This document shows, piece after piece, positions 1 through 64,000 of a stretch of 64,000 nt of DNA (positions within the stretch are counted from its first letter, which is position 1; every line of letters starts with the position of its first letter). The position numbers and the translations under genes were made by a program. The stretch is taken from contig NC_049994.1 of NCBI RefSeq assembly GCF_000003815.2, positions 2,841,464-2,905,463 on the forward strand, given 5' to 3'. The notes beneath the pieces are model-generated. The model had not been told where the DNA came from. It searched no databases and saw only the letters and a list, made by a program, of their open reading frames with translations. The DNA is from Branchiostoma floridae. Lineage: Eukaryota; Chordata; Leptocardii; Amphioxiformes; Branchiostomatidae.

Positions 1-1480
1 GCCGGAACCTAACCTGCTTGGAGAGACTTTACACTTTTTCTTCGATATGATTAATATTCTTGGCTACATCATTTAGATTGAAGTGGACGTCCCTAACTAA
101 ACGTTTAAAACTTGGGCAGCATTTTTGAAACAGGTCCGATATAAAGCTAAGAAAATATCAAACAATGGTAACCTTTGTTACAGTCATTTCTATGGTAATG
201 CTACAGTGATGTACACGCAAGATAATTCATGAAATATTCAAAGTTTGACGCTACACCTGTCGTTAACTGTATAAGTCTTAATTTACAGAATGTTGGTATT
301 TCTTTATTGGAATGACGGGCCCCTCTAAATGGGCAGGGGATATAATTAGCTGAAGGGAAACATTTTATGACGGTTCCGCCATCGTTGGAATGACTCATGC
401 ACACGGAGGTGTCATCCTGATCAAACCACTTGGTTCTGATACACCCCCCACCCCCACCCCCCAGGCCGTGATATCGTCTGCACTGTAGCTTATGGTTTGT
501 TTATTCTGAAAAAAATACACATAGTTATACCTTACTCAAAGCGATGTTGCTTTGGTTAGCTGCGTCGCTGGACAGAAACACATGTCAACATGGTGAAATA
601 AAACTCGGAATGCAACTAAAAGGTCCGACCGGTCGTCTCAGAAGCATGGGGCCCTTTCAAGGCCACGATGCCGCCGGCACGGTAGTAGGTGACTTGTTTG
701 GATACAATTTTTTAGAAAATGTAAATTACATTATGATAGTAATTCTTTTCATTTTGTGAAAGTGATGCGGCTTACATTAGTGGCACCGCTGGATAAAAAG
801 TAAAAACAACATGATGTTATCCAGACACCACCGGTCGAAATTGAAGCCTTCATTTCCGCCAGGTGCGGCAGCCATGATGTCCACTGTCGTAGGCTTCGTT
901 TGTTCGAAGGTGTGCAAACATGTCACATGGTTCCTCCAGCTTTCGACCTACCCCCTAACCTTAAGTTAAGGTTTAACATGGAAACACCAAATGAACGTTC
1001 ACCACATATGGGTAAAAGTTGATACACTATCTCTACATTTCAGTTAGATGCCCAAATGTGTGACAGGCAATATTGTGACAAGATGATGGTTTGAAGATTT
1101 TTCACAACCGGCAGATGTCCAGTAGCATAATATCTTCCTGAAAGTTGCTGATATACAAGGCGCCCTTGTGTATCAGGCAGGGTAACGTCAAAGTCCTTAC
1201 TGGAAATGGCGAGCGAGCATGTCTGATATGTAAATGATTGACACATCAGCGTGAGCACATGCTGGTATGTGACACTTACTACGTGTTTGTGATTGAATTC
1301 TATGATATGATGTGAGTCTCCAGCGTTGAGAAGGGGAGCAACAAACATCAATTGAAAACCGAGTATAGATAACAAGTGCGCGTGATCAATGAATTGGCTG
1401 TACTGGATCACGTGTTCCATAATTAGTTACCCTCACAAATACAGTGGCATTAGGTTTTTACTTTCCTGACCTTTCTTCGC
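1..1480. other. Intergenic, no supported gene
   Basis: I see no exon with good splice sites here. The longest open stretch is a 126-codon minus-strand frame at 1040-1420. It has no motif I recognise and no splice or poly(A) support, so I do not call it a gene. A short C-run lies near 445-465. Confidence 0.4.
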
Positions 1481-1494
1481 CTGCTTTTCTCCCA

Positions 1495-2275
1495 CCCCCG
1501 AATAGTTTCGGCCCCTAGCGGCTAGTTTTGGGATAGCAGGGTCATTTCTTTCAAACTTTGCTGAGGAGGATAACTCAAGAAAGGAACAACGGGTTTTTGT
1601 GATTTTTGGTACTAGGTACCTGAAAATGTTGTATAAAACAAAATATAAACAAGAATGGTGTTAAAAACACCCTGGCGACGCTGGGTCTAATGGATTTGTG
1701 AGTCTCTATATGAAAAAGATGTATATTAGCTAGCCATGCTCACAACACAGTCTTGCACGCACACATTTCCATGCCATGATTCCATCTTGGGAGAAGCCTC
1801 GCAAACATTTTATCAACTCTGCAAAAAAAGTTAAGCTTGCCTCATTCTGAGTAAATTCTGAAAATCTATATTTACCTTTGCCAAAAATGTTATATTTGGG
1901 CGTGTTTAGCCGTCAGGTGACAACCCCTTTATCCATAACCCCCTATACTCCATACAAATATTTGTGTGTGTGTCTGTGAACAGTATAAGTTGATTAAGTC
2001 TTGGATGGATCTTTAATGGTATTTGGTAGGTGGGTAGGGGTCAGGAAATCGAAGGTCAAGTTCGATAATGGATCCCCTATCTACTCCCTAAGGTACTGCA
2101 GCGGAACTACTGTTTTTATATTTCCTGTTTCCTGACATCTCACGGTCTTGATTTTTTAAAGGTGGGTATCTCTTGGGGCAGAGAGTTAGTGCTGTAAGTT
2201 TGGGTCCCCTAGCACCTTTATTTTCGGAAATTGTTTCAAAGTTTAGAAGAGAGTAAATCAAGAACGTTTAGATGG
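1495..2275. repeat. Diverged dispersed repeat modules
   Basis: The stretch contains degenerate copies of a module that recurs at 9715-9845, 38990-39710 and, inverted, at about 49190-49850. Shared blocks are a 'ccctagcggct' box, a 'tttcaaactttg' box, an 'ataactcgagaacg'-like box, and a 'gatttttggtaggt' box followed by 'tcaagttcgataatgg'. The copies are too diverged to show termini. This is an old dispersed repeat of unknown class. Confidence 0.5.
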
Positions 2276-2286
2276 ATCGTCATAAT

Positions 2287-2429
2287 CTCCAAGCAGATCC
2301 TACGGTAGCATAAGACAGTATCAAAAGCTGCCAGAGGAGTAAAGCTGGCTTAGGAGTGTGTTTGATACCGGGGTAGCAAAACACACTCCTAAGCCGGCTA
2401 CCGTAGGATCTGCTTGGAGATTGGGATCG
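2287..2429. repeat. Foldback inverted repeat
   Basis: The left arm 'ctccaagcagatcctacggt' is answered by its reverse complement at about 2399-2421. An inner pair, 'cttaggagtgtgttt' and 'aaacacactcctaag', lies between. The arms bracket a short centre and would fold into a long hairpin. This looks like a small foldback transposon. No coding potential is seen. Confidence 0.6.
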
Positions 2430-5149
2430 TTATGCTTTTTTAGGTTTTGTAATGTCTAATTTGCATAAGTAATGGGAAAATTTTATAAATCCCTACATTC
2501 CATTAAACTTCTCACATATGTAACTGAGAAAGACCGAAATTCTTTGGATATCAATTATGCAAATAGATACCTCTTTTGCATAATTAATGACAGGATACTA
2601 TAATTCTATAGTAGTAAATGATGGGAATTTCATATTTGAGGCATCACGAAGCAAACTAAAGCGAAAATTATTATACATAAATCATTCAAATCAGCAGGGT
2701 ACGTCACATCTAATTTATGAGGTAACGCTACAACAGCCTTCTTTGCTATAAGATAAGATTTTCATACTAAGATAAGATTTTCATAGTTTAAACTTTTCCC
2801 ACCTTATGTTCACCTGTACACACCTACATATTTTTTCTTAAGTTACAAGATCTATCTTAGACTTATGAATCTTGACCAAAGCATGGCCAGAACACTAGAT
2901 ATCAAAACCGAAAGTTCACTGCAGTACGCTAGAAAACCGATAGGCGGAACCATTTTAGAACTTGACTTTTATGTTCACGACCCTACCCACATTCAAGATT
3001 CAACAGAATCCATACTTTGCGAGTTATGCAGGCTACAAACAGACACACGTGGAGATAAACGGCACCGAACACATAACCTTTAATGGACAAAGTTACGTTT
3101 TAACGTATTACGCTTGGGTTCTGTATTCAGTGCAAAGCTTTGTTGAGACTCCCCCACTCCAAAAGAGATATCTAAATAATACAAATTCCAACTACTACCA
3201 TGATACTATCTCCGCCGGACCAAACCTCTGCTTGGAGAATATGTGTCACGATGGTCTAAATAGGCCCTGAAAATCCTATCTTGAAAGCCATGTCAATCAA
3301 TGCCAATCATCCATTTCACTAATGGCAACGGTAGCTGATTGGTTCTCACCTTTGAGGGCGGAAACTTGAAATGTTTTTGTTTCACCTAGACGAGCTGAGT
3401 CTTTCCCGCGAACTTACCCTTTCAAATGCACGCCTGTCTCCGCCCCAATTGTTCCCCTGTTTGCACAGTAAACAATACCCAAGCTTTCATTCCTACGATG
3501 ACGCATCTTTAATACTGACACAGCCCTCTCAGTCCCTTCTTTGCTATATTCTCGTCGGTTTCGAGACGACTCGGCACCTGAGACAACTCGGCCCTAGTCG
3601 GCACCATACTTACTCGGCACATAACTTTTATATTTTGCACTCGAAGAATGATAATCCTACCCGTCGCCATTTCCGTTCTTTCCTAGTACGTACATTATAT
3701 CTGCGCTAGACACACACAAATTTAACCGGCAGAGTACGGATAGTTCGTCGATGAAGTCGACTTTCTATATATAATTTGTTTTCAAAACACATCCATGAAA
3801 GCAACGTCAATACTGACCGCCTTGCTACATATTTCCGCCCTTGATTGAGAACTTGACTCTGGCCCTGTCCTGTTCTATCAATAATCGACAACGCCTCGGA
3901 AATATCAACCCTCGCTTTCCGATTTAATAAGGTATTCTTTCCAATAACTCATTACACCTATGCATTTCTATAATGAACTACAGTTCCTGATTCAATACGA
4001 CCGGTAACAAACTCTGCACAAGCCGCTGTTTGATGCGTCGGCTTGTGTTCGACTAGCTCTGGCGTCCTTGATAGGAAAATCGAAATTGAAAAAAAAAGCC
4101 ACATCTATGTAAATAAAAATGCAACTTGTAATGAAGCACACAATGTAAAGCAAAGTCTGGGGAAGAAGGGGGAATTGGCGAGGGAGCTGGATTAGATCGG
4201 TCGGCCGGCCCTCCAGTTTGTTTACAAACCGACGCCATGTTTGAATCAATGTGTTGAAAAAAGGAATATATATCGGCTTTTAATACGTGGTAAACTTTTG
4301 GTGTCCTTCTGCTTGAAAATGATACATTACACAAAAGATTTGAATTTTACTAAAACACACAGAAGTAATTTAGTTGGTGAAGGAGGGGTTTAAGAGAGTG
4401 TTGTTGTTGTTTGCAGCCCGGGATCCTTGTCTTACAACCGACGCCATTTTTTCCGTTTGTCATAGATCTGCGAATCTTCATTCGTATTGTCGTTATTCTC
4501 CCCAAATGTGAATGTCACTAGCTGAGCAAGTAAAACAATCAAGGTGGTAATCGTGACTCGTACAAGTACTAGTAACAAAGATCAAGTCAACCTAACTATA
4601 AAATGTATATGCGAAAGCCCACTCATTCACTTCTTGCAGATTGCTTGTGTTTTCTTTTATAAATTTGGGGCGTCAAAAACTCCTCATTTTGGGATCATAA
4701 ATCCATGCAACTCCCCACCTATGTAATATCTGCTGCGCTATTATTAAAACCGTGGCAGTGACTAGACACCCTTTTAACCCATGATCAACATAGAAAACTT
4801 AGTTTCTACGTGTTGTCGGGCGTGTACGGGGGTTGAAGTCTGAAATCATTACTGCTTTCGTTGGGTGTTTGGTCAACGTTGCGATATCAAAATTTCGCCG
4901 TTACCCATTTATACAATCAAGGATAAAACCCCCTTGTTACAAATGTGGCCTTACAAGAGGGTGGTAGAATGCCTCGCGGGAGGTATTCATTCACACCATG
5001 TCGTATAACAGTTCTCTCGAAGGCGATCAATCTATATGCAAAACAAATGGCCTTCTGATGTTAGGCCGACAAAAGATCTCTCAACGTTATGACACCGGCC
5101 TTTTTCCTTTGATAGCGATATGTCCTTCTGGACAACTGTGAGAGTTGAG

Positions 5150-5240
5150 TAGAAACAAACTCCTGGCTCCTGGGATTCGAATCCCGGCCGCCAGATTACA
5201 AAACAAGCGATAACCCATAGGCCGAAAAGGTCTTTCACTC
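5150..5240 (-). repeat. Possible tRNA-derived SINE fragment
   Basis: On the minus strand 'gggattcgaatccc' is a good match to a Pol III B box. It sits in a context (…ggagccag…gtttctactc) that recurs on the plus strand at 57,280-57,345. No clear A box or intact cloverleaf is visible, so a functional tRNA is unlikely. Confidence 0.35.
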
Positions 5241-5627
5241 CTTTCTACTACAATGTCACTGTTGGTCCGGTCAAAAGGCGGGAAAAACTTAACACCCCGT
5301 TCAAGAAGATGTATACTAAAGACCAATTATTTGCTCTGTGTGTATGTCTTCCTTTCTTGTATCGACAATAAATTGACGTATCACTCAGTTAGGAAACGAG
5401 TTATCTGCTTTTTAACCTTTCTTACGTTCGTTTGATTTAATAGGGTATTTTGAAAGCAGTGTATAAGTGTCACTTTTATACTTGTATGAATTTGAAAAAT
5501 CTACGCATCCTCTCTGTAAGTGATTTTTGCTGTTTCTTGACATGACCACCATCCATGCGTTATCTTGACAAATATTCAGCAATGTGTATCAGTGTGTAGA
5601 CATGAATACAGGGCCGCGGTCGGCGGG

Positions 5628-5713
5628 GCAAATTCCCCTGACAACGCAAATTCCCCTGACAACGCGGACCACCGTGTGTCACGAGATAACATCGTGTGTC
5701 ACGAGATAACATC
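5628..5713. repeat. Short tandem direct duplications
   Basis: Two adjacent short duplications are seen: 'gcaaattcccctgacaac' twice (5628, 5646), and 'cgtgtgtcacgagataacat' twice (5673, 5693). They look like recent local slippage or duplication events. Confidence 0.75.
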
Positions 5714-7194
5714 GTGATTATAACCATATGGACAGGAGTCGGGTTGGCCTGGCCGTGTGACGTGGCAGTCAAGACAGGACACGACGCGAGAGAGGACGTG
5801 GATGTTTACAGAGTAAAGTACAGCGTAGAGTACAGAGGGCTGGGAAACAGAATGAACTTGATTTTAACAAGTATATGGCTGTCACCCGTATTTGAACGTG
5901 CACGTGACATTCTGGTAGTACTGCTGGGCTGGAGTTCAACCAAGATAGAGACGGGAACAGAGAGATCGAGAGAACTGAGGACGTGGCAAGGCTACTGGGC
6001 CTGTGATGGGTGGCGCGCGGGGCAGGGAGGAAGAAAGAACACATAAAGATGCCCGCCGATCCCTGACCCTGAAGAGAACGCCGGCCCTGAGTAATCTTCT
6101 ATGACCACTGTATTGACACTTGGGGAGCGGGGCAAGATGCGGCGGGTACGGGCGGTGGCATAAGGCGGGAAAGAGATCTCAAGACTACTCGTCAGAAGGA
6201 AAGGTGGGTAGGCTCCCATATAAATTATTGGTGGACCGTGTTGTGGATATCGGTATCGTCCTGTACTGTACTTCATTGTAGTCTTAAATTTGTCGACACT
6301 TAGTTATGTTACTGTGACCCGGAGGTCTGAATCGGGCAGCGATCCACCATTTTGAAAACATGTTTGGGTTACGTAACGTTAGCGTAAACTTTTTTGTACT
6401 ACCATAGTTTATGTTCAAGTTCATGTTTATGTATCTGTTCACTGCGTAAACGGTTGTGTAGTTTTCTTCCTGCCACGTGTCTTGTTTTGTGACCTATGCA
6501 GTGAGCGAGAAATCCGCATAGTGTAGAGCTATATTTGTCGCAGCGGATTTCCGAGAAGTCTATGTAAAATGAATTCCAGATGTGGCACAGCGTAGGGAAA
6601 CGTGATGCATTCTGATTGGCTCAGGCAACGTGGTCCGAGACGAGACTTATCGTAAACTTTCTACTGTCTAATGTTGTCCGTTTGAGGAGATCGGTATAAC
6701 TATATATCAACTATTGCATCCACCTGGTCCTTCCCAGATTTTTGTGCCCGCATGCTTCCTAACAATGCAACAATTAGACTAGTTCTTCATGTTGAAATAG
6801 GTGTCAAATGTTAATCAAAGCAAGGAGGTTAAAATAATGTTAATCATCTTGATAAAACCTGATAAATCTATGTAACAAAGCGTTTGGGGTGACACCTAAG
6901 CTTACTTCATGTTGCCTGGAAAGTAATGTTCACCGTTGAATGGTTCGAAGTTTGGCTGACATTTATAAAATGTTTTATATGCCCCGAAAACCGAGCTGTA
7001 CATATCTGCGTGAGGTCTTGAACTTATTGATCATCCCACAAGATGTATTGATTAGTTCGATCAGTATAAGTGCCGTCTATCCTGGTCCGTTGTGCCAACT
7101 AGTTTGTTAATTGTATACTCAAGTGATAAAAAATTATAATGACTTACTAAGAAAACTTTCTAATTTACGTTGCTCGTTCCGGTTATCATATCTG

Positions 7195-7680
7195 TTATCT
7201 TTCCGATGTGCAAGAGGACGCCGAAATTTTGGTTAACGTTTCATCCACCTGACTTCATGTTCCGCCGTGGTTCTCGGTCTCTCCAAATATTCTCCCGGTT
7301 ATACTAGTACACTGCAGTAACGGTCAGCTATTTCCCCATCTTTCCCGCCGGCAGTCGCAACGCCACAGGCGTCCGAACAGTCGATGTGGTGACCATCTGA
7401 GACGGTGGTGACTCCCAAGTGATGAATGAATCGTCTAAGCAATTTTGGTCAACGTCCTTTTGTATGTCATCGAGGTAAGACGCTTTTCCAAATATACTCT
7501 CCAGTTGAATATTCCAGTAACGGTCAGCTGTTCCCTCTTCGTCCCTATCCACAGTTACAACGCCGCAGGGGTACGTACTTGACGATTACGTCAGACGATG
7601 GCGGTTCCAGTAGGTCAGTCTTCGAAGCAGCTGCGGGTAAACGTCTTTCGGTATGTCGTCAAGGTAAGTAAGCACGATGT
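7195..7680. repeat. Imperfect tandem repeat, about 190-bp unit
   Basis: A unit containing 'agtaacggtcagct', a stretch like 'caacgccgcaggggt', and 'gtatgtcatcgaggtaag' occurs twice in full (about 7310-7480 and 7510-7670), with a partial copy before them. The first full copy is open for 74 codons on the minus strand, but the second carries a stop. Each plus-strand copy ends in a splice-donor-like 'gaggtaag'/'aaggtaag'. This could be a decayed coding exon that was duplicated, or a plain repeat. Confidence 0.5.
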
Positions 7681-8113
7681 TCCAATGCGTCGAGTAACCA
7701 GAGTTCAACTTAGCACAACTTTAGGCAACTAAGTAAAAATCTGTACACTGCATTTCAGCTAACAAGGCATAGATAGGCTTACCTGACTCATGAATGCCGA
7801 AGTTCCTATTTCTACAGTGTTTTCTGGTTGCTACGAATTGACAAGAAAGAGAAAAGAATTGTTCTTGTACTTCAATTTTAACCTTTGTTCTTTGCGTGCG
7901 TTCTCCCTACGTACAGCAGCTCCTGAGATGAACATTAGCTAACTGTGACGACCATCCATGTGGTGACTTAATCCATGTAGAACACCAACAGACGTGCAGT
8001 GATAGTAGCAAATTTATGAGGGTGACTTTACAATAATCCATTATTGCTAGCATCACTATCATTATAGTATATAAAACGGGTAAAACTGTGTTCTCTCGTG
8101 ATCTAACGCACAG

Positions 8114-8208
8114 GCCAACCTACCGGACAAGAGCGACGACGACGAGGTGTTCCTGACAGACGTATATCATGTCCACCAGGACGACACATTCCCGCCACAC
8201 CCAACATA
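8114..8208 (+). other. Possible terminal coding exon of unknown gene
   Basis: Following the acceptor-like 'aacgcacag', a short frame reads through an acidic, hydrophilic tail (DKSDDDEVFLTD…) and ends in TAG at 8206. Composition and frame resemble a real last exon. I found no upstream partner exon that joins cleanly, unless it is the donor-like ends of the 7195-7680 repeats. A minus-strand frame of 165 codons overlaps it and is probably spurious. Very uncertain. Confidence 0.2.
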
Positions 8209-8209
8209 G

Positions 8210-10680
8210 AGACTCTTACCGCCACAAGGGAAGTAGGTCGAGTCCCTTCACGAGAAGTGGCCATCGCTGAGAGGAGCCAGAATATACGTTTGTGCGGCTT
8301 GAAAATTCTGAACAGATGGGAGCCACACAACATCCAGAACAGCGCCATCGACAGAAGGAGGGCAACATGAGGGACGTAGAGGCCAGTAGCAGAGCCAAGA
8401 CGTACAGCCGATAGATTGCGATCATACTTGTACATGTATAGAAAACCTGACATGACACCAGTTATAGAATTCACGGATTGACTGATTGATTGACTGCTTA
8501 TATCACGAACATGTATTTTAGTGTATACATTGTAGTAGTTGATTTTACATGTATATGAATGGACCGTAGATAAAACAACCGTTGTTTTGTGGTGTGACAA
8601 GACCTGTCTGTTTGATACGCCAAAATCTGACCACGAGATATAATGTATTTGTATGACAGATAGTCAGAGAGTAGAGATCAGAAGAGAAATAAAGATCCTC
8701 AGCTAATACCGAGGTTAGCGAGGTCAGCATTACTAGTATAAAGTAACGTCAAACAACCTTAACAGTCTCCCGTGCCCAGTGTACGGAAAACCTTGTCTCT
8801 GCGTCCTTCCTTTATTCTAGCTATGCTAGTCTTCAAAGCAGAATCTAAACAACTTGAAACCCATTGGTTTCATGGCTTGTTTGAAACATGTGACTTATTA
8901 ATTTTTCAAAATCAGGCTTTACGTAATCTGTATCTATATAGCCGGTATAACCGCCCTTCGGCGTAACACACCAGCTTCAATTCCAAACGACAACCACCTG
9001 AAAGCACATCATTTCATATTTCATAAAAAGATATCGACAAAAATCTGTGACACATTGGACTTCATTATTTTTTTGACCTCGTGAAAGCATACCATCCCAC
9101 CTTGTTAAAGCAAAGCTCAAAAGATATTGGCAAAAGTTGTGCTACATTGGTCTTGTCTCCTTTAAAACATCTTATTTTTCTGCCACTAAAAATCAGGCTC
9201 TCTATTACTCCGAACGATAACCACTTGACAGCATTTCATTCCATATTGTAAAAAGCGCAAGCTTATAGAAGACATAACGGCAAAAAGCTGGGACAAATTG
9301 GTCTCCATTGCAAATTCATAAAGCATGCGAAACATCGTAATTTAATCTGTGTGTACGGCTTATGATATGCAAGGAGCGTAGTCATTCCCAGCTATGTAAA
9401 AAGATCGTTCCCTTAAATCATTAATCCTGAAAACAAAGAATGCCTTAACAAAGAAAAATAACAGCTAGAATAGTCCTCAATTGCCACTGTATGGACGACA
9501 CCCCTGCGGTTTAGCCAAAAATCAATTCCCAAGGGAATGCATTCGTGGAATTTTCTAAATTCCTTCAAAGCGATCGTAATACTGTAGAAAATGCCTCCGC
9601 CCCTGAGGCGTCGCCAAAAATAGGAGGATATTTGAATAATGATGGGAATATTCTATCATAGCTTTTTTTTAATATATCTTATTTGAATGGTAGATAGCTT
9701 TCAGCGTCATGATAAAGTGGGGCAAGGTTCAGCCTCCTAACATTTTATTTTGGAACTGCAGGGGCGTTTTCTAAGACATTTCAAAGAGGATAACTGCAGG
9801 AATGAACCAGTGATTGCCATAGTTTTTGGCATGCAGATAGCTTAGGCAAAAATGCTCATAATAATATACATGTTACGCAAATTAAGACTTAATTTGCATA
9901 ACATAAACAGAAAATTGCATAATTCCATTGTTTTCCATAACTGGACTTCAATAAATGTGACACGTGTACTTTATGATAGGTGGAACATAAGCAGGTATCA
10001 AATATGTAAGAGATTAAATAAAATCAACAGAAAAACTGATTTGCATAATATATGCAAATATTGCAAAACCGCCTAATGATATAATACATGAAGTGATTTT
10101 ATACTTGTGGCATGTGTATGTTAGTCGATGAACATCACCATGCATAGATCATGTAAATGTCTAAGTCAAGATTTATAAAAGCTCTCTATATTTTTGGAGG
10201 TAACGTTATGAGATCGCCGAACTCTAGTTTACTATGATAAACGACTGCACATATCATCGCGAGCAGTAATAAAGTCAGATCATATCAAGCTGTACTCTGG
10301 ACTCTCACTTGTTTGGTGAGAGTGTCATAACCATAGAGGCGCCATACTGACGTTTAGGTAATAAGTAAAGTAATCCGAATCCTCAGACGTATACCACTAA
10401 GGCCATTTCGTTACAAGAAACCGAATCAGGTAAGTCCGACTTTTACGTAAACCCAACTTTGTTAATCTCGAGACCAGACTATTTCAAGGGTCACAAAGGC
10501 CAGCTCCTTGGCTCCAGGGCCAAGAAGCCCCCCCAAAAATACTATCATAGAAACACCAGTAAGACTCTGTTCCTCAGAAATAGCTGTGGTAAAGTTTTTG
10601 AGTTTGTACTGCGCCGAGGAGCTAGCCTATAATACATACAAGAGACAAATTTTCCCTCGAAACAGTCTGGCACCTAGGCT
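8210..10680. other. Intergenic with diverged repeats
   Basis: Three degenerate copies of a roughly 115-bp segment lie at about 8975-9310, sharing 'acgacaaccacctga' and 'aaaagatatcgacaaaa'-like blocks. A copy of the module described at 1495-2275 lies at about 9590-9850. The AT-rich stretch 9850-10090 has no gene. A donor-like 'aatcag|gtaagt' at about 10,430 could end an untranslated first exon of the downstream zinc transporter, but the 10,695 exon needs no upstream exon. Confidence 0.35.
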
Positions 10681-10683
10681 AAG

Positions 10684-10716
10684 ATGAACCCAAAATGGCG
10701 GCGGGTCGTGAATTAG
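10684..10716 (+). promoter_or_regulatory. Overlapping upstream ORF at zinc-transporter start
   Basis: An ATG at 10,684 opens a 10-codon frame ending in TAG at 10,714. It starts 11 bases before the main ATG (10,695) in another frame and overlaps it. The main ATG has the stronger context (A at -3, G at +4). If the transcript starts upstream, leaky scanning past this ATG would modulate translation; that role is inferred. Confidence 0.45.
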
Positions 10717-13700
10717 AGGATATCGGGTCACGCGCCTTACCAAGAAACCTGGACTTGCGCCCAAACCACGACCGATCCATGTCGCTCAACTCCGACCACG
10801 GGGACTCTCTCGACTATCTACAAAGTTTCAACGAGAGAAACGCACATTTAAGCTTCCAGAGACCGCTCGAAGATTCCGATGATGAGCCTTTGTTGGATAT
10901 TGGCGAAGGGGGCCCTTCCTGTAACCATACGGGCCCGTGTTCGTGTCCCCCCGCCGGGACAACGACAACATCCCGGAGGCCACGATTCAGAGATAAGAAG
11001 GCCAGGAACCAGCTCCTCATCTGCTGCGTCCTTTCCTTCCTCTTCATGATAGGAGAATTTATAGGTAAGCTTTGGTTCCAAAGAACTAGTACTGCGACAC
11101 AGGAAGTGAATGAACGGATGGGGAGGGGGGCGTGTTTATTTGCAAAGCATATATTACGTTGTGTAAGTTACAACTCAGTTACACTTGCTATTTGTTTATT
11201 TCACAATCATGTCACAAATCTTAACATAATGTCGTGTACGTCTGTTCAGTAAATGCAGAGTAAAAATTGTCATAGACTAAGATAAACCTACTCTAGATTT
11301 AGAGGGGTGACATTTGCAAGCAAATACAAATGTTTTCCCTCACAAAGAGGTTAAGGTCCCTTATTTCACCTCCGTGCCTTAACACTATATAATTTCTAGG
11401 ACTGATTCTTTTGCTCAGTCATTACAGTACACAGGTATGAAGCGTGCCACACACGGTTCAACGGTGTCAGTGCATAGGAAACACTCAATGACGGAGACCC
11501 AAGGTGCCATATGGGGTACCCACAACAGCTGTTTCTTACGGTCTCCACATTGATAAAAAGACACAAACAACTTATATACTATACCCGGTCACAAAATAGA
11601 TTAACAGTCACATTTTACGATCTTTTGATTTGGCTTGGGAAAATACCAGGGGTGCCTAACCCTATGAAATCCGTACGAATATTATGTGATACACTATGCA
11701 AAAACGCACGAATATTATGAAATTCGCACGAATCACTATGTGATTCACAGGAACCTTATGTGATTCACACGAACCTTATGAGATTTGCACGATCCTTATA
11801 TATGCGAAATTGCGCAACCACTGCCGGGGTCACATGACAGAAGGAGCAGGATTTTCAAGATGGCGGCTTCGATTGGCGGCGATGGAAAATACGATGTAAC
11901 ACGCCGAAATGAAGCAAAATAGTAGCTCACAGGCTATCAAATACGTCATTCCATGCCTTGAAATGTAAATATCACGGGTAGAAACGCTCAAAATCATGCC
12001 TCCTCCCGGCCGCCGCTTTTGCATAAGGTTCGTGCAAATCTCATAAGGTTCGTGTTTATCACATACTGATTCGTGCGAATTTCATGATATTCGTGCGTTT
12101 TTGCATAGTGATTCGTGCAAATTTCATAATATTCGTGTGCTTTTGCATAGTGATTCGTTTGTATCACATAGTATTCGTACGAATTTCATAGGGTTCGTGA
12201 TATAGCTCCGAGTCTCTTCTCTCCTCTTTGCATTTATGAAGAGACTCGGGAGCTATATCATGGCTGGATACCAGGCTAGTGTTGGTACGCTACCCTATGC
12301 TACAAGTATATAACGGGCGCATATTTCAATTGAGCAACAACTACGATAACTTTAACATGTATTTCTGCAGGAGGTTACCTGGCCCATAGCCTGGCTATAA
12401 TGACAGATGCTGCCCACATGTTCAGCGATTTCGGCAGTTTTCTCATCAGTCTGGGTGCCTTGTGGATTGGGTCTCGCCAGCCTACAGATAAAATGACATT
12501 TGGATACTACAGAGCAGGTCAGTTATTACATAGATATAACACTTTACAACTCATTTATACTTTCCTATCTCTACTTTTGTAATTTGTGTGCAAGTTTATA
12601 TGACTCAAGGATCTACATTTGTAGTACATGCTCTTCTTTATAAGATGTAGGTAGCCTATTGTGATATCCAATAAATTGTAGAGACATCTGTCTTCTGCAA
12701 GTTATTCATAGCATACATATTATTGCCATTCTTGAGTTTGGCATAATATGTACTAGTACTAGTAGTAGTAGAATTTTCTGAATTATGAAGCATATACTAC
12801 TAGTACTGTAATTCCTTATTTTTTCAATGTACTGTTATGTTCACGGTTTTCACTGTGACGACTGTAACATTTTATCATTACTGATAACCAATAATTCACA
12901 GCCTTTTTTTATGTGCACTTGCCTCGACAGTGAACATTTAGTTCCGAGAACAAGTTAAATTTTCTCAGACCATGAAAGTTTGGTACCGTGAAGACAAAGC
13001 AAATTACAGTATGTAGTGGGGGGGCCCCAGATGTAGACAAATTGAAGATAAATTCAAGGATCATTTTTTTTTTTAAAGAACAGAAAAAAAACACACTATA
13101 ATATGAAGGACTACAAAATTCACAAATCCTACCTTGTAAGAAATATTTATAAGCTTTAAGCCTGATAAACATTGCATTGCATTTGTGTATTTTGTTTAAA
13201 GTATCAATTATAGTAAGTCTCCCTTGGGGGTTGAACTCACAACCTACTGAATGTAACACTCTGCCTCCTATAGACCATTTTGCAATGCAGGGTTGTAGCC
13301 AGCCTGAAATCATTTTCAGTCCCCTTGATTTTGAATGGGGATCCTATCGAGCACAGAAGGCATGGCGTGACGTTGCAAATCATTTCTAGGGGGTCTGGGT
13401 CCCAGAAAATATTTAAATCAAGACCCTCTGAAACACTATTTCCTGCATTTTGAGGTGCAAATTTTGCTTGTAAAGTTATAGGCTAAGCTGTTCAATGGCA
13501 TTTGTTTTGGTGAAGAAGAACACATGGGTTTCAGTTTTTTTTTACATATCGATTTTTGTCTGTCCCAGGGGACGGAATAGGGAAAAACTTTTTTCAGTCC
13601 CCAGTTGCAAAATTCTGGTCAGAAAGGACTGAAGGACAGGTGCTGGCTACAACCCTGTTGCAATGGCTTCTGTCTGACTACTGTTTTCTTTCCTTCCCCA

Positions 13701-16700
13701 GAGGTTCTGGGAGCCCTGGTGAGCGTGTTGATAATCTGGCTGCTGACAGGGATACTGGTGTACGAGGCTGTACAGAGGATCATCCACAAGTCCATACAGA
13801 TACAGGGGGACACCATGCTCATAACAGCGGGCTGTAGTGTAGCTTTTAACATCTTGTAAGTACTGTACAAAAAGTGAAACTACGACAAGTAAACGTCAAT
13901 GAATTTCGAAGGTTAGATATCTGGTTAATAACATTTTGATAAGATATATACGTGGATAGAAGGGGACCTCATGCTCATTACATTGGGCTGTAGTGTAGCT
14001 TTCACCATCCTGTAAGTACTTGACAAAAAGTAAAACTATGTACTACGAGTAAATGTCAATGAATTTTGAAGGTTAGACATCCAGGTTACAAGATACGCCA
14101 AAGACATTAGCAACTGGATATGATTTGAAAATGATCAGGGGTCTAGCCAGCGTCCGTTTTTCCGTCAATTGACGGAAATTTGCTGCGTGTGACAGAAAAA
14201 TTTTAAAACCAATCCGTCAACCTTGACGGACAAAAATCCTTGGTGGAAGCTATGGCCATAAAATCCACACAGTTTGTTTTGCTATTGTTATGATTGTTTA
14301 CAATGTGTGATGGCGCCTTTCGCATTCGATATTCTCATTGAAAAAACGTTTTTCAAGGTCTCAGTTCAGTCTCTGTAACTCATGGAATAGTGTTTTCGTG
14401 ACAATGGGAATTGGTTGACGGAAAAAAAATTTGGGCTGGCTAGAGCCCTGGGTCTGATCATCAGACGGTCAGACCATTTCCAAATCATATCAGACTCTGA
14501 TGTTTCAGATAGCATCCACTATCTCTCATCATTGACACTGACAAAATTATATCCAAAATCATATCACTTTGTGATGTCACAAATTTCAATCAGACAGTCA
14601 AAGGACAAAGCATATATAGGTGTGTCAATTTAAGATACACGCAGTATGTTAAGGTAGAAAATAATAAATGAATGTTTTGTGTTCTGCAGATTGACCATCA
14701 TACTGCATTTCCAAGGAAGATCACATGGGCACTCACATGGAGGTAAGTTCAACTGAACAGTGACATACTAGTAGTATTGTAACAATGCTAAATTTTCTTC
14801 CAACACCCATTCGTACACAGATCAAAATTTCAAAGACCACTGTCGCCTTCTTCACGATCAAAATGACCAATCACTTTGGAACGTAAGCTTGCAAGACATG
14901 CAGACCCATGATCTTATTCACACGTGATCTTACGGATACGTGGCATCAGCAGGGAATTCTGACTTTGTCCAGTGAAACACTACTTCTTTACAAAGGTGGC
15001 AGGGTTAGACAAGTTGTCTTAAATGCACTTGTCCTATTAGGCAAGTACATAAAAAAATTTTTTGCCCGAACCAACTTTTCAGTTGCCTGAAATTTGAATG
15101 ACATTTTTGTATGTACTTTCACTTCCATCAATGGAATTTTTGTTATTGGCTCTACTTTTCTGTTAGCCAAATGCTTGATGCCATGACTGTGAAAAGTACC
15201 AAGTATATCAAAGTCTCAGTCAATGAAAAAAATCTAACTTGCCCGATCGGGCAACTGGGGTAGGACATGCATTTTCACTTGCCCTGGACAATGGGGCTAG
15301 TGGACTTGTCCAACCCTGGGAGGCCATATACATGAGGGCACTCAAGCCATCATTTAACACAGTTGGCATTGTAAAGTTCCTGGCACGTTTGATATCACAT
15401 ATCTACATTTAGATCTCATAAAAATAATATCATGTGTTTTCAACAGGTAAAAGATTGTGTTCAAGATTTTTGAAGAAAGGGTACTTACTTTATTTGAGTT
15501 TTTTTTTTTTTCATTTTCACATTTCATATTCTAGTTCCATAGATTTGAGACTTGTCCCAAACCAGGGTGCATGCTTTCATGGAGAAAATGTGTTAGTGTG
15601 CCAACATTACTGGCATGTATATGGTATTGACACTGTCAATAATGGCTGAATAGATGCAATCTTTCAACTCACCTGAACAATTACGTTTCTTTACTTAAGT
15701 TATATAACCCCTAATCAATGTTCACAGTCTCACTATAATATGGGGCAGATATTGCTTTGTTTTCTGTTTTGTTTCTGTATTTAATTTACCAGTAGCATAC
15801 ATTACTGAGTATGTGTACCGGACCCACAAAATATGTGTTTAGCTTAACCATGAATTGAATATTCATTGATCCCACTTTTGTGTGGACAAAAGACCAAGCA
15901 AAACCGTTTCAAGAAAACTCTAGTCTGTTTATTGGAACAGCTGTTAAAGTACTTTTAAGTAGTACTTCAAACCCAGCTCAGGTATATATGCGTACGACAC
16001 TGTGTGAAAATCTTTTCAATACAGATCCAAAATACCGGACTTTGAGGTGCTAAACCTGATATATAGTATAAAATATGAAGTCACATATTTGTGACTAAAT
16101 GATAATATGAGATCCATGAGTCTTGCAAGACTTAGGGCAGTAGTTCTTTTCATATTGAAACTTTTAAAAAATATTGTCAGATTGTCAACAGCTCATTTGT
16201 CACTATTAAATAGAGCACAAGGTTACTCCTGTTCCTGTACCTGTATACCTGTTGTTACATTTAGGTACACATCCCAGGGGTCGAAATACACATACTTAAC
16301 TTGCAATTTGCACATAATTTTTGAGATTTGCATGTGAAAATATTCTGAACTTGCAATATTGCATGTTCAAAATACCTGGCCTATAGTAAAAATACTGAGG
16401 CCATGGTGCCTCTGTTTATCTGATGGGGATCGTCACCGGTCGTCAGTAGGTGTTGTAGATAATCAAATTTGGCTTTGCTGCAAACTTACATGCTGATTAT
16501 GTGGATATCTTTCCAAAATTTCAAGTTCTGTCTATACTTTTTTGCGCCAATTTCTGTCAGCAAAATTCTGCCAAAGGACGGAATGATAGATGCTGGCTAG
16601 AACATAGCAGTATTTTGCATGTAAATTTTTCAAATTGCACGTTAAATTTTTGCCAACTTGCAATTTTGCATGTAGCACAAAAAATGTATTTCGATCCCTG

Positions 16701-19643
16701 CATCCTTACATACAGCTCGATTGGGTACCAGCTGGGTAGTAGTTCACTTCTATGTTTGCTTCTGCTACCTGTATTTGGAACCGTTTATTCAAATCTTTTG
16801 GCGGTGACATCAGTTTATGAACAAGATAATCTCAAGAACATTCAAACAGGTGTTTCAACCACTTTTTTTTCAACTACAGCAATCAGTTAACAATGTTAAC
16901 TTCAAGTTTCTTGTGACTGGCGTGGAACTTGTGTTACTTGTTTCATAAGTGGGAACCAATCAGCGCCCTTGGCCTAATTTTGGATGAGATTTTAATATTC
17001 GAGGCATTAGAGATGTCAAAGTCAGACAGAATAGCAGAGAAGCAACTGTATATAAGTGTCAGGTCCAACTACTACTCGGATAGTACCCGTAACTACTACC
17101 CGGAAGAATGAGACTGTAACCTCTTGAATATGTTATACCTAGGGACTTCGCGGGTAACTGACGGAGAAACCGAGGGAAGGAACATCAACGTGAGAGCAGC
17201 CTTCATCCATGTGATTGGTGATTTGCTACAAAGTGTGGGAGTTCTGATAGCAGCATATATCATCAGATATAAGGTAAGGTCACAGTATTCTTGCAAGTGC
17301 AGTTGAGCGTATATGTTTTGGGCAACCTACTAGTATGCCGTGATATCTAAAGTAGTGTTTATAAGGCCACTCCTACTGCAAAGCTGAATCCACGTCGCAG
17401 AAACTGACCTTTGTATTCATCCCTGCTTAATATATATAATTGAAATGGGTTTGGACACCACTAAGGCTAAGGACACCACTGGGATATGGACACCACTTAG
17501 GGTGCGGACAGTACTGGCAGGGTTGGACAAGTCCACTAGCACTACTAACTGAGGGTAAGGACACTACATTCCCTGGGGTACGGACACAACAAGGAGTACT
17601 GCTGGGTCTACGGACACTACTGGGGGTATTGACACTACTGGGGGGTAACGGACACTACTGGTGTACTGACACCACTGGGGGTATGAACACTACACTTCTG
17701 GGGGTATGGACACTACTGGGAACATTTCTGCATTCAATGAGTATTATTACTACGAGACTTTGTAGTTTTGCTTTGAGCAAATGTATACGTACTTGTTGAC
17801 AGTGTTATTGAAGATGTACGTTGTGTTGTTTTCTAGCCGGAGTACCAGATAGCAGACCCCATCTGTACGTTCCTGTTCTCAGGCCTGGTGCTGGTCACCA
17901 CCTTCACCATACTTAGGGACACCATCAGGGTCCTCCTGGAAGGTAGCTAACATTTTCTTCCTTTTCTTAGTAATACACGTATGCAGTATGGAGTACTTTG
18001 TCGTCCATGATTAAGTTATAAACAGGACTGGTATGTATTACTAAGTTTTGGGAGCTCTATGCTCCTTTGAACATGTATTTGTTGCACCAGCAAATTTTTG
18101 GGAGCATACATTTGTATACCTGTAAGTGTGGGGTATAACTAGAGTGAACCCGCTAGACATAGTGGCATAGAAGTGTGAAGACTATCTGACTGCTGCCTAC
18201 TAAGTACCTGTGTCTAGCACCCTCACAGCAGTATAATCAAATACTGGATACTACTGCTAAACTCATACATATGCTCATTAACTAGAAGCAAGTCAGTCTA
18301 TAGTACTGAGTTAGTATATTAATAGCTGTTAAGTTTAAAATAATACTTAAAAGTTGCTATGTTTGTCTCAAGATTTAGTAGTTTTCGATAGCTGAATATT
18401 TACCCAGTTTATGTCTTTCAGCAACTCCCAGATCTATAGACGTGAGTGCAGTAAAGCGAGACCTAGCCATCCTACCTGGAGTCAGGGGAGTCCACAACTT
18501 ACATGTCTGGTCTCTCACCATGGACAAGAATGTGCTTAATGTGCACTTGATATTGGGTAAGTAACAATGTACAATATACTAGGAAGGTAATATTTGCAAG
18601 CAAATACAGAATGTTACCTTCACATGTTGTAGTCTAACACTGGCAACTGTTTTGTTCATTCTTATTTGAACACATTTCTAAATGTAGTGACCCGAGCCCC
18701 TCTAGTTCTGACATTTGCTACATTATGTAACCGAACACCACATGCATGCCTGCTACTTTACCGGTTAACATGGTGACAGCCGTCTGGTCCAGGTCGTTGA
18801 CCTTATTTGTGCGGAAAAGAAGAAGAAACAAAGCAAAAACAATATGTTCCCTTCTGTGAAGGTAACATAATAAGCAATTTTCATGGCATAGAGACATCAG
18901 CACAAGTCATGATATCTAGTACTAGGCAAAATAAAGGCTTTGATTTAATCATGGATTATAAAGAGAAGGTGCAATTTTTCAGACAGAGAGAATTGTGATG
19001 AAGAAGACGTGTAATTTAAGGCAATTTAGTCAGACGCACAGTCCTAGAATTTTTAGTTGCTATAAGTCACATCCAAACATGACAAATACACAATCATCAA
19101 TATCTGATTCAATGAAAGTTTTTTTATATGCCCGCACGCACACAGTTTTGAAGCTTTAAATATTTTGATAAACCCAAATTCAACTTAAATTTCTTACAGA
19201 AGACGACAGACATTTTATTATCTTTCTAACATTTAGTGAATAATATGGTGTGTACTGGACTAAATGTACTTTGATATCTGTACAAACGTTAATCTATGAA
19301 AATATTTGAGTGCACCGGTGCACCCACTGAAAAAAATTGGGTGCACAGCTCGGATTTTGAGTGCACACAGTGTTCCGAGCCCTGATGTGCTATTAGACAC
19401 TACAATTAACTAAGGTACAAACAACGGACTGTAACTATCACACCTCACAATGCTTCAAGTACGTGTATACTTAAATGTCTAACAATTTTAATTATTTCAG
19501 CTCAAGACGCAGACCACGAGGCAGTGCTTCATTCCGCTACATGGAGGATACGTAAGAACTACCCGATCCATCACTGTGCAATACAGGTGGAGAAGGCATG
19601 TCCCTCCAGTGTGCTGGAAACCAAAGGGGTAGTAGAGGCCTAG
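10695..19643 (+). CDS. SLC30A: Zinc transporter, SLC30A/ZnT2-3-4-8 group
   Basis: Cation-diffusion-facilitator zinc/proton antiporter that would move cytosolic zinc into vesicles or out of the cell. CDS exons: 10695-11064, 12371-12517, 13702-13855, 14690-14742, 17143-17273, 17837-17942, 18422-18556, 19501-19643. All junctions are GT-AG and in frame, giving 412 residues, near the family's usual length. Residues 1-105 are cytosolic, with a DDEPLL acidic dileucine sorting motif (62-67) and a Cys/His patch (76-84). Six TM segments follow. The zinc-site pairs are H139/D143 (AHMFSD) in TM2 and H264/D268 (FIHVIGD) in TM5. The TM4-5 loop has only a short His stretch (HGHSHG). The C-terminal domain includes the typical [10 protein letters not shown] block. 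It lacks the C-terminal CxxC of vertebrate ZnT2/4/8. Which vertebrate paralogue is closest cannot be decided here; it may be pre-duplication. Confidence 0.93.
11659..12196. mobile_element. MITE with long TIRs built of short subrepeats
   Basis: An element of about 538 bp in intron 1 of the zinc transporter. The left end reads 'accctatgaaatccgtacga' and the right end mirrors it as 'ttcgtacgaatttcataggg'. Each inverted arm is about 150 bp and is itself made of repeated 20-28-base blocks of the type 'attcgtgcgaatttcat' and 'ataaggttcgtgcaaat'. The centre is unrelated single-copy sequence. No transposase is present, so it is non-autonomous, of unassigned superfamily. Confidence 0.8.
12200..12259. 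repeat. Short hairpin next to MITE
   Basis: 'atatagctccgagtctctt' pairs with 'aagagactcgggagctatat' across a loop of roughly 20 bases. It abuts the preceding element and may be part of the same or an older insertion. Confidence 0.7.
13288..13657. mobile_element. hAT-like MITE with 8-bp target duplication
   Basis: The terminal inverted repeats are 'cagggttgtagccagcc' and 'gctggctacaaccctg'. They are flanked on both sides by the exact 8-base duplication TTGCAATG (13280-13287 and 13658-13665). CAGGG-type ends with an 8-bp duplication fit the hAT superfamily. The element is 370 bp and non-coding. It sits 44 bases before exon 3 of the zinc transporter, so it supplies part of the region upstream of that acceptor. 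Confidence 0.85.
13956..14011 (+). other. Duplicated end of zinc-transporter exon 3
   Basis: The last 56 coding bases of exon 3, its splice donor and about 80 bases of intron are repeated about 155 bases downstream. The copy keeps an open frame in register ([19 protein letters not shown] versus [19 protein letters not shown]) and its own 'ct|gtaagt' donor. No strong acceptor lies directly before it; 'gataag' at about 13,940 is the only nearby candidate. It is either a relic or an alternative TM4-encoding exon. Confidence 0.7.
14143..14450. mobile_element. MITE with CAGGG-type TIRs
   Basis: The ends 'caggggtctagccagcgtcc' and 'ggctggctagagccctg' are inverted copies, related to those of the 13,288 element. 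The interior carries a small palindrome around 'ccgtcaattgacgg'. No clear target duplication remains. Non-coding, within a zinc-transporter intron. Confidence 0.65.
14999..15318. mobile_element. MITE with CAGGGTTAGACAAGT ends
   Basis: 'cagggttagacaagttg' at the left is mirrored by 'gacttgtccaaccctg' at the right. The interior repeats 'acttgcccgatcgggcaa'-like palindromes. This is another non-autonomous CAGGG-ended element in the intron between zinc-transporter exons 4 and 5. Confidence 0.65.
16275..16702. mobile_element. MITE with GGGTCGAAATAC ends
   Basis: 'caggggtcgaaatacaca' and 'tgtatttcgatccctg' are terminal inverted repeats of a roughly 428-bp element. CATCC borders both ends, which may be a partial target duplication. 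It is probably related to the elements at 32,055 and 34,012, which end in 'gggctcgaaat'. It lies in the large fourth intron of the zinc transporter and is non-coding. Confidence 0.65.
17452..17720. repeat. Minisatellite, roughly 18-20-bp unit
   Basis: Degenerate repeats of 'ggacactactgggggtat' fill this part of the intron between exons 5 and 6 of the zinc transporter. The 119-codon plus-strand frame across it is a by-product of the repeat. Confidence 0.75.
19300..19383. repeat. Fragment of GGGTGCAC repeat
   Basis: The stretch ends '…attgggtgcacagctcgg' and '…gagccctg', matching the right end of the element at 32,055-32,396. A decayed or truncated copy in the last intron of the zinc transporter. 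Confidence 0.5.
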
Positions 19644-20990
19644 CCAGGGGTACACCATCTTCTCAAATGTTCCCGGTAATTATGTAACAGATGACACTAT
19701 AATTCTGGACTGACAGTCTGATTCTGGAAAACGTTCTAATTTCTAGGCCAAAAAGCAGTTACTCAAACAAGCAGCTGGATATGATTTTAGAAACAGTCAG
19801 ATATTTAAGACAGCCATCCGGATGGCTAATTTCTGAAACGTCTGACCATTTCCAATTATTTCCAGGCATATTTTACTACCTGGATGTCGAACCTTCATTG
19901 ATGTTTCTCATTATTTTCTTGTAGATTGACCAACTAAGTCGCTATCTACAAGACTTTAGTATGGTGTAAAAAAATGATATCAATGTCTAGTTAAAGATTA
20001 CTATTCGGGAATATGGACAGTTCTGCAGAATTCTCAAAAATTCTGAAAACCTCAAACAGAACTTGGGTAATCTGTATAATATATTAGTAGAATTGAAAGA
20101 TGCTTTTCATTAGTTGTTGTTGATGTTACATCATCAGTATCAAGTAAAGTTCTTGTCTTCCCAAGAAGAATTTCTGAGAATTGTTCGGAAGACTGTACGC
20201 CTGGAGTTATAGTGTCATCTGTTTGTTCTCATGTGTTCCAAACCAGAATATTTGATAAACAACAAGAAAGAGATGTATGTACAGGATGATTTTAATGTGG
20301 AAAATTTGGTGTAATCTTATCAACCAAAATGTATATTTGCATTGTTATCAAATGTAATTGTATGTTAACAATGTTTTGTTGTGTGGGTCAGAAGAAATAT
20401 TATATGCTCTTGCTATTTACACACATCTTAATATCTTACAGCATCCATATTCTATTACTGTGTAAAAAGTATTTTTTCGAAATTATGAAATGTGCGTTAT
20501 CTGATGACACATACTTTTAATCTTCTGGTGGAAAATGAAATTATTGTTAATTAATATTATTACGAGGCAATATCCATGTCTAGGTAATGATAACGTTTTC
20601 AGAGATAAGTTCTGCAGCCAAGCCATCCATGACAATTTATTGAAAAGAAACTATCTATATAGGAAAGTGTTACTATAGTTAGCGTGTTGAATCGCTCTCA
20701 CCAAAGAACATACTGTATAATATTAGTATGTTGTTCATTGTATTTTAGGTTATTGGTAACATGGTGTTTCAGGGATGAGAAGCGTTACATGTACAATAAG
20801 TCTGACACATGTGTAAAATGTAGAAGTTTGCAATGTTAACTTTGAACAGATTGTATTTCAATGACACTCTAAGCTAGTGGCCAGAAATCAATGTATTAGT
20901 TTAACATTTCAACATTAATCATAAAGATAGAATGAAGTCTTCCTGATCTGATTACTGGTAATTGATGGCTGTGCAATAAAACGAAAGATA
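19644..20990 (+). other. Probable 3' UTR of zinc transporter
   Basis: No coding exons are seen after the TAG at 19,641-19,643. The first well-placed AATAAA is at 20,975-20,980, about 1.33 kb downstream. The stretch is AT-rich with no transposon ends that I can recognise. Confidence 0.5.
20975..20980 (+). terminator. Poly(A) signal of zinc transporter
   Basis: Canonical AATAAA downstream of the stop. It is the best candidate for the end of the transcript, judged only on position. Confidence 0.45.
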
Positions 20991-23410
20991 AATTAAATAT
21001 ACTTCAGGTTGGAAATGTCTGCAATACTGCCTGATTTGAAAATGATAACTTCAGGTGATATAGTGTGATTTTCATAACTTCTATATGTTACAATTGGAAA
21101 TTTAACATTACGGTTTATTGCTTTCTTTTATTTAGAATGTCATTCAACTTAATCTTCCTGTACTTTCTGTACACTTTGGCAAAATGGCATTGTTATACTT
21201 CGCAGTGCAGTATTTAAGGTTACAAGTTAATGCCCAGTTTGAACAAAACTATGCTTTGTATGAGAAAGCTTACTAAGTAGATATATTTCATCAATGTTGT
21301 AGGTATTTGCACAAAATGTTTTTGATTTTTCATCGATTGAATTTCAACTGCAAGGAAGATACTAAAAACATGACATGTTAACCAATTGAATTACACGAAA
21401 TGAAAAATTTCAATGATTTGATGAATTTGTATTTATAACAAGCGTCTACGACTACATGTACGGTGACAGTGCAATGAGTCTAGTGCCAAAACGTCTATAT
21501 AAGGACACTAACTCCTGGTCATTCACCCGCCCAGAGAAAATATACATCGTATGGCGTCTTAGAACTAGTCATTAATGCTATAACCCCTGAATCAATCCAC
21601 CAAGGTGGCTATAGCAAGTGATTAGGCCTTTATGACACCAAGGAATAGGCGGGTCATTAACTTTATTATCATATAGCATATCCAAACTACATGTATTCCA
21701 TTTGAAACATACAAATTCCTTCAATACCATTATTGTAGTGTGCAATTCTTAGAAATGATTCTAAAATTTACATTTGTCCTATTGGTAAATGAGGAGATTA
21801 CAGATTTCAATTTGAAAACAAAATTTGCACAGAAAATATTCACAACATTGCAATATAGGCATGTCAAATCTTTTCAAAATCTTCTTTACTGTACTGTATT
21901 AATGAACATACAGTCATTGCTGGCTGTGATCATTCCTCCCTGATTGGTGTTATTCTGATTGGTCAATATTGTGAACTCTCCTATTCTGATTGGATCCTGT
22001 GACAGATGATGGTTTTCTTTCTGTTAGAGCATCACGACCAATATGCAATGGGGACATCATATATGTAATACTTATCTGTGGATTTAAGTTAACTTTGACC
22101 AAAATGTAGGGGATCACAATTATCTTGCAACATTCCAAGCTTTTTTTTCAGCTTACTTCAGATTGCTAGACAGGCTAATCCAAGTCTATGCTTTCATGTA
22201 TAAAAGCAAGAAAAGACAAAATTAATGTAATCATAGCATAATTGCTTTAATTTGTATGTCTCTGGTTTTGATTCAGGTGTTACAAAACTGTTGCTTTTCC
22301 ATTCCAGGAAATTTTGTACAGTACACTGTATTCAAGGAAAAATGGGGGTAGATTGCACAGTGTTGTTAAATTGTATATAATGTACATTTGTGTGAAGATT
22401 TAAGATTTGTAAATGATAATTGCTTGTAGTTGCCGAGTGGTGCAGTCAGATTCACAGTTTTAGAGTTCTTCTGTCCGAAGTTTACAACAACAAAAAAAGA
22501 ATGTGGACAACAAAAGCATGGTCTTTTCTGTCATAAGGCAATAACCGCTCTGTTCCCGTTCGTGCGATATTCGAATCTGTTTGAGTTTTGCACTTTGACA
22601 TTTTTTGGCATGAAAGAACTTAGATTATACTTCCATTGTTATGCAATCTGACAAAGATACTCCCTCAGCCTCGAACCTTTAGCCTGAATAATGTTAGCAC
22701 TGCCTATAATGTGTACAGTTGAAATGTTTTAGTCAGGTTTTCAAATTTTAGGTTAAATATGATTGTCGCAATGAAGCAAGAGACTTTGCAATTGACCCAG
22801 CCTGACTGTCAATCACAATTATCAGTTCGACCAATGATGACATGTCAAATAGCAGTTCGACCAATGGGGACAGGGCTACAGCTAGGATCAGTGTATTCTT
22901 GGCTGAAGAATTGTCAAAGATACAAAAATGCATTTATATGTACACATTGAAGAATACATAATTGAAAGGTGTGACGTCTTGTAATTATTGCAGTATTTTG
23001 TGTATTTAATCTTATTCAAAGTTCAGAGCCCATTCCGAGTCACCATGAGGGATCATTTTAAATAGCTGTATCTAACGATATACCTCATTTTCTCAGTTAC
23101 AAATGTCCCATGCTTGAGAGGCCTTTCATGGAATGCGGTACATTTACATTCAGTATAACAAGTTATGATTGATAACAAGTTAGATTCTCATTTACATGAT
23201 GAGCAACTACGTTTCCCACGTCAGTGATTGATTTTAGACATTTTGCCCCGTGCAATGTAAAGAAACAGGTTAACCGGTTAGACAGCATTGGCGGACAATA
23301 TTGTACGTGACAGCTCAGCAAGCTGGAAGATCTCACCGACTTTTGCACAGGTGTGAATATATTTTCCGTACAGATTCTATGTGAAGGAATGAAGATGTCA
23401 TACGTGAACA
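20991..23410. other. Intergenic, nothing recognised
   Basis: AT-rich sequence with short frames only. At 22,430-22,490 a 'tgccgagtggtgcag' box resembles a Pol III A box (Leu/Ser tRNA type), but no B box or cloverleaf follows. No supported gene. Confidence 0.4.
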
Positions 23411-23412
23411 GG

Positions 23413-24576
23413 ACCGGTGTGACAGCGTTCTCGCCCCCCCGTGATCTCGCCCCCCCGGGGGCGAAATCACTAGCGATCTCGCCCCCCCGGGGCGAAATCA
23501 CTAGCGATCTCGCCCTCCCCGGCTAGTGATCTCGCCCCCCTACCTCGCCCCCCTTTAGCGATTTCGCCCCCCCCCCCCCAAAAAAAACGGGTTTACATGA
23601 CATTTTAGAAGTTGATTGGTATAAATTACAAAATGTAGTTTCAGAATGATATAAGTACACGAGTTTGATACATAACTCCATTCATTGTATCAATATTAAC
23701 GTAATTACATGGTAATAAGATAGTTGAACTTGTTTCAGACAAGGAGGGTTTGGTCCCTTGTATTCTCATTATTGCATATACCTGAGTCTTGACATAAGAT
23801 GTATTTCATTGTATTCACCTGTCCTCAAGCAGCCTATATATCTCCAATATGAAGTCTCTACAATGAAGTGACCACAAAAGAATTATGTAATGTCTTTATT
23901 AATTATGCAAATATTAGGTATTAATTAGAATAACGCACATTTTGGTATATGCACCTGGCCAAGGGATATCTTTACCTCCAACATGACTGTCTTTTCTAGT
24001 ATTTAGGAACTGATGCATTTACCCGTGTTTCTTAAGACAGGTACTTTTACCAGTGTTTGTGTAGCATTTAGCAACAGCCATATCAACTTGCGCGTAGATA
24101 GTGTTTATAATGAGAAACTATTATTCACGTGTGTTTTTGATAGTGCTTTGGAAATGTTTCCAGCACAAGAAAGAAAACACTGTGACAAATTGAAAACATA
24201 TAGCTGACGTATTCCGTACCATAGACGGTGTTGATTTATACGTTCGCAGTAGCACTGTTTTATGCCACCTCAGCTGCAAAAATTGTCTTTTTTCATTTCA
24301 ATGTCATGTTTGCACCGAACAATATAATGTCGACTTTCGAGGTATGACATCTTACGGTACGGTAATAAGGTGCCATATAGGTACCAGGTAACACACCATA
24401 TACGTTACTCCCCAGGTGCAGTATAGATATACTGGTAGCGCACCTGTAATATGTAGTAGCCAGCTGCTCTGGGAGGGGGGGGGGGCGAAAACGCTAATGG
24501 GGGGCGAAAACGCTAGTGATCTCGCCCCCCGGGGGGGCGAGATCGCCGGGGGGGGCGAGATCGCTGTCACACCGGT
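23413..24576. mobile_element. Element with C-rich/G-rich repeated termini
   Basis: The outermost 15 bases, 'accggtgtgacagcg' (23413-23427), are exactly mirrored by 'cgctgtcacaccggt' (24562-24576). Just inside each end lie tandem blocks of the form 'gatctcgcccccc', with inverted versions 'ggggggcgaaaacgctag', at 23,428-23,580 and 24,468-24,561. The roughly 890 bases between hold no coding frame of note. Either this is one 1.16-kb non-autonomous transposon with satellite-like ends, or two short elements in opposite orientation. Two minus/plus frames rich in Gly-Gly-Glu are translations of the repeat. Confidence 0.65.
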
Positions 24577-24829
24577 ACCTGAGCACCTACATAGCAAGTT
24601 GATATACCGTAATATAATATACGTATGCATAGCTATTATCTTAGTAAACATAAAATATACTGATATTTCCTCTTGATTACAAATAAAACGACCAACACAT
24701 TGCCCTCATGGGAATTCTTTTTGATTTCAAAATGGTAATACGCTCGAAAGTTACTAAAATCTTGTTCTCGGTGTAGACTAAGTGTATCATTTTAGGGGGA
24801 AAAAATACATCCACATGTCAAGGGTGTGT

Positions 24830-25010
24830 TATAAATTGACGGGATAAGTCGTCGTTTGGCTGAAAATACGTAGATTGGCTTTATGACGACGTAGTTGAGT
24901 CAGGTTGAACAATGACTTGTGTGATTTATGTCGTAGTTCGCTAAAGTACGCAGTGAATTGTCAAACTACGTCTTAGTTGGCTGAAGTACGTCGTCGTTGA
25001 GTTTTGAGGG
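24830..25010. repeat. Degenerate short tandem repeats
   Basis: A motif like 'ggctgaagtacgtcgtcgtt' recurs four to five times with changes. No function is apparent. Confidence 0.5.
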
Positions 25011-25285
25011 TATAGGCAACACCCAATAGTATTATTCACCCAAAAAGCAGATACTGTTCTCAATGTATCTCAAAGGTGGTTCACGCATGCGTATTTATTC
25101 AAGTCCGTATGACGACCGTATCGAGTATTTAGCTGGAATAATAAAATAATTTGGAGATAAATACTGAGAGATAATATGTCACAGGAAGTAGCTGGGCGAG
25201 GAGTATGGTTTGCGACCAAGCTTACTCTTCTGGCATGTTGTCTGTCTATCTTTATCCAATATCTATTATTTTGCAGCAACATGTG

Positions 25286-25748
25286 GGGCCACGTTGATTT
25301 GATTATATGGATGGCATCCGCGCTCGCACCAATTTTCGCCATTTCCACAAAAAAAAAAAGTTTTCGACCACACAATAGATTCTGCCAAGCAACTGTAAAA
25401 TGAGCAAAAATATTCCGTAGATTGAAAAAAAGGATCAGAAATCAGATAACTAATGCCATATATAGAATGCCAAAATGAATCTTAAGTCAAAGAATAAGAT
25501 GTCAAAGGACGGAAAGAAAAAAAAAATATATTGTTGGTTGGGGGAGGTACCAGTACAGAAAATTCAGGTCCAGAGGATCATGGTATACCATACTATGTGT
25601 GTTTAGTCCTATGTTCAACCTTCCTGGCCACTTTGATTTCATACTGAAGGCAACTTTTTTTTTGGCCAAACTTTTTTTTATTCGCTCGCTCGCATCAGTT
25701 TTGGAGTTCCCGGAGGATGTCATCCATATAATCAAATCAACATGGCCT
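25286..25748. mobile_element. MITE family with GGCC-rTTGATT ends, copy 1
   Basis: Left end 'ggccacgttgatttgattat' with 'atggatggcatcc'; right end 'ggatgtcatccatataatca' then 'aatcaacatggcc'. TIRs are about 35 bases. Further copies lie at 29,097, 34,541, 36,003 and 38,053, with right-end fragments near 43,605, 43,905 and 48,330. It has a TA-like border and is non-autonomous. It lies upstream of the TLC-domain gene. Confidence 0.8.
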
Positions 25749-25819
25749 AAGGACCCCATACGAACCTGCGTATATACGCACGTGTGAACCCACCCTTACG
25801 AGCGCGTGCTCCATTCGTG

Positions 25820-25966
25820 TTGTTGTTTTATTGACCAATAGCATGTAGGGTACAAAGAGCAACGGGTTAATGTACGTCCCTTAGAGGGAAGGTTCGAGCT
25901 AAAAGTCCAAAGGATTATCAAAGTCCTTCACCGAAAAGCTTGAAGCCACTCCAGCCGGTATAGGTA
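25820..25966 (+). promoter_or_regulatory. Possible 5' UTR exon/promoter of TLC gene
   Basis: A CCAAT box in 'attgaccaatagc' (about 25,832) precedes a donor-like 'ataggtaagtg' at about 25,963. A pyrimidine tract with an acceptor-like 'tttttacaaag' occurs at about 26,827. An untranslated first exon spliced to the ATG-bearing exon is therefore plausible but unproven. Confidence 0.35.
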
Positions 25967-26895
25967 AGTGTCTGCAATACACGTAGAGCATATAGGCTAT
26001 CGATATAAATACAGCTTTATACACGTGTGTTGATAAACAGAATGCATAGAACATGTGTCAATTGTTCTATTGCCTGACACAACGATAAGGTACACAAATA
26101 TCGTGAATAAGGCATGTAACTTCGTTAAGGGTGCAGGTTGCCAATATAGAACCCCCGGCATGCAATGGGCATGATATTGTTTGCTAGCGCAATTGTGTTT
26201 TTACCTTGTTGTACCCCCTTCACATGAAAGGCGGAATGAGCCGGAATGCCGTATGAATGATAATTTTTGTAACTTCCTGGGTATTTGTAGTGCAGTTTAG
26301 AATCTCTCACTAGATGTTTAGATATTTTCGTCCATTCGTATGGTTGTTCCGGATGCTTTTGTCACTATTCAAACTTTCTAGGCCAATCTGAATTAAAGAT
26401 TATAGAACGCCATAAACGTGTATTCTAACTGCATTATGACGGCATTCCGACTAAGGTCCATTTGAAATTCCAACCGGAACGTTGCAAGAATTTTGCAACA
26501 TTTGCAACAAGAATGAAGAGGACATAATAAAGTAATCACGTGTTCTCTAACGGTTATCATAACTGTATCCTTATCTAGTCACGATTGGGCTAAAAGTAAC
26601 ATTAACTTCAATGTTATAAAGTCTATATCCAGCAAACTACTTACTACATGTATGTTTTGGCCACATGGGTACAAAGGTTAAGAGATAGCGTGCTTTTCTC
26701 GAGGCGCATGCATATGATCTTTGCTCTATTGTCAATAAACTCCCTAGTGTCCGTCCCTATAAATAGTGTACCGTGTTTGTTTTGGTTACTAAATTGTTGA
26801 TTTCCCATTTCCCTTTTTTTTACAAAGCAGTGAAAACCGAAGGGAAAGATTTGGAAGAAGTTCAACGAATTAGGAACATACACAATAGGACAAAG

Positions 26896-29800
26896 ATGCT
26901 ACTGTACGTGGTAAGCGTCGTTTGTAACGTTGCACTGTGGCAGACGGTGTTTTGGAGTCTGGCTCCCAAAGTCAACCTTTGGATTTTCCCGAGCTACAAG
27001 AGTCTGGAGAAAAAACTCAAGCTTGAAATGAACAGGAAGTATGTTTTTACTATGTTGCTTTGTCGCTCTTCCTTTTTGTTGGAACATAAATTCAGCTGTT
27101 GCTCGTAAAGCTCATATTAGACTTGTATTCGTTAAATCGCCATGCAACAATAGTTGAAGTAGATTAAGAATTTCATGATAATGTCAAGCAATTGATTAAT
27201 GTTTCTACGCGGTTACGTTCGCCATAAGCAGTCGTATAATTTTCAATTTGGCTGTGACTGAACCAACCACCGACAAGGTTCTATACAACCTTTTACATAA
27301 CAAGACAGCCGAATTGTGCACGAGACATGCACGACTATCCCAAGAATACCTTAAGTTTGCGATCATACAACATAAAACCGTAAGATGATCATAAGACAAA
27401 TGCGGTCTTTTTCATTAAGCTGATTTGCCCTCTTGTATATCTTTGTTAGAGCTAGGAGGTTTTTATCTTGATAAAACCTCCTTGGTTAGAGTTTTAGATC
27501 CAGAGGAAACCATATAAATTAGGGCGCTCTAGCCATCACTAAACAGAGACGGTGAGCGATATAAACTTCCTGGTACGTTTGACCAATTACTGACGTCACG
27601 TATCAGTATATAAGATCACGTGTTTATAGGATCACGTGTCTGGAACTCTTGTAAGTTTACGTTCTGAAGTAATGGGTCATTACAGTGATCATTGAACCGT
27701 CGTTGAAAATTTGATCTGTGCATTCATTTGTGTTTAAAAAAACTTTAGCACATTGTACAATGATGATCAAAAATGGACTTCCATTATGTTTTTTCTACAT
27801 ATCCACAGCGTGAGCTCTACTACCTGCAGCATCATTCTGTCTGTCCTATCTTGGTACGTCTTCCTTTTAAGACCTGACGTCAGCCCTAAACATGTCGAGT
27901 AAGTAACTTAAAGGTTTTCTTCATTTTAGACTGAACAGTCAGTTCTTATGAAACCGGATAACCTTATCGACAATTTTCGAGGGTTTAAAAAGTGTCCTCA
28001 GACACAATAAAAGGTGCAACATGGACATCGATTTTTCGTTATTCAAAAGCATGTTTATATAGAAATCAAGATTATTATAAAATAGCATTTTGTTACATGG
28101 AAGTTTAGAATATTACAGCGTGAATGTAATGAATGCTCAGTTGTTGTTTTGTTTTCTTATTTGGAAGGACGGATCAACCAGTCGTGCGTTTCACCGTGTC
28201 AATTTTCTTAGGCCATACCATCTCAGGTAAATAATTTTCAAGGTAATTTAGTACTGCTATTATTGCAGCTGACGATAGGCGGCGCTAACAAGATGGGGTC
28301 AATCCACGAGTGGGTTTCACAGAACCCGGAAAGCGTATTACATGTATGTCAGTTTACGAAGTCATAACACTTTGCAAACGCTGTTTTTAACACTCAGAAG
28401 GCTGAAGAAGCTGATTGGCTGCCATAAAGTCTGTATTGGTAATTCATTATGCAAATCAAAGTCTGATTGTTTGATCAAAGTCTGATGTAATGGCGAACTT
28501 CCATACACCTGCTGTGGTCTTTGATAGGAATTTTCAAATATGTGGCATACACATAACAAGCAGATGGAAATTATGCAAGTTAGACGCCCACGTAATTTGC
28601 ATAATCAGTTTTATTTTATATCAGGGCTCACGTTATGAACGAACTGCAACTGTTGATTCGGCTGACACAAATGATGTGACGCTAGTTAACCTTTATCTGA
28701 GGGGTAACCTATATCCGTTGCATTTTGTTATAAAACAGGAGCTAGGAGCATCAAATCGACAAACGGCGTTTCAAACTGCAATATTTTTATAGATACATGT
28801 ATTTCGAACCACAGCCCGTCGACGCGATAACCTTTTTTAACAACGGATATTGGTTACCCCGCGGATAAAGGTGATTTTAGCATTAACATTAATGTTTGGT
28901 TTAAAACAGAAATCCTTGCTATGGCGTACCAGGGAACATTACTGGAGGAAAAGGCCATGCTGTGCCATCACGTGTCTAGTCTGTTCTCTGGATACGTCGG
29001 TGTGGTAAGTTGTGTGTTTACACAGAAATTGTTTGTTATTGACTTGATCATGATTTCCATTAGTGAAGACATTCAAATACATCGCTATTATTCCTTTAGG
29101 CCATGTTGAGTTCATTTTAAGGATGACGTCCGCGAACGCATCAAGTTTCGGTTGTTTTCAACATGATTTTTTTTACCATACTCTAAACCGTACAAAACAT
29201 CGGTAAAATTTTGAAAATATGTGCTGTAGATTGTAATTAAGAGTATACCAGAAAACAGATATACAAATGTACTGATGTCATAGACTACCAAATTCAATCC
29301 TAAGGTCAAAGAATAGGATGTCAAAGAACAAAAGTGAAGATCCTATTATTTTGTTTACAAACTGTATATACAGTACGCCGTGTGTTAATTCATTTGTTCA
29401 ACCTTTGTGACCACTTAGTGAAGACAACTTTTTGGATGCATGTAAACACTACCAACCATAACAATAAACTTAAACCTTGTGTCATGAGCTAAGTAAATTG
29501 CTTTATTCTTTTCTTTTTCAGAGAGGTAAAGGTTTTTCATACTTCGTGGTCATGTTCCTGATGTCGGAGTTATCCACGCCGTTTGTTTCATTGAGGTGGG
29601 CAAAAGCTTTGAATTCTTACTAACAGCAAAGAAATTAAAAAGTATAAGATAAGAACACAGACAAGTTTTAATTTTCAAATATAATTGTACGTGCAGTTTC
29701 TTACACGTTCTGTAGCAAATGACATCACAACATTTGGACACAGAGTGATGAAAAAGTTTGTTCTCTTAGCTAGAATACTTGCAAGGGCGTCACAGCTACA

Positions 29801-30352
29801 TACAGACATTAGATTGATTAGATTGCCAAAGCTTCATACCTGTACTTTACGTAAAGGCCCATGAATTTCTAAAAAGCTTTAGTTTCAACCGTTGTCTCGA
29901 TTTGCATAATTTTATGCCCAGACTTAATTTGTTAACCTCTAAGGGGCCTTCACCTTTGACATACATTTTGTATTACCAACAATACCCCGTTGCTGCACAT
30001 GCGTACTCCTAACGGTGAAAGTTCTTATACTTTCACAGTAATACTTATCATATCTATAATAATATTTTTCAGAGAAAGTTTGTACTTCACCGGGAAGGTC
30101 AAATCCAAAGCATACACTATAAACGGCTACGCAATGGTCGTCACATTCTTTTTGGGCAGGATCGCCATTATACCATACTACTGGTACCACATGTACCCCC
30201 ACGTCGTGTCGGGGAAGGTGTTCCAAGTGGGCTGGGATGCCGCCGTCACTGCGATCTTTCTCTGGACCGTCTTGAACATCTTAAACATTTACTGGTTCTA
30301 TAAGATGTTAAGAGGTGCTTTAAAACACTTGATATCAAATAAGAAGAATTGA
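26896..30352 (+). CDS. tlcd4: TLC domain-containing protein, TLCD4/TMEM56-like
   Basis: Multi-pass membrane protein of the TRAM-LAG1-CLN8 (TLC) family; relatives sit in ER or plasma membrane and act in lipid metabolism or membrane composition. CDS exons: 26896-27038, 27809-27898, 28168-28226, 28910-29004, 29522-29595, 30073-30352, all GT-AG, joining to 246 residues (vertebrate TLCD4 is about 260). Hydrophobic N-terminal TM (MLLYVVSVVCNVALW), a basic SLEKKLKLEMNR stretch, TM2 (SIILSVLSWYVFLL), the paired histidines H117-H118 (LCHHVSSLFSGY) typical of TLC domains, the SELSTPFVSLR block, and two C-terminal TMs. The start is the first ATG that gives a family-like N-terminus. The frame is open for about 24 codons upstream, but without ATG. 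Assignment to TLCD4 rather than another TLCD member is by overall shape. Confidence 0.85.
28677..28885. mobile_element. CGGATAAAGGT MITE, copy 1
   Basis: Left end 'gctagttaacctttatctga', then 'gggtaacctatatccgttg'. The right end mirrors it as 'caacggatattggttacccc', then 'gcggataaaggtgat'. The inner halves are also palindromic around 'tgcaatattt'. It ends about 25 bases before TLC exon 4, so it forms the region upstream of that exon's acceptor. Other copies are at 33,050, 40,728, 45,692, 48,522, 49,902 (end only), 57,513 and 59,449. Confidence 0.8.
29097..29435. mobile_element. GGCC-TTGATT MITE, truncated copy 2
   Basis: The left end 'aggccatgttgagttcattt', with 'ggatgacgtccgcgaacgca', matches the family. 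The interior 'aaagaataggatgtcaaa' also matches copy 1. The right inverted end is not found. Lies in the intron after TLC exon 4. Confidence 0.65.
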
Positions 30353-31836
30353 CCATTAAGTCGAGGTAAATACTCGTGGTTTGTGCCAATTAATGGCAAA
30401 CCGGCGCAATGTTGTCGCACGAAATTGCGAATTTTCGAAATTATATAAAAAGAATCACCGGCCGCAAAATAGCGAAAGCGACGAAATTTGTATATTCTGC
30501 AACGTCTTGCTTTTACTGTAATTAGTATCATAAGTCAGAAAATGTATTGCTAGTGCATTGTGCTTTGTTTGAATTCAATTCCAAATTACGACATAACTAT
30601 ATTAATAACTTGCTCATCTATTTTTTTACGCAAATGGTTGCCATTTTGCGATAAACATAGTTCTTGTATTGATATAGAGTAATTGACGTGAAGATTACAA
30701 TTTTTATCGCGTTATGTGATTATTTGATGAGAACAGTCATATTAGATAATTGTAATGCAATGCCAAGTCTTTGGCAGAATTAGCATTAAATGATATTTGG
30801 CTACATTACAGAAGTCACGTCTCGAATTGTCTGTTTTCGGTTAATTTACTATGATCAAAAATTAAGTTGTTCTTCTTTAGAATTCAGTCAGGGATTTTTC
30901 CCTTTTTTAAAATCTTAATGTTTTCTATTTTGCAGTCATTTGTTCAATTTCTTAATTTCTTTCTGTTGATAATCCATATTGTTTCTTTGGCTTTGGGTCT
31001 TTTTACTTGTCGTTGCTACCATAAAACATATTCACAATACTTTGCATTTTTGTCTTGCTTGAATTCAAGGGAAAACGGTTTTTAATTCTTTGTTTAAATG
31101 TAAGGTTTAGAGTTACTAGCTATGGCCTTATGTGTAGTAATATACTTCAAACTTTCAAGGTGTTGACATCTCAACAGCGAATTTCTGACACCGCCAAAAC
31201 CTCCCTTGTATGCCTTACCAAGGAAGTTGAAAAGAATTGAAACCTCCGAAAACATACACACATTTACAGTATTTCAGACTACTAGGACCGAAGCGGCATG
31301 CCAAAACTTATAACTGGTCACTACTTTGCTTTGTAACGTGTTTTTTGTGTGTCCCGGTCAACTAAATGAACTTGAAAGGCAGGAATTTGTGCCTGCAAAA
31401 AAGCGGGCAGCCCTATGTTATTGCTATGATGAAGTGGCTGTGTATGCGGTCCTTCGGTGCAACGCTTTGTCTCAAAACTTACTAAAACCGTACATATAGC
31501 CTATTACCAAGATACAAACCATACCCATACATCAATACAACCACTGTTGGAACAAAAACCCTTGTTAAGCCAAATTACTCGTAAAAAAAGTGTGTAAAAA
31601 GCGTACAATGTTTGCTCGGTAAACCGCATGCTCGCCCACTGGTGTTTGGTGTGAAACATGATAGCCCCAGGCGGGTGGGGACTATTTTTTGTGACGTAAC
31701 AAACAACAAAAGGGAACAGGTACAGGTATAGGCAGGTAAAAGAGACAAAGGTCTTGTAAGTTCCTCTTCAAGAGGGAAAATGTAGGCATAATCCAAAGGT
31801 TTACCGCCTTACAGAAGTAGATAGACCTTTGGAGGC
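30353..31836. other. Intergenic between TLC and EMI/EGF genes
   Basis: AT-rich, no coding exon recognised. ATTAAA at 30,785-30,790 is a possible poly(A) signal for the TLC gene. The promoter of the next gene should lie just upstream of 31,837; no clear TATA box is seen. Confidence 0.4.
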
Positions 31837-34800
31837 ATGGAGAGACATTTGAGGATCATCTTTGTACAGGTGTTGTTTGGTTTGCTGCTTGTGACAGAAG
31901 CTTACAGGTGAGTGCCCCCCTCCCCTCAAGTGCTAGCCTGTCTTAATGCTTAACACTTTCACTTCCTTCTTCAATTGTATGCTTAAGAATGACCCAAAGT
32001 TTAAGTTTATCAGTGTTTGTTTCGTACGGAACTGTAGAACACTAATAGATGGCTCGAAATTCATTTTTGGGATTAGTAGCACTGGTGCACCCAGCTTAAA
32101 AAATTGGGTGCACTAAAAAATTTGGGTGCACCACTTAAATGTAAGTAATAACCTAATAATAAAACTTAGTTACAAGCTATGGAATTCTTAAACAAGTACC
32201 ATGACAGACATTTTTATGATCTTTCTAGCTTAGATGTCAAGAATATGTTGTATACTAGTATACTTTGATATCTTTACATACACAAACCTAAGAAAATATT
32301 TGGGTGCACCCTGTGCACCCACAGAAAATAATTGGGTGCACAGCTCCAATTTTGGGTGCACCTGGGTGCACATGCACCCAGTATTTTGAGCCCTGACTAT
32401 AAAATTTACTGGCCTTTAGGCCACACCAATTCAGTTTCTTGGTTCACGGATTCGCTCGCTCCGATTTTTTGGGAAAAAAAATAAAAATAAAAATTACCAC
32501 TCAGCAAATTTTCACCATTAATGAAACCATTCACCAACTTTCTGGTGTAGCAAATTGGCCTTTATATCATAAGCTCCTTAGAGTGTGGGTACAGGTGCTG
32601 TTACTGTACAATAATAGTGTTTTTGTACTTTTTTCAAGCTGAAAAATGTTTTTCTTCATGTTTTGGATTAGCCGTTACCTTTACCCCAACCATTTTACAA
32701 TTTTTATTTCTATTTTTATTTCGCCCTCTCGCTCCATATTTTTAATGAAAAAATCCGTGAACCAAGAAATTAAATTGGTGTGGCCTTAGAGACTTATTTT
32801 ACAAGTGACTAGCAATAATGACAGCAAAAGACATTGCAACAGTCATGTTTTTTATGGTCTTTTTCTCAAATTATTGATTCATTTTATATATTACCTACTT
32901 GCCAACGAGTAGAGAAAGAATGAATATCCTCAATATAATTATGTATGTCTTAGAAATAAGCCAAAAGTAAAGTTACTTTTAAAGACCTACACAAAAATAT
33001 TGTTTGGAAGATCACTTTGACAGCTGAATTCTGATAATACCTTTTGCAGTACTAGTTCACCTGTATTTGCAGGGTAACCTATATCCGTGTTTTTTGGAAA
33101 TAGAGTATTTAGGGATTTCATGTTGATAGACTGAGGTTCAAATTGCAATATTTCGAATATATTGCAATTTGAAACCACTGTCTGTCGACTTTATATGCCT
33201 AGAAACTAAGATTTTGAATTACAACAGACATAGGTTACCCCGTGGATAAAGGTAAACCAGCATTACATCAATTTTGGACAAAAAAAAGGTGATTTGAAGA
33301 AAAAAACTTTATCACCAGTGTCTTGGGAAATAAAAGTGGCTTGAAATTAATGGATTTAAGTTTGAAAAGAAATTCCTATTTGATGTGTAAGCTTCCTCTT
33401 TTTGAACCTACATAATGTTTGCAAGCAAGTCAGTAGATATACACAAAAAGCTCTTAGCTTTAAACTGAGTGAACTTGTCATTATACTGCATAATATTGAT
33501 GTTCAAAAATATTATTAAAAAAAGTAAAAAACTGTTGAATGTCCATTTTATATGGACATTGTATGCCCAGCATAAGTATAATTTCTTTGTTCTTTAAGAC
33601 AATGTTACATCCAGTTTCTTCCCAAAATACTATGTAAACCAGGGTACAGACCATTCCAAAATTTCAGGTTTTGTATTTGATAATTTCAGTTATTAACAGT
33701 ATAATTTCATTAAATTTTTCAAACATTTACTGTCTTACTGAATCATTACTGCCAATATGTATATAATCTTCTCGACAGTCAAAAAGTGCAGTTATGTCTA
33801 TATAATAACAATGACAATGATGGTTTATTGCACACTAAAGGCATTGGTGACAATGTATGGCAATGTATAGATAACAAAAGATATAATATACATTCTAATA
33901 CTACATTATACATATTATATTTCAGTTACTACAATACTACTGGACTATATCAAGTGGTATCTAATCATTGGTAGGTAACAATGTAGATACCATCTCTTAG
34001 TCCCATGGCAGGGCTCGAAATACTGGGTGCATGTGCACCCAGGCACACCCAAAATTGGAACTGTGCACACAATTTTTTTCATACTAGTATACATCATATT
34101 CTTGACATCTAAGTGTTAGAAAGATAATAAAAATGTCTGTCATGTTACTTGTTTAAGAATTTGATAGCTAAATGTAACTAAGTTTGTTATTAGTTTTTTT
34201 TTTACATTCTACTTAAATCTAAGTGGTGCACCCAAAGGTTTTTTGGTGCACCCAATTTTTTAAGCTGGGTGCACCAGTGCACCTGATCCCAAAAATGAAT
34301 TTCGAGCCCTGCATGGGATTATTAGCCCTTTCAATTTATTACCCTTCTGTCCTTATGACGTGCTACATGTACATGTTGCAGTGACAGGTGTGCGGTGACA
34401 AAGACAAGTGTAGTATCCACCCAGGTGACATACAGAAGAAGCTACAGTAGTATCTACTACATCAACTGTGGGTTCTGGGGCTGGAACAGGTGTCCTCGAT
34501 ACAGGCGAGCTAAGAAACTAGTTCCACTTTTCTTTTATAGTTAGGCCATGTTGATTTAATTATACGGATGACAGCTTCATGAGACCCCAAAACTGATGCA
34601 AGAGTGCACATTAAAGAAATGGCTGTAAAAAGAGTTAGGGCAACTCAACATTATGAAATCTGAGTGGTCAGGAATGTTGAACACATGTCTTGACTAAAAC
34701 TATAGTCTTCAGTTTATATCTGTTCTTTCACATTTTCTTCTTTGACTGGACATTTCTATGACATAATACTAATCTGTTTGTCAATGTTTTTTTAATACTG

Positions 34801-37800
34801 CATATATTTGCTCATTTTGCAGTATGACTAATCATTATTTTTTTTTAGAATGGCTGAAAATTGATGCCCTGGAATGTTGTCATCCATATAATAAATCAAC
34901 ACGGCTTTTAGGTACCAACTAATGTTAATTAATTTAATGGCCTTCATATAAGAAATGAAACCATAAATTTTTAATGATGGATGTGCTTTACATGTTCAGT
35001 ATGCAAGCATATAATTGTCAAAAGCAACACTTATTTGTTACTTTAACGGGCTCAGAGAATCTTCCATTATACATTTTAATGAAGGTTACAGACATACACA
35101 TGATAGAATGTTATATTCAGTCAGACTTGGGGAACTCTTTCATATCGGAAGAACATTCAAATTGTTTCTGAAGTATCAAACTCTCTTTTTTTCTTCACTA
35201 CAGAACCTCCTACAGAACTGAGTATGGGACCCAATATTCTACAGAGCAGTATGAGGAGTCTACAGATTGTTACCATGGCAACTGCACTGCTAATGGGACA
35301 TGTGCCTGTGATGACGGGTACACTGGGTCAACCTGTCAAGATGGTAATAATGCTTCCTACAATAGTTGAATCATGATTTGCTCTAATACTATAATCATAA
35401 TGAAGTTAAATCTAATGGACCAAAAATTCACTGTTACAGTAGATTAATTAAGACCAATTGATAAAAAAGCAATAAAAATGTTTTTAATACAGAATTTGAA
35501 AAAGGACTTATTTGTGATGAAAGGATCAATTTTGACCTACAAGTTTATTGATTGCATTGGCTCCAAAAAAATTAAATACAATGTCATCATGTTGTATAAA
35601 TTATATTAACAATAAAGGTCAGACAGGTCATCTTGCATATATGGTACCCAGACTGTTAGTATTGTATTATACTGAATATGTGTAAAGATGTCTGACTCCT
35701 GTTTCATACAGTAGAATTTTTCTTTTGCAAAAAGATGATTTTGTTGTTCAGGAGAGAAAAGTGTTGTTTATAATCCACACAGACTGTTAATCCACTGTAA
35801 TATAGAAGGCTGACTGTCCATCCCTCTCGTTTCACTGCATTTTATCTCCCCAACCAAAGTCAGGTATGCATTTTTACTCCTGGGTGAAGAAACTGGTGTG
35901 TTCTTTTCCCAAGAACTCAACATTTAGTCACAAAAAACAGGAATCAAACCTGACCTTTATATCAGCTAGCCTAGCCACTTACCCCATGATGCCATAACTA
36001 TGTAAGGCCACAGCAAGTAAATTTTATGGATGACATCAGCACGCGCATTAATTTTCGCCTGACTTCAGAAAAAAAAAACAAGAAATTTTTTCTTCTGCAG
36101 GGATGGTCAACATGATGATTAAGTACCAAAATGAGCAAATATGTTGTATTGTTACCTAAGTCTTGTAGAAGTGACACTTGCGAGGTACCCAGGGCTGTAG
36201 TTGTAGAAATGAAATTGGATAATTGTAAAAGTGACACCAATATGGAAGCCATGAGTGTGGTTACCAACTTTGTTGGTGATGCCAGTCTACCACACTAGTG
36301 TCACTTTTACCACACAAGAACATGTCTTGAATACAGGAATGAATGCCTTGTTGGCTCTGATACCATTGTTTTGTCCCTTTAATTCTTGTTACAACATTCA
36401 TCACAACTTTAACTTTATGGTGCCTATTTTTGAATATGTAGCCATCTTGTTTTTTTTCACCCATCTTGTTTTTTTTCACCCTATCGCACTATTTTTGCAG
36501 TCTGCAGAGGATGTCATCCATAAAATTTACTTGCTGTGGCCTAATGACAAAATTATGAAAAAAAAACTTTTTTTATGAAAAAAAAACTTTTTTTTCCTGC
36601 TTCCTCACAGACATTGATGAGTGTACCACCCAAAACCCAGACTGCGAACAGAAGTGTGTGAACACCCCAGGCAGCTACAGGTGTTTAAGTGTCCTCTCTA
36701 TGGAAAATGTTGCTATATAATTTATATACATGAGACATACAGAGCATACCAGCATATTTTAAGTCTCCTCTCTATGGAAAATGTTGCTATATAATTTATA
36801 TACATGAGACATACAGAGCATACCAGCATATTTTAAGTCTCCTCTCTATGGAAAATGTTGCTATATAATTTATATACATGAGACATACAGAGCATACCAG
36901 CATATTTTAAGTCTCCTCTCTATGGAAAATGTTGCTATATAATTTATATACATGAGACATACAGAGCATACCAGCATATTTTAAGTCTCCTCTCTATGGA
37001 AAATGTTGCTATATAATTTATATACATGAGACATACAGAGCATACCAGCATATTTTAAGTGTCATCTCTAAATGTATATGAAAAAAAAAGTATTGTGATT
37101 AATGGAGAAAATGCTTACAGTTCAAGAGCCGAAATTTGTGGAATTCACCTTGGGATGAATTACGTGATGTGTATTTTATAAAACAATAATGACACTCACT
37201 AAACCCATGTAGACCCTACTCATGCATTCCCTATATGCATAGACACTTAGTTTATCGTACATATTTTCAGAATAAATGAGGTACGCTGAGCACACCGAGA
37301 AGGCAAATTGCTCTTAAGATAGCAAAGAATATAAGAACAAGACGAAATTTCTTAGCGAACCTGAAATTAGTTTGGTAACCTTACCTAAAAGTTCTGCATT
37401 GTATTCAGCCATAGGATTAATTCAATTAGAGGGTACTTGGGGAGTTTAGTAGAAGACTGAATGCTTTTGAGGCATGCGGAGCAACTGGGTACTTTATCGT
37501 ATAATGTGAAGTCGTATGCAGTTATCACTTCCTAAAATGAATATCTATCGGAAAATAACACTCCCGTGTGGAGTGGAATGCCCCTTTAACAGTACTACTT
37601 AACTGGCTTGGATCATAGGAAAATAAATCTAGAGCAGCACCTAGAGGGTATGTCAAAACGGCCAGGTGGTCTTTAATATGTTTAAGGCAACACCAATTTA
37701 ATTTCTTGGTTCACGGATTCGCTCGCTCCTATTTTTTGGAAAAAAAAATAAAAATAAAAATTACCACTCAGCAAATTTTCACCATTAATGAAACCATTCA

Positions 37801-40800
37801 CCAGCTTTCTGGTGTAGCAAATTGGCCTTTATATTATAAGCTCCTTAAAGTGTGGTAACAGGTGCTGTTACTGTATAATAATAGTTTTTTTGTACTTTTT
37901 TCAAGCTGGACACTTTTTTTTTTTTATGTTTTGGATTAGCCCTTACCTTTACCCCAACCATTTTACAATTTTTATTTTCATTTTTATTTCGCCCTCTCGC
38001 TCCATATTTTTTATGAAAAAACCTGTGAACCAAGAAATTAAATTGGTGTGGCCTAAGGCCAGGTTGATTAGATTATATAGATGACATCATTTGGGAAACC
38101 CAAACTTAATGCGGGCATGAGATAGAAAAATAAGAAAGTTTTGGCCAAAAAAAGTAGCCTTTGTTAAAGGGGCATTCCACTCCAGAAGGGAGTGTTATTT
38201 TCCAATAGATAATGTATCAATGAATACATGATCAGCCGACCTCTTGTGGAATTCCACTTGTGGCGAATTACGCAACCTATGTTTGTAAAACAATATGACA
38301 CTCACTAAACCCATGCAGACCCTGACTCATGTATTCCCTATACGTGTAGACACTTCCTTTATCGTGAATATTTTTGGCATAAATGAGGGGCGCTAAGCAC
38401 ACAAAGAAGGTCAATTGTTCACAAGATATCAAAGAACACGTGTTTTTCTTAGCGCCCCTGAAATTAGCATTGTATCCTAACTTAGTCAGGCACATTGTAT
38501 TCAGCCATAGGCTGAGATTGATTTAATTTAATTAGAGGGTATTTGGGGAGTTTTGTAGAAGACTGAATGCTTGTTGATGCGTGTGGGGCTAATGGGTTCT
38601 CTTTCGTATAATGGTACATAGCATACATTTGTCACAATTAATATCTATCGGAAGATGACAGTCCCGTCTGGAGTGGAATGCCCCTTTAAGTGGTCAGGAG
38701 GGTTGAACAATCAATTGTGATATATCACAAAGAATACAGCTAGTCTGCCATTACAATAGATGCTCAATTTTCATTCTTTTGCATCTTTTTCCTTTTTGGA
38801 GACATTCCATGATGTTAGTGTGTGTGTGGTGTAGTATAAAGTGCACATTGTAGTCATTTTCCAATGTTCTTTTTTGCAATGTTCAACTCATTTTGTAATT
38901 GTTTTAGACATTGATTCACAGTAGGATTCAAAACATTTTTTACCCTGAAAATGGCTCAAAAGTGAATTGCGCTCGCAAATGTCATCCGTCTATCAATTAT
39001 AATCAAATTATTCTCTTCGCCAATGGCGATAGAGTATGTTTTTGTCGACTTGGGTCTGTATGTAGGTCAACAGCATATAACTCGAGAAATTGTAGATGGA
39101 ACTTTGTGATTTTTGGTAGGTGTGTAGCGGTTGTCGAAAGGAATGCCAAGTTCGAAAACGGTTTACCTGGCGTTTTCCTACTGTACTGCAGCGAGCTTGG
39201 TATGTTTTTTGCAGTTTCTTTTGGGCAGCATAAGTCAAAATCTAGCTGGGCGATTTTCAAGAAACTTGGTAGGTGTGTAGCGGTTTTGGAGAGGAAGGTC
39301 AAGTGCGAAAATGGTTTACTTGGCTCTTACCTACGGCGCTGTAGCGGGATTTGTATGTAAGTGCGTCTGTCTGTAAGCAAGATAACTCGAGAACCCTTGA
39401 ATGGATCCTGATGATATTTGGTAGGTGGGTGGGGGTCAAGAAAACGAAGGTCAAGTTCGATAATGGGCCCCCTAGTGACTGCCTAAGGTACTGCAGCAAA
39501 ACTTTTATTTTTGACACTTCGTGTTTTGGATATGCTGTGGTCATGATTTTTGAGTGGTAGATAGCCCTTGGGGCAGAGAGTAAGTGCTGTGAGTTTGGAC
39601 CCCCTAGCGGCTTTTTGGGAACTGCAGGCACCGATTTCCTTTCAAACTTTGAACGAGAATAACTCGAGAACGTGTTGACGGATCATCAGGATTTTTTGGT
39701 ATGTAGATAGAATGAGTACTTAAAATAATAATCTACATGGAAAGATGCATTTAATTGTAATCAGTGGCCAATTAACAGAAATAAACTGTTTTGTATATAC
39801 ATGTATCTCACTTGACCTATATCTATGGACACATCTGTTTGACAGATGTTTTTGCTGGAGGAAACACTGACAAGCCGTGAGCTGGACACTGAAAAGCTTG
39901 AAATTCTGATTGACCAGGGGTGCTATCAGGTCATCTTGTACAATCAGGTCTTGTTTTGGTAGCATTTGTGGGGTTTGGGGGTAGGTACTATTTAGTAATA
40001 GATGAATAAGACCTTAAAGTCTTAAATAAAGGCATGATTTAGTAATACATGAATAAGACCTTAAAGTCTTGAATAAAGGCATGATTATTTGGCGAAGAGA
40101 TGGGTTCGTTGAACTCTAGTCTCATCCTTGTTTCAGATGAAGATGAGTGTGCGACAGGAAACCACGACTGTACCCACAGCTGTAACAACACCTACGGAAA
40201 CTTCACCTGCGGCTGTAGGATGGGATATGACTTCAACACCAGCACCAGGCACTGTGTGGACAGTAACGAATGTCTGGACAACAACGGAGGCTGCCAGCAC
40301 AACTGTACCAACACTAACGGCAGTTTTCTGTGCACCTGCGCTGATGGGTACATGTTGATGCCTGATGACTCATCTTGTACAGGTACTATAAAAAAAAAAC
40401 TCCTCCATAACATAAAATTACTGTGAAAAATTGAGGTAATGTTTTTGTCATGTCTTTGTGTGTGTGTGTGTGTGTCTGTCTGTTTTTTATATGTCAGCAT
40501 TACATAAAACTATTGTTTACATAACAACTTGATAATGCAGTTATAATTAAGGGTAAATGATAGGAATGTTAACTTTGTGACATGTGTAAGTTAGCTGGAA
40601 TGTTCATAGACACATATATGTTATACATATCTGGATGATATTTGCATATTAATCAAATTATTCAATGGAGGTATGAGGTCTACAGAGTGATTTTTCAAAG
40701 ATTTTGTGAAAACATTATTTAATAGTCAAAGGGTAACCTATATCTGTTTTTTCTTTTTTTTTTTTAAACAGGAACTAATAGGGATATACAGTCAAGGATG

Positions 40801-43800
40801 CTGCAGTTATTTAAAAATAACTGCAATATTTTGAAAGTACTGCAATGTCAAAACCACCATCCGTTGACTTGATTTCCCTTTAAACTAATGGTTACATCTT
40901 AAGTGAAAAGTGAACTATTGATAGTACTTTCATGTTTTTACCGCCAAGTTTCTTGCTTTGGGTAGCTTATGATAAACCAGGTGGTAATGAACTTTTTTTT
41001 CTCATTGACAGCTTCTGGATTTACAACTTCAGTACCAAGGACAGCCACCAAACATGCAGACACCACAACAAAAAGTACGACACAAACTACTGATTCATCG
41101 GGTAAGTCTTACCATAAGTGCCATATTAGTGGGGATAAAGACAAAACAGTGGATTGAATTGATTTGACAGTTAATCTGTTACTTTTTTGTTCTGAATTTC
41201 CAATACAAAAGTTGGACCTAACAAAATTTTTGACTGTGCAGCTCCGGTCTTTGTCAATGAATAAGCAATCAACTGCTTCTATGAGTCACATAATTGGTTA
41301 TCATTATATTAGTTATTGGGTGGGCCAACTACTCTCTCTTGGCAGCCAGGGGCTGAACTGCAAAAAGCAGGGATAAATTGCAAGGGTCTGGAGCAAGCTG
41401 CCATTTGGCGCCACTCAGGTGATCTGGATACAACAGATTCTGCAAATAGAACACATGTAAATGGGTGAGCAATGTGCTGTCTTACTGAGGAATGGCTGTA
41501 AACTGTGAATGGCTTCGTTTACTCTTTTAACTTCAGTTGTATGTTTTATTTAACTCAGTCTACTTTTTTTTCAGATTTCACAGTCTACAAGGCTGAGGTG
41601 ACCCTCACCACCATCCAGGGTCAGCCGGTAGTGTTTAGTGAGGAGCTGGCTACACCAGGCTCACAACTGTTCGTGCAAACAGCTACAGTTGTGGAGAACT
41701 CGGTATGTTCTTGTTTGTTGTTTGTTTGTTTGTTTGTATTGCATACCCTGCAAACTTCTTCAATTGGCATAACACACAAGGATCGTACTCAAGACTGTGA
41801 ACAGTACATTTTATAGTAAAAGTATCTTCAGAATTAAGTTGATCCACTCACACTGGGAAGGACCCCTTTATCTTTTGATAAATGTTATGGTTTATGTTAC
41901 ATGCTTGAGGTGTGGTTCTCCTCAAACACAGGACCAGTTTAATGCCCTATCAGAGGGAGGTTTTTAAACAAAACTAGTTACTCATTTCCCGTGAGTGAAG
42001 TGGAGAAATTTTTACCTCCCCTAAGGAGATCACCCTCACACTCAGGGTTGACATCGCGGCAAAGCCTAACGATATCTGATAACAATTCAGCCAGGGTATT
42101 TGGGTATTTGGGGCGTGGCTTCTAACCAACTGGCTTTTTGTTGTCGAAAGCTCGGAAAGGCGCCATATAAGGCGACTCATTAATATTCAAGAGCAAGATA
42201 ACAGTACCGGCGTAACGTTCTTTCAGCGTCCAGACGTCTTTATCAGGTACCAAATTTAACATTTGTTGGTTCTGTGGGTATAGGGTAACCACGGCATCAC
42301 CGTATACATGTACCGACCTAGCATACGAAAAAAAAAAGAATTACCATCACGCAAAGATAAACAGATCTTTGTACACGCTGCGCCGTACGCTGTTTGTTCG
42401 AAACTTGCAATCCGGTCGCTGATTGGCCCGCGACAAATCAGGCAAGCTCATTAATATTCATAAGCAGGGCGCCCCAAATACCCAAATACCCTGGCTGAAT
42501 TGTCAGGGGTGATATCGTTAGGCTTTGCCGCGATGTCAACCCTGAGTGTGAGGGTGAAGGAGATGCATGTTAGGGGATTCGAACCCCGGAGAGTCCCTGT
42601 GTTCTGGGCAAAGCACCCAACAGATATGCCACAGATGCCATATGCACTTTTCATGCCATCTGAACTTTTCATAATCACAGATAAGAACTGATTAGCACAG
42701 GAAAAGTATTAGGGATAGTTCATTGGACCCTTATGCTTTACATCACAAAACTGTTAAGATTTTGTGGGACCTCTTTTAGGCCTTCTTTAGCTATTTTGAG
42801 CATGTTATGTTATGTTACCTCATAATAGGATTCAGCAATGTAAAACCAAATTGACATCATTCTCTTTATTTACAGATGAACACTATCCTAAGGAGGAGCC
42901 CAATACAGGACACTTTCATGCGGTCAAAAGTCACCGGATTTCGACAGGGAAGTGTCATCTCAGAAATAGACCTGTACCTGGAAAAGCAGGAGGGCGAAGT
43001 AGTATCAGCCTCTTATGTCAGGGATGTCATTCTGGCTGGAGTACTGAACAACACTATATACAGCCCTGGGAGAAGCCTGGGGATCCAGGCTAACTCACTA
43101 CAAGTCACACAACCAGGTAGGATGGATGTTTCTTATACAAGTTTAGAAGCCTACATTTATAATGTAATATTAGGGACAATATAATAGACAAGTGGTTTTT
43201 TACTTGTTGATATCAACGCTTTAGAAATGCATATTGATATTTAGGAAGGCAGGTTATGGAAAAATTGGAAAATACTGTAAAATGTATTTAAGTTCGCGGG
43301 ATTCAATTTTGCTGTTACAGTAGCGGAAAAAGGACTTTTCGCAGTGGATTTAAGTTTGCGGTAACATCAAAGACTGCAATCTAATATCATAATAGAAAAA
43401 TGTTTGCGGTGGTTTTAAATCCGCGGTGAAGAGGTCACTGCAAAAACCGTGAACATTAATCCACCGCGAACATTTCTGCATTTACAGTACATAATGTGGC
43501 ATCCATGTTTTTACAACATTGGAAAGTTGATGATATCCTTTATGACAAAAGTATTTGTCGTGTTTTATCTAACATCTCTATTTAATAAATTTGGAATCTA
43601 CATAGGATGGCGTCCATAGAATTTACTTGCCATGGCCTATACTGAGTGCACTAAGGCATGGACTGTCCTTGGTGCTGAACTAAGCTTTCCAATGCTATAC
43701 ATGGATAAGCCTTACAAATACAATCACTTCAAACATTTACTTGTACAAATCAAACAAATAAAAAAACAATAGAGAATGGGAAATATATTGTGGCAGCAAT

Positions 43801-46494
43801 GATTGTACATTGTTACAATTTGTTTATGATATCCTTTATGACAAAAATTTTGTCACTCATGTTTCATCTAACCTCCCTTTAGAAAATTGGAATCTACATA
43901 GGATGACATCCATTGAATTTACTTGCTGTGGCCTTAATTAAGTGCAATAAGGCATAACCTGTCCTTGGTGCTGAATAAGCCTTCCAATGTCATACATGTT
44001 CAATACATGCAAATACAGTCACTTCAAACATTTACCTGTTGTGACGGAGTCACTGCAATAGTTTTTGGCATACCCAAGGCTAACTGCGCATGAGCAGAGA
44101 AGAGGGGGTCAGGAGACAGAGAGGTTGGCAGTGTGAAGTCCTGTTATGTAGATTTAGAGGTTTCATGCATTAAAAGAGCAACATCGGAACAACAGCGTCG
44201 GTCTATCTTGTGACACCTGTACATTTCAAACCTATAATTCTAAACCCAACTGCAAAGCTGTGTAATTGTCATGTGTGTTCTTGTTTAGAAAGTTTAGATC
44301 CTGTGTTAAATGAAGTACAGCCAAAAGGATGAAATAATGCCAGGATTTCCCCACCCCTGTTCTAATGGATAGGTCCAATCTGTGAGCTGCTATTAAGAGG
44401 TCAAATTAAGGTGAAAGATGGTAAAGGTCACAGTTTTTTTTTCAGATTCTATAAAAAATACACCTAGCAGTAAAATTGGTACTTTATGATCAAGTTTTGC
44501 CAAGGAAAGCAAGTTATTAAAAATAAGTGAATGTTTTTTGAGGGTATGCACCTTGCTCAGAACAAAATCAATCCCTCAAAATGTTGTCTTTCAACATTTT
44601 TTTTCTAAATCCAAGCACCAACTATTTGACCTTATGCGACCATGAACTATTTGTTAATATCGCTACAATTTCACCCAGTTTTTGCAACCTAGAACATCAC
44701 CAAAAGACTATATTTTTACTGAAGTCACAAAACCCACTTATTTTGCAAGGTGTGTGACAGTTCATTAACCACTGCCTTCTAAGAAGAAGTCAAATCCAAT
44801 AATAAGATGCAACTTCAATTGATTAGACATTAGTGCTATGTACTACATTGTATTTTGTGTCCCTCGAGAATGTTCCTGCAATTAGCCTTTGGGCATGATT
44901 TTGCAAATAAACTTGTTATTATAATATTCATGATTGCTGTTGTCGGATACATTGCTTGTGCTTGACCTGTACAGGTGAGGGAGAGGTGGATAGAACAGCA
45001 GAGAACGGGACCATCGCTGCCATCGTGATTGTCCTTGCTGCACTTCTGCTAGCTGTGGTAGGGGTCGCTGCTTTCTTCTATCGTCGGCACCGGTATGTAT
45101 CAAATCTCTACAACTCAGATTCTTTATTTCTTTGTTTGTTTGTATTTTAGCCTTCTTTCCTTCCATAACAACTGTGGTAGTTTTCAGCCTCTAAATGCCT
45201 ACATAAAAGAGGTGCATATTATAAGGAGTCATCATGATCTTTGTAAACTAGGGTAATGCCTCTTAGCTGTTTCTTTTCAGATTGCACTTTGGATGCTCTT
45301 ATAGATACATGTATACTGAAAGTATTTGAGTGAGGGTAAAGATAATAAGAGCCAAATTTAATCATATATTGGCATCTGAAATATTTTGTTAAATATTACC
45401 CATTGAAGATTTTCAATTTCTAGGAGTAGAGCCCTTCTTACTGGAGTTCAAACATACCTGGTTCTATGTAACGTTACATTTCTTTTAAACCTCGCCAGAA
45501 TAGAGGTTGAAACTGATAAACAGTAACAAGACTGGTCCATATCTTATGGTTTATTGGTCCCATCTACAAGCGAAGTTTTATTCACGGGCCTCCCATTTTA
45601 TCATTCAAACCCCTTTTTTGTGAGCAAAGCATGCCACTGTCAAAATATCAGTCTTAGCCTTAGCTTTGGCAATCCTACTCACAGTGGGGCTAGTAACGCT
45701 AGTTAACCTTTATCCGTAGGGTAGCCTATATCCGTTGCTTTTAAAAACATTTTATTTTGTCATACCAAGTCGACGGACAGAGGCTTCAAACTGCAATACT
45801 TGCAAAATATGTACAATTTGAAATCATGCATTGTAAGTCGACTTGATATCCGTACGTAGTACCCTGTTCTCGAACACAACGGATAAAGGTTACCCGGCGT
45901 ATACAGGTGAACTAGCGTTACCAATCGATTGATATTCTGTCAAAAAGACATGTATTCTATATGTATCCATGAGATTTTGTTATTTTTGCCCTTGGAACTT
46001 TCAAATGTATGTTAAATCTAAATTCCTTTTTTTTGTATAGGAGTAAGTTGAGGATGGATCACGCTCGAAGTATATACGGAGTTCGCAACAGTCAAAACTC
46101 CACCCTGAACAACCTCTCGGAGCGCCAACCAACACAGGCATTCTCAAACAACATCTATGACAACCCCTGCTTCGAAGGGAACCCAACCCGACCGCAACAA
46201 TCGCCCGCAACGTTGCAGGATCTCGCGGCGGCTAACAAAGCACCTCCGTTGCCTAACCGCCCTCCCTCCCTACCAAAAGTCGGGAACGAAAACCCACAAC
46301 TTAATAGAGCTTGCAAACCAAGTAACGAACTAGTTGTTGGAAACTTGAACAAACAGGAGAACCACTATGAAGTGTGTGGTCCTGGGGTAAGCTCTAAGGG
46401 AAATTCAAGTGAATCCAGTAAAGACGAATATGGATACGAGAAGCCTGTAAACACATTTGATCCAAGTATCTATGATGATATTATGAAGGATTGA
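31837..46494 (+). CDS. EMI-EGF-SEA single-pass membrane protein
   Basis: Predicted cell-surface protein. Exons: 31837-31907, 33926-33970, 34382-34504, 35204-35343, 40137-40382, 41012-41101, 41575-41702, 42876-43116, 44975-45092, 46041-46494, giving 551 residues without the doubtful exon at 36,611. Signal peptide 1-22 (LFGLLLVTEA). EMI-type Cys domain about 25-95 (NCGFWGWNRC, then YRTSYRTEY). EGF 102-124 (CYHGNC…CACDDGYTGSTC). Two calcium-type EGFs within 127-208 (DEDEC, NECLDNNGGC). Thr/Ser linker 209-238, likely O-glycosylated. SEA domain about 239-355 with the autocleavage-type GSVI at 306-309. TM about 374-396 followed by YRRHR. The 150-residue tail carries NPCF, YEVC, YGYEKP and IYDDI, possible adaptor sites. 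One intron uses a GC donor. I know no named orthologue with this order; mucin-like EGF/SEA proteins share only the latter part. Confidence 0.8.
32055..32396. mobile_element. GGGTGCACC repeat element, orientation 1
   Basis: Runs from 'ctcgaaattcatttttggga' to '…gcacccagtattttgagccctg', full of 'gggtgcacc' blocks. It is the reverse complement of the element at 34,012-34,312. The two lie in inverted orientation in introns on either side of exon 2 of the EMI/EGF gene. Confidence 0.75.
32419..32785. mobile_element. GGCCACACCAATT MITE, copy 1
   Basis: Left 'ggccacaccaattcagtttc' then 'ttggttcac'; right 'gtgaaccaagaaattaaatt' then 'ggtgtggcc'. TIRs are about 30 bases. The interior is nearly identical to the copy at 37,685-38,053, for example 'ttaccactcagcaaattttc'. 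Both lie in introns of the EMI/EGF gene, and the high similarity points to recent activity. Non-coding. Confidence 0.85.
33050..33267. mobile_element. CGGATAAAGGT MITE, copy 2
   Basis: Left 'ctagttcacctgtatttgca' and 'gggtaacctatatccgtg'; right 'cataggttaccccgtggata' and 'aaggtaaaccagcatt'. The middle carries the inverted 'aattgcaatatttcgaa' pair seen in other copies. Confidence 0.8.
34012..34312. mobile_element. GGGTGCACC repeat element, orientation 2
   Basis: Begins 'cagggctcgaaatactgggt' and ends 'atgaatttcgagccctg'. CATGG flanks both sides, possibly a short target duplication. It is the inverted mate of 32,055-32,396. The CAGGGCTCGAAAT ends tie it to the CAGGG-ended group in the zinc-transporter introns. 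Confidence 0.8.
34541..34911. mobile_element. GGCC-TTGATT MITE, copy 3
   Basis: Left 'ttaggccatgttgatttaat' with 'acggatgac'; right 'gttgtcatccatataataaa' with 'tcaacacggc'. It starts 36 bases after the GC splice donor of the EMI exon. Confidence 0.75.
36003..36543. mobile_element. GGCC-type MITE, copy 4 (CAGCAAGTAAATTT variant)
   Basis: Left 'aaggccacagcaagtaaatt' with 'tatggatgacatc'; right 'gatgtcatccataaaattta' with 'cttgctgtggcc'. TIRs are about 35 bases, with the same 'ggatgacatc' core as the TTGATT copies but a different outer arm. It ends 67 bases before the 36,611 EGF exon. Confidence 0.8.
36611..36680 (+). pseudogene. Half calcium-binding EGF exon, probably broken
   Basis: After a good 'ttcctcacag' acceptor the phase-1 frame reads IDECTTQNPDCEQKC, then VNTPGSYR, the first half of a calcium-binding EGF domain. 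It then runs at once into the 74-bp tandem array and a stop. The 'CxCxxGYxL…C' half is missing. The only donor-like site (ag|gtgttt) would give phase 2, which does not join the next exon. Flanking exons are both phase 1, so skipping it keeps the frame. Confidence 0.65.
36685..37060. repeat. Tandem array, five 74-bp units
   Basis: Five near-identical units start at 36685, 36759, 36833, 36907 and 36981, each containing 'ctctctatggaaaatgttgc' and 'catgagacatacagagca'. A partial sixth starts at 37,055. The very low divergence implies a recent expansion. The first unit touches the end of the broken EGF exon. Confidence 0.95.
37120..37585. mobile_element. AGGGGCATTCC (TTAA) MITE, left-truncated copy
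   Basis: The right end 'gtggagtggaatgcccct' followed by TTAA, and an interior block 'cgctgagcacaccgagaagg', match the full copy at 38,168-38,685. The left terminus is missing next to the 74-bp array. Confidence 0.7.
37685..38053. mobile_element. GGCCACACCAATT MITE, copy 2
   Basis: Full-length mate of 32,419-32,785 in the same orientation, with TIRs 'caccaatttaatttcttggt' and 'accaagaaattaaattggtg'. It directly abuts copy 5 of the GGCC-TTGATT family, sharing 'ggcctaaggcc' at the junction. Confidence 0.85.
38053..38890. mobile_element. GGCC-TTGATT MITE copy 5, interrupted
   Basis: The left part (38053-38163) begins 'aggccaggttgattagatta' with 'tagatgacatc'. Homology to copy 3 resumes after 38,690 at 'gtggtcaggagggttgaac'. 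A TTAA-targeted element sits between, so this is a nested insertion. The far end is unclear. Confidence 0.6.
38168..38685. mobile_element. piggyBac-like MITE with TTAA duplication
   Basis: The ends 'aggggcattccactcc' and 'ggagtggaatgcccct' are perfect inverted repeats, flanked on each side by TTAA (38164-38167 and 38686-38689). TTAA duplication is diagnostic of piggyBac-type targeting. At 518 bp with no transposase it is non-autonomous. It is inserted in the GGCC-TTGATT copy. Confidence 0.85.
38990..39710. repeat. Modular repeat with open frames on both strands
   Basis: At least three tandem, diverged modules carry 'ggtaggtgtgtagcggtt', 'aaggtcaagttcgataatgg' and 'ataactcgagaac'. Plus- and minus-strand frames of about 100-150 codons cross them, as in related copies elsewhere in the window. 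The protein repeats are low-quality and match nothing I know. I treat this as a dispersed repeat, not a gene. Confidence 0.55.
40455..40480. repeat. TG microsatellite
   Basis: A short (TG)n run after the EGF2-3 exon. Confidence 0.8.
40728..40923. mobile_element. CGGATAAAGGT MITE, degraded copy 3
   Basis: 'gggtaacctatatctgtttt' at the left and a weak 'ggttacatcttaagtgaaaa' at the right; the middle 'ctgcaatattttgaaagtac' matches. An older copy than the rest. Confidence 0.6.
42031..42556. mobile_element. Foldback element with about 90-bp arms
   Basis: The left arm (42031-42117) contains 'ctcagggttgacatcgcggc', 'aaagcctaacgatatc' and 'gccagggtatttgggtattt'. The right arm (42467-42556) is its reverse complement with few changes. 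The roughly 350-base centre repeats 'ctcattaatattca' at each edge. Non-coding, within the SEA-exon intron of the EMI/EGF gene. A Pol III B-box-like 'ggattcgaacccc' lies just outside at 42,575. Confidence 0.85.
43273..43499. mobile_element. MITE with TACTGTAAA ends
   Basis: 'tactgtaaaatgtatttaag' and 'ttcgcgg' at the left are mirrored by 'ccgcgaacatttctgcattt' and 'acagta' at the right. The interior carries additional inverted 'gcggtggttttaaatccgcg' blocks. 227 bp, non-coding. Confidence 0.75.
43526..44040. repeat. Tandem duplication of about 300 bp
   Basis: The segment starting 'atgatatcctttatgacaaa' and ending 'cttcaaacatttac' occurs at about 43,528-43,740 and again at about 43,836-44,038. 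Both include a right-end fragment of the GGCC-type MITE ('ccattgaatttacttgctgt'). The duplication happened after that MITE inserted. Confidence 0.75.
45692..45921. mobile_element. CGGATAAAGGT MITE, copy 4
   Basis: Has the best-preserved outer ends: 'gtaacgctagttaaccttta' at the left and 'aggtgaactagcgttac' at the right. Inner blocks are 'gggtagcctatatccgttg' and 'aacggataaaggttacc'. It lies in the last intron of the EMI/EGF gene. Confidence 0.8.
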
Positions 46495-46715
46495 TTTGGT
46501 TCCTGTAAAATTCATTTATTTTTGCAGTAAATTTTGATACGTCCTCTTTACCAAAAATTCCTGACAAAGGGAAATGTATATGTATCTTAATGGTACTACA
46601 GAGTATTGATTCAACCTAAAGAAATAAATGCCTTTTCCCCTGTTCCTTAAAAATGCATCCACACAAAAATAAATGTGTTTTAACATGTTTTTTTTTGTAG
46701 TTATTGCTTTGAGCC

Positions 46716-46721
46716 AATAAA
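46716..46721 (+). terminator. Poly(A) signal of EMI/EGF gene
   Basis: AATAAA about 220 bases after the stop; earlier AATAAA motifs lie at 46,623 and about 46,668. Which is used cannot be told. Confidence 0.5.
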
Positions 46722-46729
46722 AGTTTTAT

Positions 46730-47640
46730 TATGCTGAAATAGACTATGTAGACCTGGACTGCTTAAGATTTAAGAAATGTACATAGATAAGTATAGATCT
46801 TTTAAAGGTTACTTACTTTACTTTTGTCCATTTTCAACATACGTCTTTGAATAGAATATATATTGAAATGAATCTAAGCTATGATTAGTAATGAAGATTG
46901 ATCTGAAATGGTACACATATAGCAGTATGCTTTTTATTGAATTGCATATAACAGCATGCCATGTAGCAGTAACATTGCTTTTTATCTGATAGCCCAATTC
47001 TTAATATTATGTTATCCATAGCAGTATGCTTTTTTATTGAATGGCTAATTAGCATATAGCAGTATGTTTTTTATTGGATGGCTCAGGGTGAACACCATGA
47101 TCAGCTTTTGTATATATTATCAGACAACATATTGTTGTTGCAAGTGGCAAAACATTTTTATTGAAATTTTATATTTTCTATCTGTATTAATATTGATATT
47201 ATGTCAAACCGTAAACTAGAACTTTTGATGGCTACCAACACTGTTCCTTATTAAGCATTTAATATTTTATTGCATCACTAAGTGAAACCAGCTTATTCCT
47301 TAGTCTTAAGCTATTGGAAGATTGAATACCTTAAAACCAATTTTTTTCCGGTAACTACATCATTGTTTACCTTATAGGTGGGCTGCTTAAGATATTATAA
47401 TGCATATATGTATGCTATCAGTTGGCTTTTTTCTCAACTTGAATATTGTATTCAGAATGAATTAAAGTTTGCATTCCTTACCATGATGCTATTAGTGATT
47501 ATTTTTCTTAAATACCACTAAGAAAAAACACAATTTAATAGATTAGCAGCTAACTTCAACCGTGAATAGTTTCATCAGGTTGGTAAGATTTTATGCAAAT
47601 GGATGGTTGCCTTACTAGCGTACTTCTACCAGTATAATGA
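46730..47640. other. Intergenic, left part of duplicated segment
   Basis: AT-rich, no gene. A short motif like 'tagcagtatgctttttattg' recurs three to four times at 46,920-47,075. Parts at 47,340-47,640 match 56,460-57,020. Confidence 0.5.
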
Positions 47641-47642
47641 TA

Positions 47643-48221
47643 CGAGGGGCGTTCAAGAAGTAATGTCCCTGACCCATTTCCCAAAAGAAGGAGATTAATA
47701 AAACTTGGTGCAGTTATTAGTCTTTCTCTTCATAGGAACCACCCAGAGTTATGCATTTCTACCATCGTTTGATGCAGCTCTGGACACCGTTTTTGTAGGA
47801 CACCCCAGGTTGGTCCTCCAACAGATGCCTCATCAATGGCACAAGAGGGACGACCAGGTCTGGGAGCTGTTTCCACAGACTTCCGGCCATGTTTGAACTC
47901 ACAATGCCAGCGTTTTACAAGGTCATATGATGGGGAATCATCACCATAAGTTTCTTTTATTTCATCAGAAGTCTCATTTGGTATGCGTCATTTCAAATAC
48001 AAAAACTGGATCAATGCGCGACACTCAACTGGCTCCATTTCACACCTGGTCCATTTCACACCTGACTCAGTTCAAACACCTTTAAATCAAAAACCAAAAT
48101 TAGTTCAGAGCTGTTTTTTGCAACATAAGCCATAGAGATATGAATCATTACATATGCAAAATTTCATCTAGATCAGACAACTAGAAGTGGGTCAGGGATA
48201 TTACTTCTTGAACGCCCCTCG
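47643..48221 (-). mobile_element. Mariner-derived element, copy A
   Basis: TIRs 'cgaggggcgttcaagaagta' and 'ttcttgaacgcccctcg', with TA on both sides. At 579 bp it is an internally deleted derivative. The minus strand retains decayed sequence equivalent to the transposase N-terminal region that is clearer in copy B. The probable empty site is preserved in the paralogous segment near 57,016. Confidence 0.85.
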
Positions 48222-48521
48222 TATTTGATCTAAGGCTACAACACAATTTATTGTCCCTTTGGGTCATTTCTTGTCATGTAAACCATATTCAAAGAAGAAA
48301 AGATTTTTCTTCTGAAATCAGACAAAAATTAACAAGCGTCCTCCATAAATTTTAACATGCTGTGGTCTAAGAATTATTCTTACTGTAGATTGCCCAATGA
48401 CAAATTTTGTCACAAATGCTAAAGTTATGGGTTTTGGAAAATTGAATTTCGTGTTAGACATTAGAGTCTAAGTTTGCTTCTTTAATTGATAGAATCTCCT
48501 TAGATCAGTCACGGTATTCAT

Positions 48522-48780
48522 TTACGCCTCCTTCACTTTTATTCCCGGGGTAATGTCCTATAGCCGTTGTCTTTTAAAATCGTTATTTAGGGATATCAAG
48601 TATCCGGATGTTGGGCTATTTTTAAAGCAACTGCAATATTTTGAAAATATTGCAATTTGAAACCACCGTCTTTGCGGACTCATCCCTGCCTGGTTCTGAA
48701 TGTTGATTTTACGAACAACGGATAAAGGTTCCCCTGCGGATAAAGGTTACCCTACGGATAAAGGTGAAGCTAAGCGTTGT
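48522..48780. mobile_element. CGGATAAAGGT MITE, copy 5
   Basis: Left 'cacttttattcccggggtaa'; right end with the terminal 'cggataaaggt' block repeated three times. It ends only a few bases from the stop codon of the first cysteine-rich gene, so it makes up most of that gene's likely 3' UTR. On the minus strand it contains AATAAA at 48,538-48,543. Confidence 0.75.
48538..48543 (-). terminator. Candidate poly(A) signal within MITE
   Basis: AATAAA on the minus strand, about 243 bases after the stop of the first cysteine-rich gene. It arises from a base change in the MITE end and is shared by the paralogous copy at 57,528. Confidence 0.4.
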
Positions 48781-48785
48781 AAGTT

Positions 48786-51700
48786 TCAACCACGGATGGA
48801 AGGGTTACAGATGTCTCCCTTCTTGTCCGCCTCTTGCTGGGTTAGGCACGTCCCCGTACGGAAGTCATCCTCGTTGGCACAACACACCAAGTCTCCCTGG
48901 CATGCGCAGTCGTCCTCGCTTGCGTGTGGCAGTCCGGTGTCACATGGTTGATTATGGCCTCCACAACCTGTTAGGTTAAAGGTCAATATCAATCTCTCTA
49001 TTAAATGTTTGCTTTAACTTAAGTCAGACAGTGGTAGTATAGCACTGTCTTGAAGACAGTAACCTACAGATTGTATTTGCAATATCTATCTATAAAACTA
49101 TCTATGATATCCTTCCACAGATTACCGACGAAAAATAATGTTGCATTGTTTTTTCGATTGTCCCTGCTTTACCTTAGATTTGCCGTTCACATCATAAACC
49201 ATTTTTAACGATACGAAACTTGCTAGGAGGATAACTTTTTTTCTCAAATAAGTGCGGACCAGTGCGGACTGTCTTGACAAAAACACCCCTGCAGTTCCGA
49301 AATTAAATGTTAGGGGGCTGAAACCTGCCACACTTTTTTTATGACGCTTCAAGCTATCTACCAGCCAAATGTCAAGATCATATCACGTCCGGGACAAGAC
49401 ATCCATAGAAAAAACTGCTATGATAGAATATTCTCCTTGATCATGCAAATAATCTCCTATTTTGCATAATCAATATTTCATTTTTTTACATCATCGTCTA
49501 AGGTATCTACATACCAAAGATCATTTGTTCCCTCCGTTGTTCCCTTCTTGAGTCATCCGTTTCAGAAGTTTTTGACAAAAATACCCCTGCTACCCCAATA
49601 CTAGCTGCTAGGGGGTCCAAACTTATGTAACTTAGTCCTGAGCACAAGAGCTATCTAAAACCCCCAAATCGTGACCATAACTTGTTCAGAACATGAGATA
49701 GCAAACCCGGAATTTGTGCTGCAGTACCAAGGGAAGCCGCTAGGGGGCCCAAAATCTAATCATTTCCAGCTTTCATCGCACCCAACCAACACCAAGTATG
49801 AAACCAATTCACTCAGCCGTTCTTGAGTTATCTTGTTGACAGACAGACAGACAGACAAACGCTGTTTAAGATACAACCTCCATGACATTTAATTGAGGTA
49901 AAAATGGATAAAGGTTACCCCACGGATAAAGGCTATCTAGCGTTATATAAAGAAATCAATTCTTACAGGCTGGCACGCATCCACAGGTGTAGAACTCGGC
50001 ATTGCAGCCACCGCAGTAGTTAGCCACACATTGAGCATCAGGGGTGCCAGGGCAGGTTTTCCCCTCACAGGGGTCAACCAAGCAGTTGTATACCGGCTGT
50101 TCTTTAGGACACACTGGTAGTACGTGGTGTTGGGAAAAATTAATAAAACTCAAGTCAGAAAATCATGAACAGTGTATGCTATTCATAACATGGGACACTT
50201 TACAAAATGGATACTTTAATAGGTTTTTGAATTCAAATGCTAATTTGTCATCAAAGGAAGACATGTACCCTGGTGGTACTTGGTGTTGGGAAAAATTGAT
50301 AAAACTCAAGTCAGACATTCATAAACTAAAGACAGTGGATGCTAACTGAAACATGTGTACAAAATGGATACTTAGGTTTTTGAATTCAAATGCTAATTTG
50401 TCATCAAAGGAAGACATGTTATCTAAGAACAAAAAATGAGGAATTTGTTATTCATCACTTTATACTTTAAGTCAAGGTTCCTTGCCACTTAGATTTCAAA
50501 TTGAATGCAGGCTTTTTTTCCGTACTTCCGCATAGGTTTTGGGGTCTGAAATAATTGTGTCATCTATATATTGTTTCGCCCTGCAGGAAAATGTGGTTCT
50601 TTTAAAAGACTAATAAAATCAGATTTTGTCATTAGACATCTAGCCTTTTTATTAGACTTAATACGGTAAACGACCGTGATTTTTTGACATTTCAATAAGT
50701 ATGCTGTATTCTTAGATTGTATTGTAGTATTATTTTGATGGTATTTATGTGAAACATTCCAACTATTCCACAGTATCTTTCTGTTTTCCACCTTTTTAAG
50801 GTAAAAGTACAAATTAGAACAAACCTTCGGGGACACAGCCCGCAACATCAAACTTCTTCTCGTTGCATTTCGTTGGTTTCTTCCCTAAAGGTAAACATAA
50901 CATTATGTTTTTTTTTTCTATTTGCTTTTTGGACAGACAAGGACAATGTGGCACTGCACTCAAGTTTTGTAACTTATATCAACAGTGCCACATACACGGT
51001 ACCCATTTTTACACCTGGGTGAAGTGAGGAAAGTCGTGTCAAGTGCCTTTCCCAAGGGCACAACGTCAAGGGCATTGCGGGGATCGAACTCAGAACCTCT
51101 AGATTTCGAGCAGAACGCTCTACCAGTTACGCCACGCCCGACGCCACATCATGTTTGGAAAAAAGGAATCTGAATGTTTGCTAATCCAATGTATGCCTAA
51201 TGTTTGGTTCAGATTTCAAAACCAGGGTCCGGCCAGACTGTATGTGGCTGGAAAATTAAAAAGTGAGTATACACACAAGTTATGCTCAAGACTAGGGGTG
51301 GGTATATTCTAGCCTCTACCAAGCTTCGTGGTTTGGTGGTCTAATTGTCGAAATTGGTCAAATAGAGTGAATAGTACGCTAGGGGAGTCAGCCGGCCGAG
51401 TAGGGACATTCTCCAAACCACACTTGAAAAATGGTCCTACTCGGCCGGCTCACTCCCCTAGCGTACGGTGACTCTATTTGTCCAATTTCGACAATTAGAC
51501 CATCAAACCACGGAGCCTGGTAGAGGCTAGGTATATTAGTACAGAAAAATGAAGTACAGGTCCATTTGTGATCCAAATGATCACGTTCAATTAGGCTTGA
51601 ACTTGGACCTGATTTTCTGAACCTGGACCTAAGAAAGGGCGATACTCGAAACAATGTTCCCTTTCTCTAGATATTGTTTTAATGGTGTATCTGACTCCCA

Positions 51701-52328
51701 CTGGCGTTTTGAAATCATATCGTCTTCTAAACAGGGCTAACTATCACCTAGCGGCATGCTTGACTCACTCGGTAGAAACTTGGTAGAAATGACTTTTTAC
51801 TCTACTCACCCCTCTTGGTTCAGTAACGTGTTTTATATTGGCGACATGTCAGCAGATTTCAATAACAAAGACGACTTTGAAATCAATGTCCTTTACATAC
51901 CTGATCGCATCAACATTGTTCTCTGTATAATTCCTGTTTGCGAAATATCTAGCTATCTTAATAATGTTTTCCATGATTTCGCTGACAATGTCACCAACAA
52001 CGAATGGTTAGAAATCAAAGTCTTTGATAATCAATTGCAAATGTATCTACTATTATTTTACTCCGAATATCTTCTTCTATTTGTACTACGTAACTCTAGG
52101 ACTAACTGTGATGACCTTGGATGACAAAATGTGATGACCTATCGTTGGACGACGAGAAAAAACATTGCCCCGGTCTATTGGATTATCCCAGCTTTAGATT
52201 CAGGCTTATCGAGACATCACGAACAATTTCAACGGCATAGAAGACTTGGTGAACACATTCTACATACTTGCGGAATCAGCCACTGTCACAATGACGATGA
52301 TCACGACGATCTTGGCAAAAAGCTTCAT
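48786..52328 (-). CDS. Secreted cysteine-rich protein A
   Basis: Small secreted protein. Exons on the minus strand: 52268-52328, 50825-50884, 49967-50113, 48786-48967. All are phase-1 joins with GT-AG sites, giving 149 residues. Signal peptide (MKLFAKIVVIIVIVTVADSA) is encoded alone by exon 1. Exon 2 is a lysine-rich linker with two Cys. Exon 3 carries the module C51-LVDP-C56, C61-PGTPDA, C69, NYCGGC (72-77) and CGCVPAC. Exon 4 has a second Cys module (CACQGDLVCC) resembling compact disulfide folds, and ends KKGDICNPSIRG. I recognise the NYCGGC-type module as recurring in invertebrate secreted proteins but cannot name a function. The orphan exon at 53,448 is an alternative first exon. Confidence 0.78.
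49190..49860. repeat. Inverted copy of modular repeat, in intron 3 of gene A
   Basis: Reverse-complement copies of the 'ccctagcggct / ataactcgagaac' modules, for example 'gttcttgagttatcttgttg' and 'gctagggggtccaaactta'. Long-decayed. Confidence 0.55.
49902..49946. mobile_element. Solo end of CGGATAAAGGT MITE
   Basis: Only the right end is present, 'ggataaaggttaccccacgg' plus 'ataaaggctatctagcgtta'. It lies 20 bases from exon 3 of gene A. Confidence 0.6.
50114..50420. repeat. Tandem duplication beside gene A exon 3
   Basis: About 150 bases ('ggtgttgggaaaaattaata' to 'tcaaaggaagacatgt') are present twice, at about 50,126-50,262 and 50,282-50,420. The duplicated block begins at the exon's acceptor region ('ctggtagtacgtggtg' and 'ctggtggtacttggtg'). 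Confidence 0.8.
50960..51144 (-). repeat. tRNA-derived SINE
   Basis: On the minus strand the head reads 'tggcgtaactggtagagcg' (A box) and, about 35 bases later, 'gagttcgatcccc' (B box), spaced as in a tRNA. A conserved body follows, including 'gttgtgcccttgggaaaggc' and 'ctcacttcacccaggtgt'. The arrangement fits a SINE2/tRNA family common in deuterostomes; a true tRNA is excluded by the imperfect stems. Lies in intron 1 of gene A. Confidence 0.75.
51309..51530. mobile_element. Near-perfect foldback palindrome
   Basis: Arms of about 100 bases: 'tagcctctaccaagcttcgt', 'ggtctaattgtcgaaattgg' and 'tcagccggccgagtaggga' are each mirrored on the other side, around a roughly 20-base centre near 51,420. 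It would extrude as a long hairpin. Non-coding. Confidence 0.9.
51836..52230. repeat. Copies of the first-intron module
   Basis: Two diverged copies ('cgacatgtcagcagatttca' at 51,843 and 'agacatcacgaacaatttca' at about 52,211) of a segment that borders each signal-peptide exon; compare 53,389, 60,900, 61,797, 61,998, 62,985 and 63,168. It lies just 3' (minus strand) of gene A exon 1. Confidence 0.6.
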
Positions 52329-52420
52329 CTTCCTCTTCGTAAGTTCGAACTTAAGATGTTTAAGGGACCTAAAATGTACCGTCGCCCAAGACAGCTTCCA
52401 CAAAATAACAGTGACGAGTA

Positions 52421-52800
52421 AGTGTGTACGTCTACGAGGTACTGTGTACGTGTCTTGTTCCGGGTTTTTGTTTTTGTATCAACAAATATGGCTGTCTAAA
52501 CTTGGAAGAGCTTTTGTTTTGGTGTGGTTGTACTGCTATGTTTCACTAACTAAGATGGCCGCGACTAATAGATATCATTCTTTTTGCCAAATACATTTAG
52601 AGCAACATTAATCTAACAGCATTGTTTTTGTACTAGGCTTTCAAAGAAAAGAAGATAGTTTCTGCAGAATTTGACATTGACCCGTCCCCATAAGGAAATG
52701 GTTTCTTCTTCAAAAACAGATCCTGTATGAGCGCTTATCAAAATATATATGACGTACGAGGGACAAATGTCAAAACGTTTTTGAGCCAAAGTTCACGATA
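52421..52800 (-). promoter_or_regulatory. 5' flanking module of gene A
   Basis: Contains the ancestral one-to-two units of 'gtgtacgtgtacgagtaa', a 'gtatcaacaaatatggc' block, and 'gagcgcttatcaaaatatat'. The same order occurs before gene B (63,380-63,770) and, without a signal exon, at 61,090-61,800. Conservation between copies suggests it holds the promoter; no TATA box is evident. Confidence 0.5.
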
Positions 52801-53447
52801 CCTGTTTTGTACCAGTTTTGTGTATCGTTGAGTTACCGAGGATACTTGGTAGGGTATTGTATATTAAAACTGGGAATATAAATATCGTGTAAATGACCAT
52901 TTTATTAATACCCTAAAAATCGTCACTGTGACAATAAATATATTTATTTGAAGTTATCGTAAGGGCGGGGTTACTAGTCTGACTAAAATCGCGCTCCTAG
53001 CGGCCGGCCCTACAATTGCCGTCGTCCTAGGGGGTCAATAACCCCAGCCAGCGAGAGATTGTGCAAACACAGGCTGCGCGGTCACATACGCCGTGTGATC
53101 GTCAACCAAATCTGATGCTATAGGAGTTTTAATTTTTGCTATATATAGGCTGTGACAGAACCAACCACTGGCAAGGTAGTCTTTTGTGTAGCAAGACAGA
53201 TAAACTTTGCATTTTTTTTCAAAACTTGATATCCCTATATCCCCTATCAATACAAACAAACACCGTAAATACTGATAACTAAAAGGTGATCTAATGTTAT
53301 ATCTGTATGTTCTTTTACATTGAAGATATGAAACATTCATTTGCTGCCTTATTTTTTCAAGTTGTCCCCGCTTTGCAGTTCCATTTTGTTGGCACGTCAC
53401 TAAATTTTAACAGCATAAGACTCAGAAAGAAAATTTTCCTTACAAAC

Positions 53448-53508
53448 CTCCCGAAACGGCCACTGCGACCATAAGGATGATCACGAAGGTTGTGGCGAAA
53501 CGTTTCAT
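53448..53508 (-). other. Orphan signal-peptide exon
   Basis: The minus strand encodes MKRFATTFVIILMVAVAVSG in 61 bases and ends with a phase-1 donor (ggag|gtttgt), exactly like the first exons of genes A and B. No exons 2-4 of its own lie between it and 54,230. It is either an alternative first exon of gene A, which is frame-compatible, or the remnant of a lost third gene. Confidence 0.7.
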
Positions 53509-53749
53509 CTTCGTCTTCCTGAAATCGACGGTAAGTTCTCAGAAGAAACCTGGACACTTCTACAAAGACAGCGGTAACAAATTGTTGTTGACGAGCGTGT
53601 TTCGTTGTCAATTTGGTATTACAGAAGGTCGTATGATGTTTGGATATTATAATATTGACATGTCTCACCAAGTAGCTCAAAGATTAAAATTTCTCAACAA
53701 GTAGCAATCAAAGATCACTTCAATTGACATTTTTTTCGAGATGCATATC

Positions 53750-54235
53750 GATCTGTATACAATACTCGTTGTTAGCACTTTGGAGAAAATAGTTCTTCGA
53801 TGATATAGCATAGATCTTCACCCACAAGGGAGTGGATCGTTCCTAATATGACACTTACCAGATCAGGTCTAACCGCTTATCAAGATATCACTGACGTATA
53901 CGAAGGACAAATGTCACACGTGTTTTTGAGACGTCAACTAAGGACAAAGTTGCATTTTTAAGGGTGTAAGACTGTATTATTTCAACAAGTAGCTCAAAGA
54001 TCACTGCAATGATTTGCTTCGAGATAAACTTAAAACTAGACGCTATACACGTTGGCAGCATTTAGCAGAAGATAGTTTCTCAACGATATAACGTAAGATT
54101 ATCACCTATCAGTGAATGGGTTGTTCTTGATATGACATTTACCAGATGAGTTTTGACCGCTTATCAAGATATCATTGACGTACGAAGGACAAATACCAGA
54201 GGTGTTTTAAGACGTCAACTGAGGACAAAGATTCA
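53750..54235. repeat. Two extra copies of the 5' flanking module
   Basis: 'accgcttatcaagatatcac' plus 'tgacgtatacgaaggacaaa', and again 'accgcttatcaagatatcat' plus 'tgacgtacgaaggacaaat', occur at about 53,870 and 54,165. Both match 52,730-52,770. These are remnants of further duplication rounds. Confidence 0.65.
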
Positions 54236-54360
54236 ACTGAATTGAGTAAAGACGAGTTTGGATACGAGCAACCTGTAAAACTTTTGATCCAAGTATCTCT
54301 GATCATATTATGAAGGATCGATTGGGTTACTATAAAATGCATTCATTTTTGCTGCAGTTC
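54230..54360 (+). pseudogene. Duplicated last-exon fragment of EMI/EGF gene
   Basis: 'gtaaagacgagtttggatac', 'gatccaagtatctctgatca' and 'atgaaggatcgattgggtta' match 46,418-46,510: the last roughly 25 codons, stop region and start of the 3' UTR of the EMI/EGF/SEA gene. One base is lost in the 'gtaaaacttttgatcc' stretch, so the frame is broken. It marks the left edge of the segmental duplication carrying gene B. Confidence 0.88.
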
Positions 54361-54454
54361 TATTTCTAAGATCACCTCTCTGCCGCAAGGTCATGAATCT
54401 GAACTGTGCAAGAACAAAATACATAGAATTTATATGATGAGTTACGAGGGGCGT

Positions 54455-55023
54455 TCGATAAGTAATGCCCCTGACCCATTTCCAAGCGCAGGAGATTAAT
54501 GAAACTTGGCACAGTTATTAGTCTTTCTCTTCATAGGAACCACCCAGAGTTATGAATTTCTCCCATCGTTTGATGCAGCTCTGGACACCGTTTTTGTAGA
54601 ACACCCCAAGTTGGTCCTCATACAGATGCCTCATCAATGGCAGAAGAGGGACGACCAGGCATGGGAGCTGTTTCCACAGACTTCCAGCCATGTTTGAATT
54701 CAGGATGCCAGCATTTTACAAGGTCATATGATTGGGCATCATCACCATAAGTTTCTTTCATTTCATCAAAAGTCTCATTTAGTGTGCGTCTTTTCAAATA
54801 CAAAAACCGGATCACATGCGCGACACTCAACTGGCCCTTTTTCACACCTGGTCCATTTCACAACTGACTCAGTTCAAACACCAGTAAATCAGAAACCACA
54901 ATTAGTTCAGAGCTGGTTTTTCCAACATAACTTATAGAGATATGAATCATTACACATACAAAGTTTCATCTAGATCAGACAGCTGGAAATGGGTCGGGGA
55001 CATTACTTATTGAACGCCCCTCG
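54455..55023 (-). mobile_element. Mariner-derived element, copy B
   Basis: TIRs 'cgaggggcgttcgataagta' and 'ttattgaacgcccctcg', flanked by TA. The minus strand is open at 54,618-54,845 and reads like a mariner transposase N-terminal helix-turn-helix (HVIRFLYLKRRTLNETFDEM, then YGDDAQSYDLVKCW and a GRPSS linker). The catalytic DDD domain is deleted. It sits at a different place from copy A, so it is a separate insertion. Confidence 0.88.
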
Positions 55024-55029
55024 TAGTTA

Positions 55030-57510
55030 ATTATTACCTGCTTGAAAAAAGCAGGTATTGATTCTAGTAGGGATGTTTGTGATTCCGGACCGATATCTTT
55101 AGAACCTCTGGATGGATTGTGATCAAGTTTGCTATGGGGATAGATATTGTGAGCCATTGTGCCATAGCGCGCATTAGAAGTTTACTGCAGTTTTGTGGTT
55201 CGTTTTTAGAAACATATTTACACCCCTTTTTTTACTTTTTTGAGTGGTCCCAGTAACTGATAGCTAGTTGGGCAATTAGGCACCATTGTGTGCGGGGTGA
55301 ATCACTATATACACATTAGGGGATATGAAGCCGATGGCTGTAGAGATCCACAACTAGTAGAAAGAGTAACTGTGACCATCCCTGTCACCTCTGTATGGGA
55401 TGAACCAATATATACACGTGCAGGTGTAACAATAGGAAATAAAATGAAATGGTGAGGTCACTAGAAAGGTGTAGTTTTGGATCTCACCATTTACCATAGG
55501 TAGATATATAAGAGCAATGATGGAGTATTTTTGCCAAACGTCAAACCATATCAACCCCATAACACACCATACGCACCATCACAAAACAAAATATTTCATG
55601 CAGGTTTGAGTTTTCAGACTCTTGTTTGAGAATGTAGCATTATCCTTAGACATTCAGAACAAGTCAAAGTCCTTCCCGCACCAAATAGTACATAGGGCGG
55701 CGCCCATTTGCATTTCTGTACCCCTGCGCCACACAAGTTTTTAGATCTTCACTATGTGTAAATGTCAATTTAGGCTTAGCCAAACAATGTTGTGTTTTAG
55801 GTAACCTCCTAAAAGCGTTGGTAAATTGGGATTCTCTGAATCTAATTTTTTTGTTTGGTTTAGATTTCAGATCTAGACCGAAGTGACCCAGCAAATTTGG
55901 GTTAATGTTGTAAAACGTAAATGTATATTGATATATAATCATACAGATATGAAAACTTACAAATATAAATGTACAGGTACAAGTATATTTAATTTAGTAA
56001 AGCAAGCAAAAGAATTACTGTAACATTATATTTACTGGAAATTCTTACATTAACTGTATGAAGCATAAATTATCACAGATTTCAGTTAATTAAATAATAT
56101 GCCTTTTTTCCCGTGGTTGACCCCCCGCCCCAAGGCTACGGTCATTGCTCTGGTTAATACTAATGTTGATAACTTAGCTGGAAACAAACACATTCTTTGC
56201 TGGGTCTACCATAAAGTTGAAGGAAGGAGAATAAGGAACGTAAGACTCATAATATGCCTTAACAAGTCCATTTTATTATTCTGTTTAGCATACAATTGTA
56301 ATGAAGGTCTGTTTTTAACATTGTTTAAATTTGAACCACTGAAGTTTTACAATGCTCAAATAGAGTATACAGTCAAACCTGCATTAGCGGCCACCTTTGC
56401 ATAGCGACCACCTGGCTTTGCGGTCACTTTTTGCCGGTCCCTTGGAAATCAGCTTTGTTCTGCAACTACGTAATTGTTTACCTTATAATTCGTCTGCTTA
56501 ATACATATATGTATACGATCAGGAAGTGATATCTTCAGCTAAGATATGGTATTAAGAATGCATTAAAGTTTGCATTACTGACCATGATGTTAAATTAAGT
56601 AAGTTGAGTATGGTAGATTTTCAGAGTAAATGTGGTTTTTCCTCATTTTCTGCATAAATTATGATAATGAGTAAAAGCTACTGACACCAAAACTTGTCAA
56701 AATATTTTTCATAGGTTAGTGAAACAGTAAAGACATAGAAATGACAAAATAAGCCAGCAGAAATATGTCTATGAGCAAAACAAAATGGGGTCAAAAATGA
56801 CCCCATACGGTCAGATTGGTCGTAAAAATGTAACGGTCGGATGAGGGTTAAGTGTTTTTCTAAAATACTATCAAGAAGAAACTAATAGATTCGCTTCAAC
56901 CATCAATAGTTTCATCAGGTTTGTAAATGATTTGATTTAAAAGAAGATTGCATTCGGCAACCTTATACATGTACATGGTTACCTTGCTAGTGTCATTTCT
57001 ACCAGCACAATCATCATGCTTCAACGCAACATATTTCCCTTTTAGTACCTTTTCGTCATGTTGACCATGTCTGACTGAAGACGAAAAACTCTTTTTATGT
57101 CATTTTTTCTAAATCAGACTAAAATTACTGAACGTCTGACGTTATTAATAAACTTGTTATGGAATAAGAATTTTTCCGACTAAACGTAGCGTAACAGTGG
57201 GGTTCAAGGACTGCTTAACTGACCTTGCTAAAAGGTTTGATGCCTTTTGGCGTAACGATTCAGTGTCTCGGATTGCGATCTGGTGGCCCGGATTCGAATC
57301 CCGGGAGCCAGAATATTGTTTCCGTCTGTTTCTACTCCTTTCTCTCAGTAGATTGCTCAAGACTGAATGACAAAGACGAAAATTACAAGTTTGGGAAAGT
57401 TCAATTTTTGTGCTGAAAATTAGAGCCTATAGCTAGCTTTGCTTCTAAGTGTAATGGAATCAGCTGGGATATCAATACACTAGGAACGGTCCATTAGCGG
57501 CATCCATTAA
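55030..57510. other. Intergenic part of duplicated segment
   Basis: No gene is seen. 56,460-57,020 matches 47,340-47,640, and 57,340-57,470 matches 48,380-48,500. The intervening roughly 1.4 kb (55,030-56,450) has no counterpart in the first copy that I can find. Confidence 0.5.
57230..57345 (+). repeat. Possible tRNA-derived SINE fragment
   Basis: 'cggattcgaatcccgggagc' is a strong B box, with 'ttttggcgtaacgatt' about 50 bases before it. Related to the minus-strand copy at 5150-5240. Confidence 0.4.
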
Positions 57511-57512
57511 CT

Positions 57513-57722
57513 AACGACCCCTTCACCTTTATTCGCGGGGTACCTTATATCCGTTGTTTGTAAAAACAGGGTATTGAGGGATATCTAGTTGGACTATTTT
57601 CGAAATATCTGCAATGTTTTCTTTAAATGTCACCGTCTGTTCGGGCTTGATATCCGTAGAAACCAATTTTAAGAAGAACGGATATTGGTTACCCCTCGGA
57701 TAAAGGTGAACTAGCGTTACCC
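57513..57722. mobile_element. CGGATAAAGGT MITE, copy 6
   Basis: Left 'ccttcacctttattcgcggg', right 'ccctcggataaaggtgaact' and 'agcgttac'. It occupies the same position relative to gene B as copy 5 does to gene A, so it predates their duplication. It holds AATAAA (minus) at 57,528-57,533. Confidence 0.8.
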
Positions 57723-57732
57723 ATCGTAATTT

Positions 57733-60700
57733 TCAACCACGAATTGGAGGGATGCCTCCCAGATCATCCACCTCCTGCTGGGTCAGACATGTCCCCTTAG
57801 CGACGTAACGTACGTTGCCGGGGAAACACAGTAAGCCCCTCTGGCAGGTGCAGTCGTCCTCTCTTGCGATTGGTAGGCCTGTGTCACATGGTTGTCCATG
57901 GGCTCCACAACCTGTTCGGTCAAAGGTCAGTGTCGGTTTATTGTTCGTTTGGTATAGGCATTCTTGAACTAGTTGAATCGTAATTTCACAGTTTTTTTAC
58001 ACAAAAAGTTTGCACAGTATCAGTCTTTGTCAAGGAATGAACAATCCACTGCTGTCGTGACGTCACGTTATGCAGATAGAACACGTGACTCACGTGAGCA
58101 ATGGATTATAGGTTGAGAAAGTCTTGACAAAGACTGATGCTGTGCAGTCGAAAATTTGGGTGAGTCCGATTTTTGTCTTGGAAATTACAGTTCAATTATT
58201 TCAAGAATGACTTCTACCAACACAGATGAACTTTCAAGGTAAAGGTACATTGTTGCATCCACATACTGACTGTAAGAAACACGTAATATCCGTGGTATAG
58301 TCAAATATTGGAGTATTTAAACTGCAATTTTTTTTCGAAATATGCAGTTTATAACAACTGTACGTTTATCGACTTGATATTCGTAAATACTAGTACTATA
58401 CTGAAAATGACCGATTCACCGAGAACCAGTCAAAGCCACCTAGAACATTTTCCTTTCTCGCGCCGCCTTCAGCATCCCTTCTCTCTACATACGTACTATT
58501 CATTGTCATAGTAAAATGAAATGTTTGAGGTAGTTTTTACGGTGTAGATTAGGGGTGGGTACCGGTCCAGGAAATCCAGGTCCGGTTCAGGTCCAGACGA
58601 TCAGGTCAAGGTCCGGACCTGAACCTGGACCTGATTCAGTATGACTCATACTAATGGTACATTTCACTACAAAGAAATCTGTTTGGTGGAGTATGAGACT
58701 CACACTAGCGTTTTGAAATCCAACAACGCTAACTGCACCTGTACGATTGGCTGTAAAACTTGGTAGAAATTACTATAAAATCTTCTCTACTTCACTCTTG
58801 TTTTGTACCGGTACACTGTAACCCAGCCCTAGCGGAAATACAGGAGGACCCCTTCTCCAGTTATTCAATCAGTACTTTCGAAAGCGATAATGCAGGCGTG
58901 GACGTCCTTAAATATTTGCCAATTAGACGCATAGTACAACTGTATATACTGTAATGGTGGTATCTCATTGGACTTGGGCCACCGGTGCGGCACTGCGCAT
59001 GCGGGGTTCGGAAGATTACCCAACGAATTTAAGAGAAAGGAGAACGAATTTTCTTACGTTTTGTATATTTTGTTGTCTTCTAAGTCATAGTTTTACGTAT
59101 TGAGAAATATCAAAATTCTTCTTTTAAAAACGTCGAAAATGACACAACGGTGCTGCAGTGAACGAACCCCGCAGTGCCGCACCGGTGCTCCAAGTGCAGT
59201 GCACTTTAAGCCAGACCCTGAGGCGTCGCCCAAAAGTCTTTACTCACAAGCCAGTTCGCCGTCGCTGTTGAAGAAGTCGGCATGGCAGCCGCCACAGTAG
59301 TTGGCCACACATTCAGCATCCGGGGTGCCAGGACAGGTGGTCACCGTACAGGGGTCAACCACGCAGTTGACCAGTGGCTGACCATTAGGGCACCCTGAGT
59401 GTACGTCATAAAATGGGAAGTTTGATTCTCAGCCACAAATGATAGACAGTAACGCCTAGTTCACCTTTATCCGCGGGGTAACGTATATCAGTTGTTTTAA
59501 AAGAAACAAGTAATTTAGTTATCAAGTAATCGAGTGGAAACGACCATCCGATAACTTGAAATCTCTGCATATAGATACCCTGTTTTTAAAACAGCGAATA
59601 TAGGATAACCCGCGGATAAAGGTGAACTAGAGTTAGGTATTATCAGAAACACCTGACTCCAGAAAATGTTTTCAACGGCGCGATTTATGCTATATTGTTA
59701 GTCGCCTATCGTTCAATGGCGCATTTGCTTCATTCTGGATTAAAAGACTAAATAAAAACATTTAGGATTGAGAACGAGTAATGACGTTATTCTATTCATT
59801 TGCTGACATTCTGATATTTGTGGCGCATTCTTATATAAACTTTAATGCGAGTTTTTTTTTTGTGTTGTTCTTTTCCGGAGAACGTTCAAGAATCATGTGT
59901 GCCTTCCTTGGTAACTTATCCAGCATTTAACTCTTCCCGCTAATAAAGTAATGCAAGTTAAAACGAACCGTCGTTGTCACAACAGCCCCTGCACCTATTC
60001 TTCTTAAACTTCTTCCTCTTCTTTCCTGAAGTTAAACATGAAATCATGTTTGAAAAGTAATTTTCTGAGATGTATATCAAGGTACGTTCTCCACAGAATT
60101 CTGTAGTATAGTGGAGAGACTGGCAAAAATAACCCAACGGTAAGATGATTATTTTTCGGAAAACCTAATCTTATTTTCTGACAAGTTGATCGTAATGCAA
60201 GAAGTAAACAGCACTATTTTCATGAAAATAGGCTCATTCTGCAATGTCAGAGAGTGTCAAATACTCCAAGAATAAGAGCGATTCCTTTTGTTTTGTAGTA
60301 GTGAAATGACTATTGTTTTGATCATCGCCCATTCACAAGTTTTTGCAGACAATGCTGACTAAAGTGACGCCGCTTGCCACCAAAAACTGTGAATTTTCAT
60401 GAATTTTAGCAAACCTAACCAGGAAAATAGGAAGAAACACACTAAATCTTAAAAGTAGTATTATATATAGTAGTACTGGGCCTGGAGTATTGTATAGGGC
60501 CGCCATTGTTCCATCCTCTGTTATATAGTATATAAAAAATAAACCAAAGTTCATTATGACTTTCACTATGATATTAAGTGAAAGCCAGCATATTACCCAC
60601 AAATTGTAAAATGACATCATTGAAATGGATTTATTCCATAGTACATGAATTTACTCCCCACACAGATTAGCACGTTAGGTTAGGGTGACTTACATATAGA

Positions 60701-63288
60701 TAACTTGTTGTTCGCCTGTACAAGAAAAAAATTTCAAATCAACATAATCTTTGAATTCTTTTAACAATTTGCTAAACCGCCTCCTATAGCTTCCTGGCAC
60801 AAAAAGAATTCATAAACTATCAACAAAATACCAACTGAATCTCTGACTACATGTTCAAAATGGCCCATGAACATTTTTTTTTGGGGGGGGGGGCGGTAGA
60901 CACGTCACCAACAGTTTTAAAAACAAAGAAGGCTAAAAAATCAACATCGCTGTGACTATGAGTGCGAAGTTTTTGGTGGAAAGACTTCTATTCACCTCTG
61001 TAATTTCGCTCGTACGGTATTCAACCGACTGTAAGAGTACCAAATTGAAAGACAGTCTCATTGATATATAATAGTGACGAAAGGGTGTGTACTACGTGTA
61101 CCAGTAAGATGTACGTGTACGAGTTAAGTGTGTACGTGTACGAGTAAGTGTGTACGTGCACGTCGAGTAAGTGTCTACGTGTACGAGTAAGCGTGCACGT
61201 GTACGAGTAAGTTCGTACGTGTACGAGTAAGTGTCTACGTGTACGAGTAAGCGTGCACGTGTACGAGTAAGTTCGTACGTGTACGAGTAAGTGTGTACGT
61301 GTACGAGTAAGTTCGTACGTGTACGAGTAAGTGTGTACGTGTACGAGTAAGTGCGTACGCGTACGAGTAAGTGCGTACGTGTACGAGTAAGTGTGTACGT
61401 GTACGAGTACGAGTAAGTGTGTACGTGTACGAGTAAGTGTGTACGTGTACGAGTAAGTGTGTACGTGTACGAGTAAGCGTGTACGTGTACGAGTAAGTTC
61501 GTACGTGTACGTGTAAATGCGTACGTGTACGAGTAAGTGTGTACGTGTACGAGTAAGTGTGTACGTGTACGAGTAAGTGTGTACTTGTACGAGTAAGTGT
61601 GTACGTGTATGTGTACGAATAAGTGCGTACGTGTAATATTCCGGGTTGTTGTCTTTTTTGTATCAACGATGGTTGTCCAGACAGGGAAAAGCTGTTTGTC
61701 GGTTAAACTGGCATGTTTCACTGAGTAGGACGATCGGGATTAATAAATATTTTTCCTAGTTTTCAGAGCAAAATTAGATTAGCCACATCATAGGTTATTA
61801 ATGTTGGCGACGCGCCATTTCAATGACAAAGACGGCTTAAAAATCCTGCCACAAAACCGCTAGCATTGTTCTCCTTATTCTTCCAGTTTTCGATATATCT
61901 ACCTCTAAAACTGCATATTTATGCTATCCTTTTAACAGGACGAAGAAAGAATACTGCCCAGGATTTTTTGTTTTCCCTTGTTACATTTGAATGTTGGCGA
62001 CACGTCAGCGAATTTCAACAACACAGAAGCCCTAGAAATCGATATGTTCTTCGTACCTGCGTGCATTGATATTTTTTGTCTATATTCTTCTAGTTTTAAA
62101 ATTTTCTATCTCTTAAACCGGCTGGTTTCTTGCCCAGGGCAAGAACAATAAGGAAGTGCTCCCATTGTGACTTGTCCAGTAGTTTGAATGGTGGATAGAC
62201 CCCCATAACAACATAAACTCATAAACATCCCAGACTGTCTACCAGCTAGAAACAATGGTCAGAGACAGATTAGCATATAACTGGTCACAGATTCAAATAC
62301 TGTAGTGGTTCAAAGTACTGGTTTTCATAGGAACTTTATCAAATCATACAGAACAAAGTTACACAATGCAAGGTTTCAATTAGATAAGATCATGTGATAT
62401 TAAGACAATACTATCTGCAGTTCTTGAAAGAACATCTTTTTTCAAATCTCAAATCAGCCCTGTCAAAATTGTATTAGAGCATCTATTTGCATCCACATTT
62501 GTAAACCTGAAAATGTTTTCCTTACAGCTGAATTAGCTCTCATGAGTTGTGTGTGTAGAACCATAACTTGCAATACTTCATTTATAGTAGGAAACCAGTA
62601 TAGTCACCATATAATGCTCTGTAGAACTGTACACATAACTGCCAGCCAATGTCTCACACTAAAGAGCAACCCAGTGTTTTTCATTACTTCATATTATTCT
62701 GGGCTAAGTTTTCTTCAAGCTAACTTCTTTATGAATAGCTTACTTCAATTTCTTATCTTTTGTCTCTAGATTTCAAACATGATTTGCAGAGTAACTTGTA
62801 CTTGGTAAACTTACTCAGCCAGGCCACCACTGATGTACACTGCATGGGTGCCTGTAGCATACTGAAGGGCATAGTTTATATTATCTGCTCTTTATATAGT
62901 TTTACCGGCCCCTTTAAACTGCATATTTATTATGTCATTACACAACAATGAGGTTAGAATATTGTCATTGTTTTTCGAATTTTCCCTGCTTGTCAACAAC
63001 AAAGGCTTGGAAATCAATATCCTCTTCATACTTGCTTGTATTCGCTGTGATGCTCTTGTTTTCAATCCAAAGCCGTATATTTGTGCTATCCTTTCTAAAC
63101 GACAAGGAAAGAATGTTGCCTTTAAGTTGTTTTTTACGGATTGTCCCTGCTTTGCAATATTATATTGACGACACGTCAGTGAATTTCAACAACAATGAGG
63201 GCTTTAAAATCAATGTTTTCTACATACCTGCCGAAACAGCCACTGCAATAATGACGATGACCACGAAGACTTTGACGAAAAGCTTCAT
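57733..63288 (-). CDS. Secreted cysteine-rich protein B, paralogue of A
   Basis: Minus-strand exons 63228-63288, 59969-60025, 59248-59394 and 57733-57911 join in phase 1 with GT-AG sites to 147 residues. Exons 1 and 3 have the same length as in gene A (61 and 147 bases). Signal peptide MKLFVKVFVVIVIIAVAVSA. Exon 2 is strongly basic (KKRKKFKKNRCRGCC). Exon 3 keeps CVVDPC, CPGTPDAEC and NYCGGC but ends FFNSDGELAC instead of CGCVPAC. Exon 4 keeps CxxHGQPCDTGL and CTCQRG, but the CC pair of A is CF and the last Cys is gone (…GGIPPIRG). The Cys loss suggests changed disulfide pairing, so functional divergence is likely. Intron 1 (3.2 kb) holds the minisatellite and ghost modules. Confidence 0.78.
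59449..59637. mobile_element. CGGATAAAGGT MITE, copy 7
   Basis: 'gtaacgcctagttcaccttt' with 'gcggggtaacgtatatc', mirrored by 'gataacccgcggataaaggt' with 'gaactag'. It lies 55 bases 5' of exon 3 of gene B. Confidence 0.8.
60890..63225. repeat. Ghost copies of first-intron/promoter modules
   Basis: Segments like 'gacacgtcagtgaatttcaa' with 'caacaa…gaaatcaatgt' recur at about 60,900, 61,797, 61,998, 62,985 and 63,168. A promoter-type block ('tattccgggttgttgtc', 'gtatcaacgatggttgtcc') is at 61,640-61,760. None of the middle copies keeps a signal-peptide exon. Confidence 0.65.
61094..61640. repeat. 18-bp minisatellite, about 30 units
   Basis: Unit 'gtgtacgtgtacgagtaa' with small variants (gtgcac, ttcgta) and one 6-base insertion. 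The 18-base period keeps all frames open, so minus-strand frames of 209 and 143 codons rich in TYSYTYTLTRTRT are artefacts. One-to-two-unit versions sit at the same place in the 52,421 and 63,378 modules, so it expanded in one duplicate. Confidence 0.95.
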
Positions 63289-63377
63289 CTTTCTCTGTAC
63301 CTTCGACCTTAAGGTGTTCAAGATACCTTAAATGTACCTGGGACCGTCACCAAATACAGCTTCAGAAAATAACCGAG

Positions 63378-63600
63378 TTAGTGTGTACGTGTACGAGAAA
63401 GCGTGTACGTGTCATGTTCCGTGTTATTGTTTTTGTATCAACAAATATGGCCGACTAAACTTGAAAAAGCTATTTCTTTGTACTGTAATCTTTTACCGAG
63501 TAAACTGACCACGATTAATAGATGTCTTTTTTTTTTATATTCTACAGCAACATTAACCTAAGAATATTATATGTTGTTAGCCTTTAAAAGAATATAGTTT
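63378..63600 (-). promoter_or_regulatory. 5' flanking module of gene B
   Basis: 'gtgtgtacgtgtacgagaaa', 'gtatcaacaaatatggccga' and 'acgattaatagatgtc' repeat the order found upstream of gene A. It begins 90 bases upstream of gene B's ATG and probably contains the promoter. Confidence 0.5.
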
Positions 63601-63616
63601 CTGACGTATAAATGTC

Positions 63617-63664
63617 ACTATGGGTACTGATCTACGTCACAATATGACGTAGATCAGTACCCAT
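63617..63664. repeat. Perfect short palindrome
   Basis: 'gggtactgatctacgtca' and 'tgacgtagatcagtaccc' form an inverted repeat with a loop of about five bases. The 'tgacgta' core resembles a CRE/ATF half-site on each arm. It lies within the flanking module of gene B and is absent from the gene A module. Confidence 0.85.
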
Positions 63665-63924
63665 AAAGAAATCTGGTGTGAGCGCTTACTAGCTGAAGGT
63701 ATCGTTGATGTATGCTAGTATGAGTAAAAAATGTCACAACATTGTCGAGTCAAAGTTCATGAAATGTACCGAAATAATTTGATCAGGGAGGTAGAATATA
63801 GGATAAAGGAGAATCCATGTACACAACCAAAGTTAAACTTACTTGTTTACGTTTCGGTGTCTATTAGACACCTTCCTCAGACCCTCTTACTGGAGTTCTG
63901 CTTCTCGCCGCTATACATATATGC

Positions 63925-64000
63925 AGCCGATGTAGGTGGCGCTTTTTTTGGCCACGTCTGGGATAATGTTCTCGCCGCAAAAGCGCCACCTACATCGGCT
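63925..64000. repeat. Inverted repeat at window edge
   Basis: 'agccgatgtaggtggcgc' (63925-63942) and its exact reverse complement at 63983-64000. This may be a small complete foldback or one end of an element that continues beyond the window. Confidence 0.8.

Follow-up and report, generated by a model that had tools for sequence, protein, structure and literature searches.

A tandem duplication in Branchiostoma floridae probably copied a putatively secreted Cys-rich gene together with the exon end of its convergent neighbour

Local tandem gene copies arising by small-scale duplication are known from lancelets, and the sections of PMC9673378 drawn on here treat such duplicates genome-wide and describe how heterozygosity hampered the assembly of duplicated lancelet genes. 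Partial or chimeric duplications across adjacent genes likewise end inside an adjacent gene and leave a gene fragment, in the cases covered by the portion of PMC3449122 used here. We describe a lancelet locus that shares these features and at which, in contrast to the genome-wide view, the junction, the passenger fragment and the order of events are legible. Unlike in those cases from PMC3449122, the fragment here comprises an exon end only and lies convergent to the gene, and no chimeric gene was seen. The event type, a tandem duplication with a junction without long homology and a passenger fragment, is already known.

The window analysed is a stretch of 64,000 nucleotides from B. floridae (contig NC_049994.1, positions 2,841,464 to 2,905,463); extended coordinates continue the window numbering past its right end at 64,000. 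A preliminary description had proposed that a segmental duplication built an array of secreted Cys-rich genes here and dragged along the last exon of a neighbouring gene. The duplicated units and their intergenic blocks are as follows.

46403..54230, no strand: unit 1, with the neighbour-gene end, gene A plus promoter side, and the A' module (from collinear blocks)
54231..64000, on to extended ~66,335 (G000:C16:2907798), no strand: unit 2, with gene B
47344..47642, no strand: intergenic blocks of unit 1, common to 56,455-56,981 (block test)
56455..57266, no strand: intergenic blocks of unit 2 (block test)

Self-comparison revealed the collinear diagonal on which the proposal had been made to depend beforehand. 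Between the two copies, 12 blocks keep one order and one orientation at identities of 70 to 82%, the non-coding blocks diverging by 18-30%. For 11 of the 12, no shuffle out of 200 and no background chunk from window positions 1-46,000 equalled or exceeded the observed score, with block borders chosen after the matches were visible; exon 2 was the exception. The intergenic blocks expected to belong to the duplication (47,340-47,640 with 56,460-57,020) were recovered as two aligned pairs above shuffles and background, 47,344-47,491 with 56,455-56,592 and 47,496-47,642 with 56,849-56,981.

The two predicted genes within these units have the following structure.

48,786-52,328, minus: gene A, four coding exons of 61+60+147+182 nt (model from sequence alone)
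52268..52328, minus: gene A exon 1, signal-peptide-like, phase-1 donor
50825..50884, minus: gene A exon 2, linker
49967..50113, minus: gene A exon 3, Cys-rich domain named D1
48786..48967, minus: gene A exon 4, Cys-rich domain named D2, includes stop
57733..63288, minus: gene B, four coding exons of 61+57+147+179 nt (model of the same kind)
63228..63288, minus: gene B exon 1, signal-peptide-like
59969..60025, minus: gene B exon 2
59248..59394, minus: gene B exon 3, D1
57733..57911, minus: gene B exon 4, D2, includes stop
61093..61609, no strand: 20-bp minisatellite within gene B intron 1 (25.4 copies), similar to gene A promoter-side sequence

The exon models bear out the matching four-exon structure with phase 1 at all three joins of each gene, and GT/AG borders flank all six introns. 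Three same-phase introns are kept in both copies, which does not fit a retrocopy, and the exon 3/exon 4 joins and those around exon 1 fall inside aligned blocks. The match between exon 2 of A and of B consists only of position, phase and a nearly equal length, because its score lies within the shuffle range (reached in 24/200 shuffles and 13/807 background chunks; for the peptides, 16% of 5000 shuffles equalled the observed score). Genes A and B, both on the minus strand, are paralogues.

Intron identity, suggested earlier as a check, gave a divided answer: introns 1 and 2 scored only slightly above the best of 40 shuffles, and the similarity of intron 3 was not above shuffles. Nor was that of 46,611-47,342 with 55,026-56,455. 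Unit 2 is longer than unit 1 by about 4 kb. The unaligned intron 3 and inner intergenic stretch, the difference in length and the non-significant exon 2 were counted against a single duplication.

At its left end, each unit contains sequence of the neighbouring gene, which is convergent with gene A.

46041..46494, plus: last coding exon of the EGF-domain neighbour, intact, source of the fragment (open frame 45973-46494; exon start taken as the base after an AG acceptor judged by eye)
54231..54433, plus: broken copy of the end of that exon and of the 3' UTR, matching 46,403-46,610

The broken exon copy that had been reported to the left of gene B was thereby confirmed, with 106/123 identical bases in its core (86%) and 154/198 aligned bases (78%) when the UTR is included. 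In the alignment this copy lacks one base and its stop codon is gone, and the remainder of the last exon is absent from the right copy. A 100-base probe from the neighbour's tail occurred at only 2 places in the genome (513,431,437 bases searched). The neighbour had been labelled an EMI/EGF/SEA gene; of this label EGF stands, with a profile match upstream of the last coding exon, whereas the SEA match was below threshold (19.9 bits against a cut-off of 26.4) and no Pfam family matched the single EMI candidate frame, 34,359-34,544, up to E 0.1.

The right end of the unit is marked by extra signal-exon modules.

53448..53508, minus: A', an extra signal-peptide-like exon of 61 nt, open, with a phase-1 GT donor; its partner B' lies at extended 65,542-65,602
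53694..54230, no strand: pair of tandem repeats on the upstream side of A', of which the junction cuts the second; past the right end of unit 2 the repeat goes on

The A' module (53,391-54,230) recurs at extended 65,484-66,335, with 697/827 bases identical (84%), so unit 2 extends past the window. Since the A'/B' match ends at the junction, we set the right end of unit 1 at 54,230. There, at 54,230/54,231, the end of unit 1 homology abuts the start of unit 2 homology: rightwards beyond 66,335 the upstream repeat goes on, and rightwards beyond 54,230 comes the start of the neighbour's exon sequence. The unit can thus be followed from end to end, as had been claimed, once it is extended ~2.3 kb past the window, but some inner stretches do not align. 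The word array proved generous: there are two full genes and two signal-exon modules. In the 40,000 bases searched rightwards from 63,537, neither the exon 3 nor the exon 4 peptide gave a match with E below 0.05.

Several mobile or dispersed elements lie within the units.

47643..48221, no strand: mariner-type element, 579 bp, TA target duplications, Mos1 HTH match below cut-off
54445..55023, no strand: mariner-type element, 579 bp, TA target duplications, Mos1 HTH match above cut-off
48516..48778, no strand: dispersed palindromic element just past the gene A stop
57506..57726, no strand: dispersed palindromic element of the same kind just past the gene B stop

The palindromic element occupies the same place after both stop codons. 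The two mariner-type elements are identical at 525/578 bases. As the insertion site of the left one is empty in unit 2, it inserted after the duplication; for the right one, the empty site is weak on the unit-1 side, where the flank 55,026-56,463 did not by itself align above shuffles. The strongest diagonal (47,633-48,229 with 54,433-55,031; 90% identical) was rejected as part of the unit, being out of order and consisting of two separate TA-flanked insertions.

Collinear exons and intergenic blocks, a dispersed element after both stops and an abutting junction argue for duplication at the DNA level and in tandem, and support the earlier proposal that the neighbour's last exon was dragged along. 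We give a probability of roughly 0.88 to a single such event having copied the Cys-rich gene and the exon end of its neighbour. The ancestral locus would have held a single small gene for a secreted Cys-rich protein, facing the EGF-domain gene in convergent orientation; upstream of it would have lain a second signal-exon module of older date, together with a short array of tandem repeats. One duplication would then have run from 46,403, within the neighbour's last exon, to 54,230, within the upstream repeat array, its two ends presumably joining without long homology. The neighbour's exon end would have been a dead passenger that has since decayed, and separate mariner-type insertions and other changes may later have blurred the copies.

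The order of duplications bears on an alternative in which exon scrap, signal-exon modules and gene body were duplicated locally in several separate events. Block identities of 70 to 82% would allow several events, identity differing from block to block, and the exon-1 side has been duplicated repeatedly: the gene B intron-1-side module has seven places in 46-64 kb (itself counted) that outscore every match within the first 46 kb. The uniform block order speaks against this history, as does the meeting of A' with the fragment at precisely the point at which its partner B' runs into the continuing repeat. The quartet of four signal-exon modules also opposes it: 65 sites group AB|A'B', against 4 and 3 (ultrafast bootstrap 100), showing that the signal-exon module doubled before the unit was duplicated. 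We therefore regard separate duplications as unlikely. Somewhat less probable again is that the duplication arose by non-allelic homologous recombination, with repeats crossing over unequally, or through a transposon; the region is repeat-rich and one break lies within a tandem repeat, but the surroundings of the two breaks (600-base stretches) were not similar beyond shuffles (score reached in 20/100), and the empty site of the left mariner-type element, together with the different places of the two, makes both insertions later. That the assembly placed two divergent haplotypes end to end, as might happen in highly heterozygous lancelet genomes, is very improbable, because dS of about 0.5 and 18-30% non-coding divergence far exceed the divergence of lancelet haplotypes, the remainder of the neighbour's last exon is missing from the right copy and the transposon insertions differ.

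A further reading, which we consider doubtful, is that each gene copy retains a pair of alternative first exons that differ in promoter region and in signal peptide. The A' and B' signal exons are identical at 48/61 bases (79%) and their flanks at 83-84%, so the exon is not better conserved than its surroundings; this, with a simulated chance of 0.08 that both stayed intact since the unit duplication, counts against alternative first exons. Counting for them, older module comparisons place the exon (69-77% identical) above its intron side (57-63%) and promoter side (53-57%), and the simulated chance of intactness since the module duplication is 0.011 (branch lengths assumed). If alternative first exons do exist, promoter choice could set expression or secretion, and the pair would predate the gene duplication and have persisted in both copies.

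Both gene copies are open and appear to be under moderate constraint, with dN/dS between A and B of 0.45 (bootstrap interval 0.25-0.80) and dS of 0.51 over exons 1, 3 and 4. With a relative on contig 19 as outgroup, gene A has 18 unique residues and gene B 6 (p 0.023), indicating that gene A is changing faster. The relative (C19:15,718,691-15,719,602 plus D2 downstream) has D1 and D2 domains like genes A and B, its D2 being 62% identical to that of gene B over 55 residues; unlike them it lies elsewhere in the genome and has two D1 domains rather than one.

A hydrophobic N-terminus is directly visible in the gene models, and the proteins are most likely secreted, disulphide-bonded and extracellular, and perhaps inhibitor-like. 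D1 occurs at 18 or more places in the genome; Pfam gave nothing for it above E 0.0068, and no PDB sequence matched it up to E 1. Comparison with the IGF-binding-protein N-terminal domain (2dsq_A) used a low-confidence predicted model (pLDDT 66), and neither protein matched a Pfam family above its cut-off. For the gene A protein, Pfam gave no family up to E 1; the gene B protein matched only two other families below cut-off (E 0.18 and 0.8), and its exon 4 alone matched one other (E 0.088).

The duplication is ordinary in kind and unusually legible. The locus is a readable fossil: it preserves the junction, a passenger exon that is dead, insertions both common to the copies and private to one, and two open paralogues of unequal rate. 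Its study brings out D1 as a Cys-rich domain that recurs in the genome.

Genes A and B are small, probably secreted, cysteine-rich paralogues on the minus strand. Gene models predicted from sequence alone gave four exons each, with GT/AG introns throughout and three phase-1 joins per gene, bearing out the matching structure proposed in the preliminary description. The open frames encode 149 (A) and 147 (B) residues with 60% identity between the proteins; exon 1 supplies a hydrophobic N-terminus, and exons 3 and 4 encode two Cys-rich domains, named D1 and D2 here. Upstream of each gene lies an extra signal-peptide-like exon module (A' and B'). Extended coordinates carry window numbering rightward past 64,000.

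Predicted exons of genes A and B and of the upstream modules
52,268-52,328; 50,825-50,884; 49,967-50,113; 48,786-48,967, minus strand: gene A, exons 1 to 4
63,228-63,288; 59,969-60,025; 59,248-59,394; 57,733-57,911, minus strand: gene B, exons 1 to 4
53,448-53,508: A' signal exon, 61 nt, ATG, phase-1 GT donor, no stop or indel
Extended 65,542-65,602: B' signal exon, 61 nt, ATG, phase-1 GT donor, no stop or indel

Gene A intron 2 also contains a two-copy tandem repeat of about 156 bp (50114-50419) adjoining exon 3. An imperfect palindrome of about 220 bp (51309-51530) is 85% self-complementary, and a 20-bp minisatellite (25.4 copies, 61093-61609) resembles promoter-side sequence at 52414-52453 and 63374-63412.

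Self-comparison revealed a series of same-strand matches in conserved order, the collinear diagonal expected of a segmental duplication. We tested 12 blocks, their borders picked after these matches were known, using 200 shuffles per block and equal-sized chunks from window positions 1-46,000; for 11, neither shuffles nor chunks reached the score. The blocks comprised the end of the neighbour's exon (154/198 bases identical), the promoter side (252/306), three intergenic blocks, a dispersed element, exons 4, 3 and 1, one upstream block, an intron-1 block (51,833-51,900) and exon 2, whose score was reached by 24/200 shuffles and 13/807 chunks. The intron-1 block adjoins exon 1 in gene B; in gene A, whose exon-1 side is repeated, some 370 bases separate the two. 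Introns 1 and 2 scored slightly above the best of 40 shuffles, and similarity was no higher than in shuffles for intron 3 and for 46,611-47,342 against 55,026-56,455.

The broken copy of the neighbour's last exon and 3' UTR reported left of gene B is indeed present: 54,231-54,433 matches 46,403-46,610 of this convergent EGF-domain gene, but one base is deleted and the stop is missing from its proper position. A 100-base probe of the intact tail matched two places only in the 513,431,437-base genome (E up to 0.001; very common words skipped, only best candidates scored). The remainder of the exon (46,041-46,402) was not found again in 54,434-57,500 (score reached by 8/30 shuffles).

We took 40,000 bases rightward from extended coordinate 63,537. 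The segment 53,391-54,230 is repeated at extended 65,484-66,335 (697/827 bases identical). Beyond 66,335 the upstream tandem repeat continues (37/48 bases like 53,950-53,997; 0/100 shuffles), whereas rightward of 54,230 the neighbour's exon begins. A new junction at 54,230 with the old flank kept at 66,335 is what tandem duplication predicts. Because these segments match and their right-hand flanks differ, unit 1 spans 46,403-54,230, and unit 2 runs from 54,231 to about 66,335. Searching the 40,000 bases with the peptides of exons 3 and 4 gave nothing below E 0.05, so the count is two full genes. The 600-base stretches around both breaks share no similarity (score reached by 20/100 shuffles), which speaks against repeat recombination; we infer that the ends would have been joined by an end-joining or template-switch event.

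Among the signal-exon modules, 65 sites support AB|A'B' against 4 and 3 (ultrafast bootstrap 100); the module therefore doubled first, and the entire unit afterwards. A dispersed palindromic element directly beyond the stop codons of both A and B was, most simply, present before unit duplication. Several copies of this element, with GGATAAAGGT-like ends, occur within the window (28676-28874, 33056-33266, 45693-45921, 48516-48778, 57506-57726, 59448-59635). Two 579-bp mariner-type elements with TA duplications, alike at 525/578 bases, lie at different places and were inserted after the duplication; one scores above the Mos1 HTH cut-off and the other below it. The left element has an empty site in unit 2; that of the right element in unit 1 is less clear, one flank having no alignment. 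The strongest dot-plot diagonal, considered as part of the unit, was rejected, as it represents these two separate insertions.

The A' and B' exons are identical at 48/61 bases, no better kept than their flanks. Between the older modules, 42-47/61 exon bases are kept versus 57-63% on the intron side and 53-57% on the promoter side. Under a simple neutral model, the simulated probability that both exons stay intact is 0.011 since module doubling and 0.08 since unit duplication. A' and B' might act as alternative first exons. Across exons 1, 3 and 4, the dN/dS proposed as a check on the paralogues is 0.45 (bootstrap 0.25-0.80; dS 0.51). Taking the second D1 and the D2 of a contig-19 relative as our choice of outgroup, we counted 18 residues unique to gene A against 6 unique to gene B (p 0.023).

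B. lanceolatum is reported to have a greater abundance of tandem duplicates than vertebrates (PMC9673378), and partial duplication across adjacent genes has been described as an outcome (PMC3449122). Judged by title or the opening of the abstract, none of the papers listed in our literature searches dealt with this locus.

D1, marked by conserved cysteine spacing and a CGGCxAxF-like motif (49967-50113, 59248-59394), was located at 18 sites across 8 contigs, genes A and B among them (E up to 0.01; the weakest match is partial). The contig-19 relative (L011, 1501-2840) has the order D1-D1-D2. When 17 members were scanned singly, hits fell in four Pfam families, the best being IBR_1 in two members at E 0.0068; we attribute these hits to chance. 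PDB yielded no sequence match at E up to 1. D1, for which neither Pfam nor PDB gave a convincing match, is a candidate undescribed domain. We read frames at 15/18 loci (L007, L008 and L024 omitted) and picked 10 by eye for their resemblance to known domains; all 10, at 8 loci, match WAP, TIL, thyroglobulin-1, Kunitz or C-type lectin. These frames, possibly spliced to D1, suggest that the domain belongs to an extracellular, inhibitor-rich setting.
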